A stretch of 64,000 nucleotides of DNA from positions 558,001 to 622,000 of the forward strand of contig NC_017955.1 in assembly GCF_000306785.1 (NCBI RefSeq). Direction: 5' to 3'. The notes beneath the pieces were generated by a model, which saw only the letters and a list, made by a program, of their open reading frames with translations, was not told the origin of the DNA and searched no databases. Position 1 is the first letter of the stretch. Every line of letters starts with the position of its first letter. Made by a program: the position numbers and the translations under genes. Below, in pieces: positions 1 through 64,000 of this stretch. This DNA is from Modestobacter italicus (lineage in GTDB: Bacteria > Actinomycetota > Actinomycetes > Mycobacteriales > Geodermatophilaceae).

Positions 1-485
1 CCGCCGGAGATCGCGCCGAAGATGGCGAAGGCCCGGCCGCGCTCGCGGCCGTCGGTGAACGTCACGGTGAGCAGCGAGAGGGCGGCGGGGGCGAGCAGGG
101 CGCCGAAGACGCCCTGGGCCGCGCGGGCGGTGACCAGCAGGCCGAAGCCCTCGGCGGCGCCACCGACGGCCGACGCGGCGGCGAAGCCGACCAGCCCGAT
201 GAGGAACAGCGGCTTGCGGCCGAACAGGTCGGCCAGCCGGCCGCCGAGCAGCAGCAGCGAGCCGAAGGCCAGGGCGTAGGCGGTGACGATCCACTGCCGG
301 TCGTCGTTGCCGAACCCGAGGTCGGCCTGGGCGGTCGGCAGGGCGATGTTGACGATGGTCGCGTCGAGCACGACGACGAGCTGGGCGGTGGCGACCACCG
401 CGAGGACGAGCCAGCGGCGCGCGTGGTCGGGGGGAGACGCCGGCGGGGCCGCGGTGGCCCGGTCGGTGCCGGTGGCGCTGGTCAT
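1..485 (-). CDS. MFS drug:proton antiporter, DHA2 type (5' part only)
   Basis: This is the N-terminal part of a major facilitator superfamily exporter of the 14-helix DHA2 (EmrB/QacA) group. The window edge cuts it after about 161 codons. Residues 25-50 form the first membrane helix and end in LDATIVNIALP, the usual DHA2 signature. GGRLADLFGRK at about 81-91 is the motif A loop between helices 2 and 3. The ATG at 485-483 is the first start in frame. The gene is divergent from a TetR-family regulator 95 bp away, which probably represses it. The exported compound cannot be inferred. Confidence 0.88.
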   Translation of the reverse strand, partial: MTSATGTDRATAAPPASPPDHARRWLVLAVVATAQLVVVLDATIVNIALPTAQADLGFGNDDRQWIVTAYALAFGSLLLLGGRLADLFGRKPLFLIGLVGFAAASAVGGAAEGFGLLVTARAAQGVFGALLAPAALSLLTVTFTDGRERGRAFAIFGAISG

Positions 486-514
486 CAGTCCTCCGTGAGA
501 AGTGGAGCGGTGTT

Positions 515-550
515 TCCGTTTCTGTCGAGGAGGCTAGCAAGGGAAACGGA
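515..550. promoter_or_regulatory. Inverted repeat in the MFS/TetR divergent promoter (candidate TetR operator)
   Basis: TCCGTTTC at 515-522 is exactly complementary to GAAACGGA at 543-550. A second imperfect symmetry, GGAAACGG to CTTGTTCC, lies at 542-560. The repeat sits between the two divergent starts, where a TetR dimer would block both genes. Binding by the adjacent regulator is an inference from position. Confidence 0.5.
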
Positions 551-568
551 GACTTGTTCCACTTCGGC

Positions 569-574
569 TACCCT
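569..574 (+). promoter_or_regulatory. -10 box TACCCT of a likely leaderless transcript (tetR)
   Basis: TACCCT ends 6 nt before the ATG at 581. This spacing would put the transcription start on or next to the start codon. The same geometry recurs at several other genes in the window. Confidence 0.5.
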
Positions 575-580
575 CGGGGC

Positions 581-1291
581 ATGTCCTCGGTCACCCCGGT
601 CGCCGCCGCCGACGCAGCGGTCGGCACAGCCATCGACGACGCCCGCCCCCTCCGCCGGGACGCTGAGCGCAACCGACGGCTGATCCTCGCCGCCGCCCGC
701 CAGGTGTTCGCCCAGCGCGGTCTCCGGGCCGGGTTCGACGAGATCGCCCGGGTCGCCGGGGTGGGCGTGGGCACGGTGTACCGGCGCTTCCCCGACCGCG
801 GTGACCTGGTCGACGCCCTGTTCGAGGAGGAGATCGACGCGGTGGTGGCCCGGGTCGAGGCGGCCGCCGCCGACCCGGACCCGTGGGCCGGCCTGTGCGG
901 CTTCGTCACCTGGGGGGTCGAGGCGCAGGCGGCCGATCGCGGCCTGTCCCAGGTGCTCACCGCCGGCGGCTACGGCCACGAGCGGATCGCCCGGGGGCGG
1001 GCCCGGATCGAGCCGGCGGTCGCGCTGCTGGTCACCCGCGCCCAGTCCGCCGGTGTGCTCCGGGCGGACGTGTCCGCGCTGGACATCGCCATCGCCACCG
1101 CGACGCTCAGCCAGATCGGCGGCCCGGACCGGCCGGACCTGCGGCAGCGGTACGTCACCCTGCTGCTCGACGGCCTCGCCGTCTCCCGGGACGCGCCCTC
1201 GCCGCTGCCCGGGGTGCCGCCGGTCGAGGCGGACCTCGCCTGCCTCGACGAACCGGCCCGGCGGGCCGGGCCGGGGCCGGCCGAGGGCTGA
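581..1291 (+). CDS. TetR/AcrR family transcriptional regulator
   Basis: A 236-residue one-component repressor. The N-terminal helix-turn-helix at about residues 31-80 has the family pattern, including [19 protein letters not shown]. The rest is the helical ligand-binding and dimerisation half. The ATG at 581 is preferred over an upstream TTG because a -10-like TACCCT sits just before it and the extra residues match nothing conserved. The gene is divergent from the MFS exporter, the classic layout for a TetR repressor controlling an efflux pump and itself. The ligand is unknown. Confidence 0.9.
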
Positions 1292-1352
1292 CCGACCCGC
1301 ACCGGACGAGATCGGGACCGGGGAGTCGGCCACGACTGTCGGCAGCAGCACC

Positions 1353-1358
1353 TACGCT
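1353..1358 (+). promoter_or_regulatory. -10 box TACGCT of a likely leaderless transcript (ybaB-recR)
   Basis: TACGCT ends 6 nt before the ATG at 1365, the same spacing as at tetR, lysC and the DUF4177 gene. Confidence 0.45.
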
Positions 1359-1364
1359 CCAGTC

Positions 1365-1700
1365 ATGGGACCCGGTGGCCAGCCCGACATGAGCCAGTTG
1401 CTGCAGCAGGCGCAGAAGATGCAGCAGGCGCTCGCCGACGCGCAGCAGCAGCTGGCCACCAGCGAGGTGACCGGCTCGGCCGGTGGTGGCCTGGTGACGG
1501 CCACGATGACCGGCAACGGTGACGTCGTCGCCCTCACCATCGCCCCGGCCGCCGTCGACCCCGACGACGTCGAGACCCTGCAGGACCTGGTCGTCGCCGC
1601 GCTGCGGGACGCCCAGCGGGCCGTGAACGAGCTCGCCGCCGCCACGATGGGCCCCGTCACGGGCGGCCTCGGCGGCGGGCTGGGTCTGCCCGGCTTCTGA
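1365..1700 (+). CDS. YbaB/EbfC family nucleoid-associated protein
   Basis: An 111-residue protein of the YbaB/EbfC family, small dimeric DNA-binding proteins almost always encoded next to recR. It starts with a Gln/Met-rich helix ([19 protein letters not shown]), followed by the conserved strand region [20 protein letters not shown] and a helical end. A Gly-rich tail ends at GLPGF. The ATG at 1365 is supported by a -10-like box. A second ATG at 1390 (MSQLLQQ) is possible. It lies 43 bp before recR and is probably cotranscribed with it. Confidence 0.9.
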
Positions 1701-1743
1701 CCCACCCGGGGCGGCGTCCCGCCGTCCCACTCGAAGGAGAACC

Positions 1744-2340
1744 GTGTACGAGGGCGCTGTCCAGGACCTCATCGACGAGCTCGGGCGGCTGCCCGGCGTC
1801 GGTCCCAAGAGCGCGCAGCGCATCGCCTTCCACCTGCTGGCCGCCGAGTCGGCCGACGTGGGCCGGCTCGTCGCCGCCCTGCAGCGGGTGCAGGCCGAGG
1901 TCCGCTTCTGCGTGACCTGCTACAACGTCGCCGAGGGCGAGCAGTGCCGGATCTGCCGCGACCCGCGGCGGTCGCTCGACGTCATCTGCGTCGTCGAGGA
2001 GCCCAAGGACGTCGTGGCGATCGAGCGCACCCGCGAGTTCAAGGGCCGGTACCACGTGCTCGGCGGCGCGATCAGCCCGATCGAGGGCATCGGCCCCGAC
2101 GACCTGCGGGTCAAGGAGCTGATGACCCGGCTGATGGACGGTCAGGTCACCGAGCTGATCATCGCCACCGACCCCAACCTCGAGGGCGAGGCGACCGCCG
2201 CCTACCTGGCCCGGCTGGTCAACCCGCTGGGCATGGAGGTCTCCCGGCTGGCCAGCGGCCTGCCGGTCGGCGGTGACCTCGAGTACGCCGACGAGGTCAC
2301 CCTGGGCCGCGCCTTCGAGGGCCGCCGCCGCATCGCCTGA
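1744..2340 (+). CDS. recR: Recombination mediator RecR
   Basis: RecR (198 aa, normal length) works with RecF and RecO to load RecA onto gapped DNA. Visible parts are the helix-hairpin-helix [19 protein letters not shown] (about 14-32), a four-cysteine zinc finger (C56, C59, C68, C71), a Toprim domain starting at [11 protein letters not shown], and [15 protein letters not shown] near 141-155. The GTG start at 1744 follows a good ribosome-binding site (GAAGGAG). It follows ybaB, the usual pairing. A strong hairpin begins at its stop codon. Confidence 0.97.
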
Positions 2341-2384
2341 GCGGAGTGCCAGGGCGCGGGAAACGCGCCCCTGGCACTCCGCTC
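2339..2384. terminator. Bidirectional terminator between recR and the Rieske gene
   Basis: A 16-bp perfect arm (GAGCGGAGTGCCAGGG at 2339-2354) pairs with its complement at 2369-2384. It overlaps the recR stop and reaches the stop of the convergent Rieske gene, so it can serve both. There is no T tract, as is common at such GC content. Confidence 0.8.
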
Positions 2385-2751
2385 AGTCCAGGACGACGAC
2401 GTCGTCCCCGCGGCGGACGGCGCGGCGGACGCGGAGCCGGACGAGCTGGCCGAACCGCTTCACCAGCCCGGAGTAGCCGGGGGTCGGGCCGTGGTAGCCG
2501 AGGAAGCCGCGCGGACCGGACACCATCTCGCCGGTGTGCAGGTCGTAGCGGGCCTGGTGCCACGGGCACACCAGGCACCCCTCGGCGTCCACGCTGCCCT
2601 GGGCCAGGTCGGCGAGCTGGTGCCGGCACCGGCGCGAGACGGCGGCGAGCCGGCCGCGGTCGTTGACCACCGCCCACTGCCCGGCCGGGCGCACGGCACC
2701 CGGCGGCAGGTCGGCGGCGGGGACGCGATCGGGCTCGGGTGCGGTGTCCAT
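2383..2751 (-). CDS. Rieske [2Fe-2S] domain protein
   Basis: A 122-residue stand-alone Rieske ferredoxin-like protein. Cluster ligands are visible as C42-x-H44 and C62-x2-H65 (CRH ... CPWH). After the cluster comes the usual strand YDLHTGEMVSGP. No membrane segment or oxygenase catalytic domain is attached, so it may be an electron carrier or a partner of an unlinked enzyme. The ATG at 2751 was chosen because upstream residues do not resemble the family. Its redox partner is not encoded nearby. Confidence 0.88.
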   Translation of the reverse strand: MDTAPEPDRVPAADLPPGAVRPAGQWAVVNDRGRLAAVSRRCRHQLADLAQGSVDAEGCLVCPWHQARYDLHTGEMVSGPRGFLGYHGPTPGYSGLVKRFGQLVRLRVRRAVRRGDDVVVLD

Positions 2752-2887
2752 GACGGGCTCCGGCCTCCTGGTCTCGGTGGGTGCCGACCTCCCTACCCCG
2801 CGCAGCGGCGTGCAGACCTCGCGCGCCGGGGCACCGGATCTGTCGGTGCCCGGTGGGACGGTCGACCTCCCGACCCGAGGAGGAGTC

Positions 2888-3646
2888 ATGCCCACTCGCG
2901 ACACCCCCTGGCCGTCCGGCACGCCGTGCTGGGTCGACCTCGGCACCCCCGACATGGACGCGGCGCAGGCGTTCTACGCGTCGTTCCTCGGCTGGACGTA
3001 CTCCGGCGGTGGCCCGGAGGACGGCGGCTACGCGATGTGCCTGCGCGACGGCCGCAAGGCGGCCGGCATGGGCCCGCAGCAGAGCCCCGACGACCCGCCC
3101 CGCTGGACGACGTACTTCGCCACCGACGACGCCGACGCCACCGCCGCCGCGATCACCGGCGCGGGCGGCACGGTGCTCGCCGGACCTATGGACGTCGGTC
3201 CCGCCGGGCGGATGGCGATCGCCGCCGACCCGCAGGGCAACCCCTTCGGCCTGTGGCAGGCCGGGGAGACGACCGGGGTCGAGGTGTTCAACGAACCCGG
3301 CGCGCTGGTCTGGAACGAGGCGGCCGTCGCCGACCCGGCTGCGGCGCGGGAGTTCTACGGCGCGGTGTTCGGGTTCCGCTGGGAGGAGGTCGCCGGCGCC
3401 GAGGGCTACACCACCTTCGCCACCGGCGACCGGCCGCTGGGTGGGCTCAGCGGCACCGACCCGGGGCTGCCCACGGGCTGGTCGACCTGCTTCTCGGTGG
3501 CCTCCACCGACGAGGCGGTCCGGGCGGTCGAGGCGGGCGGCGGCAAGGTCCTGATGGCCGCCCAGGACACCGAGTTCGGCCGGTTCGCCGTCCTCGCCGA
3601 CCCGTGGGGCGCCTCCTTCTCGGTGATGGCGGAGATCGCCGGCTGA
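2888..3646 (+). CDS. VOC family protein with two glyoxalase-like domains
   Basis: A 252-residue protein of two vicinal-oxygen-chelate domains in tandem. Domain 1 begins with TPCWVDLGTPDMDAAQAFYASFLGW (about residues 10-34). Domain 2 repeats the pattern around LVWNEAAVADPAAAREFYGAVFG. Each ends in a D-P-x-G-x-x-F segment. Such tandem actinobacterial proteins are often annotated as glyoxalase or bleomycin-resistance-like, but the substrate is rarely known. The ATG at 2888 follows the ribosome-binding site GAGGAGG. A terminator-like hairpin follows. Confidence 0.88.
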   Translation: MPTRDTPWPSGTPCWVDLGTPDMDAAQAFYASFLGWTYSGGGPEDGGYAMCLRDGRKAAGMGPQQSPDDPPRWTTYFATDDADATAAAITGAGGTVLAGPMDVGPAGRMAIAADPQGNPFGLWQAGETTGVEVFNEPGALVWNEAAVADPAAAREFYGAVFGFRWEEVAGAEGYTTFATGDRPLGGLSGTDPGLPTGWSTCFSVASTDEAVRAVEAGGGKVLMAAQDTEFGRFAVLADPWGASFSVMAEIAG

Positions 3647-3666
3647 GCAGGACCTGACATCTGGCA

Positions 3667-3695
3667 CCTGTCCCGGGGCGAGGCCCCGGGACAGG
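3667..3695. terminator. Hairpin terminator after the double-VOC gene
   Basis: CCTGTCCCGGGGC (3667-3679) pairs perfectly with 3683-3695 across a 3-nt loop, 21 bp behind the stop codon. Confidence 0.75.
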
Positions 3696-3771
3696 CTGGG
3701 TGCACGCCCTGCGGCGGCACCTCCGCGACCGGGCGCCGGACCGCGGCGGTCGGCCGCAGGGGGTGGTCGGT

Positions 3772-4221
3772 GTGCGGAACGTCGTCCTGGCGGTGCACGT
3801 CCTGCTGGGCAGCGGGGGGCTGCTGCTCGGCCCGGCGTGGGCGGCCGCCCGGCTCCGTGGCCGCCCGGCGACCGGCCTGGCGGCGGCTTACCAGGCGGTG
3901 GTCGCCGGGGTCGCCGTCTCCGCCGGGGTCCTCGCCGTCACCGACCCCCAGCTGGCCTGGCTGCTGCCGGTCGCGGTCGCCACCGAGGTGCTCGCGGTCA
4001 CCGGGGCGCTGGCCCGGCGGCGGAACTGGCCGGGCTGGCGGAGCTGGCAGCCGCACCTGCTGGGCGGGTCCTACATCGCGCTGGTCACCGGGGTGCTGAT
4101 CGCCGAGACCGGCAATCCGGTGTGGTGGCTGCTCCCCGCCCTGGTCGGCCAGCTGCCGATCGCCGTGGCCAAGCGCCGGCTGCACGCGGTCGGCGCACCA
4201 CCCACCCCTGCCGCGGCCTGA
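3772..4221 (+). CDS. Small four-helix membrane protein, function unknown
   Basis: About 149 residues with four hydrophobic segments: VVLAVHVLLGSGGLLLGPAWAA, AVVAGVAVSAGVLAVT, LAWLLPVAVATEVLAVTGAL, and a final stretch around YIALVTGVLIAETG to LLPALVGQLPIAVA. I do not recognise the family. The GTG at 3772 follows a purine-rich AGGGGGTGG and begins directly before the first helix. A GTG at 3700 would add a charged, non-conserved N-terminus. It stands alone between a terminator and the TPM gene. Confidence 0.6.
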   Translation: MRNVVLAVHVLLGSGGLLLGPAWAAARLRGRPATGLAAAYQAVVAGVAVSAGVLAVTDPQLAWLLPVAVATEVLAVTGALARRRNWPGWRSWQPHLLGGSYIALVTGVLIAETGNPVWWLLPALVGQLPIAVAKRRLHAVGAPPTPAAA

Positions 4222-4238
4222 TCAGCGACGATGGGGGC

Positions 4239-6332
4239 ATGTCCCGCCTCCCCCGACTGGTCGCCGCCCTCTCCGTGCTGGCCGCCCCGCTGCTGGTCAC
4301 CGGCACCGCGGCCGCCTCGCCGCCCAGCGACCTGACCCGGGAGCTCACCGACGCCGCCGGGGTGCTGGACGACCCCGCCGAGGCGCAGTCGGCCATCGAC
4401 AGCGTCGAGTCCGACGCCGGTGTCCAGCTGTTCGTCGTCTTCGTCGACAGCTTCGACGGGCAGGACGGCCAGGCATGGGCCGACGCCACCGCCGCGGCGA
4501 CCGGACTGGGATCGGAGGACGCGGTCTTCGCGGTCGCCGTCGACGACGGCCTCTACGGGCTCTCCGTCGGCAACGCGGTCCCGCAGTCGGAGGCGGAGAT
4601 CGACGAGTTCCTCACCTCCGACGTCGAGCCGGAGCTGTCGGCCGGCGACTGGGAGGGCGCGGTCGTCGCCGTCGCCGACGGGCTGGGCGGAGACGTCGGG
4701 CCCAGCGGGGACGACGGCTCCGGCGGTGGCGGAGCGGCGCTCGGGGTCATCGCGGCGATCGCCGTCGTGGGTGGCGGCGGCTACGTGCTGACCCGCAACC
4801 GCAGGCGGCGCAAGCAGGCCGCGGCCCAGCAGGTGGCCGCAGCCCGGGCCGCCGACCCGTTCCCGGACGAGACCACCGAGCAGCTGACCTTCCGGGCCAG
4901 CGGCGCCCTGCTGGAGGTCGACGAGGCGGTCCGCACCTCCTCGCTCGAGCTCGACTTCGCCCGCGCCCAGTACGGCGACGAGCCGGTCGCGGGGTTCGCG
5001 GAGGCCCTGGCGCAGTCGCAGTCGGAGATGCAGCAGGCGTTCACCCTCCGCCAGCAGCTGGACGACGAGATCCCCGAGGACGAGCCGACCAAGCGCCGGA
5101 TGCTCGCGGAGGTGCTCCGGCTGACCGGTGCCGCCGACGCGCGGCTGGACGCCCAGGCCGCGGCGTTCGACCAGCTGCGCGACCTGGAGCGCACCGCACC
5201 GCAGGCGCTGGACCGGCTCACGCCGCAGGTGGCCGCCCTCCAGGCCCGGCTGCCGCAGGAGGAGCAGCGGCTGGCCGCGCTGCGCCAGCGGTTCGCCGAC
5301 TCGGCCCTCGCGCCGGTCGCGGACAACGTCGCCCAGGCGCGGGCCCGGCTGGAGGCGGCCGCCGCCGAGGTCGAGGAGGCCCGCGGTCACGTCCAGGCCG
5401 GGCAGGCCGGGCAGGCGGTCGGCTCGCTGCGGGTCGCCGAGGACGCCGTCGCGCAGAGCGGCACGCTGCTCGACGGCATCGGCCGGCTGGCCGCCGACCT
5501 CGAGGCGGCGCCCACCCGGCTCGCCGCGGTCCGGGCCGAGACCGAGCAGGACCTCGCCGAGGCGCGCTCCCTGCTGGCCAGCACCCCCGGCGACCCCACC
5601 GGTCTCGGCCCCCTGGTGGCCCGCGCGGAGGCGGCGCTCGCCGCCACCGGTGCCGTGGCCGGCGGCCAGCGACCGGACCCGCTCGCGGTGGTGCGCCAGC
5701 TGGAGGAGGCCGACGGCGCCCTCGACCAGGCCCTCGCCGGCGCCCGTGACGCCGCCACCCAGGCCCGCCGGGCCACCGCGGCGCTGGACCAGACCGTGCT
5801 CACCGCCCGGTCGACGATCGACGCGGCGGCGGACTTCATCAGCACCCGGCGCGGCGCCATCGGTCCGGAGGCGCGCACCCGGCTCGCCGAGGCCCAGCGG
5901 CGGCTGGACGCCGCCGTCGCGAACGGTCCCGGGGACCCGGTCGGTGCCCTGCGCGACGCGCAGCAGGCGGCCACCCTGGCGCAGCAGGCCCTGGACCTGG
6001 CCCAGGCCGACGTGGACCAGTGGTCCAGCGGGCCGGGCGGCCCCGGCTACGGCGGCCCGGCGTACGGCGGCGGCCGCGGAGGCGGGTACGGCCGCGGGCC
6101 CGGGGTCGACCTGGGCAGCCTGGTGCTCGGCGGCATCCTGGCCGGCGGCTCCCGCGGCGGGTTCGGCGGCGGCAGCTTCGGTGGCGGTGGGTTCGGTGGC
6201 GGTGGGTTCGGTGGCGGCTTCGGTGGCGGGGGCCTCGGCGGTGGCGGCCGTGGCGGGGGTGGCCGTGGCGGCGGCGGCAGCTTCGGCGGGTCGGGCAGCC
6301 GGGGACGGCACGGTGGTGGCGGCCGCTTCTGA
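4239..6332 (+). CDS. TPM-domain membrane protein with long coiled coil and Gly-rich tail
   Basis: A 697-residue secreted-then-anchored protein. A signal peptide (about 1-28, ending TAAAS) is followed by a TPM fold (about 35-140, DAAGVLDD ... VQLFVVFVDSF). A linker and one transmembrane helix lie near residues 165-190. A long Ala/Glu/Arg-rich coiled coil runs to about 590. The last 100 residues are an extreme Gly/Phe/Arg-rich tail of GGFGGG units, as in YgcG-type proteins. TPM proteins have been linked to photosystem II repair in plants and to phosphatase activity. In actinobacteria the role is unknown. The ATG at 4239 gives a clean signal peptide. Confidence 0.85.
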   Translation: MSRLPRLVAALSVLAAPLLVTGTAAASPPSDLTRELTDAAGVLDDPAEAQSAIDSVESDAGVQLFVVFVDSFDGQDGQAWADATAAATGLGSEDAVFAVAVDDGLYGLSVGNAVPQSEAEIDEFLTSDVEPELSAGDWEGAVVAVADGLGGDVGPSGDDGSGGGGAALGVIAAIAVVGGGGYVLTRNRRRRKQAAAQQVAAARAADPFPDETTEQLTFRASGALLEVDEAVRTSSLELDFARAQYGDEPVAGFAEALAQSQSEMQQAFTLRQQLDDEIPEDEPTKRRMLAEVLRLTGAADARLDAQAAAFDQLRDLERTAPQALDRLTPQVAALQARLPQEEQRLAALRQRFADSALAPVADNVAQARARLEAAAAEVEEARGHVQAGQAGQAVGSLRVAEDAVAQSGTLLDGIGRLAADLEAAPTRLAAVRAETEQDLAEARSLLASTPGDPTGLGPLVARAEAALAATGAVAGGQRPDPLAVVRQLEEADGALDQALAGARDAATQARRATAALDQTVLTARSTIDAAADFISTRRGAIGPEARTRLAEAQRRLDAAVANGPGDPVGALRDAQQAATLAQQALDLAQADVDQWSSGPGGPGYGGPAYGGGRGGGYGRGPGVDLGSLVLGGILAGGSRGGFGGGSFGGGGFGGGGFGGGFGGGGLGGGGRGGGGRGGGGSFGGSGSRGRHGGGGRF

Positions 6333-6423
6333 GCGGCCCGCACCACACCGGCGTCCGGCCGTGGTCACAACACGATCACAGCCTCATCCGCGCTTCTCAC
6401 ACCGTGGGACCGGTGTGTTAGTC

Positions 6424-6510
6424 ATGGACTTCCGATGGCCACTGGCGGCTGCGGTGCTGCGCCACCGTGCGCCCGCAGGCCGCCTCCCACGAGATCGAGG
6501 TAGCGGATGA
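6424..6510 (+). CDS. Possible 28-residue upstream ORF coupled to the ABC binding-protein gene
   Basis: An ATG at 6424 opens a 28-codon frame (MDFRWPLAAAVLRH...) whose TGA overlaps the ATG of the next gene as ATGA. It contains no run of regulatory codons, and its Arg/Pro/Ala content is what random GC-rich sequence gives. It may be a leader ORF that couples translation, or chance. Confidence 0.25.
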   Translation: MDFRWPLAAAVLRHRAPAGRLPRDRGSG

Positions 6511-8168
6511 ACTCCGTGTCCAGGAACGGCCGGCGCACGCTGGTCGCGACGGCAGGCATCACGGCGGCAGCGCTCGCGCTGGCCGCCTGCGGCGGCGGCA
6601 GCAGCGACGACGGCGACAGCGGCGGCGGCTCGGGCGGCGGCGGCAGCCTGACGATCGGCACCAGCGACAAGATCACCACGATCGACCCCGCCGGCGCCTA
6701 CGACAACGGCTCGTTCGCGGTGATGAACCAGGTCTACCCGTTCCTGATGAACACGACGCCGGGCAACCCCGACGTCCAGCCGGACATCGCGGAGTCCGCC
6801 GAGTTCACCTCGCCGACCGACTTCACGGTCACGCTCAAGCCCGGTCTGACCTTCGTCAACGGCCACGACCTGACCTCCTCGGACGTCAAGTTCAGCTTCG
6901 ACCGCATCCTGACGATCAACGACGAGAACGGCCCGGCCTCGCTGCTGGCCAACCTCGCCAGCGTCGAGGCGCCGGACGACACCACGGTCGTGTTCAAGCT
7001 CAAGGTCGGCAACGACCAGACCTTCGCGCAGATCCTGTCCACCAACGTGGGCCCGATCGTCGACGAGGAGGTGCTGTCGGCCGACGCGCTCACCCCGGAC
7101 GCCGACATCGTCGCGGGCGAGTCCTTCGCCGGCCCGTACACGATCACCAACTACGACCAGAACAACCTGGTCTCCTACGAGGCGAACCCCGACTACCAGG
7201 GTGTCCTCGGCGCGCCGAAGACCGACACGGTCAACGTCAAGTACTACGCCGACGCCTCGAACCTGAAGCTGGACATCCAGGAGGGCAACATCGACGTCGC
7301 CTTCCGCAGCCTCTCGGCCACCGACATCGCCGACCTGCGCGGCAACGACAACGTGCAGGTGATCGACGGCCCCGGTGGGGAGATCCGCTACATCACCTTC
7401 AACTTCAACACCCAGCCCTTCGGCGCGACCACCCCGGAGGCCGACCCGGCCAAGGCGCTGGCCGTGCGCCAGGCGGTCGCCGACCTGATCGACCGGCAGG
7501 AGCTCGCCGACCAGGTCTACAAGGGCACCTACACCCCGCTGTACTCCTTCGTCCCCGAGGGCCTGACCGGCGCCATCACCCCGCTGAAGGACGCCTACGG
7601 CGACGGCAACGGTGGCCCGGACGTCGACAAGGCCAAGGAGCGGCTGGCCGCGGCCGGCGTGACCACGCCGATCGAGCTCAGCCTGCAGTACTCCAGCGAC
7701 CACTACGGGCCGTCCTCGGGTGACGAGTACGCGCTGATCAAGGACCAGCTGGAGTCCAGCGGCCTGTTCACCGTGAACCTGCAGACCACCGAGTGGGTGC
7801 AGTACTCCAAGGACCGCGTCGCCGACGTCTACCCGGCCTACCAGCTCGGCTGGTTCCCGGACTTCTCCGACGCCGACAACTACCTGACGCCGTTCTTCCT
7901 GAACACCCCGGAGAGCACCGCGTTCCTGCAGAACCACTACCAGAACGACGCGGTGAACGCGCTCATCCAGCAGGAGGTGACGGCCACGGACCCGGCCGCC
8001 CGCCAGCAGCTCATCGAGCAGGTGCAGACGGAGGTCGCCAAGGACCTGGCCACCGTCCCCTACCTGCAGGGATCCCAGGTCGCCGTCGTCGGTACCGACG
8101 TCAGCGGCACGGAGGACACGCTGGACGCGTCCTTCAAGTTCCGCTACGGCGTCCTGTCCAAGGGCTGA
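6507..8168 (+). CDS. ABC transporter substrate-binding lipoprotein, peptide/nickel type (SBP_bac_5)
   Basis: A 553-residue extracytoplasmic binding protein that hands substrate to the permeases encoded next. The signal peptide ends in the lipobox LALAAC, with C28 as the lipidated cysteine, followed by a Gly/Ser/Asp linker. The body has the family-5 pattern, including SDVKFSFDRIL and a C-terminal DADNYLTPFF region. Family members bind oligopeptides, dipeptides, nickel-chelates or sugars, and the ligand here is unknown. The start follows GAGGTAG. A stable hairpin behind the stop may keep its mRNA more abundant than the downstream genes. Confidence 0.92.
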   Translation: MNSVSRNGRRTLVATAGITAAALALAACGGGSSDDGDSGGGSGGGGSLTIGTSDKITTIDPAGAYDNGSFAVMNQVYPFLMNTTPGNPDVQPDIAESAEFTSPTDFTVTLKPGLTFVNGHDLTSSDVKFSFDRILTINDENGPASLLANLASVEAPDDTTVVFKLKVGNDQTFAQILSTNVGPIVDEEVLSADALTPDADIVAGESFAGPYTITNYDQNNLVSYEANPDYQGVLGAPKTDTVNVKYYADASNLKLDIQEGNIDVAFRSLSATDIADLRGNDNVQVIDGPGGEIRYITFNFNTQPFGATTPEADPAKALAVRQAVADLIDRQELADQVYKGTYTPLYSFVPEGLTGAITPLKDAYGDGNGGPDVDKAKERLAAAGVTTPIELSLQYSSDHYGPSSGDEYALIKDQLESSGLFTVNLQTTEWVQYSKDRVADVYPAYQLGWFPDFSDADNYLTPFFLNTPESTAFLQNHYQNDAVNALIQQEVTATDPAARQQLIEQVQTEVAKDLATVPYLQGSQVAVVGTDVSGTEDTLDASFKFRYGVLSKG

Positions 8169-8202
8169 TCAGCCGCTGACCGGCTGATCGACACCGCACA
8201 CG

Positions 8203-8239
8203 GCCCCGGGCGACCCGCACGACGCGGGTCGCCCGGGGC
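8203..8239 (+). terminator. Intercistronic hairpin between binding protein and permease genes
   Basis: GCCCCGGGCGACCCGC (8203-8218) pairs perfectly with 8224-8239 over a 5-nt loop. It lies inside the operon, so it is more likely a partial terminator or 3' mRNA stabiliser for the binding-protein gene than a full stop. Confidence 0.7.
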
Positions 8240-8296
8240 TCCGCACGTCCGGCCCTGCCGCACCGGCCGGGGAGCCGTACTGATGGACTGGGAGCG

Positions 8297-9397
8297 ATGA
8301 CCACGACCACGACGGAGCTGACCGCCGGCTCCACCGACCCCACGGGCGACGCCCCGGCGGAACGGACGCGCAGCGGTGGCGGCCTCGGCAGCTACCTGCT
8401 GATCCGCTTCCTGCTGATCTTCCCGACGATCTTCATCCTGGTGACGGCCGTCTTCTTCCTGATGCGGACCACCGGCGACCCGATCACCGCGGCTCTCGGT
8501 GGCCGGCTGCCGGCCGACCAGCTGGCCGAGCGCATCCGCGCCGCTGGCTACGACCGGCCGCTCATCTCCCAGTACTTCTCCTACCTCGGCGACATCGCGC
8601 ACGGCGACTTCGGGACGACCCTGAGCGACCGCCGGCCGGTGCTGGACGTGCTCAAGACCTTCGGCGCGGCCACCCTCGAGCTCGTCTTCTACGCGCTGAT
8701 CGTGGCGTTCATCGTCGGCATCCCGCTGGGCCTGCTGGCCGCCTACTTCCGGGACAAGTACCCCGACGCGGTCCTGCGGGTCTTCGCGATCCTCTGCTAC
8801 GCCACCCCGGTGTTCTTCGCCGGGCTGGTCCTCAAGCTGGTCTTCTCGGTGTGGCTGGACTGGCTGCCCGTTGCCGGGCGGGCCTCCACCGGCACCGAGA
8901 TCCAGTTCGCCACGATGGACAACCCGACCAACATCTACCTGCTCGACGCGATCCGCCTCGGTGACCCCGAGGCCGTCAAGGACGTGCTGCAGCACGCCGT
9001 CCTGCCGGCAATCGCGCTCGGCCTGCTGACCGCCGGCATCTTCCTGCGGCTGGTGCGCACCAACGTCATCGGCACCCTCGGCTCCGGGTACGTCGAGGCG
9101 GCCCGCTCCCGCGGGGTGTCCGAGTCCCGGCTGCTGCGCAAGCACGCCTACCGGCCGGCGCTCATCCCGATCATCACCGTCATCGGCCTGCAGATCGCCG
9201 TCCTGCTCGGCGGCGCGGTGCTGACCGAGACGACCTTCGAGTGGAAGGGCCTGGGCTTCCAGCTGTTCCAGTACCTCTCCGCCCGTGACTTCGTGGCGGT
9301 GCAGGGGATCGTCGCCCTGCTCGCGGTGATCGTCGCCGTCACCAACTTCATCGTCGACATCATCGCCGCGCTCATCGACCCCCGGGTGAGGTACTGA
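8297..9397 (+). CDS. ABC transporter permease, DppB-like
   Basis: A 366-residue membrane protein forming half of the translocation channel. It starts with a cytosolic Thr-rich tail and a first helix (about 33-55), then a periplasmic loop and five more helices. The ATPase-coupling EAA loop appears as EAARSRGVSESRLLRKHAYRPAL in the C-terminal half. It is longer than Escherichia coli DppB (339 aa), mainly through the N-terminal tail. The next gene starts 1 nt after its stop, so the two are translationally coupled. Confidence 0.93.
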   Translation: MTTTTTELTAGSTDPTGDAPAERTRSGGGLGSYLLIRFLLIFPTIFILVTAVFFLMRTTGDPITAALGGRLPADQLAERIRAAGYDRPLISQYFSYLGDIAHGDFGTTLSDRRPVLDVLKTFGAATLELVFYALIVAFIVGIPLGLLAAYFRDKYPDAVLRVFAILCYATPVFFAGLVLKLVFSVWLDWLPVAGRASTGTEIQFATMDNPTNIYLLDAIRLGDPEAVKDVLQHAVLPAIALGLLTAGIFLRLVRTNVIGTLGSGYVEAARSRGVSESRLLRKHAYRPALIPIITVIGLQIAVLLGGAVLTETTFEWKGLGFQLFQYLSARDFVAVQGIVALLAVIVAVTNFIVDIIAALIDPRVRY

Positions 9398-9398
9398 G

Positions 9399-10433
9399 AT
9401 GGCCACCGCGACCACCGTGGACAGCCCGGTCCGGAAGCGGACCTGGCGCGGGCTGCCGCTGGTCAAGCAGGTCCGGCAGAGCGTCGGGCTGCAGCGCGGC
9501 ATGCTGGTTGCCGGGCTGGTGCTGACCGGCGTCTTCGTGCTCACCGCCGTCTTCGCGCCGCTGCTGGCGCCGTACGAGTACGACCAGCTGCGCGACGCGA
9601 ACGGCCCGTTCGGCTCCCAGGCGCGCCCCTCGGGCAACCACCTGCTCGGGACGACGGTCGGTGGGTACGACGTGCTCTCCCGGGTCATCTGGGGCACCCG
9701 GACCGCGCTGGCGGTCATCGTCATCGCCGTCCTGCTGTCCGTCGTCGCCGGCGTGCTGCTCGGCCTGGTGTCGGGCTACTTCGGCGGCTGGCTGGACCGG
9801 CTCCTGGTCGTGGTCTGCGACGCGGTCTACGCCTTCCCGTCGCTGCTGCTGGCCATCGTCGTGGCCATCGCCATCAGCGGCGGCCAGTCCAGCCTCATCG
9901 GGGGTGTGCTCGCGGCAGCCATCTCGATCACGGTCGTCTTCATCCCGCAGTACTTCCGGGTGGTCCGGGCCGAGACGGTCCGGATCAAGTCCGAGGCGTT
10001 CGTCGAGTCGGCCCGGGTGATCGGGGCCAGCAACTGGCGGATCATGGCCCGGCACGTGCTGCGCAACGCCACCCGCACGCTGCCGCTGATCCTCACCCTC
10101 AACGCCTCCGAGGCGATCCTCACCCTCGCCGGGCTGGGCTTCCTCGGCTTCGGCATCCAGCCCACCTCGGCGGCCGAGTGGGGCTACGACCTCAAGCAGT
10201 CCATCGCCGACGTCTCCAGCGGCATCTGGTGGACGTCGATCTTCCCGGGAGTCGCGATCGTGCTGACCGTGCTCGGCCTGACCCTCGTCGGGGAGAGCCT
10301 CAACGACCTGGCCGACCCGCGGCTGCGCAGCCGCCGGGCGGCCGCGGACGGACCGCCGCCGGCCGGCACCGTCGAGCCCGGTGGCGCGGTCGTCGCCACG
10401 GACATCGCCGTGGGCGGGGTGTGGGGCGGGTGA
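9399..10433 (+). CDS. ABC transporter permease, DppC-like
   Basis: The second channel subunit (344 aa). A N-terminal helix (about 34-55, GMLVAGLVLTGVFVLTAVFA) leads to the OppC-like N region, then five helices. The EAA loop reads ESARVIGASNWRIMARHVLR. The hydrophilic C-terminus past about residue 305 is longer than usual and unlike the family. Its stop overlaps the GTG of the ATPase gene (GTGA), so synthesis of permease and ATPase is coupled. Confidence 0.93.
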   Translation: MATATTVDSPVRKRTWRGLPLVKQVRQSVGLQRGMLVAGLVLTGVFVLTAVFAPLLAPYEYDQLRDANGPFGSQARPSGNHLLGTTVGGYDVLSRVIWGTRTALAVIVIAVLLSVVAGVLLGLVSGYFGGWLDRLLVVVCDAVYAFPSLLLAIVVAIAISGGQSSLIGGVLAAAISITVVFIPQYFRVVRAETVRIKSEAFVESARVIGASNWRIMARHVLRNATRTLPLILTLNASEAILTLAGLGFLGFGIQPTSAAEWGYDLKQSIADVSSGIWWTSIFPGVAIVLTVLGLTLVGESLNDLADPRLRSRRAAADGPPPAGTVEPGGAVVATDIAVGGVWGG

Positions 10434-12118
10434 GCGCCGTCGTCGACATCACCGACCTGCAGATCTCCTTCGCCACCGACGCCGGCACCGTCGACGCCGT
10501 CTCCGGGGTCAGCCTCCAGGTGCAGGCCGGCGAGGTGCTGGCCATCGTCGGCGAGAGCGGCAGCGGTAAGACCGTGACCGCGCGCAGCATCCTCGGCCTG
10601 CTCCCGGAGACCGCCCGGGTGCGCGGTGCGGTGGTGCTGACCAGCAGGGACGGCGGCAGCTCCCAGGACGTCGTCCCGCTGCGCGGCGCGGCGCTGCGCG
10701 AGGTGCGCGGCGAGGACGCCGCGATGGTGTTCCAGGAGCCGTCGACCTCGCTCAACCCGGTCTACCCGGTCGGCTGGCAGATCATCGAGGGGCTGCGCGC
10801 GCACGGGAAGCTCAGCCGCAAGGAGGCCCGGGCCAAGGCGGTCGACGTGCTGCGCCGGGTCGGCATCCCCGACCCCGAGCACCGGATCGACCACTACCCG
10901 CACCAGTTCTCCGGCGGGCAGAAGCAGCGCATCGTCATCGCCCAGGCGCTCGTGCTCGACCCCGGCGTGATCATCGCCGACGAACCGACGACGGCGCTGG
11001 ACGTGACCGTGCAGGCCGAGATCCTCGAGCTGCTGCGCCGCTGCCGGGACGACTTCGGCGCCGCGATCGTGCTGATCACCCACAACATGGGCGTGGTCGC
11101 CGACCTCGCCGACCGGGTGGCGGTCATGTACCAGGGCGAGATCGTCGAGCAGGCCGACGTCCGGACGCTGTTCAGCGCCCCGCAGGACCCCTACACCCAG
11201 CAGCTGCTGGCCGCCGTGCCGCGGCTGGGCCAGGGTGTCGCGCACACCCGGGAGCGGGCGGCCCGGCGGGCGCCGGGCTGGGCGGAGGTCGCACCGGTCG
11301 TCGAGGCCCGCGACCTGCGGATCGTGTACCCCGGGCGGCTCCGCCAGCCGGACTTCACCGCCGTGGACGGCGTCAGCTTCTCCATCCGCCCGGGCGAGGT
11401 CCTCGGCCTGGTCGGGGAGAGCGGCAGCGGCAAGACCACCATCGGCCGCGCGATGGCCGGGCTGACCAAGGTCACCGGTGGGTCGCTGCAGGTGCTGGGC
11501 GCGGAGATGAACGGCTTCAAGGAGCGCGCGTTCCGGCCGGTGCGCGAGCGGATCGGGTTCGTCTTCCAGGACCCGGCGTCCAGCTTCAACCCGCTGCTCA
11601 CCATCGCCGACGCGGTCGCCGAGCCGCTCGTGGTGCACAAGCGCGCCAAGGACCCGCGCGCCGCCCGCGCCCGGGTCGACGAGCTGCTGGAGGCGGTCCA
11701 GCTGCCGAAGCACTTCGGCGACCGCTACCCGCACGAGCTGTCCGGCGGGCAGCGGCAGCGCGCCAGCCTGGCCCGCGGGCTGGCGCTGCAGCCGGAGCTG
11801 CTGATCGCCGACGAGCCCACCTCGGCCCTCGACGTCTCGGTGCAGGCCCGGGTGCTGGAGCTCTTCGACGAGCTGCAGAAGGAGCTGGGGTTCGCGGCGC
11901 TGTTCATCAGCCACGACCTCGCCGTCGTCGACCTGCTGGCCGACAAGATCGCCGTCCTCTACCGGGGCAAGCTGGTCGAGGAGGGCACCGGCGCGGAGGT
12001 GCTCGGGGCGCCGCAGCACTCCTACACCCAGCGGCTGCTCGCCTCGCTCCCGGTGCCCGACCCCGACGAGCAGGCCCGCCGCCGCACCGAGTGGAACGCC
12101 CTGCGCGCCACCGACTGA
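10430..12118 (+). CDS. Fused double ABC ATPase (DppD-DppF-like)
   Basis: One 562-residue polypeptide carries both nucleotide-binding domains that Escherichia coli makes as two proteins. Domain 1 has Walker A GESGSGKT (41-48), signature FSGGQ (about 159) and Walker B IIADEPTTALD (about 182). Domain 2 has Walker A (about 328), LSGGQ (about 436) and LIADEPTSALD. Each domain ends with the oligopeptide-type tail (PYTQQLLAAVP, SYTQRLLASLP). The GTG at 10430 overlaps the permease stop. It completes the importer and powers uptake by ATP hydrolysis. Confidence 0.95.
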   Translation: MSAVVDITDLQISFATDAGTVDAVSGVSLQVQAGEVLAIVGESGSGKTVTARSILGLLPETARVRGAVVLTSRDGGSSQDVVPLRGAALREVRGEDAAMVFQEPSTSLNPVYPVGWQIIEGLRAHGKLSRKEARAKAVDVLRRVGIPDPEHRIDHYPHQFSGGQKQRIVIAQALVLDPGVIIADEPTTALDVTVQAEILELLRRCRDDFGAAIVLITHNMGVVADLADRVAVMYQGEIVEQADVRTLFSAPQDPYTQQLLAAVPRLGQGVAHTRERAARRAPGWAEVAPVVEARDLRIVYPGRLRQPDFTAVDGVSFSIRPGEVLGLVGESGSGKTTIGRAMAGLTKVTGGSLQVLGAEMNGFKERAFRPVRERIGFVFQDPASSFNPLLTIADAVAEPLVVHKRAKDPRAARARVDELLEAVQLPKHFGDRYPHELSGGQRQRASLARGLALQPELLIADEPTSALDVSVQARVLELFDELQKELGFAALFISHDLAVVDLLADKIAVLYRGKLVEEGTGAEVLGAPQHSYTQRLLASLPVPDPDEQARRRTEWNALRATD

Positions 12119-12121
12119 CCA

Positions 12122-12151
12122 CCGGGCCGGGGCCGCTGCGCCCCGGCCCGG
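12122..12151. terminator. Bidirectional terminator between the ABC operon and the HxlR gene
   Basis: CCGGGCCGGGGC (12122-12133) pairs with 12140-12151 over a 6-nt loop, between two convergent stop codons. Confidence 0.75.
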
Positions 12152-12152
12152 C

Positions 12153-12794
12153 TCAGGCGGCCAGGTGGAAGGTGTCCGCGAAGCGGTCGAGCAGGTCGCC
12201 CCGTCCGCGCAGCACCTCGACCACGCCGGTCGCGATGGCCCGCTCCGGGGCGAGCTCGCCGGTCATCAGCCGGTGGATGCCCGGGCCCGCGGTGAAGGCG
12301 AGGTCGACCGGTCCGCTCCCGCCGGTCACGTCCAGGGTGGGGCCGTCCACCCGGATGAGCAGCTCGGCGGCCCCGAGCCGTGCCGCGTAGGCGGTTGCCG
12401 GCAGCTCCGCCGCCACCTGCGGCCGGAAGGCGGTGCGCAGCGAGATCGTCATCGCGTCGGGGGTGACGATCTGGTCCTCCCGCGGGTCGCCCAGGGCCTT
12501 GACCCCCCACGCGCCGAGCCCGAGCACGAGCGGCTCCAGCTCGCGGCCGTAGGGCGTCAGCTCGTAGACGACGACCCGCGAGCGCGGCGCCCGGCGGAGG
12601 ACGCCGGCCGCCTGCAGCTCCTTGAGCCGCGCCGCCAGGATGTTGCTCGGGATGCGGGGGAGCCCCGCGGCGAGCTCCCCGTAGCGGCGCGGCCCGACGA
12701 GCAGGTCGCGGACGATGAGCAGCGCCCAGCGCTCGCCGACGAGCTCCAGGGCCCGCGCGACGCCGTCGTACTGCCCGTACTCGCGCGCGGCCAC
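12153..12794 (-). CDS. HxlR-type winged-helix regulator with C-terminal SCP2-like domain
   Basis: About 213 residues. The N-terminal half is an HxlR winged helix: ALELVGERWALLIVRDLLVGPRRYGELAAGLPRI, then NILAARLKELQAAGVL (residues about 12-70). The C-terminal half resembles the SCP2 sterol-carrier-like ligand domain found on some MarR/HxlR proteins, ending LAPERAIATG ... DLLDRFADTFHL. It starts 5 bp behind the VOC gene stop and is transcribed with it. The GTG at 12794 is the most likely start. An inverted repeat upstream of the pair may be its operator. The signal it senses is unknown. Confidence 0.82.
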   Translation of the reverse strand: MAAREYGQYDGVARALELVGERWALLIVRDLLVGPRRYGELAAGLPRIPSNILAARLKELQAAGVLRRAPRSRVVVYELTPYGRELEPLVLGLGAWGVKALGDPREDQIVTPDAMTISLRTAFRPQVAAELPATAYAARLGAAELLIRVDGPTLDVTGGSGPVDLAFTAGPGIHRLMTGELAPERAIATGVVEVLRGRGDLLDRFADTFHLAA

Positions 12795-12799
12795 CGACC

Positions 12800-13237
12800 T
12801 CAGGCCTGCTGCTGCTGCGCGAACGCCTCGGGGCCCTGCTCGGCGGCGACCGGGTCCATCCAGCCGAACTCCAGCACGTTGCCGTCGGGGTCGGTGAGCT
12901 GCCGCTGGTACATGAAGCCGTAGTCGGAGGCGGGGCGCGGCTCCGATCCACCGGCGGCCAGGCCCTTGGCGGTGGTGGCGTCGACCTGGTCCCGGCTGTC
13001 CAGGAAGATCGCGGTCGAGACCGACGGGTTCACCTTCGGGTCCCCGATCGGCAGGTCGGTGAAGGTCTGGAAGAACTCGCGCACCAGGATCATGAAGTAG
13101 CTGTGGCCGTCCTCGACGACGACGCAGGCGGCGTTGTGGTCGGTGAACTGCGGGTTGAGGGTGAAGCCGATCGCCGTGTAGAAGGCCTTGGCCCGCTCCA
13201 GGTCGGTCACCGGCAGGTTGACGAACATCGAGGTCAT
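12800..13237 (-). CDS. VOC family (glyoxalase-like) protein
   Basis: A 145-residue single VOC domain starting FVNLPVTDLERAKAFYTAIGF and ending with the metal-site strand DPDGNVLEFGWMD. The insertion HSYFMILVREFFQTF is typical of the group often annotated as extradiol dioxygenase-like or glyoxalase-like. The C-terminus is a short CAG-rich AQQQQA. It is the first gene of a two-gene unit with the HxlR regulator, and VOC genes are often paired with their regulators. The substrate is unknown. Confidence 0.85.
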   Translation of the reverse strand: MTSMFVNLPVTDLERAKAFYTAIGFTLNPQFTDHNAACVVVEDGHSYFMILVREFFQTFTDLPIGDPKVNPSVSTAIFLDSRDQVDATTAKGLAAGGSEPRPASDYGFMYQRQLTDPDGNVLEFGWMDPVAAEQGPEAFAQQQQA

Positions 13238-13273
13238 CGGGGGTCTCCTTCGCGTGGTCTGTGGACGCCCTCA

Positions 13274-13292
13274 CACTTGTGAATAGCAAGTG
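13274..13292. promoter_or_regulatory. Candidate HxlR operator (inverted repeat)
   Basis: CACTTG (13274-13279) and CAAGTG (13287-13292) form a perfect 6-bp inverted repeat with a 7-nt AT-rich spacer. It lies 37 bp upstream of the VOC-HxlR unit. The surroundings are unusually AT-rich for this genome. Confidence 0.5.
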
Positions 13293-13323
13293 CGGCGTCA
13301 AGACCCCCGGCCACGGCGTCCGT

Positions 13324-14289
13324 TCAGCGCTCCCGGCCGCGCGCCTTCAGCGGCAGCGGCGGCAGGGCAGGAGCGGGCAGCCGGTAGCCGTCGAAGCCGG
13401 GGACGTCGTCGAACCGGTCGCCCTCGGCCCACGCGCTCGCGTACTCGGCGATCTCCTCGCCGGACCGGCCGACGAAGTTCCACCACATGACGATCCGCTC
13501 CTCGAACGGCTCGCCGCCCAGCAGCAGCAGCTGCGCCGGGGCCTCGGTGCGCAGCCGCACGGTGCGCCGTCCGGTGCCCAGGTAGAGCATCGCGCCCGGG
13601 GTCAGCGGCGCACCCTCGACGTCGGCGGCCCCGGAGGCCACCAGCACGGCGTGCTCGAAGTCCGGCTCGAGCGGCAGCTCGACGTCGGCGCCGGCGGCCA
13701 GCGCGAGGTCGACGCCGACCAGCGGGGTGTGCGCGGTCCCCGGTGAGGTCGCGCCGCCGACCGACCCCATCAGCACGGTCGCCCGCACGCCGTCGGAGTC
13801 GAACCCCGGCAGGGTGGTGTGGTGCTCGAACGCCGGCGCGGTGTCCCGGGCGCCGTCGGGCAGCGCCACCCACAGCTGGGCGCCGTGCAGCAGCCGCGGG
13901 TGCTCGACGGGTGACTGCTCGGCGTGCGCGATCGCGTGCCCGGCGGTCATCAGCGCGAGCTCCCGGGGCCGGATGACGACGTCGCTGCCGAGCGAGTCGC
14001 GGTGGTGCACCTCGCCCTCCAGCAGCCAGGACACCGTCTGCAGCCCGGTGTGCGGGTGCGGCAGCACCTGCATGCCCGCCGACGACCCGAGGTCGTCGGG
14101 GCCGTAGTGGTCGACGAACGCCCAGGCGCCCACCAGCCGCCGGCCCAACGTGGGCAGCAGCCGGCGCACCGGGGTGCCCTCGCCGAGCAGCACCTCCTTG
14201 CCCGGCAGCAGGTCCAGCGCCGGACGCGCCGACGTCGAGGCCAGCCCGCCCAGCTCGTGCGCGTCGGGGCGCGGCTCGAGGTTGCTCAT
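13324..14289 (-). CDS. Pirin family protein (bicupin)
   Basis: A 321-residue bicupin. The N-terminal cupin carries the pirin metal site: HPHTG with H78 and H80, followed by VSWLLEGEVHHRDSLG and GHAIAHAEQS. The C-terminal cupin (about 195-300) has the family WWNFVGRS segment near its end. Bacterial pirins bind Fe or another metal, and some are quercetin dioxygenases. The role here is unknown. The ATG at 14289 (MSNLEP) is preferred over an upstream in-frame start. It lies 31 bp behind the GH105-like gene and could be the last gene of that operon. Confidence 0.9.
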   Translation of the reverse strand: MSNLEPRPDAHELGGLASTSARPALDLLPGKEVLLGEGTPVRRLLPTLGRRLVGAWAFVDHYGPDDLGSSAGMQVLPHPHTGLQTVSWLLEGEVHHRDSLGSDVVIRPRELALMTAGHAIAHAEQSPVEHPRLLHGAQLWVALPDGARDTAPAFEHHTTLPGFDSDGVRATVLMGSVGGATSPGTAHTPLVGVDLALAAGADVELPLEPDFEHAVLVASGAADVEGAPLTPGAMLYLGTGRRTVRLRTEAPAQLLLLGGEPFEERIVMWWNFVGRSGEEIAEYASAWAEGDRFDDVPGFDGYRLPAPALPPLPLKARGRER

Positions 14290-14320
14290 GCCCCGATCCT
14301 GCCCGCTCACGCGGCGCCGG

Positions 14321-15262
14321 TCACCGGGCCCGCCAGCTCCGGTGCGCCGAGTCGGCGAGCAGCAGGAACGCCTGGGCCTCGGGGGAGTGGCCGGGCCGGT
14401 CGAAGTGCGGCGCCGCGCTGGCCCCGGTGACCCGGCCGAGCGCGTCCAGGCAGCCGACCACCGACCCGAGCAGGTCCTCGCCGACCTCGCCGTAACGGGC
14501 CGGCAGCCAGCCCTCGGTGGCGCCGAGCAGCGCGGCCCAGGCCAGCATCGAGGCGACGTCGGTGTCCGCGGGGCGGGCCGGCTCGTCGAGCACGTCGCCG
14601 AAGAGACCGTCGGGACGGCGCAGCCGCAGGCAGGCGTCCAGCAGCTCGTGGACCTCCGCGGCGGCCGCCGTCCCCGCCCGTCCGGGCAGCTCCCGCACCG
14701 CCCGGGCCAGCCCGGCGGCCACCCAGCCGTTGCCGGTGCCCCAGGCGCGGGCGTCGGCCAGCGTGCCGGAGTCCTCGTCCCAGCGGGCCGACCACAGACC
14801 GGTGCGCGGGTCCCGCAGCCGCGCCCGGTGCCCGTCGAGCTGGGCGACCGCGGCGGCGGCCTCCCCGAGGGAGGCCAGGTAGGGCACGACCATGTGCACG
14901 GTGTCGGCCCACACCTCGCGGCTGCCGAGCAGGTGGAACAGCGTGCCGTCGGCGGCGCGCGGTGCCCCGGTCAGCACCCACGCCCGCTGCCGGGCGGCGG
15001 CGGCCGCGAGCCCGGGGTCCCCGGCGGCCAGCCGCTCGACGAACAGCCCGACCGCGGCGCTGTTGACCGCGCAGGCCGGGTCCAGCTCGGCGAGCCGGCC
15101 GTCGGGGAGCTGGCGGGCGACCGCGTCGTCCACCAGCACGCGGAGTGCGGCCGCCCTGCCCGTCTGCTCGAGCACGGCGGCCGTCACCCCCTGCTCCCAC
15201 GAGTGGCGCTGACCGACCAGCAGGGCGGTCAGCACCCGCTCGCGGGTGGCGTCGTCCAGCAC
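14321..15262 (-). CDS. GH105/GH88-like glycoside hydrolase (unsaturated glycuronyl hydrolase type)
   Basis: A 313-residue alpha/alpha-barrel protein. The segment EVWADTVHMVVPYLASLG matches the GH105 pattern around its catalytic Asp, and AWGTGNGWVAAGLAR matches its conserved RGNGW region. GH105 enzymes remove an unsaturated uronic acid from pectin fragments. Here the Arg of RGNGW is a Thr, so activity may differ. The GTG overlaps the SDR stop by one base (TAGTG), showing coupled translation. It belongs to the sugar-uptake operon. Confidence 0.72.
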   Translation of the reverse strand: MLDDATRERVLTALLVGQRHSWEQGVTAAVLEQTGRAAALRVLVDDAVARQLPDGRLAELDPACAVNSAAVGLFVERLAAGDPGLAAAAARQRAWVLTGAPRAADGTLFHLLGSREVWADTVHMVVPYLASLGEAAAAVAQLDGHRARLRDPRTGLWSARWDEDSGTLADARAWGTGNGWVAAGLARAVRELPGRAGTAAAAEVHELLDACLRLRRPDGLFGDVLDEPARPADTDVASMLAWAALLGATEGWLPARYGEVGEDLLGSVVGCLDALGRVTGASAAPHFDRPGHSPEAQAFLLLADSAHRSWRAR

Positions 15263-15975
15263 TAGAAGGGGATCTCGATGCCGTCCTTGAAGAACCGGCC
15301 GGTCACCGAGGTCGGCTCGGCCAGCAGCGCCATCGCGCCGAAGGCGCTCTCCTCCACCGTGCCCGGCGCCTGTTCGCCGCCCAGGCCGGTGCGCACCCAG
15401 CCCGGGTCGAGGGCGTTGACCGCGACCTCCCCGTGCAGCTGCGCGGCCTGCATGAGCACGAGCCCGTTGAGCGCGTACTTGCTGACCCGGTAGCTGCCGA
15501 TGCCGGGTTCGGCCATGCCGGCGACCGAACCCGCGCCGGAGCTGACGTGCACGACCTGCGGCTCCTTGCCGGCCCGCAGCGCCGGGAGCAGGGCCAGCAC
15601 CAGCCGGTGCGGGGCGACCAGGTTGACCGCGAGGGTCTCCTCGAGGGTGCCGGCCGGCTCGTCCTCGAACCGCTCGTCGCGGGCGAGCATCACCCCGGCG
15701 TTGTTGACGAGCACGTCGAGGGCGCCCCACCGCTGGTCGACGACCTCGGCCAGCCGCCCCGGGGTCGCCGGGTCGGTCAGGTCGGCGACCACCGGGACGA
15801 AGGAGCCCGGTCCGCCGGTCGCGGCGCGGGCGACCTCGTCGAGCAGCTGCTCGTCGCGGGCGGTGCCGACGACGTCCGCACCGGCCCGGACCAGCCGTTG
15901 GGCGACCGCCCGGCCGACGCCGCGCGAGGCGCCGGTCAGCAGCACCCGGCGGCCGGTCAGGTCGGCGGGGCTCAT
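15262..15975 (-). CDS. Short-chain dehydrogenase/reductase
   Basis: A 237-residue classical SDR. The NAD(P) site is LLTGASRGVGRA (about 12-23), NNAG is at about 89-92, and catalysis uses Ser of VSSGAG, Tyr of SYRVSK and its Lys, giving the YxxxK motif. The ending TSVTGRFFKDGIEIPF is typical of carbonyl reductase-like SDRs. It overlaps the GH1 stop by ATGA and runs into the GH105-like gene, so it likely acts on a sugar or aglycone released by these enzymes. That substrate assignment is inference. Confidence 0.9.
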   Translation of the reverse strand: MSPADLTGRRVLLTGASRGVGRAVAQRLVRAGADVVGTARDEQLLDEVARAATGGPGSFVPVVADLTDPATPGRLAEVVDQRWGALDVLVNNAGVMLARDERFEDEPAGTLEETLAVNLVAPHRLVLALLPALRAGKEPQVVHVSSGAGSVAGMAEPGIGSYRVSKYALNGLVLMQAAQLHGEVAVNALDPGWVRTGLGGEQAPGTVEESAFGAMALLAEPTSVTGRFFKDGIEIPF

Positions 15976-17369
15976 ACGCCGTCCCGGTGCTGGCGGAGCA
16001 CCTCGGCGTAGGCGTGAGCGCTGTCCTTCGGCGTCCGCACCTGGGTCTCGTAGTCCACGTGCACCAGGCCGAAGCGCTGGTCGTAGCCGCGGGCCCACTC
16101 GTAGTTGTCCAGCAGCGACCAGGCGAAGTAGCCCCGGACGTCGGCTCCGGCGTCGATCGCCTCGGTCATCGCGGCCAGGTGGCGCAGCAGGTAGTCGACC
16201 CGCTCCGGGTCGTGGACCGCGCCGTCCGCGGAGACCTGGTCCGGCCAGGCCGAGCCGTTCTCGGTGATGAACAGCGGCAGGCCCGGCGCCAGGTCGCGCA
16301 GCCGGAGGAGCAGCTCGGTGAAGCCCTCGGGGTTGATGCCCCAGCCCATGGTGGTGGTCGGGCCCGCCGGCTCCAGGTCCTGCACCCGCTCGGCACCGAT
16401 GAAGGGGCTGGCCTTGCCGGTGGGCTCGGCGACGGCCTGCACGACGGAGCGGAAGTAGTAGTTGACCCCCAGCCAGTCCAGCGGCGTGGAGATGACCTCC
16501 AGGTCGCCGTCCTCGATCGGCAGCGGTGCGCCGGCCGCCGCCAGGTCCGCGGCGACGTCGGCCGGGTACTCGCCGGTGACGATCGGGACGAGGAACATCC
16601 GGTTCTGCTGCCCGTCGAGGCGGCGGGCGGCGTCGACGTCGGCGGGGGAGTCGGTGGCCGGCGACATCGGCGTGAAGTTCAGCGTGATGCCCAGGTGGTC
16701 CGCGCCCTTGTCGCGCAGCACCTGGGTGGCCAGGCCGTGCCCGAGCAGCAGGTGGTGCACCGCGCGGGAGGCCTCGACGGCGTCCTGGTGGCCGGGGGCG
16801 TGCTGGCCGGCCATGTAGCCGAGCAGCGAGCTGCACATCGGCTCGTTCAGCGTCGACCAGTGCGGGACCCGGTCGCCGAGGGCGTCGTAAACCACCCCGG
16901 CGTAGTCGGCGAAGCGCAGCGCGGTGTCCCGGTCGGCCCACCCGCCGCGGTCCTGCAGCGCCTGCGGCAGGTCCCAGTGGTACAGCGTCAGCCAGGGGGC
17001 GATGCCCGCCTCGAGCAGCTCGTCGGTCAACCGGCGGTAGAAGTCCAGCCCGCGCTGCTCGACCGCGCCCGCGCCGGTGGGGAGCACCCGCGGCCAGGCG
17101 ACGGAGAACCGGTAGGCGTCCAGACCGAGGTCCTTCATCAGCGCGACGTCCTGCGGGTACCGGACGTAGTGCTCGACGGCGACGTCGCCGGTGTGGCCCA
17201 GGTGGGTCCTGCCCGGGGTGTGGCTGAAGGTGTCCCAGATCGAGGGCCCGCGACCGTCGACGTCCACCGCGCCCTCGATCTGGTAGCTGGCGGTGGCGGC
17301 GCCGAAGGTGAAACCGGGCGGGAAGGACAGGCCGGTGGCGGTGTCCGGGCGCACGTCGGTGGAGGTCAT
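15972..17369 (-). CDS. GH1 beta-glucosidase
   Basis: A 465-residue intracellular family 1 beta-glucosidase, normal length and without a signal peptide. It starts at the typical FPPGFTFGAATASYQIEGA. The acid/base is E176 in TLNEP (173-177) and the nucleophile is E370 in ITENG (368-372). The aglycone end FAWSLLDNYEWARGY is conserved. It hydrolyses cellobiose-like or aryl beta-glucosides imported by the ABC transporter encoded upstream in the same operon. The start ATG is preceded by a GGAGCAA ribosome-binding site. Confidence 0.96.
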   Translation of the reverse strand: MTSTDVRPDTATGLSFPPGFTFGAATASYQIEGAVDVDGRGPSIWDTFSHTPGRTHLGHTGDVAVEHYVRYPQDVALMKDLGLDAYRFSVAWPRVLPTGAGAVEQRGLDFYRRLTDELLEAGIAPWLTLYHWDLPQALQDRGGWADRDTALRFADYAGVVYDALGDRVPHWSTLNEPMCSSLLGYMAGQHAPGHQDAVEASRAVHHLLLGHGLATQVLRDKGADHLGITLNFTPMSPATDSPADVDAARRLDGQQNRMFLVPIVTGEYPADVAADLAAAGAPLPIEDGDLEVISTPLDWLGVNYYFRSVVQAVAEPTGKASPFIGAERVQDLEPAGPTTTMGWGINPEGFTELLLRLRDLAPGLPLFITENGSAWPDQVSADGAVHDPERVDYLLRHLAAMTEAIDAGADVRGYFAWSLLDNYEWARGYDQRFGLVHVDYETQVRTPKDSAHAYAEVLRQHRDGV

Positions 17370-17418
17370 GAGGGGGGTTGCTCCTTGGTGCTGGGCGTGG
17401 GCTGGGCAGGAGGGACCG

Positions 17419-17440
17419 GCACGGCCCGGTCGGGCCGTGC
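17419..17440 (-). terminator. Short intercistronic hairpin between ATPase and beta-glucosidase genes
   Basis: GCACGGCCCG (17419-17428) is perfectly complementary to 17431-17440. It lies within the operon, 19 bp behind the ATPase stop, and may cause partial termination or mark an mRNA 3' end. Confidence 0.5.
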
Positions 17441-17458
17441 GCAGGAGGGGGAGGAGGG

Positions 17459-18559
17459 CTACTCCAAGCGCTGCTGGCTGGCGGCGTCGAAGACGTGCAG
17501 GGCGCCCTCGCGGACACCCAGCCAGAGCTTCTCGCCCATGGCCGGGGCGGACCGGGGCTCGGTGCGGATGACGACGTCGGAGGGGTGCAGGACGTCGTCG
17601 GTGTCCTCGCCGGCCAGCTTCGTGTACAGGAACGCGTCCGAGCCGAGCTGCTCCACGACGTTCACCAGCACCGGCACGCCCTGGCCGGGGCCGACCAGGT
17701 GCATGGCCTCGGGCCGGAAGCCGACGGTGACCTGCCCGTTGCCGGCCGCGGCGCGGGCGAGCTGCTCGCGCGGCACGGGCAGCACCGCGCCGCCGACCCG
17801 GACCCCGCCCTCGACGGCGGTGCCGGTGACCAGGTTCATCGCCGGGGAGCCGATGAAGCCGGCGACGAACACGTTGGCCGGGCGGTCGTAGAGCGCACCG
17901 GGGGTGTCGCACTGCTGCAGGACGCCGTCCTTGAGCACGGCCACCCGGTCGCCCATGGTCATCGCCTCGACCTGGTCGTGGGTGACGTACACGGTGGTGG
18001 TGCCCAGCCGCTTCACCAGTGCGGCGATCTGGGTCCGGGTCTGCACGCGGAGCTTGGCGTCGAGGTTGGACAGCGGCTCGTCCATCAGGAAGACCTGCGG
18101 CGAGCGCACGATCGCCCGGCCCATCGCGACCCGCTGGCGCTGGCCGCCGGACAGCGCCTTGGGGCGGCGGTCCAGGTAGTCGGACAGGTCGAGGATCTTC
18201 GCGGCCTCGGCGACCCGGCGGGCCCGCTCGGCCTTGTCCACCCCGGCGAGCTTCAGCGCGAAGCCCATGTTCTCCCCGACGGTCATGTGCGGGTAGAGGG
18301 CGTAGTTCTGGAACACCATGGCGATGTCCCGGTCCTTCGGCGGGCGGTCGGTGACGTCGCGGTCACCGATGAGCACGGAGCCGGCGTCCACCTCCTCCAG
18401 CCCGGCGAGCATCCGCAGCGAGGTGGACTTGCCGCAGCCCGAGGGGCCGACGAGGACGAGGAACTCGCCGTCGGCGATCTCCAGGTCCAGGGCGTCGACC
18501 GCCGGCTTCTCGGCCTTGGGGTAGATCCGGGTGGCCTGGTCGAAGGTCACGGTGGCCAT
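17459..18559 (-). CDS. Sugar ABC transporter ATPase (MsmX/UgpC/MalK type)
   Basis: A 366-residue ATPase with an OB-fold regulatory tail. Walker A is GPSGCGKST (38-46), the Q-loop is VFQNYALYPHMTV, the signature is LSGGQRQRVAMGRAIVR, Walker B is VFLMDEPLSNLD, and the H-loop is VYVTHDQVEAMTMGDR. The C-terminal third (about 240-366) is the TOBE/OB domain, with VGFRPEAMHL. It energises the two permeases encoded directly upstream. Many actinobacterial CebEFG-like systems lack their own ATPase and share MsiK. This one carries it in the operon. Confidence 0.95.
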   Translation of the reverse strand: MATVTFDQATRIYPKAEKPAVDALDLEIADGEFLVLVGPSGCGKSTSLRMLAGLEEVDAGSVLIGDRDVTDRPPKDRDIAMVFQNYALYPHMTVGENMGFALKLAGVDKAERARRVAEAAKILDLSDYLDRRPKALSGGQRQRVAMGRAIVRSPQVFLMDEPLSNLDAKLRVQTRTQIAALVKRLGTTTVYVTHDQVEAMTMGDRVAVLKDGVLQQCDTPGALYDRPANVFVAGFIGSPAMNLVTGTAVEGGVRVGGAVLPVPREQLARAAAGNGQVTVGFRPEAMHLVGPGQGVPVLVNVVEQLGSDAFLYTKLAGEDTDDVLHPSDVVIRTEPRSAPAMGEKLWLGVREGALHVFDAASQQRLE

Positions 18560-18614
18560 GGTCAGGCACCTCTCGTTGCGGTGGAGGGGAGGGGGGTCGA
18601 GCCTGCGCAGCGGG

Positions 18615-19517
18615 TCATCCCTTCACCGCGCCCTGCATGATGCCGCCGACGATCTGCTTGCCCAGGATCGTGAAGACGATGAGGACGGGCAGGGTGCCCA
18701 GCAGGGTGCCGGCCATGATCACCGAGCGCTGCGGGACGTAGCCGGAGCCGAGCCCGGCCAGCGCGACCTGCACGGTCGGGTTGGCGTTGGTCAGCGCGAT
18801 GAGCGGCCAGAAGAACTCGTTCCAGGCGGTGAGGAAGGTCAGCATGGCCAGCACGGCCATGGCCGGCCGGGCCACCGGGACGACGATCGACCAGAAGATG
18901 CGGAAGGTCGACGCGCCGTCGACGCGGCCGGCCTCGAGCAGCTCGTTCGGCAGCGCCGAGATGAGGTACTGCCGCATGAAGAAGACGCCGAAGGCGCTGA
19001 CCAGCGTCGGGAGGACGACCGCCTGCAGCTGGTTCACCCACTGCAGGTCGGCGATCATCATGAACAACGGGATCACCGAGAGCTGGGTGGGCACCATCAT
19101 CGTGCCGATCACCAGCGCCAGCAGCAGCCCCTTGCCGCGGAACTGCAGCTTGGCGAAGGCGAACCCGGCCAGCGTGCAGAACAGCACCGTGCCGATCGTG
19201 ATGCTGCCGGAGACCAGCACCGAGTTCAGGATCGCCTTGCCGATCGGCGCCTGGTCCAGCGCCGCCCGGAAGTTGTCGAACAGGCTCGCGTTCGGCAGGA
19301 AGGGCGGCGGGGTGGCCGCGATCTCGGCGTTGGTGTGCGAGCCCGCGACGACGGTCCAGTACAGCGGGAAGATCGACACCAGCGCGGTGAGGGTCAGCAG
19401 GGTGTAGGTGACCGGGCCGGCCTTGCCGGCCCGGCCGCTCTTGCCGCCGCGGCGCTCGGGCTTGTCGACCGGGCGGACCGCGGTGGTCTCGGTGCCGGGG
19501 AGTGCGAGGGTCGCCAT
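18615..19517 (-). CDS. Sugar ABC transporter permease, MalG type
   Basis: A 300-residue inner-membrane subunit with six predicted helices, the first around VTYTLLTLTALVSIFPLYWTVV (about 35-57). The EAA loop contacting the ATPase reads EAGRVDGASTFRIFWSIVVPVARP, where the G and D positions match CUT1 sugar transporters. The start lies 9 bp behind the MalF-type permease. The C-terminus KQIVGGIMQGAVKG is the standard CUT1 ending. Confidence 0.95.
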   Translation of the reverse strand: MATLALPGTETTAVRPVDKPERRGGKSGRAGKAGPVTYTLLTLTALVSIFPLYWTVVAGSHTNAEIAATPPPFLPNASLFDNFRAALDQAPIGKAILNSVLVSGSITIGTVLFCTLAGFAFAKLQFRGKGLLLALVIGTMMVPTQLSVIPLFMMIADLQWVNQLQAVVLPTLVSAFGVFFMRQYLISALPNELLEAGRVDGASTFRIFWSIVVPVARPAMAVLAMLTFLTAWNEFFWPLIALTNANPTVQVALAGLGSGYVPQRSVIMAGTLLGTLPVLIVFTILGKQIVGGIMQGAVKG

Positions 19518-19526
19518 GTCGGGCTC

Positions 19527-20516
19527 CTACCGGTCGGCTCGGCTGCGGAGGCGGCCGATGAGGGCGTTGACCCCCACGATCACCAGGATGATCATGAACA
19601 TCGCCCAGGCGGTGGTGGCCGCCTGACCGATGTGGAAGTTGCTCCAGCCCTGCTGGTACATCAGCAGGCCGAGGGTCTGGTACTGCCCGGAGGCGCCGCC
19701 GGACGTCGTCCCGTTGCCGGAGAACAGCAGCGGCTCACCGAACAGCTGCACCGCGCCGATCGTCGAGACCACGATGGTGAACAGGATGGTCGGGCGCAGC
19801 GACGGGATCGTGACGTTGAGGAACTGCTTCCACCGGCTGGCGCCGTCGATCTCGGCCGCCTCGTAGAGCTCGCCGGGGATGGACTGCATCGCGGCCAGGT
19901 AGATCAGCGCGTTGTAGCCGGTCCAGCGCCAGGTGACGATCACCGCGATGGCGATCTGGCTGCTCCAGGTGCCGCCCTCCCAGTCGATCCCGTTCAGCCC
20001 GACGCTCTCCAGCAGGGTGTTGATCAGGCCGTAGTCGCGGCCGAAGAGCTGGGCGAACACCAGGGTCGCGGCGGCGATGCTGGTGGCGTAGGGCATCAGC
20101 ATCACGGTGCGGAAGAAGGTGCGGTTCCGCAGCTTGTAGTTGAGCAGGTGCGCCAGCCCCAGGGCCAGGCACAGCTGGGGGACGGTGGCCAGGATGCCGA
20201 TCGTCAGGGTGTTGCGCGCCGCGTTCCAGAAGAACTCGCTCTGCAGCAGGTTGCGGTAGTTCTCCAGGCCGACCCAGGTGCCGCCGTCGATGTCGGACAG
20301 GCTGGTGCGGTGCAGCGACACCCAGGCGGTGTAGACGAACGGGTAGAGGCTGAAGGCCCCGAAGACCAGGAAGAACGGGGCGACGTAGGCGTAGCCCCAG
20401 CGGTTGCGGGTGAGGGTCGTCCGGCGGCGGGCCGGCGTCCGGTCGGGGGTGGCCGGCGCGGCGGCCGGGGGCGAGGCGGTCATCGCCTCGGGGGAGCTCT
20501 GGCTCGCGATGGTCAT
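19527..20516 (-). CDS. Sugar ABC transporter permease, MalF type
   Basis: A 329-residue partner permease. A cytosolic Ala/Pro/Arg-rich N-terminus of about 40 residues precedes the first helix (YAYVAPFFLVFGAFSLYPFVYTA in two parts). The EAA loop reads EAAEIDGASRWKQFLNVTIPSLRP. It is followed almost directly by the MalG-type gene. The region of about 148 bp upstream, before the binding-protein stop, contains only GC-rich sequence. Confidence 0.95.
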   Translation of the reverse strand: MTIASQSSPEAMTASPPAAAPATPDRTPARRRTTLTRNRWGYAYVAPFFLVFGAFSLYPFVYTAWVSLHRTSLSDIDGGTWVGLENYRNLLQSEFFWNAARNTLTIGILATVPQLCLALGLAHLLNYKLRNRTFFRTVMLMPYATSIAAATLVFAQLFGRDYGLINTLLESVGLNGIDWEGGTWSSQIAIAVIVTWRWTGYNALIYLAAMQSIPGELYEAAEIDGASRWKQFLNVTIPSLRPTILFTIVVSTIGAVQLFGEPLLFSGNGTTSGGASGQYQTLGLLMYQQGWSNFHIGQAATTAWAMFMIILVIVGVNALIGRLRSRADR

Positions 20517-20664
20517 GCGGGGCCTCGAGGTGGTCGGGGGCGGGCGGACCGGGGACGTCCCCGGGGGCCGGAGCGGGCCGGGGCTGGGCGGCCGGTGCAG
20601 GTGCCCGGGAGCGGGGGACGCTCCCGGGCACCGCGTCCGGTCGGCGTGCGGGTGAGCCCGGGGC

Positions 20665-21987
20665 TCAGCCGCCGATCGCCTGGTTGGCGGCCTTCACCGC
20701 GTTGTCGAACGCCTCGTCGGGGTCGGTCCCGTTGGCGGCGACGTCGGTCAGCGCCGTGGTGAACGCGTCCTGGATCTGCGTGTCGTAGGGGCCGATCGGC
20801 GTCCGCTTGATGTTCTCGGCGGCCTGCCCGAAGATCTGCCCGGTCGGCGCCTCGCTGAAGTACGCGTTGGTGGCGTCGACGACCGCGGGGTCCTCGGCGG
20901 CCGTCGGGCTGGACGGGAAGTGCGCCGTCTCGGTGAACAGCGTGATCTGCTGCTCGGGGGCGGTCAGCCACTCGGCCAGGTCCTTGGCGGCCTCGACGTT
21001 CTTGCCCTCGGCCGGCACGCTCAGGAACGAGCCGCCCCAGTTGCTGGCGCTCTCGCTGGCACCGGGGAGCGGGGCGATGTCCCACAGGCCCGTACCGGCG
21101 TCGCCCATCTGCGAGTTGATGTAGCCGAGCATCCACGCCGGGCAGGCGATGGTGGCGAAGGCGCCGTTGGAGAACGCCGCGTTCCACTCGTCACCGAACT
21201 GCTTGAGGTTGGCGGTCAGCCCCTCCGAGGCGGCCTGGCTGGCCAGCCCCCAGGCGGTCTTGACCCCGGTGCTCTCCTCCGGGATCGGGTTGCCGTCCTC
21301 GTCGTTGTAGGCCTCGTCGCCCTGGTAGACCGAGGAGGAGAAGACGCTGGCCGGGCTGTCGACGAACGGCTTGCCGGTGGCCGTCTTGTACTGCCGGGCG
21401 ACGTCCAGGTACTGGTCCCAGCTGCTCCACAGCTGCCCGACCTGCTCGCGGTCGGTGGGCAGCCCGGCCTGCCCGAAGAGGTCCTTGCGGTAGCACATGG
21501 CCTGCGGACCGGAGTCGGTGCCGAGACCGACGGTCTTGCCGTCCTCGGTGGAGGCCTGGCCCCACTTCCAGTCGTAGAAGTTCGCCTTCAGCTCGTCGCC
21601 GTTGTCCTCGGCGGCGAAGTCGACGAAGGCGTCGGCCTGGTTCTGCACGACGTCGGCGATGAAGCCGATCTCCAGCGCCTGGATGTCGTCGAGGCCGGAC
21701 CCGGCGGCGAGCCGGGTCTGCAGCGACTTGTAGTACGCCGCGGACTGGGCGATGTTGTTCTGCTTGATGGTGACGTTCGGGTGGAGCTTCATGTACTCGT
21801 CGTAGAGCCCGGCGTTGTCGAAGTCCATGGTGCCGAACGTGCCGACGGTCAGGGTGACCGGAGCGTCGGGGTCGTAGCTGGCAGCTGCCGCGTCGGCGCT
21901 GTCGTCCGAGCCGCCGCAGCCGGCGGTCAGCAGGACGGCGGCCAGGGCGGCGCCGAGCGTCGCCTTGCCCCTCATCGAATGGAACAT
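20665..21987 (-). CDS. Sugar ABC transporter substrate-binding lipoprotein (SBP_bac_1)
   Basis: A 440-residue cluster-B binding protein. The signal peptide ends in LLTAGC with C24 lipidated, followed by an Asp/Ser/Ala linker. The body begins PVTLTVGTFGTMDF and has the family feature ANFYDWKWGQASTEDGKTVGLGTDSGPQAMCYRKDL split over the hinge. The ATG at 21987 follows a strong ribosome-binding site (AGGAGG). It is the first gene of the sugar operon, divergent from lacI. With a beta-glucosidase in the operon the ligand is probably a beta-linked oligosaccharide. Confidence 0.94.
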   Translation of the reverse strand: MFHSMRGKATLGAALAAVLLTAGCGGSDDSADAAAASYDPDAPVTLTVGTFGTMDFDNAGLYDEYMKLHPNVTIKQNNIAQSAAYYKSLQTRLAAGSGLDDIQALEIGFIADVVQNQADAFVDFAAEDNGDELKANFYDWKWGQASTEDGKTVGLGTDSGPQAMCYRKDLFGQAGLPTDREQVGQLWSSWDQYLDVARQYKTATGKPFVDSPASVFSSSVYQGDEAYNDEDGNPIPEESTGVKTAWGLASQAASEGLTANLKQFGDEWNAAFSNGAFATIACPAWMLGYINSQMGDAGTGLWDIAPLPGASESASNWGGSFLSVPAEGKNVEAAKDLAEWLTAPEQQITLFTETAHFPSSPTAAEDPAVVDATNAYFSEAPTGQIFGQAAENIKRTPIGPYDTQIQDAFTTALTDVAANGTDPDEAFDNAVKAANQAIGG

Positions 21988-22042
21988 CGGACCTCCTGGG
22001 TCGGGCCCGGGACAGTGCTCCTGTGCACCGCTCGCCGGGGGC

Positions 22043-22058
22043 GTGAGAACGCTCTCAC
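22043..22058. promoter_or_regulatory. LacI-type operator 1
   Basis: GTGAGAACGCTCTCAC is a 16-bp palindrome centred on CG, with perfect 6-bp arms. This is the standard form of LacI-family operators. It lies 56 bp upstream of the binding-protein start in the intergenic region shared with lacI. Confidence 0.75.
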
Positions 22059-22130
22059 GGCCGTGCGGCACAGAGTGGTCTGCGCCACAGGAGGCTGTCA
22101 AGTAACAGCTGGGTAACGCCTGGGGACTGT

Positions 22131-22146
22131 TGGAAAGCGCTCTCAC
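22131..22146. promoter_or_regulatory. LacI-type operator 2
   Basis: TGGAAAGCGCTCTCAC is a weaker palindrome with the same right arm (GCTCTCAC) as operator 1. It is centred on CG and placed 40 bp before the lacI start. It probably mediates autoregulation, and two sites 88 bp apart allow looping. Confidence 0.65.
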
Positions 22147-22185
22147 AGGGCACCATGTGGCCACCATCCGAACCCCGGGAGAGCC

Positions 22186-23214
22186 ATGACCGACATGAGC
22201 ACACGACCTGCGTCACCGACGCTGGACGAGGTCGCCGTGCTCGCCGGCGTCTCGCGGGCCACGGTGTCCCGGGTCATCAACGACTCCCCGCGGGTGAGCC
22301 CCGAGGCGCGGGAGGCGGTGCAGGCCGCGGTCGCCGAGCTGCGCTACGTGCCCAACCGGATGGCCCGCAGTCTCGTCACCCGGCGCACCGACACCATCGC
22401 GCTGGTGCTCAACGAGCCGAACACCCAGGTCTTCTCCGACCCGTTCTTCGCCAGCATCGTGCGCGGGCTGTCGGCCACGCTGGCCGACACCGACCTCAAC
22501 CTGGTGCTGCTGACCGCCCGCGACGAGCGCGAGCAGGAGAAGGTCGGCCGGTACGCCCGGCAGGGGCACGTCGACGGCGTGATCCTCATGTCGCTGCACA
22601 GCCAGGACCCGCTGCCGGACATCCTCGCCGTGGCCGGGGTGCCGCTCGTGCTGTGCGGCCGCCCGTTCGACGGCCGGGAGGTGGCCTACGTCGACGCGGA
22701 CAACAGCGGTGGGGCGGTGGTCGCCACCGAGCACCTGCTCGGCACCGGACGACGGCGGATCGCCACGGTCACCGGCCCGCTGGACATGATCGCAGGGGTC
22801 GACCGGTACGCCGGCTGGCGCCAGGCGCTGACCGCCGCCGGCGTCGAGCCGGACCCGGCCCTGGTCGCCGAGGGCGACTTCACCGAGGCCGGCGGGCGGC
22901 GGGCGATGGAGGAGCTGCTGGCCCGTGCCCCCGACCTGGACGGGGTGTTCGTGGCCTCGGACCCGATGGCCGCCGGTGCGCTCCGGGCGCTGCGGGCCGC
23001 CGGGCGGCGGGTGCCCGAGGACGTCGCGGTCGTCGGCTTCGACGACGCCGCCGTCGCCGAGACCACCGACCCGCCGCTCACCACGGTCGCCCAGCCGCTG
23101 GCGGACATGACCCCGCTGCTCACCGAGCTGCTGATGCGCCAGATCGACGGGGTGGCCGGCCCGGCGGAGTCCCGGATCTGCCAGACCCACCTGGTCCGCC
23201 GCGCCTCCGCGTAG
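22186..23214 (+). CDS. LacI family transcriptional regulator
   Basis: A 342-residue repressor. The DNA-binding domain is PTLDEVAVLAGVSRATVSRVINDS with the hinge helix YVPNRMARSLVTRRT (about 11-67). The rest is a periplasmic-binding-like sugar domain with DPFFASIVRGL, FVASDPMAAGALRAL and VVGFDDAAVAE. It is divergent from the sugar-uptake operon and close to two LacI-type palindromes, so it most likely represses that operon until a sugar inducer binds. This resembles CebR control of cellobiose genes in Streptomyces. The inducer is not known. Confidence 0.93.
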   Translation: MTDMSTRPASPTLDEVAVLAGVSRATVSRVINDSPRVSPEAREAVQAAVAELRYVPNRMARSLVTRRTDTIALVLNEPNTQVFSDPFFASIVRGLSATLADTDLNLVLLTARDEREQEKVGRYARQGHVDGVILMSLHSQDPLPDILAVAGVPLVLCGRPFDGREVAYVDADNSGGAVVATEHLLGTGRRRIATVTGPLDMIAGVDRYAGWRQALTAAGVEPDPALVAEGDFTEAGGRRAMEELLARAPDLDGVFVASDPMAAGALRALRAAGRRVPEDVAVVGFDDAAVAETTDPPLTTVAQPLADMTPLLTELLMRQIDGVAGPAESRICQTHLVRRASA

Positions 23215-23219
23215 TGGAC

Positions 23220-23278
23220 GAAGGACCCCCTCGCCCCCCACCACTCGCGAGCTCGTGGCGGGCCCCTGCGAGGGGGCC
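23220..23278 (+). repeat. Post-stop structured element, family 1, copy 1
   Basis: It begins 5 bp behind the lacI stop and reads with the gene. It shows the family layout: GAAGGACCCC, outer arm CTCGC paired with GCGAG, inner arm CCAC paired with GTGG, loop TCGCGAGCTC, and the block GGGCCCCT. Confidence 0.8.
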
Positions 23279-23328
23279 GTTCCAGCACGTCACCTGAACG
23301 TCGAAACGCGCGGGACACACGGTCTGTC

Positions 23329-23334
23329 TAGGTT
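23329..23334 (+). promoter_or_regulatory. -10 box TAGGTT of a likely leaderless transcript (ATP-grasp operon)
   Basis: TAGGTT ends 7 nt before the ATG at 23342, after the family 1 element that closes lacI. Confidence 0.45.
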
Positions 23335-23341
23335 CACCACC

Positions 23342-24994
23342 ATGGCGGACCTCTTCGACGGCTACCCCCTCGGGCAGCAGTGGGACGAGATGTTCGAGGC
23401 CCCCGCCCAGCCCCGCCCGCCGTACACCGGTCTGTACAGCTCGCTGCAGCCGATGTCGGGGGAGGAGCTGGCCGCCCGGGCCGACGTCCTCTCGCAGACC
23501 TACCGGGACGCCGGGGTGACCTTCGCGCACGCCGGCGAGGAGCAGCCCTTCCCGCTGGACATCGTGCCCCGGGTGATCGGGCACGAGGAGTGGTCGCTCA
23601 TCGAGCGCGGGGTGGCCCAGCGGGTGCACGCCCTGGAGGCGTTCCTCGCCGACGTCTACGGCGCCGGCCAGGTGTTCACCGACCGCGTCGTCCCGCGCAG
23701 CGTCGTCACCACCAGCGCGCACTTCCACCGCGCCGCGCACGGCCTGGTGCCGCCCAACGGCGTCCGCGTGCACGTCTCCGGGATCGACCTGGTCCGCGAC
23801 GAGGCCGGCGACTTCCGGGTGCTGGAGGACAACCTCCGCTCGCCGTCCGGGGTGAGCTACGTGATCACCAACCGGGCCGCGATGAGCCAGGTGCTCCCGG
23901 AGCTGTTCGGTGACCACCGGGTGCAGCCGGTCAGCGACTACCCGGGCCGGCTGCTGGCTGCGCTGAAGGCCTCCGCCCCGACCGGGGTCGCCGACCCGAC
24001 CGTCGTCCTGCTGACCCCGGGCGTCTACAACTCCGCCTACTTCGAGCACGCGCTGCTGGCCCGCCAGATGGGCGTCGAGCTGGTCGAGGGGCGCGACCTG
24101 GTGTGCTCGGGCGGTCAGGTCAGCATGCGGACGACGGACGGCCAGCAGCGCGTCGACGTCATCTACCGCCGGATCGACGACGAGTTCCTCGACCCGGTGC
24201 ACTTCCGCTCCGACTCGGTCATCGGCTGCGCCGGGGTGCTGAACGCCGCCCGCGCGGGCCGGGTGACCATCGCCAACGCGGTGGGCAACGGCGTCGCCGA
24301 CGACAAGCTGCTCTACACCTGGGTGCCGGACCTGATCCGCTACTACCTGGCCGAGGAACCCGTCCTGCAGAACGCCGACACCTACCGGCTCGACGAGCGG
24401 GACACCGTGGAGTGGGTGCTGGCCTCGCTCGACCAGCTGGTGCTCAAGCCGGTCGACGGCTCGGGTGGCAAGGGCATCGTCATCGGCCCGCGCGCCGACC
24501 AGCGCACGCTGGAGGAGCTCGCGGTCAAGGTCCGCGCCGCGCCGCGGGACTGGATCGCCCAGAAGCCGATCGGCCTGTCGACGTCCCCGACGCTGATCAA
24601 CGGCCGGATCGCCCCCCGGCACGTCGACCTGCGGCCGTTCGCGGTCAACGACGGCTCCGACGTGTGGGTGCTGCCCGGCGGGCTGACCCGGGTGGCGCTG
24701 CCGGAGGGCGAGCTGGTGGTCAACTCCAGCCAGGGCGGCGGGTCCAAGGACACCTGGGTGATCACCCCGCCGCGGCCGGCCGCCGAGCCCGCGCCCGAGC
24801 ACGACGTCACCCGGATCGAGTTCACCACCGCCGACCTGCCGGCCGAGCCGCCCGCCCAGGACCCCGGCCCGGCCAACGACAACGCGATCGCCCAGTCCCA
24901 GCAGCAGCAGCAGCAGAAGGACCCCGCCCTCCTCACCCCTCGCGAGCTCGGGGCGAGCCTCTGGGCGGGGCCGACGGGAGGTGCCCCGTGCTGA
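23342..24994 (+). CDS. Circularly permuted ATP-grasp protein
   Basis: A 550-residue protein of the circularly permuted ATP-grasp family, first of a three-gene set with alpha-E and transglutaminase proteins. Typical segments include ADVLSQTYRDAGVTF, FHRAAHGLVPPNGVRVHVSGIDL, FRVLEDNLRSPSGVSYVI, and the ATP-site stretch VLKPVDGSGGKGIVIGP, where Gly-rich GSGGKG is the loop. Comparative genomics has predicted that such enzymes make peptide-like bonds. The C-terminus is odd: a CAG-coded Gln tract (about 521-526) is followed by about 20 residues encoded by a family 1 repeat. A 7-nt overlap links it to the next gene. Confidence 0.9.
   Translation: MADLFDGYPLGQQWDEMFEAPAQPRPPYTGLYSSLQPMSGEELAARADVLSQTYRDAGVTFAHAGEEQPFPLDIVPRVIGHEEWSLIERGVAQRVHALEAFLADVYGAGQVFTDRVVPRSVVTTSAHFHRAAHGLVPPNGVRVHVSGIDLVRDEAGDFRVLEDNLRSPSGVSYVITNRAAMSQVLPELFGDHRVQPVSDYPGRLLAALKASAPTGVADPTVVLLTPGVYNSAYFEHALLARQMGVELVEGRDLVCSGGQVSMRTTDGQQRVDVIYRRIDDEFLDPVHFRSDSVIGCAGVLNAARAGRVTIANAVGNGVADDKLLYTWVPDLIRYYLAEEPVLQNADTYRLDERDTVEWVLASLDQLVLKPVDGSGGKGIVIGPRADQRTLEELAVKVRAAPRDWIAQKPIGLSTSPTLINGRIAPRHVDLRPFAVNDGSDVWVLPGGLTRVALPEGELVVNSSQGGGSKDTWVITPPRPAAEPAPEHDVTRIEFTTADLPAEPPAQDPGPANDNAIAQSQQQQQQKDPALLTPRELGASLWAGPTGGAPC
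24916..24972 (+). repeat. Post-stop structured element, family 1, copy 2 (inside coding sequence)
   Basis: The element lies in the 3' end of the ATP-grasp frame and is translated as KDPALLTPRELGASLWAGP. Outer arms are GCCC/GGGC, inner arms CCCC/GGGG, and the loop is TCGCGAGCTC as in the intergenic copies. A CAG triplet run directly precedes it. Confidence 0.75.
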
Positions 24995-25938
24995 GCCGGA
25001 TCGCGGAGTCGTTGTTCTGGATCGGCCGGTACGTGGAGCGGGCCGACGACACCGCCCGCATCCTCGACGTGCACACCCAGCGGCTGGTCGAGGACCCGTG
25101 GATCGACGAGCGGCGGGCCTGCGCGAACCTGCTGGCGCTGATGGGTGCGCCGTGCGCGGAGGAGGAGGCCGACACCGAGCGGGTGCTGGCCACGCTGGCC
25201 TTCGACCGGTCCAGCCCGAGCTCGATCACCGGGGCGCTGTCCGCGGCGCGGGAGAACGCCCGCGGCGCACGCGAGGTGCTCTCGGCGGAGATCTGGGAGT
25301 CGCTCAACGTCACCCACAACGCCCTCCCGCAGCAGCGCACCATGGCCCGCCGGTACGGCCCGCACTCGCTGTTCCGGTTCGTGCGGGAGCGCTCGGCGAT
25401 GGTGTTCGGGCTGGCCGACGCCACGATGAGCCGCGACGAGAGCTGGCTGTTCCTCATCCTCGGCCGCTCTCTGGAGCGGGTCGACATGACCGCCCGGATG
25501 CTGTCCACCCGCGTGCTGGCCGGGGACGCCGCGCCGTCCTGGACGCTGGTGCTGCGCTCCACCGGCGCCTACGAGCCCTACCTGCGCACCTACCGCGGCG
25601 CGGTGAACTCCAGCCGGGCCGCCGAGTTCCTGCTGCTCGACCGGCTGTTCCCCCGCTCGGTGTTCGCCTCGCTGGAGCAGGCCGAGGGCTGCCTGGCCGA
25701 GCTGGAGCGGGCCAACGTGCGCGAGGGGCACCGGGTCGGCGTCGCCGGCGAGGCGCACCGGATCGTCGGCCGGGCGCGGACGATGCTGGAGTTCATGCAG
25801 ACCGACGAGATCCTGGCCAAGCTGCCCACCCGTCTCGACGAGCTGCAGCGCACCTGCTCGCTGGCCAGCGAGGCGGTCACCAGCCGGTTCTTCACCGAGC
25901 AGGCACCCCAGATCTGGGTGCCGGAGAGCGTCGGGTGA
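24988..25938 (+). CDS. Alpha-E domain protein (DUF403 type)
   Basis: A 316-residue all-helical protein starting LSRIAESLFWIGRYVERADDTAR, the hallmark of the alpha-E family. Other conserved parts are WESLNVTHNALPQ and a C-terminal helix ending VTSRFF. The GTG start at 24988 overlaps the ATP-grasp stop (24992-24994), and its own stop overlaps the transglutaminase start (GTGA). The family always travels with circularly permuted ATP-grasp and transglutaminase genes. Its biochemical role is not established. Confidence 0.92.
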   Translation: MLSRIAESLFWIGRYVERADDTARILDVHTQRLVEDPWIDERRACANLLALMGAPCAEEEADTERVLATLAFDRSSPSSITGALSAARENARGAREVLSAEIWESLNVTHNALPQQRTMARRYGPHSLFRFVRERSAMVFGLADATMSRDESWLFLILGRSLERVDMTARMLSTRVLAGDAAPSWTLVLRSTGAYEPYLRTYRGAVNSSRAAEFLLLDRLFPRSVFASLEQAEGCLAELERANVREGHRVGVAGEAHRIVGRARTMLEFMQTDEILAKLPTRLDELQRTCSLASEAVTSRFFTEQAPQIWVPESVG

Positions 25939-26846
25939 CGGGCGTGCCCCAGTCGCAGTCCCAGTACCAGACCCAGGTCCAGGGCCCGGCCCGGGTGCCC
26001 AGCGACCGCTGGCGGCTCCAGGTCGTGCACCGCACCCAGTTCCGCTACGGCGGCCCGGTCCGCTCCTCCTACAACGAGGCGCGGATGACCCCGGAGAACA
26101 GCAGCCGGCAGACGACGCTGCGCTCGCGGGTGGAGATCGAGCCGACCGCGACCGTGCACGCCTACCGCGACTACTGGGGTTCGACGGTCACCGCCTTCGA
26201 CACCCACGGCCCGCACACCGAGCTGGTGGTCAAGGCCACCTCGGTGGTCGAGGCCGGGCCCGAGCCGCACCTGCCCGACCCGGTCGACTGGACGGCGCTC
26301 GCCGAGCCCGACGTCCTGGACCGGTTCGGTGAGTTCCTGCGCCCCTCCCGGCTGACCGCGATGGACGAGCCGGTGGTGGCCGCCGTCCGCGAGGTCGTCG
26401 GCGACGCCGGCCCGCGGGAGGCCGGCCGCCTGGTCTGCCGGTTCGTGTACGAGCACATGGAGTACCTGACCGGCTCGACCAACGTGAAGACCAACGCGAT
26501 GCAGGCCTGGACCTCCGGCAAGGGGGTCTGCCAGGACATCTCGCACGTCTCGGTCGGCCTGCTGCGCGCGCTCGGGCTGCCGGCCCGCTACGTCTCCGGC
26601 TACCTGCACCCCAAGCCGTCGGCGCAGATCGGGCAGGCCGTGACGGGGGAGAGCCACGCCTGGGTGGAGTGGTGGGACGGCGGCTGGTCGGGTTACGACC
26701 CGACCAACGTCGTCGAGATCGGCACCCGGCACGTGACGCTGGCCCGGGGTCGGGACTACACCGACGTGCCGCCGCTCAAGGGCATCTTCTCCGGGCCGAA
26801 GAGCGAGGGCTCGAAGGTCACCGTGGAGGTCACCCGCCTCGCCTGA
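25935..26846 (+). CDS. Transglutaminase-like cysteine peptidase of the ATP-grasp/alpha-E set
   Basis: A 303-residue transglutaminase-fold enzyme. The N-terminal beta domain (about 25-110) begins with LQVVHRTQFRYGGPV. The catalytic triad is visible as C199 in GKGVCQDISHV, H241 in GESHAWVEWW and D255 in GYDPTN. This bacterial family is predicted to hydrolyse or ligate peptide bonds in a product of the partner ATP-grasp enzyme. The start GTG overlaps the alpha-E stop by 3 nt. It has no signal peptide. A terminator hairpin follows. Confidence 0.92.
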   Translation: MTGVPQSQSQYQTQVQGPARVPSDRWRLQVVHRTQFRYGGPVRSSYNEARMTPENSSRQTTLRSRVEIEPTATVHAYRDYWGSTVTAFDTHGPHTELVVKATSVVEAGPEPHLPDPVDWTALAEPDVLDRFGEFLRPSRLTAMDEPVVAAVREVVGDAGPREAGRLVCRFVYEHMEYLTGSTNVKTNAMQAWTSGKGVCQDISHVSVGLLRALGLPARYVSGYLHPKPSAQIGQAVTGESHAWVEWWDGGWSGYDPTNVVEIGTRHVTLARGRDYTDVPPLKGIFSGPKSEGSKVTVEVTRLA

Positions 26847-26852
26847 ACGACG

Positions 26853-26888
26853 CGACCCCCGCACCGCCGGGCGGCGGTACGGGGGTCG
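26853..26888. terminator. Bidirectional terminator after the transglutaminase gene
   Basis: CGACCCCCG and ACCGCC pair with GGCGGT and CGGGGGTCG, with one mismatch between the two helices. The next gene is convergent and stops at 26900. Confidence 0.75.
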
Positions 26889-26899
26889 GGTCGGTCAGG

Positions 26900-27574
26900 T
26901 CACGTGGGGTCGGGTTCCAGGTTCCGCCGGGGGACGCCGGTGGTGTCCTCGGGCCGGGTCATCGGGGGTGACCAGCCGGTCCGCTCGGGCACGTGGGTGC
27001 GCCAGCCGTCGCGGCGGCCGGCGACCCACGCCTCGCCCAGGTCGGTCCGCTGGCCGTCGGCCTGCAGCGCCGGCCAGCCGCGGCCGGCGGCCACGCAGGC
27101 CACCGCCCAGCCGACCTTGGTGGCCACGCCGAGCCGGCGGAACGCCGGGGCGACGTAGACCTGGCGGACCAGGCCGGTCGCGGCGTCCCACCGCATGGCC
27201 CCCACCTGGTTGCTCCAGTCGATGCCCAGGGCCTGGAGGCCGGCCTCGTCCAGCACGTCGCCCTCGGCCCGGTCCGGCGTGGAGAAGGCGACCAGGTCGA
27301 CCTCCGACGCCGTACCGGGGGCCGGGAGGACGACGTACCAGAGCACCGGCGCCCCCGGGACCGCCGCGTCGGCGATCAGCACCCGGGAGGGCGCCTGGCC
27401 GGGGCCGGGCAGGTGCACCTCGGCGACCCAGCCGGTGGGACGGCGGACCGGCGGCGGGAGCTGGACCACCGTCCCGTCGGCGAACTCCGCGCTGGCCACG
27501 GCCACCACCACGTACCCCGGTTCACCGGGGGCCTGGTGGTGAGCGCGCCAGAGCGACTCCAGGCCGCTGGGCAT
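26900..27574 (-). CDS. GNAT-like protein of unknown function
   Basis: A 224-residue protein. The segment VRQVYVAPAFRRLGVATKVGWAVACVA (about 136-162) looks like the acetyl-CoA site of GNAT acetyltransferases (V-x-P-x-x-R-R-x-G-x-A). The N-terminal half, with WYVVLPAPGTASEVDLVAF, matches nothing I recognise. It begins 12 bp behind the stop of the LAYTG surface protein and is probably cotranscribed with it. A protein N-acetyltransferase role is only a guess. Confidence 0.6.
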   Translation of the reverse strand: MPSGLESLWRAHHQAPGEPGYVVVAVASAEFADGTVVQLPPPVRRPTGWVAEVHLPGPGQAPSRVLIADAAVPGAPVLWYVVLPAPGTASEVDLVAFSTPDRAEGDVLDEAGLQALGIDWSNQVGAMRWDAATGLVRQVYVAPAFRRLGVATKVGWAVACVAAGRGWPALQADGQRTDLGEAWVAGRRDGWRTHVPERTGWSPPMTRPEDTTGVPRRNLEPDPT

Positions 27575-27586
27575 CGACGACCCCGC

Positions 27587-29104
27587 TCAGGCGGAGCGAC
27601 GCCGGGCGGCGACGGTGACGGCTGCGGCGCCGGCGGCCAGCAGGCCACCACCGACGGCGATCAGCGGCAGGACGTCGGTGCCGGTGTAGGCCAGGCCGCC
27701 CGAGGTGGTCGCGGCCTCGGTCACCGTGAACGTCGCCTCAGCGGTGATGCCGCTGGTCAGGCCCTGCATCTCGACCGTGTGGGTGCCGGCCTCGAAGCCC
27801 GCGGGGACGGTGAAGGTGAAGGTCGCGACGCCGTTCGCGTCGGCCTGCACCGTGCCGAGGTCGACCGGCGTGGAGTGCAGCACGCCGCTCACCATCTCGC
27901 CGGGCAGGAACCCGCCGATGCTGATCGTCTGCTGCTTGCCGGCGGCCAGCGAGGCGGCGGCGACGGACTTCGTCGCCGGGGTGGTGACCGTGGGGGCGGG
28001 GGCGGCCGGCGTGGTCGGCTGGGTGACCGGCGCGCCCAGCTGCAGGCGGACGGCCGTGTCGCGCTCGGCCAGCGAGGTGGCGATCCCGACCTCGAGGGTC
28101 AGCGGCGTGGTCGGCGCGCTGGACGCGAACAGCGTGTAGGTGCCCGGCTGGTAGATGCCGTCGAAGGTCGCGTTCCCGGAGCCGTCGGTGGTCACCGTCG
28201 CGAAAGAGTCCTCGTCGACGCTCGCCAGGGTGATCAGGTCGCCGTCGGTGTCACCGTCGTCCTCGGAGACGCAGTCCCAGTCGGCGACCGTGCAGAGGCG
28301 GAACTCCTCGCCGGCCGGGCCGCCGGAGATCCCGATCTGCCGGTAGCCGTGCGGGGCGACCAGCGGTACGTACACCGAGCCGAACAGGTCGTCGCTGCCG
28401 AAGATGGGGTCGATCGATCCGGTGCCGGCGCTGCTGTGGGCCTGGGTGCTCACGGTGGCGCCCGGGAGCAGCAGCACCTGGCCGGAGTCGGGACCCTTGA
28501 CGAGGGTGAGGGTGTAGACCGAGTTCGCGGGGATGTTGGCCAGGCCCGGGTTGAAGGGCGACTTCGGGACGGTCGAGCTGCTCGGGAAGACGCAGGCGTA
28601 GTAGTCGAAGGTGCAGGTGCCCTCCGCCGTCGAGGGAGCACCGCTCAGCGTGCTGTACGTCAGCTTCACCTGGGCGCCGGTCGGGTCGATCTCCTCGGAG
28701 TCGATGCCCGAGCCCTCCGGGGCCTCCAGCTGCGGGTAGAGCTTGCCGGTGCCGTAGTCGGCACCGGGCAGCGTGACGGCCGGCTGCGCGTCCGCCGAGG
28801 TCGTCGGCGCCGCCGGGACGGCCGGGGCGGTCGTCGTGGGCGCGCTCGTCGCGGGGGACTCGGTCGTAGCGGTGGCCGGGGCGTCCGTGGCGGTGGCGGT
28901 CGGCTCAGGCGTCAGGACCGTGGTCGGCGTGGGGGACGTGGTCTCCGGCGCCGTCGTCGGGGCGGCGGTGTCGGTCGGGGCAGCGGTCTCCTCGGCCAGG
29001 GCGGCCGGCGCGAACGCCCCTGCCGTGGTCAGCAGTCCCATGGTGACTGCTGCCGTACGGATGGCCGTGGGCTTGCGGAGAACAGCCGAAGAGCTGCGCG
29101 TCAT
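27587..29104 (-). CDS. Secreted surface protein with LAYTG sorting signal (likely class E sortase substrate)
   Basis: A 505-residue cell-surface protein. A signal peptide (about 1-38, ending AALAEE) leads into a Thr/Pro/Ala-rich stalk (about 40-105). Next come a domain with CTFDYYACVF and LCTVADWDC cysteines and an Ig/prealbumin-like segment (GNATFDGIYQPGTYTLFAS). A second beta domain runs from about 400 to 465. The C-terminus is LAYTG (471-475), a hydrophobic helix and ARRRSA. LAxTG is the motif preferred by class E sortases of actinobacteria. No sortase gene lies in the window. The partner or function is unknown. Confidence 0.85.
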   Translation of the reverse strand: MTRSSSAVLRKPTAIRTAAVTMGLLTTAGAFAPAALAEETAAPTDTAAPTTAPETTSPTPTTVLTPEPTATATDAPATATTESPATSAPTTTAPAVPAAPTTSADAQPAVTLPGADYGTGKLYPQLEAPEGSGIDSEEIDPTGAQVKLTYSTLSGAPSTAEGTCTFDYYACVFPSSSTVPKSPFNPGLANIPANSVYTLTLVKGPDSGQVLLLPGATVSTQAHSSAGTGSIDPIFGSDDLFGSVYVPLVAPHGYRQIGISGGPAGEEFRLCTVADWDCVSEDDGDTDGDLITLASVDEDSFATVTTDGSGNATFDGIYQPGTYTLFASSAPTTPLTLEVGIATSLAERDTAVRLQLGAPVTQPTTPAAPAPTVTTPATKSVAAASLAAGKQQTISIGGFLPGEMVSGVLHSTPVDLGTVQADANGVATFTFTVPAGFEAGTHTVEMQGLTSGITAEATFTVTEAATTSGGLAYTGTDVLPLIAVGGGLLAAGAAAVTVAARRRSA

Positions 29105-29125
29105 CTCGTGACCTCATGTCGTCTT

Positions 29126-29151
29126 CCGCCGTCCATCGGCGGGATTCGCCG
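29126..29151 (-). promoter_or_regulatory. Two mutually exclusive hairpins in the 5' region of the LAYTG gene
   Basis: On the minus strand CGGCG(aatcc)CGCCG and CCGCCG(atgga)CGGCGG share the middle arm, so only one can form at a time. They end 22 nt before the LAYTG-protein start. The remaining about 180 bases to the ABC-F start contain no other feature I can support. Confidence 0.35.
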
Positions 29152-29334
29152 CAGATGTTGGCCCTTGCCTGTGACCTGCAGGTTCGCGACCCGCGGCGTG
29201 TCGGTCACCGAAACGAGATCGTCCGCCACTCCTGGGGCGAGTGGGTCGCCCGGTGCGCGTGGGGTGCCCGGGGCGCTGCCGGGACGCGCGGCGGCATGGG
29301 GGAGAATGGCCGGGATGACCGCTGGACCGCCCCG

Positions 29335-31188
<1,854 letters not shown>

Positions 31189-31189
31189 T

Positions 31190-31248
31190 GAAGGACCCCG
31201 GTGCCCCCCACGGCTCGCAGGCTCGCCGCGGGCCCCTGCACCGGGGCC
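31190..31248 (+). repeat. Post-stop structured element, family 1, copy 3
   Basis: It begins 1 nt behind the ABC-F stop. Outer arms are GGTGC/GCACC, inner arms CGGC/GCCG, and the loop is TCGCAGGCTC. Both helices differ from the other copies but remain fully paired. Confidence 0.8.
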
Positions 31249-31288
31249 ACCGCCGGGGGCGGAGATCCAGCTCCGCCCCCGGCGATGA

Positions 31289-33088
<1,800 letters not shown>

Positions 33089-33091
33089 TCA

Positions 33092-33132
33092 CCGCGGCGA
33101 GGGGGCCGACCTAGGAGAGGCCCTCGCCGCGG
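33092..33132 (-). promoter_or_regulatory. leuA attenuator hairpin
   Basis: CCGCGGCGAGGG (33092-33103) and its perfect complement (33121-33132) form a 12-bp stem. The stem overlaps the 3' half of the leuL leader ORF. A ribosome stalled at the Leu codons would affect whether it can form. No T tract follows, so it may work through translation or through factor-dependent termination. Confidence 0.65.
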
Positions 33133-33158
33133 CTGATAAGCAGGAGGCTGCCGCGCAC
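33111..33158 (-). CDS. leuL: Leucine leader peptide of leuA
   Basis: A 15-codon ORF starting GTG encodes MRGSLLLISRGEGLS. Codons 5-8 are Leu-Leu-Leu-Ile (CTC CTG CTT ATC), the usual sensing run of a leader-peptide attenuator. It lies 88 nt upstream of leuA in the same direction, with a 12-bp hairpin overlapping its 3' half. Comparative work on actinobacteria has predicted leader-peptide control of leuA. Transcription must start inside or near the 3' end of the upstream HTH gene, only 20 bp away. Confidence 0.75.
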   Translation of the reverse strand: MRGSLLLISRGEGLS

Positions 33159-33178
33159 ACGGGAACGGTAGCAGCGCG

Positions 33179-33823
33179 TCAGTCGACATCGCAGCCGCAG
33201 GCGCAGTCCGGGGCGTGCAGCCGGTCCGGGTTGCGCTCCTCGTCGTACTCGCACCCGGCCGGGCAGGTGCAGTCGACCTCCCAGTCCGCGGAGGGCGGGG
33301 AGCCGGCCGCCCGCCAGGCCTGGTGCCGCTCCAGCCGGCGGGCGGCCTCCCGTCGGACCGCCTCAGCCCGCCGCGCGGCGGCGCGCTCGGCGAGGGAGTC
33401 GCCGTCCTCCGGTCGGTGGTGATCGGCCGGGAGGTCGACCCCGCGCCGCCGGTCGCGCAGCGAGCGGTCGCGGTCGAACGTGTAGCGCGGGTTGACCAGC
33501 CCGGGGCGGTGCGGGCCGCCCCACCAGTCGTCGTCCCCGTGCCGGGTGTCGAGATGGGCGGGCATCAGCCGGTCGGCGCCGTCCCGGACGGTGTCCCCGC
33601 TCATCGGGCCGAGCTCGAGGCCCGACGGGCCGAGCACCGCCAGCCGGCAGCCCGCGGTGGCCGCGGCCCGGACCAGGACGGAGACGGCGAGGTCCCGGGT
33701 GCCGTGCTCGGCAGCTGCCACCGCCGTCTTCGAGATCCCGATGCGCTCGGCCAGTTCACGCTGCGAGCAGTCGGTGAGCCGGCGGATGCGTCGGAGGACG
33801 CCGGCGAGCGGGAACGCGTCCAC
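33179..33823 (-). CDS. XRE-type HTH protein with Cys/His-rich C-terminus (paralogue A)
   Basis: A 214-residue protein. Residues about 8-55 form an XRE helix-turn-helix (LRRIRRLTDCSQRELAERIGISKTAVAAAE split across both helices). A middle block HLDTRHGDDDWW ... PRYTFDRDRSLRDRR is shared with a second gene at 57357-58064. The tail carries C185-x-C187-x3-C191, H203 and C207-x-C209-x-C211, a plausible metal site. The family is not one I recognise. It precedes leuL-leuA on the same strand. The GTG at 33823 starts directly before the HTH. Confidence 0.7.
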   Translation of the reverse strand: MDAFPLAGVLRRIRRLTDCSQRELAERIGISKTAVAAAEHGTRDLAVSVLVRAAATAGCRLAVLGPSGLELGPMSGDTVRDGADRLMPAHLDTRHGDDDWWGGPHRPGLVNPRYTFDRDRSLRDRRRGVDLPADHHRPEDGDSLAERAAARRAEAVRREAARRLERHQAWRAAGSPPSADWEVDCTCPAGCEYDEERNPDRLHAPDCACGCDVD

Positions 33824-33921
33824 GTGCCCAGCCTGACGGCCGGAGCGCCCGTCGAGCCCGGTCACGGGCGGTCTGTGGAGGGAGCTGTCGGTTGTGCACA
33901 GCCGCCACGGTGGTCCTCGGA

Positions 33922-33961
33922 CAGTCGAGCTCTGCCCCCAGGTGGGGGCAGAGCTCGACTG
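33922..33961. terminator. 18-bp perfect hairpin between the PLD-like and HTH/Cys genes
   Basis: CAGTCGAGCTCTGCCCCC (33922-33939) pairs perfectly with 33944-33961 over the loop AGGT. It follows the PLD-like gene by about 57 bp and precedes the HTH/Cys gene, both on the minus strand. A related hairpin precedes the paralogue at 58151. Confidence 0.75.
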
Positions 33962-34017
33962 CCGGCAGAGCACCTCCCGGCCTGGCGCTCGCAGCGGCGA
34001 GCCGGGTGCGGTCCGGG

Positions 34018-35622
34018 TCAGAACTCCTTGGCGCGGCGGAGGCGGAGCGGGCGGCCGTCGGGGTCGTTGACCAGCCGGTAGATCGGGGTCGCCCAGATCC
34101 GGGTCAGCCGGGACAGCTTCTCGGGCCGGTGCGGACGCAGTCGCCCCGCCGGGCGCGGGCCGACGCGGCCGCCGTCGTACCACTCCTGCAGGGCGGTGGC
34201 CGACCGCGCCAGGGTGGCGACGAAGTCCTCCGGGTCGAGCAGGTCGTCGTCCGCGCGGCCGTCCCCGCCACCGTCCACGGCGCGGCCGAGGTGCTCGCGG
34301 GCCAACCGCAGGCGCAGGTCGCGGGCCAGGACCCGCGCGCCGTAGCCCGTCCCGGCCGGGTCGCGCGGTTCGCGCGCGTCGCGGGTGGTGTCCAGCACGC
34401 CGCTGGACAGTTCGCTGTCGTGGGTCCAGGACCGGCGGTTGAAGTTGTCGCTGCCGACGCTGACCCAGACGTCGTCGACGACGCACACCTTGGCGTGCAC
34501 GTAGACCGGCGTCCCCTCGTCGTTCTCCAGGTCGAAGACGTGCACCCGGCCGGGGCCGGCCGCCCGGCAGGTCTCGATCGCCTGGTGCCGGCCCACGTAC
34601 TGCGGGCGCTCGGCGATCGCGCCGTCCTGGTCGGGGACCCGGGGCACCACGACGACCAGGTGCAGGCGGGGGTGGGCGCGCAGCGCCTCGGCGAACAGGT
34701 GGGCGACCTCGGTCGACCACAGGTACTGGTCCTCCAGGTAGACCAGCCGGCGGGCCTGGTTGATCGCCTTGCTGTAGCCGCGGGCCACCGACCGCTCGCC
34801 GTGCGGGGCGAACGGGTACGCGGGCTTGATCGCCGGGTAGGTGCGCAGCGTCTGCACCAGGTGCGGCCCGCACTCCGGGGGAGGCGGGGGCTGCTCGGGC
34901 AGCGGGACGGCGTTCATCCGCGAGCTGGACAGCTTGTCGTGCACCCAGGCCAGCGGGTGGTCGGTGTCCGGGCCGTGCGGGTCCTCCCAGCGCTGGCGGA
35001 ACACCGTGTCGAGCACGCCGACGACCGGGCCGCGCAGCTGCAGCTGCACGTCGTGCCAGGGCGGACGCGGCCCGTAGACCTCCGCCATCGACTGCGGCTG
35101 GGGGTCGCCGCGGTGCTCGTAGGTGTCGCGGCGGGCGTGGCACAGGTCGATCCCGCCGGCGAAGGCGACGTCCCGGTCGGGGTCGTCGGGGTGCCGCAGG
35201 ACGACGATCTTCTGGTGGTGGCTGCCCAGCCGGCGCACCCGCTGGTCGAGCACCACGACTCCGCCGCCGTCCTCGACCGCCTCGTCGAGGGCGGCGTTCT
35301 CCTCCTTGGAGAAGCTGAGTCCGTCCCAGTGCGATCGCCACACCAGCCCGAACACGCAGACCCCCCGGCGGGCCGCCGAGCCGAACAGCTCGCCGACGGT
35401 GGGGCCGTCCTCGCGCATCCGCTCGTCGGGGTCGCCGCGCCAGTCGGTGAACATCAGGTGGTCGCCGACGCCCAGCTCCTCCACCGCGCTGACGAGCCGG
35501 TCGAAGTAGGTGGCACCGTCGACGAGCGCCTCGACGCGGTTGCCCGACGTCCAGGCAGGGAGGCCGGAAGCACGGTTCCCGCGCTCGTCGGCGGTGAGCA
35601 GCCAGTGCTCGGCGTCGTCCAT
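34018..35622 (-). CDS. Phospholipase D-like protein
   Basis: A 534-residue cytosolic protein with both PLD active-site motifs: HHQKIVVLRHPDDPD (H-x-K form, about 150) and HAKVCVVDDVWVSVGSDNFNRRS (about 375-397). The two HKD halves assemble one active site that attacks a phosphodiester through a histidine. The N-terminal MFTDWRGDPDERM and the long YLEDQYLWS segment fit the class annotated as phospholipase D or cardiolipin synthase-like, though there is no membrane helix. The ATG at 35622 was chosen because further upstream extension would run into lysC. The lipid or nucleic acid substrate is unknown. Confidence 0.87.
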   Translation of the reverse strand: MDDAEHWLLTADERGNRASGLPAWTSGNRVEALVDGATYFDRLVSAVEELGVGDHLMFTDWRGDPDERMREDGPTVGELFGSAARRGVCVFGLVWRSHWDGLSFSKEENAALDEAVEDGGGVVVLDQRVRRLGSHHQKIVVLRHPDDPDRDVAFAGGIDLCHARRDTYEHRGDPQPQSMAEVYGPRPPWHDVQLQLRGPVVGVLDTVFRQRWEDPHGPDTDHPLAWVHDKLSSSRMNAVPLPEQPPPPPECGPHLVQTLRTYPAIKPAYPFAPHGERSVARGYSKAINQARRLVYLEDQYLWSTEVAHLFAEALRAHPRLHLVVVVPRVPDQDGAIAERPQYVGRHQAIETCRAAGPGRVHVFDLENDEGTPVYVHAKVCVVDDVWVSVGSDNFNRRSWTHDSELSSGVLDTTRDAREPRDPAGTGYGARVLARDLRLRLAREHLGRAVDGGGDGRADDDLLDPEDFVATLARSATALQEWYDGGRVGPRPAGRLRPHRPEKLSRLTRIWATPIYRLVNDPDGRPLRLRRAKEF

Positions 35623-35682
35623 CCGGTGATCACATCCCGTGACGAACCGGCCCCGCAACCCCCGGCTGCGCGGCACCGTCGG

Positions 35683-35688
35683 TAGCCT
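35683..35688 (+). promoter_or_regulatory. -10 box TAGCCT of a likely leaderless lysC-asd transcript
   Basis: TAGCCT ends exactly 6 nt before the GTG at 35695, and no ribosome-binding site is visible. Confidence 0.5.
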
Positions 35689-35694
35689 GGGCCC

Positions 35695-38141
<2,447 letters not shown>

Positions 38142-38193
38142 CGGCAGCTGGCGCTGCAGTGCCGCGGTCCGTGCACGTAGGTGGCCGGCTCTC

Positions 38194-39996
38194 CTACGGC
38201 TCGACGTGCCTGAGGACGAAGCTCAGGGCGACCTCGACCTGGCGGATGGTCTCCTCGATGACGAGCGATCCGTGGCCGGCGTCGAAGCGGTAGACCTCGT
38301 GCGGCTTGCCCCGCTCGTCGAGCGCGGCCAGGTAGTTGTCGATCTGCCGGATCGGGCAGCGCGGGTCGTTGGCGCCGGCGACGACGAGCACCGGGGCGGC
38401 CACCGCGTCGACGTAGGTCAGCGGCGAGGAGCGCACGTAGACGTCGCGCACCTCCTCCGGTGAGCCGCCGAACAGCGCCCGGTCGTAGGCCCGCAGGCCC
38501 TCCATCTCGTCCTCGTACGCGGCGATGTAGTCCGCCACCGGCACCTCGGCGATCCCGGCCGCCCAGCGCTCGGGTTGGGTGCCCAGGCCGAGCAGGGTGA
38601 GGAACCCGCCCCACGAGCCGCCGGACAGGACGGCCCGCGCCGGGTCGACGACGCCCTCGGCGACCAGCGCGTCGTAGACCGCGGCGACGTCCTCGAGCTC
38701 GGTGAGCCCCGGGCGGCCGGTCAGCGCGTCCCGCCACTCGCTGCCGTACCCGGTGGACCCGCGGTAGTTGACGTGCACGACCGCGTACCCGGCGTCGACG
38801 TAGGCGGCCCGGCGGGCGCGGTAGGAGTCGTCGTCCTGCGCCTCCGGCCCACCGTGCACCAGGAACGCGGTGGCGTGCGGCCCCTCCCCGGCCGGGCGGA
38901 CGAGCAGGGCGTGCACGGTGCCGCCCGGACCGGGGACCCAGCGGTCCTCCACCGGGTAGGCGGTCGGCGGCGCCTCGCCCGGCGCGGCCAGCACGACCGG
39001 GCCGTCGGCCCGGCGGATCACCGGCGGGGTCTCGGCGTTGGACCAGGCCAGCTCCACGGTGCCGTCGGGGCGGGCGGTCGCGCCGCGGACGACGCCGCGC
39101 GGGGTGTCCAGCTGGACGAGGGCCCCGGAGGCCAGGTCGTAGCGGTACAGCTCGCTGCGGGCGGCGTGGTCGTGGCCGACCAGCAGCGCGGAGCCGTCGG
39201 GGTACCAGCCGGCGCTCACGTCGCCGGGCAGGTCCAGCAGCAGCTCGGACTCGGTGTCGGCGGCGACGTCCCAGATGAGCAGCTCCTCGCGGCCGCGCCG
39301 CTCGTGGCCGACCAGCAGCCGCTGGTCCCCGGCGACGGGGGAGAAGGACAGCGCGTGCAGGCCGCGGCCCTCGCCGTCCCACTTGTCCGCGACCAGCTCG
39401 AGCCCGTCGGTGCGCAGCACCCGCAGGGCGGGGTAGCGCGGGTCGCCGTGCTCGGAGTGGGAGAACACCAGCAGTGACTCGTCCCGGGAGAGCGCGTCGA
39501 CCGAGGCCGTGTCCGGGCTGGCGTAGAACTTCATGGGCGTGCCACCGGCCGGGACCACCCAGAGCTCGCTGCCGTCGTCGGTGGACCGGCCGGCCAGCAC
39601 GACCCGGGAGCCGATCTCCAGCCCCGCGGGGTAGGCGGGGCCGACGTCCGGCAGCGCCACGGTGTCCGGGCCGCCGGCGAAGGGCTGGGTCATCCAGACG
39701 CCGAACTCGTCGCCGTCGGTGTCGGCGAACCACCAGATCGTCTCGCCGTCGGGGCTCAGCGTGGCGCCCAGCGTGCCGTTGGGCCGGTCGGTGACCTGCC
39801 GGTGCGTGCCGGTGTCCCGGTCCCAGGCGTACTGCTCGACCACGCCGCTGACGTCGGAGGAGTAGAGGCTGCGCTGCGGGGCGTCCTCCGCCCAGTCCGG
39901 CAGGCTCACCCGGGGCGCCCGGAAGCGGGCCTGCCAGCGGGCGGTCACCTCGGGAGGGAGCACGGGGACGTCGGTCGGCACGGGCTCGGCGGTCAC
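38194..39996 (-). CDS. S9 family prolyl oligopeptidase-like peptidase
   Basis: A 600-residue cytosolic serine peptidase. The N-terminal two thirds is a beta-propeller (repeats such as LSPDGETIWWF and FSPVAGDQRLLVGHE). The C-terminal alpha/beta-hydrolase domain (about 370-600) has S461 in GGSWGGF, the Asp in VVAGANDPRCP and the His in DAGHGS. It belongs to the acylaminoacyl-peptidase/dipeptidyl-peptidase group. Substrates are short peptides, not further defined. The GTG at 39996 lies 4 bp behind the CNNM gene stop, with a possible longer start at 40035 that overlaps that gene. Confidence 0.9.
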   Translation of the reverse strand: MTAEPVPTDVPVLPPEVTARWQARFRAPRVSLPDWAEDAPQRSLYSSDVSGVVEQYAWDRDTGTHRQVTDRPNGTLGATLSPDGETIWWFADTDGDEFGVWMTQPFAGGPDTVALPDVGPAYPAGLEIGSRVVLAGRSTDDGSELWVVPAGGTPMKFYASPDTASVDALSRDESLLVFSHSEHGDPRYPALRVLRTDGLELVADKWDGEGRGLHALSFSPVAGDQRLLVGHERRGREELLIWDVAADTESELLLDLPGDVSAGWYPDGSALLVGHDHAARSELYRYDLASGALVQLDTPRGVVRGATARPDGTVELAWSNAETPPVIRRADGPVVLAAPGEAPPTAYPVEDRWVPGPGGTVHALLVRPAGEGPHATAFLVHGGPEAQDDDSYRARRAAYVDAGYAVVHVNYRGSTGYGSEWRDALTGRPGLTELEDVAAVYDALVAEGVVDPARAVLSGGSWGGFLTLLGLGTQPERWAAGIAEVPVADYIAAYEDEMEGLRAYDRALFGGSPEEVRDVYVRSSPLTYVDAVAAPVLVVAGANDPRCPIRQIDNYLAALDERGKPHEVYRFDAGHGSLVIEETIRQVEVALSFVLRHVEP

Positions 39997-40000
39997 CCGC

Positions 40001-41080
40001 TCATCGTCCTCCAGCGCCTGCCCCGGCCTGCGCACCGGGCACCGGCCCGGTGACGTCGGCGCTCCGCACGTCGCCGATCAGCTGCTCCAGCACGTCCTCC
40101 AGCGCCACCAGGCCGAGCACCCGGTCGCCGTCCCGGACCAGGCCCAGGTGCGAACCGGACCGGCGCATCTCCTGCAGCACCTCCGGCAGCGGCTCGGCCG
40201 CGGTGAGCTCGACGAAGTCCTTGACCGCCTGGTCGGGCACGGGCTTGTCGCGGGACGTCGGCCCGGTGCCCAGCACGTCCTTGACGTGGACGTAGCCGGC
40301 GAGCGAGCCGTCGTCGAGGCGCATCGGGTAGCGGCTGTACCCGTGCTCGGCGACGACGCCCTCCAGGTCGCGCGGCGTGGAGCGGCGCGGCACGGTGACC
40401 AGCGAGTCGGGGGAGAGCAGCACGGAGCTGACGTCGTGCTGCTCGAAGCTCAGCGCGCCGGTGGCCAGCTCGCTGACCTCGTTGCCGAGCAGCCCCTCGC
40501 GCCGGGACTGGGCGATCATCGACTGGATCTCGTCGTGGTCGAAGCTGGCGGTGATCTCGTCGGTCGGGGTGACCCCGAACAGCCGGACGAAGCCGTTGGC
40601 GACGACGTTGAAGAACCAGATGAACGGCTTGAGCAGCCGGACCAGGAACGCCAGCGGCGGGCCGAGCACGATCGCCGCGCGGTCCGGCCCGGCGATGGTG
40701 ATGTTCTTGGGCACCATCTCGCCGAGCACCATGTGCAGCACGGTCACGATCGACAGCGCGATCACCAGCGAGACCGGGTGCAGCAGGCCCTCCGGCGCGC
40801 CGACGGCCTCCAGCGGTGCCTTGATCAGGTGCGCCACGGCCGGTTCGCCGACCGCGCCCAGGCCCAGCGAGCACAGCGTGATGCCCAGCTGCGCGCCGGC
40901 CATCATCTGCGAGACGTTCCGCATCGCGGCCAGCGTCTTCTGCGCGCGGACCGACCCGGCCGCGGCGCGCGGCTCGATCTGGTCGGCGCGGGCGGAGACC
41001 AGCGCGAACTCGGCGGCGACGAAGAACGCGTTGCCGAGCAGCAGCGCGATCAGGACCAGCAGGCTCAGCGCATCGCTCAT
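40001..41080 (-). CDS. CNNM/DUF21 transporter-like protein with CBS pair (second of tandem)
   Basis: A 359-residue membrane protein of the hemolysin C/CorC (CNNM) family. The DUF21 membrane domain (about 1-175) starts LSLLVLIALLLGNAFFVAAEFALVSAR and contains GEMVPKNITIAGP. Two CBS domains follow (YPMRLDDGSLAGYVHVKDVL and VLGLVALEDVLEQLIGDV). The C-terminal transporter-associated domain of its neighbour is missing. CNNM homologues move Mg2+ or Co2+. The ATG at 41080 overlaps the stop of the paralogue upstream (ATGA), so the two are made together. Confidence 0.92.
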   Translation of the reverse strand: MSDALSLLVLIALLLGNAFFVAAEFALVSARADQIEPRAAAGSVRAQKTLAAMRNVSQMMAGAQLGITLCSLGLGAVGEPAVAHLIKAPLEAVGAPEGLLHPVSLVIALSIVTVLHMVLGEMVPKNITIAGPDRAAIVLGPPLAFLVRLLKPFIWFFNVVANGFVRLFGVTPTDEITASFDHDEIQSMIAQSRREGLLGNEVSELATGALSFEQHDVSSVLLSPDSLVTVPRRSTPRDLEGVVAEHGYSRYPMRLDDGSLAGYVHVKDVLGTGPTSRDKPVPDQAVKDFVELTAAEPLPEVLQEMRRSGSHLGLVRDGDRVLGLVALEDVLEQLIGDVRSADVTGPVPGAQAGAGAGGR

Positions 41081-42459
41081 GCCGGCGCCACCTCGCGCTC
41101 GAACCGGACGGCGGTCGCGCCGGCCGGAGGGGCGACGTCCGCCGGCTCGTCGTCGGCAGGGTCGGGCTCGGCCTGCTGCGGCGCGGCCCGCAGCCGGGAC
41201 ACCCGGCGGCCCTCGACCCCGGCGACGGTCAGCCGCCAGCCCTCCACCTCGACCGACTCGCCCTCCTCGGGCAGGTGCGCCAGCCGTTCCAGCACGAAGC
41301 CCGCGACGGTCTCGTAGCGGCCCTCGGGGACCGGGATGCCGGTGCGCTCGCGGACCTCGTCGGGGCGCAGCAGGCCGGAGAGGACCCAGTCCTCGCCGTC
41401 GCGGCGCAGCTGGCGCAGCGGCCGGTCGGTCTCGTCGGTGATCTCGCCGACCAGCTCCTCGACGATGTCCTCCAGGGTCACGATGCCGTGGGTGGCGCCC
41501 CACTCGTCGACCACGAGGGCCAGCTGCAGGCCCTGCTCGCGCAGCAGGTCCAGCAGCGGGTCCAGGTGCAGCGACGACGGGACGGCGAGCACCGGCTCGG
41601 CCAGCTCGCCCGCGGTGCGCTGCAGCCGCTCCTCCTCGGGGACCGAGACCGCGTGCTTGACGTGCACCACGCCGGTGACCTCGTCGAGGTCGGAGCCGTA
41701 GACCGGGAAGCGCGAGTTGCCCGACCGGATGGCGGCGTCGATGACGTCGGCGGCGGTCGCCTCCGAGCTCAGCGTCCACAGCCGGGTGCGCGGGGTCATC
41801 ACGTCGGTGGCGAACTTCTCCCGCAGCCCCAGCGAGCGGCTGAGCAGCCGGGCGGCGACGGGGGACAGGTCGCCCTCCTCGGCCGAGCGGCGGGCCACGG
41901 CGGCCAGGCCCTCGGCGTCCCGGGTGTCGTCCAGCTCCTCCTTGGGCTCGAAGCCGAGCCGGCGGACGATCCCGTTGGCCAGCGCCTGTAGGGCGTGCAC
42001 GACCGGGCCGGTGACCAGGGTGAACGCGCGCATGCCCGGCGCGACCACGGAGGCGGTGCGCAGCGGCCGGGCGATGGCGAGGTTCTTGGGGCCGAGCTCG
42101 CCCAGGATCATCTGCAGGAAGGTGGCCAGCGCGATGCCCAGGGCGACGGCGACCGGTGCCGTGGCGCCCTCGGGCAGCCCGATCGCGCCGAGCACCGGCT
42201 CGATCAGCCCGCCCAGCGCGGGTTCGGCGAGGAAGCCGACCACCAGCGTGGTGAGCGTGATGCCCAGCTGGGCCGCGGAGAGCTCGGTGGACAGCCCCCG
42301 GAGCGCGCGGACGACCCCCTCGGCGCCCTTGTCGCCCTCGGCGGCGGCCCGCTCGGCCTGACCGCGGTCGACGGAGGTGAAGGAGAACTCGGCCGCGACG
42401 AAGAACCCGGTGAACGCGGTCAACAGCACGGCCGCCAGGAGGAGCAGCCACTCGGTCAT
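41077..42459 (-). CDS. CNNM/DUF21 transporter-like protein with CBS pair and CorC-HlyC domain (first of tandem)
   Basis: A 460-residue paralogue of the next gene. The DUF21 domain begins WLLLLAAVLLTAFTGFFVAAEF and includes GELGPKNLAIARP. CBS domains carry RFPVYGSDLDEVTGVVHVK and GIVTLEDIVEELVGEI. The CorC_HlyC domain (about 365-440) ends in GWRLTVAGVEGRRV. Tandem, unequal CNNM pairs like this are common in actinobacteria and may form heterodimers. It starts about 98 bp downstream of tRNA-Pro. Metal transport is inferred from the family. Confidence 0.93.
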   Translation of the reverse strand: MTEWLLLLAAVLLTAFTGFFVAAEFSFTSVDRGQAERAAAEGDKGAEGVVRALRGLSTELSAAQLGITLTTLVVGFLAEPALGGLIEPVLGAIGLPEGATAPVAVALGIALATFLQMILGELGPKNLAIARPLRTASVVAPGMRAFTLVTGPVVHALQALANGIVRRLGFEPKEELDDTRDAEGLAAVARRSAEEGDLSPVAARLLSRSLGLREKFATDVMTPRTRLWTLSSEATAADVIDAAIRSGNSRFPVYGSDLDEVTGVVHVKHAVSVPEEERLQRTAGELAEPVLAVPSSLHLDPLLDLLREQGLQLALVVDEWGATHGIVTLEDIVEELVGEITDETDRPLRQLRRDGEDWVLSGLLRPDEVRERTGIPVPEGRYETVAGFVLERLAHLPEEGESVEVEGWRLTVAGVEGRRVSRLRAAPQQAEPDPADDEPADVAPPAGATAVRFEREVAPA

Positions 42460-42519
42460 CCCCGCTGAGGTGCCCGCGGCACGGGCCGGGGAAACGAGCG
42501 GTGCCCGAGAGCACAAACG

Positions 42520-42550
42520 ACTCAGGGACCGCCGGTGGCGGTCCCTGAGT
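42520..42550 (-). terminator. Terminator of tRNA-Pro
   Basis: ACTCAGGGACCGCC (42520-42533) pairs perfectly with 42537-42550 over a 3-nt loop, 7 bp behind the tRNA on the minus strand. Confidence 0.8.
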
Positions 42551-42556
42551 GGTGGG

Positions 42557-42630
42557 TCGGGGTGACAGGATTTGAACCTGCGGCCTCGTCGTCCCGAACG
42601 ACGCGCGCTACCAAGCTGCGCCACACCCCG
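42557..42630 (-). tRNA. tRNA-Pro(CGG)
   Basis: A 74-nt cloverleaf on the minus strand. The acceptor arm CGGGGTG pairs with CACCCCG, the anticodon arm is CGTCG-TTCGGGA-CGACG with anticodon CGG, and the T arm contains GGTTCAAATCC. The discriminator base is A. The genome sequence after it does not encode CCA. Confidence 0.95.
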
Positions 42631-42662
42631 AGGTGCGTCGACAACTGTAACCGACGGGGTGC

Positions 42663-42709
42663 GGCCCTCTCGCAGGGGCCCGGCGAGTGCCGGGGGGCCG
42701 AGGGGGTCC
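42663..42709 (-). repeat. Post-stop structured element, family 1, copy 4 (divergent, short)
   Basis: It lies 5 bp behind the phosphoesterase stop, in gene orientation. It keeps GGACCCC and GGGCCCCT with arms CTCG/CGAG, but the inner part is shortened to CCGG-cactcg-CCGG and the standard loop is lost. Confidence 0.6.
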
Positions 42710-42714
42710 GCCAG

Positions 42715-43626
42715 CTACGCGGCGCGCGGGTTGAGGGTCAGCAGGGTTGCCTCGGGCGGGCAGGCGAACCGGGCAGGGGCGTAGGGGCTGGTGCCCAGCC
42801 CGGCGGAGACGTGCAGCCACGTGCCGTTCGGGTGCCCGGGTGAGGGCTGCGCCCAGCGGTGCAGCCAGCGGACGTGCTGCCGGTCGATGCCGCAGTTGGT
42901 GACCAGGGCGCCGTAGAAGGGCACCCGCAGCTGGCCGCCGTGGGTGTGCCCGCACAGCAGCAGGTCCCACCCGTCGGCGGCGAACCGGTCGAGCACCCGC
43001 GGCTCGGGGGAGTGCACCAGCCCGATCGTCAGGTCGGCGTCGGGGTCGGCGGGGCCACCCACGTCGTCGTACCGGTCCCGCTTCAGGTGCGGGTCGTCGA
43101 GGCCGGTGAACGCGATCTGGGTCCCGGCCACCGTGAGCGTGCCCGTGGCGTTGGTCAGGTCGAGCCAGCCCCGGGCGGTCATGCCGTCGCGCAGGTCCCG
43201 CCAGGGCAGCGGGTCGCCGTGCACCCGCTTGTGGTCGGTCTTGAAGTACTTGAACGGGTTCTTCGGTCGCGGCGCGTAGTAGTCGTTGCTGGCGAGCACG
43301 AACGCGCCGGGCAGCTCCATCAGCGGGTCCAGCGCGCGGAGCGTCGCCGGGACGGCGTCCATCCCGGCGAGGTTGTCGCCGGTCGTGATCACCAGGTCCG
43401 GGCGCAGGTCGGCCAGCCCGGCCACCCACTCCTGCTTGCTGCGCTGCCCCGCGGTCATGTGCAGGTCGGACAGCTGTAGCACGGTCAGCGGGGCCGAACC
43501 CGGTGGCAGGACGGGGACGTCGAAGCGGCGCAGCGTCCACGCGGTCCGCTCGACGAGGCTCGCGTAGGCCACCGTGGCGGCGCCGGAGGCCACGACGGCG
43601 GCAGGGACGGCGGTTCTCGCACGCAT
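42715..43626 (-). CDS. Calcineurin-like metallophosphoesterase (YkuE type)
   Basis: A 303-residue metallophosphoesterase with an N-terminal hydrophobic anchor (about 5-24). Metal ligands are D54 and H56 in QLSDLHM, Asp and Asn of GDN (about 84), SND in place of the usual GNHD (about 114), His of GLVHSPEP and the pair in CGHTHGGQ. The change of GNHD to SND removes the general-acid His often found there. Family members act on phosphodiesters or lipid headgroup pyrophosphates. The gene is in its conserved place beside YqeY and the penicillin-binding protein. Confidence 0.9.
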   Translation of the reverse strand: MRARTAVPAAVVASGAATVAYASLVERTAWTLRRFDVPVLPPGSAPLTVLQLSDLHMTAGQRSKQEWVAGLADLRPDLVITTGDNLAGMDAVPATLRALDPLMELPGAFVLASNDYYAPRPKNPFKYFKTDHKRVHGDPLPWRDLRDGMTARGWLDLTNATGTLTVAGTQIAFTGLDDPHLKRDRYDDVGGPADPDADLTIGLVHSPEPRVLDRFAADGWDLLLCGHTHGGQLRVPFYGALVTNCGIDRQHVRWLHRWAQPSPGHPNGTWLHVSAGLGTSPYAPARFACPPEATLLTLNPRAA

Positions 43627-43632
43627 CCTGCG

Positions 43633-43638
43633 AGCCTA
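43633..43638 (-). promoter_or_regulatory. -10 box TAGGCT of a likely leaderless transcript (phosphoesterase)
   Basis: On the minus strand TAGGCT ends 6 nt before the ATG at 43626. Confidence 0.5.
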
Positions 43639-43692
43639 CGGGCGCGGGAACTCCGTCGTCCCGGCGCGGGCGGAGGTGGCAGGCTCTGCGGT

Positions 43693-44145
43693 GTGCCTGG
43701 ACTGAAGGACCGACTCCGTACCGACCTGACCACCGCGATGAAGGGCCGCGACGAGCTGAGCACCGCCACCTTGCGGATGGTGCTCTCCGCCGTCTCCGCC
43801 GAGGAGGTGGCCGGCAAGGAGGCTCGTGAGCTCAGCGACGACGACGTGATGGCCGTGCTCCGCCGGGAGGCGAAGAAGCGCCGCGAGGCGGCCGAGGCGT
43901 TCGCCGGTGCCGGGCGCGCCGAGCAGGCCGAGCGGGAGCGCGCGGAGGAGGGCGTGATCGCGACCTACCTGCCGGCCCAACTGGCCGACGCCGACCTGGC
44001 GGCGATCGTCGCCGACGTGGTCACCAGCACCGGGGCCTCGGGCATGAAGGACATGGGCAAGGTCATGGGCGCGGTGCAGGGGAAGGTGGCCGGCCGGGCC
44101 GAGGGCGGCCGCATCGCCGCCGAGGTGCGCCGCCAGCTGGGCTGA
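43693..44145 (+). CDS. GatB/YqeY domain protein
   Basis: A 150-residue stand-alone YqeY domain. It starts LKDRLRTDLTTAMKGRDELSTATLRMVLSAV and ends GMGKV-like with MGKVMGAVQGKVAGRAEGGRIAAEVRRQL. It resembles the tail domain of the GatB subunit of Asp-tRNA/Glu-tRNA amidotransferase, which contacts tRNA, but the stand-alone role is not settled. The GTG at 43693 is placed 7 nt behind a CAGGCT box. It is convergent with the penicillin-binding protein gene, with two repeats between. Confidence 0.93.
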   Translation: MPGLKDRLRTDLTTAMKGRDELSTATLRMVLSAVSAEEVAGKEARELSDDDVMAVLRREAKKRREAAEAFAGAGRAEQAERERAEEGVIATYLPAQLADADLAAIVADVVTSTGASGMKDMGKVMGAVQGKVAGRAEGGRIAAEVRRQLG

Positions 44146-44149
44146 CGAC

Positions 44150-44239
44150 AGGACCCCGTTCCCTCCCAGCTCGCCCCACCGGGGCCCCGTTCAGGGGCCC
44201 GCGCTGAGCTCGCGAAGCGTGGGGGGAACGGGGTCCTTC
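44150..44239. repeat. Two family 1 elements facing each other (copies 5a and 5b)
   Basis: The minus-strand element (44183-44239) closes the penicillin-binding protein gene, with outer arms GTTC/GAAC, inner arms CGCT/AGCG and loop TCGCGAGCTC. A partial plus-strand element starts at 44150 behind yqeY. AGGACCCCGTTCC (44150-44162) is perfectly complementary to 44225-44237, so the whole region can fold as one hairpin between two convergent genes. Confidence 0.75.
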
Positions 44240-44240
44240 T

Positions 44241-46628
44241 TCACTCGCCGGGGTCGCCGTCCCCGTTCCAGTCCGGCAGCTCGAACTGGCCGCTGGGCGG
44301 CTGCTCCACCGGCGGTGGCTCCACGGCCGGTGCCTCCGGGGTGGGCGCCGGGGCGCTGGGCGCCGGCTCCGGGGTCGGGGTGTTGCGCGGCCTGGTGGTC
44401 GGCGCGGGTGTGCGGTAGCCGGAGCCGTTGCTCACCTGGATGGTGACGACCTGGCCGGGGCTGGCCTGGGCGCCGGCGCGGGGGCTGGTGCCGAGGAAGC
44501 TGCCCTCGGAGCGCGCGCCGTTCACCTCGGCCACGACCGGCTGGAAGCCCGCCCCGGTGAGCGTGTCCCGGCAGGAGCTGACCGAGGAGCAGCTGGGCAC
44601 GGTCGGCCGGTTGCCGGAGACCACCAGCGGGTCGGCCGGCGGGAAGGGCACCGACGGCTCCTTGGACAGGATCGGCAGCATCGCGTCGTGGTAGATCGTC
44701 GCGGGCTTGTTGCCGCCGTAGCCGCCGACGTCCCGCTGCGACTTCGGGTTGAACACCATCACGCTGACCGTGTACTTCGGCGTCGAGCCGACGAAGGTCG
44801 CGGACTTGTTGTCCTGGATGGTGCCGGTCTTGCCGGCGATCTGGTGGCCGGGGATGGCCGCCCGGGTCGCGGTGCCGGTGACGGTGTCGCCGATCATCAT
44901 CTGGTTCAGCGTGGTGGCCACGCCGGCCGGGATGGCGTTCTCCTTGCAGGTGTTGCCGCTGACGTAGGGCGTGCCGTCGTCCTTGGTGACCGGCTCACCG
45001 GTGGAGTCGACGATCGAGACGACCGGCGTCGGCTCGCACTGGGTGCCGTTGGCGGCCAGCGTGGAGTACGCGCTGGCCAGGTACAGCGGGCTGGTGGCGT
45101 CGACGCCGAGGGTGAAGGAGCCGCGCTTCTCGGCGATGATCTGGTCGGCGGTGGCGTCGATGGAGTGCAGCCCCATCGCCTGCGCGGTGCGCACCACCGG
45201 CTCGACGCTGCCCAGCGCGTCCTCCAGGCCCACGAAGTAGGTGTTGGAGGACTCGACCAGGGCGGCGGTCATGTCCATCGTGTCCGGGTAGTTGGTGCCG
45301 ACGTTGCTCACCACGTAGGGGGCGCCCGTCGTCCCGCCGTTCTTCTTGAACACCTTGGAGCTGTAGGGCTGCGGGGTGGTGATCGTGTAGTTCGCGCCGT
45401 AGCCCTGGGCGAGCGCGGCGGCGGCGGTGAAGACCTTGTAGGTCGACCCGGCGCCGGCGCTGGTCGCGGTGTTGAGGTTGACCGACTCGCACTCGTAGGC
45501 GTCGCAGCCGTACCGGCGGTTGACGCTCATCGCCAGCACGTGCCCGGTGCCGGGCTCGACGGCGGTGAAGACGCCGGCCAGGTCGTTGCCGCCGCCCATC
45601 GGGAGGGTGTTCAGCACGGCCTGGTCACCGGAGGTCTGGATGTCCGGACGCAGCGTCGTCTGGATCGTCCAGCCGCCGTTCTTGATGGCGTCCGCGCTGA
45701 TCCCCAGCGTGCCGGTCAGGTAGTTGTACATGTAGTCGCAGAAGAAGCCGCCGACCGTGGCGTCGATGCAGCCGTTGGGCGGGGTGCCGCCCTCGGCCAG
45801 CGGGATCGGGGCGGCCGAGACGTCGGCGAGCTCCTGGTCGGTGATGTGCCCGAGGTCGTGCATGCGCTGCAGCACCTGGTTGCGCCGCTTCGCGCCGGCG
45901 TCGGGGTTGACCAGCGGGTCGTCGTTGGTCGGGCTCTGCACCAGGCCGGCGAGCACCGAGGCTTGCGGCAGGGTCAGGTCGATGGCGTTGACGCTGAAGT
46001 ACTTCTGCGCGGCGGCCTGGATGCCGTAGGCGCCCTCACCGAAGTAGGCGATGTTCAGGTAGCGGGTGAGGATCTCGTCCTTGGAGTAGGTCTGCTCCAA
46101 GGCGAGCGCCAGCCGGGCCTCCTTGAGCTTGCGGCCCACGGTCTGCGCGGTGGCCGCCTGCTGCTCCTCGGGGGTGGAGGCGGTCTGCAGCAGCGTCTGC
46201 TTGACCAGCTGCTGGGTCAGCGTCGAGCCGCCCTCCTCGACCCCGCCGGCGGCGACGTTCTTCGCCAGCGCGCGCAGCGTGCCCTGCACGTCCAGGCCGT
46301 TGTGCTCGTAGAAGCGCGAGTCCTCGATGTCGACGATCGCCTGCTTCATGACGTCGGAGATCTGGTCCGGCGTCACCGGCGTGCGGTTGTTCGTGAAGAA
46401 CTCGGTGATCTCCGAGCCGTCGGCGGCCAGCACCTTGGTGTTCCCGCTGGGCGTCTTGTCGGTCAGCTCGACCGGCAGCGCGTCGAGGAGGGTCGAGGAG
46501 TTCCGGGCCACCAGCCCGGTCCCGCCGACGAATGGCAGCAGCATGGCGGCGACCAGCAGGCCGGCCACGACGATGGCCCCGGCCAGCTTGACCAGGGCGG
46601 TGCGACGGAGGTGCGCAGACTCGGACAT
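44241..46628 (-). CDS. Class A penicillin-binding protein with C-terminal PASTA domain (PonA2-like)
   Basis: A 795-residue bifunctional peptidoglycan synthase. A membrane anchor (about 12-36) precedes the GT51 glycosyltransferase domain, with EDSRFYEHNG, GGSTLTQQLVKQ and RKLKEARLALALEQTYSKDEIL. The transpeptidase has S395-x-x-K398 (GSTYK), SSNTY and K600-T-G. The tail has one PASTA domain (about 655-725) and a Pro-rich end. It matches the PonA2 type (Rv3682). The start at 46628 gives a short cytosolic tail before the anchor. Confidence 0.95.
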   Translation of the reverse strand: MSESAHLRRTALVKLAGAIVVAGLLVAAMLLPFVGGTGLVARNSSTLLDALPVELTDKTPSGNTKVLAADGSEITEFFTNNRTPVTPDQISDVMKQAIVDIEDSRFYEHNGLDVQGTLRALAKNVAAGGVEEGGSTLTQQLVKQTLLQTASTPEEQQAATAQTVGRKLKEARLALALEQTYSKDEILTRYLNIAYFGEGAYGIQAAAQKYFSVNAIDLTLPQASVLAGLVQSPTNDDPLVNPDAGAKRRNQVLQRMHDLGHITDQELADVSAAPIPLAEGGTPPNGCIDATVGGFFCDYMYNYLTGTLGISADAIKNGGWTIQTTLRPDIQTSGDQAVLNTLPMGGGNDLAGVFTAVEPGTGHVLAMSVNRRYGCDAYECESVNLNTATSAGAGSTYKVFTAAAALAQGYGANYTITTPQPYSSKVFKKNGGTTGAPYVVSNVGTNYPDTMDMTAALVESSNTYFVGLEDALGSVEPVVRTAQAMGLHSIDATADQIIAEKRGSFTLGVDATSPLYLASAYSTLAANGTQCEPTPVVSIVDSTGEPVTKDDGTPYVSGNTCKENAIPAGVATTLNQMMIGDTVTGTATRAAIPGHQIAGKTGTIQDNKSATFVGSTPKYTVSVMVFNPKSQRDVGGYGGNKPATIYHDAMLPILSKEPSVPFPPADPLVVSGNRPTVPSCSSVSSCRDTLTGAGFQPVVAEVNGARSEGSFLGTSPRAGAQASPGQVVTIQVSNGSGYRTPAPTTRPRNTPTPEPAPSAPAPTPEAPAVEPPPVEQPPSGQFELPDWNGDGDPGE

Positions 46629-46740
46629 CGCAGGCCAAGGTACCTGTTCGGCGGGCCCCGGCGCCCCGCCTCGACCCCGACGCGCGGCGGCCCCGGGCGG
46701 GTCGCGCGGGGACGCGCCCGGCACCGGGTCGGGGGGCCCG

Positions 46741-46767
46741 GCGCGGGGGTCTCGGCGACCCCCGCGC
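46741..46767 (-). terminator. Terminator after the second ArsA-type gene
   Basis: GCGCGGGGGTC (46741-46751) pairs with 46757-46767 over a 5-nt loop, 7 bp behind the stop on the minus strand. Confidence 0.75.
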
Positions 46768-46773
46768 GCCCGC

Positions 46774-47988
46774 TCAGCCGGCCTGCGGCCGGAGCGGCAG
46801 GACCCGGCTGCGCGGGGTGCCCGTGCCGGTGTCGTCCTCGGCGGCCAGCAGCGCCTCGCCCATCGTGCGCAGCCCCTCGAGGTCGTGCACGTCACCGGCG
46901 GCGGCCGGCACCGTGCGCACCTTGACCTCGGGGTGCGCGCTGGTGAACCGGTCGGCCAGCCGCTGCTCCCGGGTGGCCAGCGTCATCCGCTCGGCGTGCA
47001 CCCGCAGCGCCCCCGCGGCCAGCTTCGCGCCCTTGCCGCCGGCCTCGGCCACCGCCTCCGCGGCGGCCTCGGCGCGGGTCGCCGACAGCGCCGTCGTCGC
47101 CGGCGGGTGGGTGCGGTTGATGACCAGCCCGGCCAGCGGCATCCCCTCGGTGGACAGCCGGTCGACGAAGTAGGAGGCCTCGCGGAGGGCGTCCGGCTCC
47201 GGGGCGGCGACCACGACGAACGACGTCCCGGGCTGGCGGAGCAGCTCGTAGGTCGCCGTCGCGCGCTCCCGGAACCCGCCGAACATGGTGTCCAGCGCCG
47301 AGACGAACGCGGAGATGTCGTTCAGCAGCTGGCCGCCCAGGATCTTGCTGATGATCCGGGTGAAGATCGCGAAGCCGGCCCCGACGATCCGCACCCCGGC
47401 CCGCCCACCGGCCCGGGCCGGCGCGGTGAGCAGCCGGATCATCGTGCCGTCGAGGAAGCGGCTCATCCGGTTGGGTGCGTCCAGGAAGTCCAGCGCCGAC
47501 CGGGACGGCGGGGTGTCGACGATGATCAGGTCCCAGCGCTCGCTGGCCCGCAGCTGCCCCAGCTTCTCCATCGCCATGTACTCCTGCGTCCCGGCGAAGG
47601 ACGAGGAGAGCGCCTGGTAGAAGGGGTTCGCGAAGATCACCTCGGCACGCTCGGGCGTCGAGTGCGCGGACACGACGTCGTCGAACGTCCGCTTCATGTC
47701 CAGCATCATCGCCGAGAGCTCGCCCGGCGAACCCGGTGTCTCGACCACCCGCGGCTCGTTGTCCAGCTCGACCAGGCCCAGCGACTGGGCCAGCCGGCGG
47801 GCCGGGTCGATGGTGAGGACGACGACCTGCCGGCCGGCCTCGGCCGCGGCCAGGGCCAGCGCCGCCGACGTCGTCGTCTTGCCGACCCCGCCGGAGCCGC
47901 AGCACACGATGATCCGGGTCTGCGGGTCAGCCACCAGGGCGGCGAGGTCCAGGGCGGGCGCCGGGCCCGGCCGCCGGGGCGCGGTCAC
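46774..47988 (-). CDS. ArsA/GET3-family ATPase, second of pair (Rv3680-like)
   Basis: A 404-residue P-loop ATPase of the deviant Walker A type, IIVCCGSGGVGKTTTSAALALAAAE (about 27-50), with a switch II segment DLIIVDTPPSRSALDFLD. A hydrophobic insert FAIFTRIISKILGGQLLNDISAF resembles the client-binding helices of Get3. The mycobacterial pair Rv3679-Rv3680 forms a complex of this family linked to envelope and redox tolerance. The GTG at 47988 overlaps the first gene's stop (GTGA). Confidence 0.9.
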   Translation of the reverse strand: MTAPRRPGPAPALDLAALVADPQTRIIVCCGSGGVGKTTTSAALALAAAEAGRQVVVLTIDPARRLAQSLGLVELDNEPRVVETPGSPGELSAMMLDMKRTFDDVVSAHSTPERAEVIFANPFYQALSSSFAGTQEYMAMEKLGQLRASERWDLIIVDTPPSRSALDFLDAPNRMSRFLDGTMIRLLTAPARAGGRAGVRIVGAGFAIFTRIISKILGGQLLNDISAFVSALDTMFGGFRERATATYELLRQPGTSFVVVAAPEPDALREASYFVDRLSTEGMPLAGLVINRTHPPATTALSATRAEAAAEAVAEAGGKGAKLAAGALRVHAERMTLATREQRLADRFTSAHPEVKVRTVPAAAGDVHDLEGLRTMGEALLAAEDDTGTGTPRSRVLPLRPQAG

Positions 47989-48989
47989 GCGGCGGCCTCG
48001 GTGGTCAGGATCGCCTCGAGCCGGTCGGCCAGCTCGAACAGGGTGCCCAGGTCGATCGGGGTGACCGACAGCGGCAGCTCCACGACCGGCCGGCCGAGCG
48101 CCTCGACCTCCCCGCGGAGGGCGTCCTGCGCCACCCAGCGCTGGGCGTGCTCGACCGCCTCGGCGGCGAGCCCGTCGGCGACCTCCACGCCGCCGTGCAC
48201 CGAGGCCGCGGTCAGCGCGGGGAGCAGGTCGGCGCCGATGAGCCGGCCCTCGGCGGTGCGGCTCAGGCTGGCGGCGGGCAGCAGCGGCTCGGCCGCCATG
48301 TTGACGATCACCGAGCCCACCGGCAGCCGGGCCGCGGTCAGCTCGGCGATCGCGTCGGCGGTCTCCTGCACGGGCATGTCCTCCAGCAGGGTCACCAGGT
48401 GCACCGCGGTCTGCGGCGACCGGAAGACGGCCATCACCCCGTCGCTCTGCGCCTTGATCGGACCGGAGCGGGCCAGCCCGGCCACCTCGCCGGTGACGTT
48501 GAGGAAGCGGGTGATCCGACCGGTCGGCGGGGCGTCGACGACGACGGCGTCGTAGACGGGCCGGCCGTCCTTGCCGCGGCGGGTCACCGCCTCCTTGATC
48601 TTGCCGGTCAGCAGCACGTCGCGCAGGCCGGGGGCGATGGCGGTGGCGAAGTCGACGGCGCCCATCTTGCGCAGCGCGTACCCGGCCCGCTTGAGGTTGT
48701 AGAACATGTCCAGGTACTCGAGGAAGGCCGCCTCGACGTCGATCGCCAGCGCCTTCACCTCGCCACCGCCGCGGGCGACGGCGACCCGGCGCTCCTCGTA
48801 GGGCAGCGGCGGGGTGTCGAAGAGCTGGGCGATGCCCTGCCGGCCCTCGGTCTCGACCAGCAGCACGTGGCGGCTGTCGGCGGCGAGGGACAGCGCCAGC
48901 GCGGCGGCGACCGTCGTCTTCCCGGTCCCGCCCTTGCCGGTCACGACGTGGCACCGCACGGGCAGCGGCTCTCGAGGTGCAGGGGTCAC
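47985..48989 (-). CDS. ArsA/GET3-family ATPase, first of pair (Rv3679-like)
   Basis: A 334-residue partner of the next ATPase. The P-loop is VVTGKGGTGKTTVAAALALSLA (about 15-36), switch I contains LVETEGRQG and switch II is DAVVVDAPPTGRITRFLNV. Like its neighbour it is soluble. The pair probably works as a heterodimer, as shown for the mycobacterial homologues. The start GTG at 48989 lies 7 nt behind a TAGGCT box. It is divergent from the small DUF4177 gene. Confidence 0.9.
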   Translation of the reverse strand: MTPAPREPLPVRCHVVTGKGGTGKTTVAAALALSLAADSRHVLLVETEGRQGIAQLFDTPPLPYEERRVAVARGGGEVKALAIDVEAAFLEYLDMFYNLKRAGYALRKMGAVDFATAIAPGLRDVLLTGKIKEAVTRRGKDGRPVYDAVVVDAPPTGRITRFLNVTGEVAGLARSGPIKAQSDGVMAVFRSPQTAVHLVTLLEDMPVQETADAIAELTAARLPVGSVIVNMAAEPLLPAASLSRTAEGRLIGADLLPALTAASVHGGVEVADGLAAEAVEHAQRWVAQDALRGEVEALGRPVVELPLSVTPIDLGTLFELADRLEAILTTEAAA

Positions 48990-48996
48990 CTCTGCG

Positions 48997-49002
48997 AGCC
49001 TA
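48997..49002 (-). promoter_or_regulatory. -10 box TAGGCT of a likely leaderless transcript (ArsA pair)
   Basis: On the minus strand TAGGCT ends 7 nt before the GTG at 48989. Confidence 0.45.
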
Positions 49003-49038
49003 CGAGCGGCGGCCGACTCCGGCCTCTCTCGGCTGCGC

Positions 49039-49044
49039 TAGCGT
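49039..49044 (+). promoter_or_regulatory. -10 box TAGCGT of a likely leaderless transcript (DUF4177-Rid)
   Basis: TAGCGT ends 6 nt before the ATG at 49051, divergent from the ArsA promoter 36 bp away. Confidence 0.5.
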
Positions 49045-49050
49045 CGCGCC

Positions 49051-49224
49051 ATGACCGAATCCGCCCGCCGCACGTGGGAGTACGCCACCATCCCGCTGCT
49101 GATCCACAACACCAAGGCGATCCTCGACTCCTGGGGCGTCGACGGGTGGGAGCTGGTGACCGTGCTCTCGGGTCCCGGTGGCGGCGACCAGTTGGTGGCC
49201 TACCTCAAGCGCCCGACGAGCTGA
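49051..49224 (+). CDS. DUF4177 small protein
   Basis: A 57-residue protein: it contains TWEYATIPLLIHN, then ILDSWGVDGWELVTVL and QLVAYLKRP, the pattern of the DUF4177 family (Rv3678A in Mycobacterium). Family members are small, of unknown role, and conserved at this place beside a Rid-family gene. The stop overlaps the Rid start as TGATG. Confidence 0.88.
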   Translation: MTESARRTWEYATIPLLIHNTKAILDSWGVDGWELVTVLSGPGGGDQLVAYLKRPTS

Positions 49225-49694
49225 TGACCCAGCCCGCGCAGACCTGGACCGCCCGGCTCGCCGAACTCGGCGTCCGGCTGCCCCCGGTCGCCGCCCCCGT
49301 GGCGGCCTACGTGCCCGCCATCCGCAGCGGCCAGCTGGTCTTCACCTCCGGCCAGCTGCCCTTCGTCGATGGCGGGCTGCGCCGCACCGGCAAGGTCGGC
49401 GGCACCGTCGACATCGAGGACGCCGCCGCCGACGCCAAGGTCTGCGCGCTCAACGCGCTGGCTGCGATCGACGACCTGGTCGGGCTGGACGCCATCGCCC
49501 GGGTCATCCGGGTGGTCGGCTACGTCGCCAGCGCCGAGGGCTTCAGCGCCCAGCCGCGGGTGGTCAACGGGGCGAGCGAGTTCCTCGGCCGGGTCTTCGG
49601 CGAGGCCGGCACGCACGCCCGCAGCGCCATCGGCGTCGCCGAGCTCCCGATGAACGCCCCCGTCGAGGTCGAGCTCACCGTCGAGCTGCGATGA
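49224..49694 (+). CDS. RidA/YjgF-family protein (Rv3678-type)
   Basis: A 156-residue Rid-family protein. Features are YVPAIRSGQLVFTSGQLPFVDG, DAKVCALNALAAIDDLVG and the end MNAPVEVELTVEL. Typical RidA enzymes hydrolyse reactive imines with a conserved Arg near position 105. This subgroup has the NxAP-like segment ELPMNAPVE and a longer N-terminus, so imine deaminase activity is uncertain. It is cotranscribed with the DUF4177 gene, and a family 2 repeat follows its stop. Confidence 0.92.
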   Translation: MTQPAQTWTARLAELGVRLPPVAAPVAAYVPAIRSGQLVFTSGQLPFVDGGLRRTGKVGGTVDIEDAAADAKVCALNALAAIDDLVGLDAIARVIRVVGYVASAEGFSAQPRVVNGASEFLGRVFGEAGTHARSAIGVAELPMNAPVEVELTVELR

Positions 49695-49801
49695 CGTCGC
49701 GACCCTGCGGGCCGCACCGCGGCCAGGTGCCGGGTCGCGCTGCGTGGAGCCGCTTCCCGTGTCCCCGGCAGGGAGCCTCCGGCCCCCGTGCCGGGTCCAC
49801 C
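49693..49801 (+). repeat. Post-stop repeat, family 2, copy B
   Basis: It overlaps the Rid stop and reads CACCGCGGCCAGGTGCCGGGT (two adjoining blocks from 49715) to GGGAGCCTCCGGCCCCCG and CCGGGTCCACC. It lies directly upstream of the NUDIX gene, which copy C follows. Confidence 0.65.
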
Positions 49802-49821
49802 GCCTCCTGCGTCGGCGTGGC

Positions 49822-50628
49822 ATGACCCCTCCGGGGCCCGTCCCGATCCGGCAGGCGGCGACCGTGCTGCTGCTGCGCGACGGCACGGTCGGCCTCGAGG
49901 TCTACCTGCTCCGACGCACCCGGGGCATGCCCTTCGCCGGCGGGATGAGCGCCTACCCCGGTGGCGGCGTCGACGACCGCGACGGCGACACCGACCTGGC
50001 CTGGGTCGGCCCCCCGCCGGCCGACTGGGCAGCGGCCTTCGGCTGCGACGAGCGGCTGGCCCGCGAGCTGGTGTGCGCCGCCGTCCGGGAGACCTTCGAG
50101 GAGGCCGGCGTCCTGCTGGCCGGGCCGGCCGACGGGTCCGGCGTCGTCCCCGACGTCTCCGGCGACGACTGGGAGGCCCAGCGCCAGGCGCTGCTGGCCC
50201 GCGATCTCTCCCTGGCCGAGCTGCTCGCCGGCCGCGGCCTGGCGCTGCGGGCGGACCTGCTGCGGCCCTTCGCGCACTGGATCACCCCGCCACCGGAGCG
50301 CCGGCGCTACGACACCAAGTTCTTCGCCGCGCTGCTGCCCGCCGGGCAGGAGGCGCGCGACGTCTCCGGCGAGGCCGACGAGGCGGTCTGGACGACGCCC
50401 GCCGCCGCGCTGCAGGAGCACGCCGGCGGGAGCCGGCCGATGCTGCCGCCGACGATCCACACCCTCGGCCAGCTCGCGCCCTTCCCGGACGCCGCCGCTG
50501 CCCTCGCCGGCTCGCCGCCCGCCCCGCTGGAGCCGATCAGCCCGACCTTCGAGCAGACTCCCGACGGCAACTACGCGGTGCTCCCCGACGGCACGAGGAT
50601 CCGCATGGTCGTGCCACTACCCGCGTGA
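49822..50628 (+). CDS. NUDIX hydrolase
   Basis: A 268-residue NUDIX protein. The Nudix box is discontinuous from SAYPGGGVDD to CAAVRETFEEAGVLL (REx2EE at about 91-95), where an insert of about 25 residues separates the first Gly block from the helix. This long-insert type is common in actinobacteria and related to NUDT19-like CoA diphosphatases. The ATG at 49822 is close to the end of the family 2 repeat and has no clear ribosome-binding site. The substrate is unknown. Confidence 0.85.
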   Translation: MTPPGPVPIRQAATVLLLRDGTVGLEVYLLRRTRGMPFAGGMSAYPGGGVDDRDGDTDLAWVGPPPADWAAAFGCDERLARELVCAAVRETFEEAGVLLAGPADGSGVVPDVSGDDWEAQRQALLARDLSLAELLAGRGLALRADLLRPFAHWITPPPERRRYDTKFFAALLPAGQEARDVSGEADEAVWTTPAAALQEHAGGSRPMLPPTIHTLGQLAPFPDAAAALAGSPPAPLEPISPTFEQTPDGNYAVLPDGTRIRMVVPLPA

Positions 50629-50729
50629 TCCTGGCGGATCACACCGCGGCCAGGTGCCGGGTTGCGCTGCGCTGAGCCGTTGGCCGTGTCCCGGCGAGGG
50701 ACCCTCCGGGCCCCGTCACCGGTCCACCC
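50625..50729 (+). repeat. Post-stop repeat, family 2, copy C
   Basis: It opens with the hairpin GTGATCC-tggc-GGATCAC, whose 5' arm includes the NUDIX stop TGA. It continues with CACCGCGGCCAGGTGCCGGG and a CCTCCGGGCCCCG block. It is a direct repeat of copy B on the other side of the NUDIX gene. Confidence 0.65.
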
Positions 50730-50783
50730 CTCGCTGCGCTCGGGTCCGTACCGGTGGTCCCGTCACTCGTGGTCCCCTCGCCT

Positions 50784-50830
50784 GAACGCGAGAGGCCCGG
50801 AACTCGGTGAGTTCCGGGCCTCTCGCGTTC
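50784..50830. terminator. 22-bp perfect hairpin after crp
   Basis: GAACGCGAGAGGCCCGGAAC plus TC (50784-50805) pairs without mismatch to 50809-50830 over a 3-nt loop. It ends 10 bp from the crp stop on the minus strand and could also stop plus-strand transcription from the NUDIX gene. Confidence 0.85.
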
Positions 50831-50840
50831 GACGGTCTTC

Positions 50841-51515
50841 CTACCTCGCGCGGCGGCGGAGGCGGTCCTCGTCGAGGACGACGACGGACTTGCCCTGCAG
50901 CTGGATCCAGCCGCGGTGCACGAAGTCGGCGAGCGCCTTGTTGACCGTCTCGCGGGAGGCGCCGACCAGCTGGGCCAGCTCCTCCTGCGTCAGGTCGTGC
51001 TTGACCCGGAGGCCGTCGCTCTCCCGGCTGCCGAAGCGGTCGGCCATCTGCAGCAGCGCCTTGGCCACCCGGCCGGGCACGTCGGTGAAGATCAGGTCGG
51101 CGACGGAGTCGTTGGTGCGGCGCAGCCGGCGGGCGAGGACCCGCAGCAGCTGCTCGCCGATCTCCGGGTGCGCGGTGATCCAGGGCCGGAGCATGTTGTT
51201 CGGCATCTTGGCCAGCCGGACGTCGGTGACCGCCGTGGCGGTCGCCGTCCGGGGGCCCGGGTCGAAGACCGACAGCTCGCCGAACTGGTCCGACGGACCC
51301 ATGACGGCCAGCACGTTCTCGCGCCCGTCGGGCGCCCGCCGGGACAGCTTGATCTTGCCGGAGAGGACGACGTACAGGCTGTCGCCCGACTCGCCCTCGT
51401 TGAAGACGACGCGGCCCCGGGGCAGGGTCACCGTCTCCAGCGAGCTGGCCACCGGCTCGGCAGCCTCTTCCGACAGTCCCTGGAAGAGACCGGACTGGGC
51501 AAGGACCTCGTCCAC
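50841..51515 (-). CDS. crp: Crp/Fnr family regulator (mycobacterial CRP type)
   Basis: A 224-residue cAMP-receptor-type regulator, the same length as Mycobacterium tuberculosis CRP (Rv3676). The cyclic nucleotide domain contains [29 protein letters not shown] in the phosphate-binding cassette region, with [18 protein letters not shown] as the core. The DNA-binding HTH is [24 protein letters not shown] (about 170-193). The GTG at 51515 gives the conserved N-terminus [13 protein letters not shown] and follows GAGAGG. In mycobacteria it controls respiration, resuscitation and cAMP-responsive genes. Confidence 0.95.
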
Positions 51516-51676
51516 GTGCACCTCTCGCAACGTCCTCACGGGTGCGATGGCGACCCGCGTCCAGGAGAGTCTAGGGCCTGTGGCTGACCTCACCAGTGCA
51601 CTGAGTCACCGGACTGCCCACTCTGAGTGGCTCCGGGGGTCGTCCCTCCCGGTGAGCGGGCCGGGTGTGCATCCGC

Positions 51677-51961
51677 TCAGTCGGCGTGCTGGGGTTGCTC
51701 GCTGGGCTCGGTCACCCGGTCGGTGAGCACCGGACTGGGCACCCGGCGGCCGCGGCCCCGGCGCCGGGCCCGCCACCGGGACATCGCCCGGCGGATGCCG
51801 GAGTGGGCCAGCGTGCCGACCTCGGCCTCGGTGGCGGTGCCCAGGAAGTCCTCGACCTCGCGCTGCGAGGTGGGCCGGCGCAGCGGCTCCTCGACCCGCT
51901 CCATGACGAGCAGGAAGGCGATGAGCAACGGCGGGAACAGGATGACGATGAGGGCGACCAC
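51677..51961 (-). CDS. Small membrane protein (Rv3675-like position)
   Basis: A 94-residue protein with one N-terminal membrane helix (VVALIVILFPPLLIAFLLVMERVEEP, about 1-26). A basic stretch follows (RRAMSRWRARRRGRGRR). The GTG at 51961 has an excellent ribosome-binding site (GGAGGTG). It sits between crp and nth, where mycobacteria also encode a small membrane protein. I do not know its function. The region of 161 bp downstream, to crp, holds a 13-bp palindrome CCACTCTGAGTGG at 51618-51630 and nothing else clear. Confidence 0.72.
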   Translation of the reverse strand: MVALIVILFPPLLIAFLLVMERVEEPLRRPTSQREVEDFLGTATEAEVGTLAHSGIRRAMSRWRARRRGRGRRVPSPVLTDRVTEPSEQPQHAD

Positions 51962-52094
51962 GTGCACCTCCTCGGCGACGTCTGCGGGCAGGCCGCCCAG
52001 GTGAGGACGACGTCGGTCGTGCGGTCTGATGGTGGCGCGCTGTCCGTTGGGCCGCGCACCGCCGTCGAGTATGACGGTCGGCGCCCGGCAGCGT

Positions 52095-52163
52095 ACGTGC
52101 GGCGGAGGCCGTGTTGCACCTGCGGCGGAGCCTGTGTCGCACGTGCGGCAGAGCCTGGGGGAG
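52095..52163. repeat. Three tandem copies of a 23-bp repeat upstream of nth
   Basis: Copies at 52095-52117, 52118-52140 and 52141-52163 share AC(G/C)TGCGGC(G/A)GAG and a following TGT(T/C)GC in the first two. The period of 23 is not a multiple of 3, so the repeat is non-coding. This argues against an nth start upstream of it. Confidence 0.7.
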
Positions 52164-52171
52164 GCGACGCC

Positions 52172-52177
52172 TACCCT
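52172..52177 (+). promoter_or_regulatory. -10 box TACCCT of a likely leaderless nth transcript
   Basis: TACCCT ends 7 nt before the GTG at 52185. Confidence 0.45.
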
Positions 52178-52184
52178 CACTCGC

Positions 52185-52997
52185 GTGTCCCGGCCCGCCA
52201 CCGCACCCGACGCCCTCCCGGCCTACACACGACCCGTACCGCCCCGGCGTCCCGGTCGCGCGGCGCGGCTGGGGATCTCCCCGTTCGACCCGGAGGAGAG
52301 CCCGCTGGGGCGCACCCGGCGGGCCCGGCGGATGGCCCGGGAGCTGGCGGCCATCCACCCGGACGCGCACTGCGAGCTGGACTTCACCACCCCGCTGGAG
52401 CTGCTCGTGGCCACCGTCCTGTCGGCGCAGACCACCGACCGGACGGTCAACAAGGTCACCCCGGCGCTGTTCGCCCGCTACCCCGACGCGTACGCCTACG
52501 CCAGCGCCGACCGGGACGAGCTGGAGACGATCCTGAAGCCGACCGGCTTCTTCCGGGCCAAGGCCACCTCGGTGATCGGCCTGGGGCAGGCGCTGGTCGA
52601 GCGCTTCGACGGGGAGGTGCCCGGGAAGCTGGTCGACCTCGTCACGCTCCCGGGCGTGGGCCGCAAGACCGCCAACGTGGTGCTCGGCAACGCCTTCGGC
52701 GTCCCCGGGCTCACCGTGGACACCCACTTCGGCCGGCTGGTGCGCCGCTTCGGCTGGACGGCGGAGGAGGACCCGGTCAAGGTCGAGACCGAGATCGCGG
52801 CGATCGTCCCCAGGAAGGAGTGGACGATGTTCTCCCACCGCGTGATCTTCCACGGCCGGCGGGTGTGCCACGCGAAGAAGCCCGCCTGCGGGGCCTGCGG
52901 GCTGGCCGCCTGGTGCCCCTCCTACGGTATCGGGCCGCTGGACCCCGAGGTCGCCGAGAAGCTGGTCAAGACCCCCGCTGCCTCGGACACCGAGTGA
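52185..52997 (+). CDS. nth: Endonuclease III
   Basis: A 270-residue DNA glycosylase/AP lyase that removes oxidised pyrimidines. The helix-hairpin-helix is [21 protein letters not shown] with catalytic K161, and the general base is D179 in VDTHFGR. Their spacing of 18 equals that in Escherichia coli Nth (K120/D138). The [4Fe-4S] cluster has C-x6-C-x2-C-x5-C in [17 protein letters not shown]. An extra Pro/Arg-rich N-terminus of about 45 residues precedes the core. The stop overlaps the TlpA-like gene (GTGA). Confidence 0.95.
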
Positions 52998-53584
52998 GCC
53001 GCGCCCTGCGCGCCGCCGGCGCCCTGCTGGTGCTGTTCGCGCTGCTGGCGGGCTGCACGTCGGCGGAGTCCGACGAGCCGGCGCCGACGCCGGCGAGCAG
53101 CGACCTGGAGTCCCTCGACGCCGACCTGCAGCCCTGCCCGGAGCAGCCCGACCAGCCGGCCGCCGACAGCGACCTGCCCGCCACGGTCTTCGACTGCTTC
53201 GGCGGCGGCACCCTCGACCTCAGCCGCGCCCCCGGGGTGCCGACCGTGGTCAATCTCTGGGCCAGCTGGTGCGGGCCCTGCCGGGAGGAGCTGCCGCTGG
53301 TGCAGCAGCTCGCCGACGCCGGCGGTGAGCGGGTGCGGGTGCTCGGCGTGGCCAGCCTCGACGGCGCCTCCCAGACGGCGTCCTTCGCGAAGGACGCCGC
53401 GATCAGCTTCCCGAGCGCCTTCGACGGCGAGGGGGAGGTGATGGCCGCGATCGGGGTCAACACGCTGCCGCACACGATCTTCCTCGCCGCCGACGGCTCC
53501 ATCGCCTACGTGCAGGTCGGTCAGGTGCAGTCGCTCGCGGAGTTCGAGCAGCTGGTCGCCGACCACTTGGGCGTGCAGCTGTGA
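52994..53584 (+). CDS. TlpA-like thioredoxin-fold lipoprotein
   Basis: A 196-residue exported thiol-disulfide protein. The signal peptide ends in the lipobox LLAGC (C about 21), followed by a Ser/Asp/Pro linker. The thioredoxin fold has [17 protein letters not shown] with the redox pair C93/C96 and a cis-Pro region NTLPHTIFL. It probably reduces extracytoplasmic disulfides, for example in cytochrome c assembly, though no such genes are nearby. It is in the conserved nth-thioredoxin-NUDIX-marP order, and both ends overlap neighbouring genes (GTGA). Confidence 0.93.
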
Positions 53585-54348
53585 CGCTCCCCGCCGACGA
53601 GCTCGCCGGGCTGCCGGAGCACGTCCAGCGGCTGGTCGCGCACGCCGGCGAGCTGCCGCTGTGGCACCGGCACGGCGCGCCCTCGGCCACCGCCCGCCGC
53701 TCCGCCGTCCTCATCCTGTTCGGGCAGGGCCCCGGCGGCCCGGACGTGCTGCTGATCGAGAAGTCCGCGCACCTGCGCAGCCACGCCGGGCAGCCGGCGT
53801 TCCCCGGCGGCGGCGCCGACCCGGGGGAGGACTACCCGGTCGGCACCGCGCTGCGCGAGGCGCAGGAGGAGGTCGGCGTCGACCCGGCGAGCGTGCGGGT
53901 GCTGGCGACGCTGCCGGCGCTGTTCCTCGGCCCGTCGGACAACGTCGTCGTCCCGGTGGTCGGCTGGTGGGACGACCCGCGGGAGATCGCGACCGCCGAC
54001 CCGCGCGAGGTGGCGAAGGTCGCCCGGGTGCCGCTGGCGCAGCTGGTCGACCCGGCGAACCGGTTCCGGGTGCGGCACCCCGCCGGGTACGTGGGGCCCG
54101 CGTTCGGGGTGGCCGGCATGGTCGTCTGGGGCTTCACCGCCGGCCTGCTGGACGCCGTCCTGCAGGCCGCGGGGCTGAGCCTGCCCTGGGACGCCGGCGA
54201 CGTCCGGCCGCTCACCGGCCTGGCCGCGGCGGCACCGGCGGACTCCGAGGAGGAGCCGGTGGACTCCGACGTCGCCGACCGCGCCGCGCCGACGGTCGCC
54301 GACGACGGAGGACGGACAGGTTCGCCGCGTACCGTCCCCGGACCATGA
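53581..54348 (+). CDS. NUDIX hydrolase, CoA pyrophosphatase type
   Basis: A 255-residue NUDIX enzyme. The region LLIEKSAHLRSHAGQPAFPGGGADPGED is the UPF0035 signature of CoA diphosphatases, and the Nudix box continues TALREAQEEVGVDP. It probably cleaves CoA or acyl-CoA to phosphopantetheine and ADP. The last 45 residues (from about 210) are acidic, low complexity and absent from most relatives. The GTG overlaps the upstream stop, and its own stop overlaps the small cupredoxin-like ORF (ATGA). Confidence 0.92.
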   Translation: MTLPADELAGLPEHVQRLVAHAGELPLWHRHGAPSATARRSAVLILFGQGPGGPDVLLIEKSAHLRSHAGQPAFPGGGADPGEDYPVGTALREAQEEVGVDPASVRVLATLPALFLGPSDNVVVPVVGWWDDPREIATADPREVAKVARVPLAQLVDPANRFRVRHPAGYVGPAFGVAGMVVWGFTAGLLDAVLQAAGLSLPWDAGDVRPLTGLAAAAPADSEEEPVDSDVADRAAPTVADDGGRTGSPRTVPGP

Positions 54349-54530
54349 GCCCGGCCCGGTCCCGCGCTGCGCGCGGAAGCGGCCGGCCGGCCCCGTTCGG
54401 CGGGCTGCTGGCCGGCCTGCTGCTGGCAGAGACGATCGAGTTCACCGTCAGCGCGCCGGGTGACCACCCCGTCGAGTGCAGCTTCCACGCCGCGCTCGGG
54501 CAGGTGGGCACCATGACGGTGAGCGGGTGA
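54345..54530 (+). CDS. Cupredoxin C-terminal fragment (61 residues)
   Basis: A small ORF fits exactly between the NUDIX gene (ATGA overlap) and marP (TGATG overlap). After a basic and hydrophobic start comes IEFTVSAPGDHPVECSFHA and then ALGQVGTMTVSG. This matches the end of a plastocyanin-like cupredoxin: C-x2-H, then the axial-ligand position, here Gln instead of Met, and G-T-x-x-V. The upstream strands and the first copper His are missing, so it looks like the remnant of a longer exported copper protein, or a very small product. The tight coupling suggests it is still translated. Confidence 0.5.
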   Translation: MSPARSRAARGSGRPAPFGGLLAGLLLAETIEFTVSAPGDHPVECSFHAALGQVGTMTVSG

Positions 54531-55711
54531 TGTCCCTCGTCGACCTGGCCCTCATCGTCCTCGCGCTGGTGTTCGCGCTGTCCGGCTTCCGGCAGGGGCT
54601 GATCGTCTCCGCGGCCTCCTTCGTCGGCTTCTTCGGCGGCGCGGTGCTCGGCGCCCAGCTGTCCGGGCCGCTCGCCGACGACATCGCCGACTCCTCGGTC
54701 ACCCGGGTGTTCGTGGCCCTGGTCGTGGTGCTCGCCGGTGCCCTGCTGGGGCAGCTGCTGGCCGGGGTGATCGGCCGCGCGGTGCGCACCCGGGTCACCT
54801 GGGAGCCGGCCAAGATGGTCGACGCCGTGGCCGGGGCGGTCGTCTCGGCGGCCGCCGTCCTGCTGGTGGCGTGGATGGTGGCCACCCCGCTGGCCAGCTC
54901 GCCGTTCCCCGGGGTCGCCGGGCAGGTGCGCCAGTCGGCGCTGGTGCAGGTCGTGGACCGGACGGTGCCCTCGCAGGTGCGCTCGCTCTACGACTCGCTG
55001 CGGACGGCGATCGACCGGCAGGGCCTGCCCGACGTGCTCGACCCGCTCACCCCGACCGAGGCGCGGGACGTCCCCGCGCCGGACCAGGCGCTGCTGGACA
55101 GCCCCGTCGTCGGCAGCGTGCAGGGCTCGGTGGTGCAGATCCGGGGGATCGCGGCGTCCTGCTCCCGGCAGATCGACGGCTCCGGCTTCGTCTTCGCCGA
55201 CCAGCGGGTGATGACCAACGCGCACGTGCTGGCCGGGGTCAGCGACCCGCAGGTCACCGCCGAGGGCGAGGCGTACGACGCGACGCCGGTGTACGTCGAC
55301 GAGGAGACCGACATCGCCGTCCTCGCCGTGCCCGGGCTGCCGCAGGTGCCGCTGCGCTTCACCCCGAGCCCGGTGGACACCGGCGCGGACGCGATCGTGA
55401 TGGGCTACCCGGGCGGCGGCGGCCTGTACGTGGGTCCGGCCCGGGTCCGGGACCGCGGGGAGATCAGCGGACCGGACTTCCGCTCCACCCGGACCGTGCA
55501 GCGGGACGTCTACGCCCTGTACGGGCAGGTGCGGGCAGGCAACTCCGGCGGCCCCCTGCTGGCCACCGACGGCTCGGTGCTGGGCGTCGTCTTCGCCTCC
55601 GCGATCGACGACCCGGACACCGGCTACGCGCTCACCGCGGCCGAGGTCGCCGACGCGGCGGCCACCGGGACCGCTGCGGTCGCCGCGGTCGACACCGGTC
55701 CCTGCGAATGA
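54530..55711 (+). CDS. marP: Membrane-anchored periplasmic serine protease MarP
   Basis: A 393-residue protein close to Mycobacterium tuberculosis MarP (Rv3671c, 397 aa), which protects cells against acid and oxidative stress. The CvpA-like N-terminal half has four membrane helices from LVDLALIVLALVFALSGFRQG to VVSAAAVLLVAWMVATPLA. The chymotrypsin-fold protease has H232 in TNAHVL, D261 in EETDIAVL and S339 in AGNSGGPLL. Cysteines near 218 and at the C-terminus could form the regulatory disulfide known from MarP. The ATG at 54530 overlaps the small ORF before it. Confidence 0.94.
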   Translation: MSLVDLALIVLALVFALSGFRQGLIVSAASFVGFFGGAVLGAQLSGPLADDIADSSVTRVFVALVVVLAGALLGQLLAGVIGRAVRTRVTWEPAKMVDAVAGAVVSAAAVLLVAWMVATPLASSPFPGVAGQVRQSALVQVVDRTVPSQVRSLYDSLRTAIDRQGLPDVLDPLTPTEARDVPAPDQALLDSPVVGSVQGSVVQIRGIAASCSRQIDGSGFVFADQRVMTNAHVLAGVSDPQVTAEGEAYDATPVYVDEETDIAVLAVPGLPQVPLRFTPSPVDTGADAIVMGYPGGGGLYVGPARVRDRGEISGPDFRSTRTVQRDVYALYGQVRAGNSGGPLLATDGSVLGVVFASAIDDPDTGYALTAAEVADAAATGTAAVAAVDTGPCE

Positions 55712-55767
55712 AAGGACCTCGTTCCCCCCACGCTTCGCAAGCTCAGCGCGGGCCCCTGAACGAGGCC
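55711..55767 (+). repeat. Post-stop structured element, family 1, copy 6
   Basis: It begins at the last base of the marP stop. Here the otherwise constant CCCC/GGGG is CCTC/GAGG, a compensated change. Outer arms are GTTC/GAAC, inner arms CGCT/AGCG, and the loop is TCGCAAGCTC. Confidence 0.8.
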
Positions 55768-55799
55768 GGCGGCTGGGTGCGGCGCGCAGCTGGGTTGCG

Positions 55800-56729
55800 C
55801 TAGGGGGTCGCCCAGCCGGCGATGGCGGCGGTGACGTCGGCGGGGGTCTCCTCCTGCGGGAAGTGGCCGGCGCCGGGCAGCTCGCGCCACTCGTAGGCCC
55901 CGGCGACGTAGCGGTCGGAGCCGAGGGCGGTGCGCGGCAGGACGTAGGGATCGAGGGCGCCGTGCAGCTGCAGGGTGGGCGCGGTGACCGGTGCGGCCAT
56001 CCGGCGGGCGAAGCGCAGCCCGTCGGGCCGCAGCTGGGAGCGGCCGGCCCAGCGGTAGTACTCCATCGCGCCGTAGGCGGCCTGCGGGATCCGGGAGGCC
56101 GCCCGGTAGCGGTCCACCGCCTCGGCGAAGTCCGCGGTCTGCACCCAGGCCGGCCCCGCCCAGCGGCGCATCAGGTCGGCGACGGGGTCGTCGTCGGCCC
56201 GGGTGAGCCGCCGCTCGGGGAGCCGGGGGAGCTGGTAGTGCAGCGCGTAGGCCAGCGCGCGCCGCTGGCGCCCGTCGGTGACCGAGGCGCGCAGCCGCCG
56301 CGGGTGCGCCGCCCCGATGACGACGAGCCGGCGCACGCTGCGCGGGTGCAGCGCGGCCATGGTCCAGCCGACCAACCCGCCCCAGTCCGCGCCGACGACG
56401 ACGGCGTCGGTCTCGCCGAGCGCGCGGATCACCGCGGCGGCGTCGGCGGCGGCGGTGGGCAGGTCGTAGCCGCGCGGCGGCTTGTCGCTGGCGCCGTAGC
56501 CGCGCAGGTCCGGGGCGACCACGCGCAACCCGGCCGCGGCCAGGCCGGTGAGCTGGTGCCGCCAGGTCCACCAGAACTGAGGGAAGCCGTGCAGCAGCAG
56601 GACCAGCGGACCGTCACCGGCCTCGGCGGCGTGCAACCGGACGCCGTTGGCCGAGACGTCGCGGTGCGCCCAGGGGCCGGGGAGCAGGACGCTGGTCGCG
56701 TCCGGCTGCCCGTCCTGGGGTTCGGTCAT
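55800..56729 (-). CDS. Alpha/beta hydrolase, epoxide hydrolase type (EphE-like)
   Basis: A 309-residue alpha/beta hydrolase. HGFPQFWWTWRHQL supplies the oxyanion-hole motif HGxP. The nucleophile is the Asp of VVGADWGGLVGW, which marks epoxide hydrolases and haloalkane dehalogenases. The acid Asp is in GALDPYVLP and the base His in GAGHFPQEE. A lid Tyr pair typical of epoxide hydrolases could be in MEYYRWAGRS. It occupies the place of EphE (Rv3670) next to marP. The natural substrate is unknown. Confidence 0.9.
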   Translation of the reverse strand: MTEPQDGQPDATSVLLPGPWAHRDVSANGVRLHAAEAGDGPLVLLLHGFPQFWWTWRHQLTGLAAAGLRVVAPDLRGYGASDKPPRGYDLPTAAADAAAVIRALGETDAVVVGADWGGLVGWTMAALHPRSVRRLVVIGAAHPRRLRASVTDGRQRRALAYALHYQLPRLPERRLTRADDDPVADLMRRWAGPAWVQTADFAEAVDRYRAASRIPQAAYGAMEYYRWAGRSQLRPDGLRFARRMAAPVTAPTLQLHGALDPYVLPRTALGSDRYVAGAYEWRELPGAGHFPQEETPADVTAAIAGWATP

Positions 56730-56736
56730 GCAGGGA

Positions 56737-57240
56737 TCAGCGCAGGCGTGCGTGCGGGTCCTGGCGGACGACCTGACCGTTGCGGACGACGGGCAGGTCG
56801 TGCTGCCGCTGGCCGGGGGCCTCGCGGCGGGCCAGGTCGGGCAGGTCCGACAGCGTCTCGAGGGTCTTCTCCGGCTTCTTGATCTTCTTGACCTGGCGGT
56901 AGCCGATGAACCCGGCGACCGCGGCGATGAGGACCAGGAGGGCGAAGACGATGAGGTAGGAGATCCACCGCGCCAGGCCCAGCCAGGTGAAGAACTCGGC
57001 GAGCGCGATGAAGAAGAAGATCGCGGCGAAGGCCAGCAGCACGCCGGCGGCGGCGAAGGCGGCAGCACCGATGCCGCCGCGCTTGGCCGAGACGGTCACC
57101 TCGGTCTTGGCCAGCTCGATCTCCGAGCGGATCAGCGTGGACATGTCGGCCATGGCGCTCTTGGCGAGCGTGCCGACCGAGGGCTCGGCGGGGCCCGCGG
57201 ACCGGACCGCCGGCTGGGTCGTCGAGACACTGTGGGCCAC
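56737..57240 (-). CDS. Phage-holin-family (PF07332-like) membrane protein
   Basis: A 167-residue protein with two adjacent membrane helices (AAAFAAAGVLLAFAAIFFFIALAEFF and ARWISYLIVFALLVLIAAVAGFIGY, about 58-115). An amphipathic start, MSTLIRSEIELAKTEVTVSAKRGG, precedes them. This layout is that of the actinobacterial holin-like/DUF1469 family (Rv3669). The C-terminus is basic. It overlaps no gene but starts the transcript leading to the epoxide hydrolase 7 bp later. The GTG at 57240 follows GGGAGGAG. No lysis role is implied. Confidence 0.85.
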   Translation of the reverse strand: MAHSVSTTQPAVRSAGPAEPSVGTLAKSAMADMSTLIRSEIELAKTEVTVSAKRGGIGAAAFAAAGVLLAFAAIFFFIALAEFFTWLGLARWISYLIVFALLVLIAAVAGFIGYRQVKKIKKPEKTLETLSDLPDLARREAPGQRQHDLPVVRNGQVVRQDPHARLR

Positions 57241-57356
57241 GGGTGGCTCCTCCCTGATCAGCGCCCGGATCGGCGCGTTCCTCGGGTGATCGTGCCGCAT
57301 GATCGCCACGCCCGCCGGTCCGGGTCACCCGGGTGAGTGCCGCGTCACCCGGGTCG

Positions 57357-58064
57357 TCAGGCGATGTCGCACAGGCAGGGGCAGTCCTCGACGTGCGGGA
57401 CCGCCTGCTGCCGCGGGGACAGCGGCCCGTCGGCGAACAGCAGGTCGTCGCACGCCGGCGGGCAGGTGCACACGGGGTCCGACCACAGCGGCAGGCCGAG
57501 CCGGAGCCGTTCCTGCACGCGCAGCTGGTGCTCCGCGAGCTCCTTGCGCCACCGTTCGCGCCACGCTGCTCGGGCCGCCTCGGCCCGGACGCGTGCGCGG
57601 TCCGCCGGGGCGTCGCCGGCCCGCGGCGGCTGGTGGTCCGGCGGGGTCCCCGCAGCCTTGCGCTGGCTGTCACGCCAGTCGCGGCGCCGGTCGAACGTGT
57701 ACCAGGGCTGAGGGCGGCTCCGATACCAGTCGGCATGCCACCACTGGTCGTCGCCGTAGCGGGTGTCCAGGTGCGCCGGGAAGTGCCGCCCCGCGCGGTC
57801 GCGGACCGCGTTCCGGTCCATCCCCCGCACCTCGCTGCCGGTCGCATCGAGCAGGCCCAGCCGCAGTCCGGCCAGACCTGCCGCCCGCACGAGCACGCCC
57901 ACCGGGAGGTCGCGCTGGCCGAGCTCCGCCCGCGCCACGGTCGACCGGGCCACCGCGAGGGCGTCGGCGAGCTCGCGCTGGGACAGGTCCGCAGTGCGAC
58001 GGATCCGCCGGAGCAGGGCGCTGAGCAGGCCCTCGTCCCCGGCGGCGGGCGGCGCATCCGTCAC
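57357..58064 (-). CDS. XRE-type HTH protein with Cys/His-rich C-terminus (paralogue B)
   Basis: A 235-residue paralogue of the gene at 33179-33823. The HTH (about 15-62) reads LLRRIRRTADLSQRELADALAVARSTVARAE across its helices. The middle block HLDTRYGDDQWW ... PWYTFDRRRDWRDS is shared. The tail has C199-x-C201-x3-C205, H224 and C228-x-C230-x-C232, the same spacing as in paralogue A except for the loop before His. It may be a DNA-binding sensor with a Zn or Fe-S site. It stands between the holin-like gene and acs, outside the conserved block order. Confidence 0.7.
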   Translation of the reverse strand: MTDAPPAAGDEGLLSALLRRIRRTADLSQRELADALAVARSTVARAELGQRDLPVGVLVRAAGLAGLRLGLLDATGSEVRGMDRNAVRDRAGRHFPAHLDTRYGDDQWWHADWYRSRPQPWYTFDRRRDWRDSQRKAAGTPPDHQPPRAGDAPADRARVRAEAARAAWRERWRKELAEHQLRVQERLRLGLPLWSDPVCTCPPACDDLLFADGPLSPRQQAVPHVEDCPCLCDIA

Positions 58065-58150
58065 CCGGACGATGGTGCCGTTCAGCCGCTCGCTCCGGGG
58101 CCGGCGTGCTGCAGCCTGTGGACGAGCTGGTGGTCCGGGGGTGGTCCCGG

Positions 58151-58195
58151 GACGCTCGTGCTCTGCTGCCTGGGAGGCAGCAGAGCACGAGCGTC
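58151..58195. terminator. 20-bp perfect hairpin upstream of HTH/Cys paralogue B
   Basis: GACGCTCGTGCTCTGCTGCC (58151-58170) pairs perfectly with 58176-58195 over TGGGA. The flank GGTGGTCCCGGGAC resembles GGTGGTCCTCGGAC at the hairpin upstream of paralogue A. It lies between the HTH gene start and the family 1 element closing acs, and probably ends acs read-through. Confidence 0.75.
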
Positions 58196-58227
58196 ACAGA
58201 TGACCTGCTGGACTCGGCCCCCTGCAC

Positions 58228-58286
58228 GGCCCCGCTGCAGGGGCCCGCGCTGAGCTTGCGAAGCGTGGGGGGCAGCGGGGTCCTTC
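58228..58286 (-). repeat. Post-stop structured element, family 1, copy 7
   Basis: It lies 1 nt behind the acs stop, in gene orientation. Outer arms are GCTGC/GCAGC, inner arms CGCT/AGCG, and the loop is TCGCAAGCTC. Confidence 0.8.
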
Positions 58287-58287
58287 C

Positions 58288-60252
58288 TCAGTCCTCGCTG
58301 GCGGAGGACGGCAGCTTCGAGCTGATCAGCTCCATCACCGAGGAGTCGGTGAGGGTGGTGACGTCGCCCAGTTCGCGGTTCTCCGCCACGTCCCGGAGCA
58401 GCCGGCGCATGATCTTGCCCGAGCGGGTCTTGGGCAGCTCCGCGACGACCATGATCTGCCGGGGGCTGGCGATCGGGCCGATCTCCTTGCGCACGTGCTG
58501 GCGCAGGGTCTTCACCAGGTCCTCGCCGGAGTCGACGGCGTCCCCGCGCAGGATGACGAACGCGACGATGCCCTGGCCGGTCGTCGGGTCTGTGGCCCCC
58601 ACCACGGCCGCCTCGGCGACCGTCGGGTGGCTGACCAGCGCGGACTCCACCTCGGTCGTGGAGATGCGGTGCCCGGAGACGTTCATGACGTCGTCGACCC
58701 GGCCCAGCAGCCAGATGTCGCCGTCCTCGTCGAGCTTGGCGCCGTCGCCGGCGAAGTAGACGCCCTGCCCGTACCGGGACCAGTAGGTGTCCACGTACCG
58801 GTCGTCGTCGCCCCAGATGGTCCGCAGCATCGCCGGCCACGGCTCGGTCAGCACCAGGTAGCCGGTGGCGCCCGGTTCGATCGGCTTGCCCTCCTCGTCG
58901 ACCACGCTGGCCGCGATGCCGGGCAGCGGGCGCTGCGCCGAGCCGGGCTTGAGCGTGGTCACGGCGGGCAGGGGGGTGATCATGTGCGCGCCGGTCTCGG
59001 TCTGCCACCAGGTGTCCACGATCGGGCAGCGGCCGCCGCCGATGTGCGTGTGGTACCAGAGCCACGCCTCGGGGTTGATCGGCTCACCGACCGACCCGAG
59101 CAGCCGCAGCGAGGAGAGGTCGAACCCGGCCGGGACGTCCTCGCCCCACTTCATGAACGTGCGGATCGTGGTGGGCGCGGTGTAGAGCACCGTGACCCCG
59201 TACTCCTGGACGATCTCCCACCAGCGACCGCGGTGCGGGGTCTCCGGCGTGCCCTCGTACATCACCGAGGTCGTCCGGTTCGAGAGCGGGCCGTAGACGA
59301 TGTAGCTGTGGCCGGTGACCCAGCCGACGTCGGCCGCCGTCCAGAAGACGTCGGTGTCGGGCTTGATGTCGAAGACCGCCCAGTGGCTGTAGCTGACCTG
59401 GGTCAGGTAGCCGCCGGTGGTGTGCAGGATCCCCTTCGGCTTCGCCGTCGTGCCCGAGGTGTACATGATGTAGAGCGGGTGCTCGGCGTCGAAGGCCTCG
59501 GCCTCGTGCTCGGCCGGCTGGCGGTCGACGAGCTCGTGCCACCAGACGTCGCGGCCCTCGGTCCACTCGACGTCGGTCTCGGTGCGCCGGACGACCAGCA
59601 CGCTGCGTACGCCCTCGGTCTTGGTCAGCGCCTCGTCGACGTTCGGCTTCAGCGCGCTCGGCGCCCCCCGCCGGTAGCCGCCGTCGGCGGTGATCACGAC
59701 CTTCGCGTCGGCGTCGGTGATCCGGCTGGCCAGCGCGTCGGGGGAGAACCCGCCGAAGACGACCATGTGGACGGCGCCGATCCGCGCGCAGGCCAGCATC
59801 GCGACGACGGCCTCGGGGATCATCGGCAGGTAGATCGCGACCCGGTCGCCGGCCTGGACCCCGAGCTCGACCAGCGCGTTGGCCGCCTTGCAGACCTCGT
59901 CCTTGAGCTGGGCGTAGGTGAGCGTGCGGGTGTCACCGGGCTCGCCGATCCAGTGGTAGGCGACCTGGTCGCCGTGGCCGGCGTCGACGTGCCGGTCCAC
60001 GCAGTTCACCGCGACGTTGAGCTTCCCGCCGACGAACCACTTCGCGAACGGCGGGTTGCTCCAGTCCAGCGCCTGGTCCCAGGGCTGCGCCCAGTCCAGC
60101 CGCCGGGCGGCCTCCTCCCAGAACCCCACCCGGTCGGCGGCGGCGCGGTCGTAGACGTCCGGTCCGACGTTGGCGGCGGCGGCGAGCGCCTCCGGCGGCG
60201 GGAAGCCGCCCTCGGGGTTGGTCAGGCCGTGGGCCTCGGTCGTCTCGCTCAT
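58288..60252 (-). CDS. acs: Acetyl-CoA synthetase
   Basis: A 654-residue AMP-forming acetate-CoA ligase. Adenylate-forming motifs are [39 protein letters not shown] and the hinge [31 protein letters not shown] read across three motifs. The catalytic Lys is K613 in [12 protein letters not shown], the residue acetylated by Pat-type enzymes in other bacteria to switch the enzyme off. The ATG at 60252 follows GGAGGTG. It closes the conserved block (Rv3667 in Mycobacterium) and allows growth on acetate. Confidence 0.97.
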
Positions 60253-60380
60253 GCGGCACCTCCGGATCAGGGCGCCGCCTCCGCACACGGCGCCGTCTCT
60301 CGGGGACAACCTATGGCCCCGGTCACCGCCCCGTCAGGTCGGTGCGCGACGGGAAGCCGGCGACTGGGCAGACTGGCCCG

Positions 60381-61094
60381 GTGACCGACGACGCGTCCCA
60401 GGCGCTGGTCGCCGCCCGGGTGCCCGGTGCGGCCGCGCTCGGCCTCGTCGCACCGCCGTCGGCCGCGGTCGTGCCCGGCGTGCTGCTGGCCGACCCGGCC
60501 TGGACCGCCGAGATGCTGGCGGCGCGTGCCGCCCGGCAGCGCACCGAGGACCGCCGGGTGCTGGCCACCGTGTGGTGGTACTCGACGTCCAGCGTGCTGC
60601 TCGGTCCGGTGCTGGCCGGGCTGGTCACCGGCGTCGGGCTGTCCGCCCGGCTCGGCGACACCACGGTGCACGCCCTGGAGGGTCCTGTGCCCATCGCGGC
60701 GACGACCACCGGCCGCAGCGCCGCCCACCTGGTCGAGGACCTGCGGACGACGCTCGGCGCGGTCGTCGCCGCGGTGGCCGAGGCCGGTGGCACCCGGGAG
60801 CGGCCGCTCTGGGCGATCGCCACCGACTCGCTGGCCAACCGGCTGCTCGCCGTCGGCCGCGCGGTCGGCGACGTGCCGGCGGCGACCGCGCTGGCCGGAC
60901 CGCTGGCCGCGGCGGTCGGGGCGCCGCTGCCGGCACCGCGCTACGTCGACGTCCGCGGGGTGCGGTTCACCCGGCGGGCGTCGTGCTGCCTGCTCTACCG
61001 CGTGCCGCACGAGCCGATGTGCACCTCCTGCCCGCACCGGGACCCGGCGACACGGCAGGTGCTGCTGGAGGACGCCGCGGAGCGCTGGGGCTGA
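60381..61094 (+). CDS. FhuF-like (2Fe-2S) ferric reductase family protein
   Basis: About 237 residues. The C-terminus carries C202-C203-x10-C214-x2-C217 (SCCLLYRVPHEPMCTSCPH), the distinctive [2Fe-2S] pattern of FhuF, which reduces ferric iron from hydroxamate siderophores. The N-terminal part is Ala-rich and poorly conserved, as is usual in this family. No siderophore transporter lies nearby. The GTG at 60381 sits 6 nt behind CAGACT. The gene is divergent from acs across 128 bp without other visible features. Confidence 0.72.
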   Translation: MTDDASQALVAARVPGAAALGLVAPPSAAVVPGVLLADPAWTAEMLAARAARQRTEDRRVLATVWWYSTSSVLLGPVLAGLVTGVGLSARLGDTTVHALEGPVPIAATTTGRSAAHLVEDLRTTLGAVVAAVAEAGGTRERPLWAIATDSLANRLLAVGRAVGDVPAATALAGPLAAAVGAPLPAPRYVDVRGVRFTRRASCCLLYRVPHEPMCTSCPHRDPATRQVLLEDAAERWG

Positions 61095-61101
61095 GCGCGG
61101 G

Positions 61102-61641
61102 TCAGCCGGCGGCGCGGCGGGCCCGGTAGGCGGCCGCGTGCTCCCGGTTGGCGCAGCTGCTGTCGCAGAACCGGCGGCTGCCGTTCCGGGTGAGGTCCAC
61201 CAGCGCGTCGTCGCAACCGTGCGCCGCGCACCGCCGCAGCCGGTCGAGGGCGTCGCCGCGGACCACGTCGGCCACCGCCATCGCCGCCTCCACGCCCATC
61301 CGGTCGGCCACCGACGCGCTCGGCTCGGTGGCGTGCACGTGGTAGCCCCAGTCGTCGTGCCGGACCAGCTGCGGGAGCGCGTGCCCGTCGCGGAGCAGCC
61401 GGTTCACCACCGCGACCACGCCGTCCTCGTCGGTGTCCCAGATGCCGGCCAGCACCGCGCGCAGCTGGTGCACCTCGGCCAGCTCGGCCTCGTCGCCGAC
61501 CCGGCTGCCGGTGAACTCCCAGGTGTCCAGGAAGGCCGCCAGGGCCCCCGGGTCGGGCAGCCGTTCCTCGCCGTCCGCCGCGGTGTTCACCAGTGCGGCC
61601 GCGGCGGCCAGCGCCATCTCGGTGTCATGGGCAAACAGCAT
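61102..61641 (-). CDS. CGNR zinc-finger transcriptional regulator
   Basis: A 179-residue protein of the CGNR/ABATE family. The N-terminal helical ABATE domain begins LAAAAALVNTAADGEERL. The C-terminal zinc finger has CAAHGCDDALVDLTRNGSRRFCDSSCANREHAAAYRAR read in two parts, with four Cys and the CxNR signature in the form CANR. Such proteins are thought to be transcription factors. It is divergent from the EamA exporter, with repeated CTCCTGAC motifs between, so it probably controls both. Confidence 0.9.
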   Translation of the reverse strand: MLFAHDTEMALAAAAALVNTAADGEERLPDPGALAAFLDTWEFTGSRVGDEAELAEVHQLRAVLAGIWDTDEDGVVAVVNRLLRDGHALPQLVRHDDWGYHVHATEPSASVADRMGVEAAMAVADVVRGDALDRLRRCAAHGCDDALVDLTRNGSRRFCDSSCANREHAAAYRARRAAG

Positions 61642-61642
61642 G

Positions 61643-61700
61643 TGACTCCTGACTCTGCTAGCGTCCCGATGTCAGGAGCGTACGTCCGTTGACTCCTGAC
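61643..61700. promoter_or_regulatory. Three copies of CTCCTGAC in the CGNR/EamA divergent promoter
   Basis: TGACTCCTGAC occurs at 61643-61653 and again at 61690-61700. The inverted core GTCAGGAG lies at 61671-61678. Between the copies is TAGCGT (61659-61664). The arrangement is typical of an operator array for the divergent regulator. Confidence 0.6.
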
Positions 61701-61715
61701 GAGGAGGTGGCTGCC

Positions 61716-62687
61716 GTGCTCGACCGCCGGACCGGACTCGTGGGACTGCTGCTGGCGCTGCTCTCCGCTGCCGCCTTCGGCACCTCCGGGGTCTTCGCCA
61801 CGGGCCTGCTGGACGCCGGCTGGACCGCCGGCTCCGCGGTCACCGCGCGCATGGCCGTCGCGGCGCTCGCGCTGACCGTGCCCGCCGTGGTCCAGCTGCG
61901 TGGCCGGTGGGGGCTGCTGCGCGCCAACGCCGGCGCCGTGCTGGCCTTCGGCGTGCTCGCGGTCGCGCTGCCCCAGCTCGCTTACTTCCTCGCCGTGTCC
62001 CGGCTGTCGGTCGGGGTGGCGCTGCTGCTGGAGTACTGCGGCGTCCTGCTGGTCGTGCTGTGGGTCTGGGCCCGGCTCGGGCAGCGCCCCAGCGCGGTCA
62101 CCGGCGCCGGGGTGGTCGTCGCACTGGTGGGACTGGTGCTCGTGCTCGACGTCGTCCGTGGTGCCCGGATCGACCCGGTCGGTCTGGGTTGGGGCCTGCT
62201 CGCCGCCCTCGGACTCGCCTCCTACTTCGTGCTGTCCGCCCGGACCGACGACGCGCTGCCACCGCTGGCCAGCGCCTGGGCGGGGCTCACCGTCGGGGCA
62301 CTGGGCCTGGGTGCGGCGGCTGCGGTCGGCGTCCTGCCGTGGCGGACGACCGCCTCCGACGTCGTGTTCGCCGGGCGGTCGACCAGCTGGCTGGTGCCGG
62401 TCCTCGGACTGTCGCTGCTCGCGGCGGCCTTCGCGTACGCCACCGGGATCGCCGCCGTCCGGCGGCTGGGCTCGCGGCTGAGCTCGTTCGTCGGGCTCAG
62501 CGAGGTGCTGTTCGCGGTGGCGGCCGCCTGGCTGGCGCTGGGGCAGCAGCCGGGGGCCGTCCAGCTGGTCGGCGGCGTCGTCGTCCTGGCCGGGATCGTG
62601 CTGGTCCGGTTGGGCGAGCGGCCGCCCGGGGAGCCGGCGGTCGACGTCGACCCGGTGCTGGCGGCGGACGACGCGACGGCCCGGTGA
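61716..62687 (+). CDS. EamA/DMT family exporter
   Basis: A 323-residue membrane protein with ten predicted helices and two EamA repeats. The first repeat starts LVGLLLALLSAAAFGTSGVFA and the second LGWGLLAALGLASYFVLSAR. The end of each repeat has the typical VGVALLLEYCGVLLVVLW and LSSFVGLSEVLFAVAAAWLALGQ. Members export amino acids, nucleosides or other metabolites. The GTG at 61716 is favoured because GAGGAGG lies 8 nt upstream. GTG at 61707 is an alternative. Likely regulated by the divergent CGNR protein. Confidence 0.9.
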   Translation: MLDRRTGLVGLLLALLSAAAFGTSGVFATGLLDAGWTAGSAVTARMAVAALALTVPAVVQLRGRWGLLRANAGAVLAFGVLAVALPQLAYFLAVSRLSVGVALLLEYCGVLLVVLWVWARLGQRPSAVTGAGVVVALVGLVLVLDVVRGARIDPVGLGWGLLAALGLASYFVLSARTDDALPPLASAWAGLTVGALGLGAAAAVGVLPWRTTASDVVFAGRSTSWLVPVLGLSLLAAAFAYATGIAAVRRLGSRLSSFVGLSEVLFAVAAAWLALGQQPGAVQLVGGVVVLAGIVLVRLGERPPGEPAVDVDPVLAADDATAR

Positions 62688-62691
62688 GCGC

Positions 62692-62722
62692 TGACGGGGC
62701 CGGGCGTCGACCGGCCCCGTCA
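62692..62722. terminator. Bidirectional terminator between eamA and hflX
   Basis: TGACGGGGCCGG (62692-62703) pairs perfectly with 62711-62722 over a 7-nt loop, between convergent genes. Confidence 0.75.
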
Positions 62723-62769
62723 CCGCGTGCGGTCAGGCGGCGACCCGGGCGCGGACTGGCCGGGGCGGG

Positions 62770-63933
62770 TCAGCCGGGCGGCAGCGCCCGGTCGATCGCG
62801 GCACGCAGGTCCTCGATGCCCTCCCCGGTGAGCGCTGAGACGGCGACGGCGTCCGGGTAGGCCGAGCGCAGCGCCGCCAGCCACTCCGGCGGGGCGACGT
62901 CCACCTTGTTGAGCGCGAGCAGCTCGGTGTGGTCCCGGGCGCCGATCTCGTAGAGCACGCCGCGCACCGTCGTCACCTGGTCCATGGCGTCCGGCGCCGA
63001 CGCGTCGACGACGTGCAGCACCAGGTCGGCCTCGACGACCTCCTCCAGGGTCGAGCGGAACGCGTCGACCAGCTGGTGCGGCAGGTGCCGGACGAAGCCC
63101 ACCGTGTCGGTGAGCGTGTACCGGCGGCCGCCGGGCGAGCGGGTCTGGCGGACCGTCGGGTCCAGGGTGGCGAACAGCGCGTCCTGGACCAGGGCGTCGG
63201 CACCGGTCAGCCGGTTGAGCAGCGCGGACTTCCCGGCGTTGGTGTAACCGGTGATCGCCACCGAGGGCACCTGGTTGTGCCGCCGCCGGGAGCGGGTGCG
63301 CGCGCGGCGGCGGCCGGTCTCGGCCACCTGCCGGCGCAGCAGCGCCATCCGTCGCCGCAGGTGCCGTCGTTCGGTCTCCAGCCGCTGCTCACCGGGTCCG
63401 CGGACGCCGATCCCCGCGCCGCCGGCGACCCGGCCACCGCCGACCCGGGACAGCTCGGTGCCCTGCCCGCGCAGCCGGGGGAGCTGGTAGGCCAGCTGGG
63501 CCAGCTCGACCTGCGCCCGGCCCTCGCTGCTGCGGGCGTGCTGGCCGAAGATGTCCAGGATCAGCGCCGTCCGGTCGACGACCCGGGCCGCCAGCCGCTC
63601 CTCGAGGTTGCGGACCTGCGCCGGGCTGAGCTCGCCGTCGGCGATCACCATCCCCGCCTGGCGCTCGCGGACCAGGCCGGCCAGCTCGGCCACCTTGCCG
63701 GAGCCCAGGTAGGTCGCCGGGTCGGGCTCGTCCCGCGCCTGGGTCAGCCGGCCGACGACGGCCACCCCGTCGGTCTCGGCGAGGCGCTCCAGCTCGTCGA
63801 GCCCGCCGGCCGCCTCACCGGAGGCCTCCAGCCCGAGCAGGACGGCGCGGGCTCCGTCGTCCTGACCGGCCGCGGGGTCGTCGGCGGACAGCAGAGCGGT
63901 GCCGCCGGAGCGGACGAGCCAGGGACCGGGCAT
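62770..63933 (-). CDS. hflX: GTPase HflX
   Basis: A 387-residue HflX GTPase, which splits or rescues stalled 70S ribosomes under stress. The N-terminal ND1 domain has PATYLGSGKVAELAGLV and DGELSPAQVRNLEERLAARVVDRTALILDIF (two motifs). The subdomain RGPGEQRLETERRHLRRRMALLRR follows. The G domain has GYTNAGKSALLNRL (about 228-241), the switch LTDTVGF and NKVD. The N-terminus is shorter than in mycobacterial HflX, and a longer start beyond the window cannot be excluded. GGAGG lies about 7 nt before the ATG. Confidence 0.95.
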   Translation of the reverse strand: MPGPWLVRSGGTALLSADDPAAGQDDGARAVLLGLEASGEAAGGLDELERLAETDGVAVVGRLTQARDEPDPATYLGSGKVAELAGLVRERQAGMVIADGELSPAQVRNLEERLAARVVDRTALILDIFGQHARSSEGRAQVELAQLAYQLPRLRGQGTELSRVGGGRVAGGAGIGVRGPGEQRLETERRHLRRRMALLRRQVAETGRRRARTRSRRRHNQVPSVAITGYTNAGKSALLNRLTGADALVQDALFATLDPTVRQTRSPGGRRYTLTDTVGFVRHLPHQLVDAFRSTLEEVVEADLVLHVVDASAPDAMDQVTTVRGVLYEIGARDHTELLALNKVDVAPPEWLAALRSAYPDAVAVSALTGEGIEDLRAAIDRALPPG

Positions 63934-64000
63934 GGGAGGTGCCTCCGTGCGGAGACCGGGGGCGGACTCTGCTCGTCGCTGCGCCGTCGGGACGGCGTCC

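Follow-up and report, generated by a model that had tools for sequence, protein, structure and literature searches.

A probable dispersed palindromic DNA repeat family sited on stop codons in Geodermatophilaceae

Along 64 kb of the Modestobacter italicus genome (the window, by which we mean the whole stretch of DNA analysed) several genes end in a similar palindrome, which begins at or next to the stop codon and reads in the direction of the gene. What kind of element is this, and what places it there? The original prediction offered three answers, namely a lineage-specific terminator, an mRNA 3'-end or ncRNA motif and a REP-like mobile palindrome. Its copy coordinates and motifs were confirmed in the sequence, including the layout of outer arm, CCCCCCA, inner arm, loop TCGCRRGCTC, inner arm', outer arm' and GGGGCC. 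The copy called degenerate at 42663-42709 is decayed, with a span that fits 42663-42712 instead. Using cmsearch with filters off, six strong copies, this decayed one and a partial one (44148) were found in the window, the next-best match being unrelated (17.8 bits). The features are the following:

23220..23278, + strand: element of A type, outer arm CTCG/CGAG, 86.2 bits, 5 nt past the TAG of a LacI-type regulator gene (Pfam)
23279..23294, + strand: long-form 3' tail GTTCCAGCACGTCACC, directly after the 23220 element
24916..24972, + strand: element of B type (CTC/GAG inner pair), 65 bits, in frame at the end of a CP_ATPgrasp gene (Pfam)
31190..31248, + strand: element, 84 bits, 1 nt past the TGA of an ABC transporter gene with two ABC_tran domains (Pfam)
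31251..31284, + strand: terminator-like hairpin, retained 3' of the 31190 element
42663..42712, - strand: decayed element, 31 bits, after a metallophosphoesterase gene (Pfam) and before a tRNA gene (42557-42630)
44148..44199, + strand: partial element, weak match, 20.6 bits, after the yqeY stop and facing the 44183 copy
44183..44239, - strand: element, 73.2 bits, 1 nt past the TGA of a penicillin-binding-protein gene (Pfam)
55711..55767, + strand: element, 68.3 bits, sharing the final base of the stop codon (TGA) of a Colicin_V/trypsin-domain gene (Pfam)
58151..58195, - strand: 21-bp palindrome P2, retained 3' of the 58228 element
58228..58286, - strand: element, 87.3 bits, 1 nt past the TGA of an acetyl-CoA-synthetase-type (ACS) gene (Pfam)

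The CP_ATPgrasp ORF (23342-24994) runs through the 24916 element and its translation ends in QQQQKDPALLTPRELGASLWAGPTGGAPC followed by the stop, which confirms that this copy is coding, as had been predicted. The ABC transporter gene upstream of the 31190 element is probably of the ABC-F type. In the 44148 match the 5' half of an element lies at about 44149-44180 and the remainder overlaps the 44183 copy. The gene at 55711 is the one that the original prediction named marP. P2-like palindromes also occur downstream in the related genomes G006, G007, G010 and G014, and a loose regular expression for the palindrome P1 gave seven matches over 464 kb, six of them convincing.

The genome contains about 150 copies. 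Among the best 150 candidates scored by the model search, 147 matched at E <=1, three of them weakly (E >1e-4). Copies might escape this limit of 150 candidates, but a separate scan of 464 kb with default filters gave 21 strong matches, all of which were already among the 147, and as it added no strong copies the true number should be close to 150. The 5' pattern GRRGGACCYCN{3,9}CCCCCA occurs 57 times genome-wide, compared with once for the reversed control; the further copies beyond the window on which the prediction depended were thus found both by pattern and by model. It is estimated that some 3% of genes carry the element (147 copies; 401 gene ends per 464 kb). The sampled host genes are ordinary and dispersed, and no shared function was seen in the ten examined of the 30 listed.

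In model searches of family genomes (best 93 candidates scored in each) the element proved common in Geodermatophilaceae, with G025, G027, G029 and G031 among the members poor in copies, and none of 196 other genomes drawn from the same class had a match at E 1e-6 among the best 28 candidates scored per genome. Among the matches listed, all 80 pattern-bearing contigs (at least 116 stretches) bear Geodermatophilaceae names, family membership having been looked up for Klenkia, Goekera, Trujillonella and Modestobacter. No element match was found in plasmids and phages by blastn, or in viral contigs by exact pattern. The sole gathering-score match of Rfam over the window was a tRNA, and a permissive search around the 58228 copy gave 21 matches, none near its gathering score. 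A lineage-specific family without described counterpart had been proposed, and the range, limited to Geodermatophilaceae in the genomes searched, and the lack of an Rfam family bear this out. The repeat is family-wide and, judged from Rfam and from searches of open-licence papers, apparently undescribed.

Placement behind stops, in the direction of the gene, extends far beyond the window. The stop codon ends at -5..+3 of the element start in 92 of 103 own copies, compared with 2-9 in 14 control windows, and in 98 of the 117 copies counted (out of 118) from named contigs, compared with 4-16 in control windows. The sequence context was tabulated for the 100 of the 147 copies having at least 1 kb of flank. 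All three stop codons (TGA, TAG and TAA) are used, and the register varies with the stop type: TGAN/GAAGG, T/GAAGG, TAGNN/GAAGG and TA/GAAGG, with the slash marking the element start, and TAA overlapping. The TGA+1 register accounts for 49/100 own and 50/110 other copies, and TGA-2 for 11/100 and 13/110. Most copies lie outside coding sequence. Nineteen of the 100 have no called stop nearby, ten of which have a stop in any frame at -5..+3, and positions deeper in the 3' UTR are almost unused. The next gene is convergent for 43 of the 100 copies (124 of 392 gene ends overall), while codirectional next genes follow at scattered distances with a median of 46 nt. In the commonest register the base after TGA is nearly uniform (C16 G14 A11 T8), whereas C or G follows 297 of 353 TGA stops in 464 kb (chi-square p 7e-5 against the element copies), as if the junction bases came with the element.

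The element starts with GAAGGACC and has a core of 59 nt, followed by G in 81/103 copies; in 12/103 a longer tail of 16 nt starting GTTCCA is present. Single copies are predicted to fold at -23.5 to -35 kcal/mol, only a moderate gain over shuffled sequences (z -1.6 to -2.6). The two covarying helices of the original prediction were upheld, and the arm changes are paired beyond chance, since in each of three sets (20, 103 and 116 distinct copies) the covariation score and the percentage paired greatly exceed both controls (alignment A3 holds 20 of 30 loci, the ten with short or odd arms being omitted). One of the five covariation measures, further pair types, did not exceed shuffles in the two smaller sets, shuffles being as high in 421/500 cases with 20 copies, 233/500 with 103 and 0/500 with 116. 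The constant loop and linkers were likewise supported in the aligned copies. Invariant pairs (GGACCCC/GGGGCC) and the constant loop stand beside freely varying pairs, a pattern that would fit a bound protein or RNA equally well.

The paired changes had been read as selection on a folded RNA or DNA; that they show selection on a folded RNA was not borne out. The covariation is almost wholly Watson-Crick: in 67 copies not selected by pattern there are 6 G-U and 10 A-C cells, or 24 A-C cells if the subfamily pair 29:49 is included, whereas a simple stem count over 252 pairs of 21 tRNAs gave a G-U:A-C ratio of 5:0. The difference has a Fisher p of 0.035 without and 0.0014 with pair 29:49, on small counts and a model-fitted alignment. 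The named-contig copies gave 18 G-U and 54 A-C cells; the test was restricted to the 67 because most of the former entered through the 5' pattern, which biases the counts. Reading A-C as G-U of the opposite strand would point to an antisense RNA, an option not adopted because the A-C excess stems mainly from pair 29:49. Compared with structured RNAs of the Rfam type, the element has covariation above controls but G-U does not exceed A-C and no Rfam family matches. Moreover, elements at an orthologous site are often replaced wholesale from one close relative to the next, and there is an alternative at the DNA level, as template switching can yield Watson-Crick compensated change according to PMC8794818.

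Close relatives differ in the copies that they carry, and these gains and losses are nearly always at stops. At the marP site the element is present in 13 of the 17 same-genus loci that were readable out of 20, own included, and the identity among nine of these 13 copies is 0.805 (36 pairs), compared with 0.806 for 600 random own pairs. It is present in one of the 29 family loci shown for the ABC-F site (31190) and clearly in five of the 28 shown for the ACS site (58228), each set including one locus cut by a contig end (G027 and G062, respectively). At the 42663 site G010 has a full copy, and G007 and G014 have none; the yqeY stop of G010 also has a full copy, in the orientation of yqeY. In G006 an element occupies a position at which a different hairpin is found in own, G010, G007 and G014. 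At the stop orthologous to that of the 23220 copy, G014 has an element whose outer arms are identical and G007 another palindrome. These common outer arms, together with leuA-adjacent copies that differ between own and G014 at only 2/59 bases, indicate that some copies were inherited and not replaced. Remnants of older elements lie 3' of full copies. Neither target-site duplication nor clean insertion was seen by eye in filled and empty pairs, the sites differing by block replacement.

All these copies are probably members of a single Geodermatophilaceae family of dispersed palindromic DNA repeats, REP- or MITE-like, non-autonomous and sited on stops. The element, with its core of about 59 bp and occasional 16-nt tail, would spread among gene ends by copying or exchange, through machinery of one kind or another, and would enter or survive mainly flush with the stop codon and in the direction of the gene. 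Its turnover may consist of transposition or copy exchange, with repair of the arms at the DNA level. The flush siting could reflect targeting together with tolerance, because a palindrome cannot lie closer than the first base after the stop without affecting the protein. Against the repeat-family reading stands the almost empty deeper 3' UTR, which is not expected from plain random insertion with tolerance.

REP and REPIN sequences are dispersed palindromes found near gene ends in high copy number, with a GTAG-type tetranucleotide at the hairpin foot. The element resembles them as a dispersed extragenic palindrome with many copies, and of the three predicted options the REP-like mobile palindrome fits best. 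However, the RAYT expected with it (Y1 transposase, PF01797) was found neither in the own genome nor in any of 57 family genomes, with a control positive in 5/14. Moreover, the element has no GTAG foot, and it combines two stacked helices and a constant internal loop with fixed stop-codon registers. Integron attC sites are imperfect palindromes of about 60 bp, lying directly after the stop and directed with the gene, whose structure is kept while the arms vary, and the element is like them in all these respects; they also have GTTRRRY core sites and form cassette arrays. Membership was rejected because the core sites are missing from the aligned copies; in addition, the loci are dispersed and no cassette array was seen. 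Rickettsia palindromic elements are read in frame within proteins, as the 24916 copy is read as a protein tail, but most copies here lie outside coding sequence. According to PMC8049555, REP and REPIN sequences with RAYT are short, multiply within bacterial genomes and endure there over very long times. Mycobacterial MIRU, as presented in a portion of PMC12548453, is likewise a short, apparently mobile actinobacterial repeat at a translation-relevant codon, inserting at start codons and carrying a coupled ORF, whereas our element is anchored on the stop and leaves the next start free.

A rather doubtful alternative is a lineage-specific 3'-end RNA or terminator, that is, a post-stop mRNA hairpin with a fold maintained by selection, which would either terminate transcription in the absence of a U-tract or block 3'-to-5' decay. 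A stable GC-rich hairpin does lie close behind the stop, as in intrinsic terminators, and the predicted folding energies, the gene-directed placement and the frequency of convergent next genes are consistent with such a role. Other strong hairpins also lie 0-2 nt from stops at convergent ends (11/33, palindromes counted from both sides), the G006 element stands in for another hairpin, and hairpins that are stop-adjacent or U-less are common in bacteria according to PMC8355165. However, a U-tract is missing: in none of 103 copies do the 8 nt that follow contain four or more T. Where 35 nt or more are available downstream (44 copies), another hairpin is found there in 11 cases (5/10 convergent, 6/34 codirectional), a rate similar to that of gene ends without the element (33/60 and 27/140), so that other hairpins are in general not displaced. 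The terminator option of the original prediction thus fits less well than the REP-like one. Furthermore, G-U is not favoured over A-C, the copies at the ABC-F and ACS sites are missing from most family genomes, and a dispersed homologous family with a conserved loop is unlike intrinsic terminators, U-less ones included. For the repeat family a secondary role as a 3'-end hairpin is possible, in which the element would at most add a U-less hairpin to the mRNA.

It seems unlikely that translation termination itself directs the insertion of a mobile element, which would re-enter the same stop codons repeatedly, although the turnover at orthologous sites suggests that such re-entry may occur. If true, it would need a mover able to recognise mRNA or ribosomes at stop codons, or an R-loop or nascent-transcript intermediate.

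It is very improbable that the element is a site for a DNA- or RNA-binding protein reading the constant loop, the linkers and the GGACCCC/GGGGCC ends, with the variable arms as spacers. Near-invariance of some paired positions and constancy of the loop, next to pairs that vary freely, would suit such a site, but recent common descent of the copies also accounts for this constancy; about 3% of genes carry the element, the ten host genes examined have no function in common, and copies are gained and lost at orthologous genes. Slightly less probable still is a translation-linked element whose geometry to the stop matters for release, recycling, readthrough or re-initiation, since its fixed registers and its start GAAGGA, which we take to resemble a Shine-Dalgarno sequence, are countered by a stop distance that takes several values and varies with stop type, by the scattered codirectional next genes and by the many convergent ones. 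A start codon at positions 12-14 behind GAAGGA was rejected because the common arms (CTCG, GTCC, CTCT) contain no NTG.

For the dispersed repeat family these results mean that the sequence of an element can change faster than the adjoining genes while its position on the stop codon is kept, and that where wobble pairs are not tolerated covariation speaks only weakly for RNA function. Two questions thereby become testable: what positions a DNA element precisely at stop codons, and what share of the 'covarying' RNA motifs of bacteria are DNA palindromes kept complementary by copying.

The predicted positions of the element, a hairpin-shaped repeat of about 59 bp that adjoins stop codons and reads in the direction of the gene, were confirmed by a coordinate check and by a covariance-model search of the window, which returned the following copies, named by start coordinate:

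23220, plus strand, strong element
24916, plus strand, strong element
31190, plus strand, strong element downstream of an ABC-F gene
55711, plus strand, strong element downstream of marP
44183, minus strand, strong element downstream of a PBP gene
58228, minus strand, strong element downstream of an acetyl-CoA-synthetase-type gene (ACS)
44148, plus strand, extra partial copy after the yqeY stop

The copy at 42663 had a weak model score (31 bits), but G010, a close relative, carries a complete element at the same place, and the copy is therefore interpreted as a decayed family member. Between 44148 and 44239 a 5' half oriented with yqeY faces the full PBP-oriented element, with GTTC arms in both. 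G010 has only a yqeY-oriented element here and the direction varies among relatives. The arrangement looks like a local inversion or reverse copying of the element.

The 59-nt core reads GAA-GG-A-CCCC-NNNN-C-CC-CCC-A-NNNN-TCGCRRGCTC-NNNN-C-GGG-NCCCT-G-NNNN-GGGG-CC, with an outer helix of 11 pairs and an inner helix of 7, the latter including an A.C step; the internal loop is C-rich and asymmetric. The variable pairs number four in the outer arm and, in the inner arm, two or three; the remaining pairs vary little although paired, both in the Modestobacter italicus alignment and in that of contigs from the named genome collection. In 12 M. italicus copies the central pair of the inner CCC/GGG is T-A rather than C-G; their linkers have T facing T in nine and C facing T in three, and five C-G copies have linker T facing C. 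The T-A copies form subfamily B, CTCCTCA...CGAGCCTC. Directly 3' of the core, 81 of 103 copies have G, and a tail starting GTTCCA (consensus GTTCCAGCACSTCACC) is present in 12 of the 103 and in 24 of 117 copies from other genomes. A sub-group carries TGAACAAGG or TGATCAAGG at the stop in place of TGANGAAGG (730288, 880881, 3419163, 3894117, 4839640 and 5203340).

The post-stop placement originally described holds generally. In 92 of 103 M. italicus copies (2-9 in 14 control windows, no gene calling) and in 98 of 117 others (control windows 4-16), a stop codon has its end in the interval -5 to +3 relative to base 1. With gene ends from a simple codon-usage gene caller, the registers were TGA+1 (49), TGA-2 (11), TAG-1 (6), TAG+2 (4) and TAA-3 (3), with 19 not assigned (n=100), and in the named contigs TGA+1 (50), TGA-2 (13) and TAG-1 (8) (n=110). 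The base following TGA in the +1 register is near-uniform, although other TGA stops have C or G there in 297 of 353 cases. Of 43 copies with convergent neighbours, 14 have the end of the facing gene no more than 3 nt from the element 3' end. Called genes contain six of 100 copies, of which five share the gene's strand (84986, 269943, 582916, 882870, which additionally overlaps an upstream stop, and 4883320) and one is antisense (4359110). Moreover, at a site away from stops (about 49.0 kb, flanked by two genes read divergently) G007, G010 and G014 have an element that M. italicus and G006 lack, which counts against a strict stop-siting rule.

Copies beyond the window are numerous. In the genome, searched as one contig of 5,575,517 bases, the 5' pattern matched 57 times (once for a reversed control), and a covariance model built from 20 copies matched 147 of 150 scored candidates. 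The total is placed near 150 because all 21 strong matches of a separate scan of 464 kb, which also gave four weak ones, were previously listed. The copies are unevenly spread, with 2 of the 147 at 1.9-2.5 Mb and 3 past 5.2 Mb, 27 in 4.5-5.0 Mb and 43 in 0.5-1.5 Mb. Among 58 further genomes (93 candidates scored in each), matches were found in 22/22 of the same genus, in 9/12 of other Geodermatophilaceae genera, one of the nine having only 5, and in 1/24 of other families, single and weak (E 0.004). None of 196 other genomes in a class-wide sample matched at E 1e-6 (28 candidates scored per genome), nor did the viral contigs, plasmids and phages searched. The 5' pattern occurs in at least 116 stretches of the named collection; the 80 listed are all Blastococcus, Geodermatophilus, Modestobacter, Klenkia, Trujillonella, Goekera or unnamed Geodermatophilaceae. 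Family membership was looked up for Klenkia, Goekera, Trujillonella and Modestobacter; Blastococcus and Geodermatophilus belong to it as well.

Orthologous sites show turnover. At marP, 13 of 17 readable loci of the genus have an element at the stop or within 8 nt, with differing arms; a 5' scar remains in G006, and G003, G013 and G017 have no element. Nine of these 13 copies have a mean identity of 0.805 (random M. italicus pairs, 0.806). Behind ACS, M. italicus and three close relatives carry four different elements after upstream flanks 95-98% identical, and G014 carries none. After ABC-F, M. italicus alone among the 29 family loci shown has the element, with a further hairpin downstream. 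A near-identical element (arms GGTG, CGGC) follows ABC-F in M. italicus (window 31188-31190) and a different, 309-aa gene in G014, and in both genomes leuA is the neighbour; the 309-aa gene may have been lost or gained by recombination between elements. One stop has the element in G006 and another hairpin in M. italicus, G010, G007 and G014. Full elements are followed by older 3' halves at 85069, 3292921, 4274113 and 4452065, and at marP of G001 and G005.

A role of the hairpin at transcript 3' ends is possible, since U-less hairpins close to stops are common in bacteria (PMC8355165). Of 43 convergent copies, 32 leave less than 35 nt downstream, so that the element may be the sole strong hairpin there. 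Against a terminator, none of 103 copies has at least four T among the 8 nt that follow it, and other strong stems persist downstream (5/10 convergent and 6/34 codirectional cases with at least 35 nt left) at rates similar to those of element-free gene ends (33/60 and 27/140; shuffled 3/200), so the element seems to be added independently of terminators. Two other dispersed palindromes were found, P1 (GGAGTGCCAGGGCGCG...CACTCC) and P2 (GCTCGTGCTCTGCTGCC...GGCAGCAGAGCACGAGC), in the window and in further stretches (L) of the 464 kb:

P1: window 2343-2380; L072 6695-6732; L078 15282-15319; L083 7370-7407; L084 13350-13387; L088 10551-10588
P2: window 58154-58192; L072 4077-4115 and 13628-13666; L084 10336-10374

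P1 spans the gap between two convergent stops at several places; near 2341 it runs from TGA to TCA, and G007 and G014 have the element there. P2 is likely a terminator, and P2-like hairpins lie downstream of ACS in four relatives. Palindromes of the type CCATGTTGGCCAACATGG / GGCCATTTCGGCC also occur at gene ends, behind ACS in G063 and G071 and in the G007 ortholog of 24916, at the position of the M. italicus coding element.

The pairing of both helices is real, and the arms do change together as proposed. In 103 distinct M. italicus copies 96.7% of cells are paired (81.4 shuffled) and the covariation score is 0.359 (0.109 shuffled; reached by 0/500 shuffles; slid versions at most 0.106), while 116 distinct named-contig copies, with the structure set beforehand from M. 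italicus, give 96.1% and 0.327 (0.100; slid at most 0.089), both alignments being fitted to the covariance model and so leaning towards its structure. Five of five covariation measures exceed every shuffle in the 116 copies; in the 103, further pair types do not (24 vs 23.4). An alignment of 20 copies made without the model gives 95.8% and 0.296 (0.089). The further step, that paired change indicates selection on a folded RNA, is unsupported as stated. With an RNA folding on the gene strand one would expect G-U to be favoured, and 67 copies chosen without a sequence pattern have 6 G-U cells and, outside pair 29:49, 10 A-C cells (24 with it) and 13 other mismatches. Among 252 stem pairs of 21 tRNAs there are 5 G-U and 0 A-C (p 0.035 without pair 29:49 and 0.0014 with it, in a small sample). 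Template switching can both create and repair perfect stems in DNA (PMC8794818); copying among sites would likewise do so.

The suggested RAYT-type transposase finds no candidate, with no Y1_Tnp in M. italicus or in 57 family genomes. The host genes are ordinary (those of the window and 10 sampled elsewhere). No autonomous copy came to notice. The element is best classed as a variant among REP- and MIRU-type repeats, and its family has apparently been undescribed so far. It is a real, family-specific dispersed palindrome sited on stop codons, and this siting is its surprising part.
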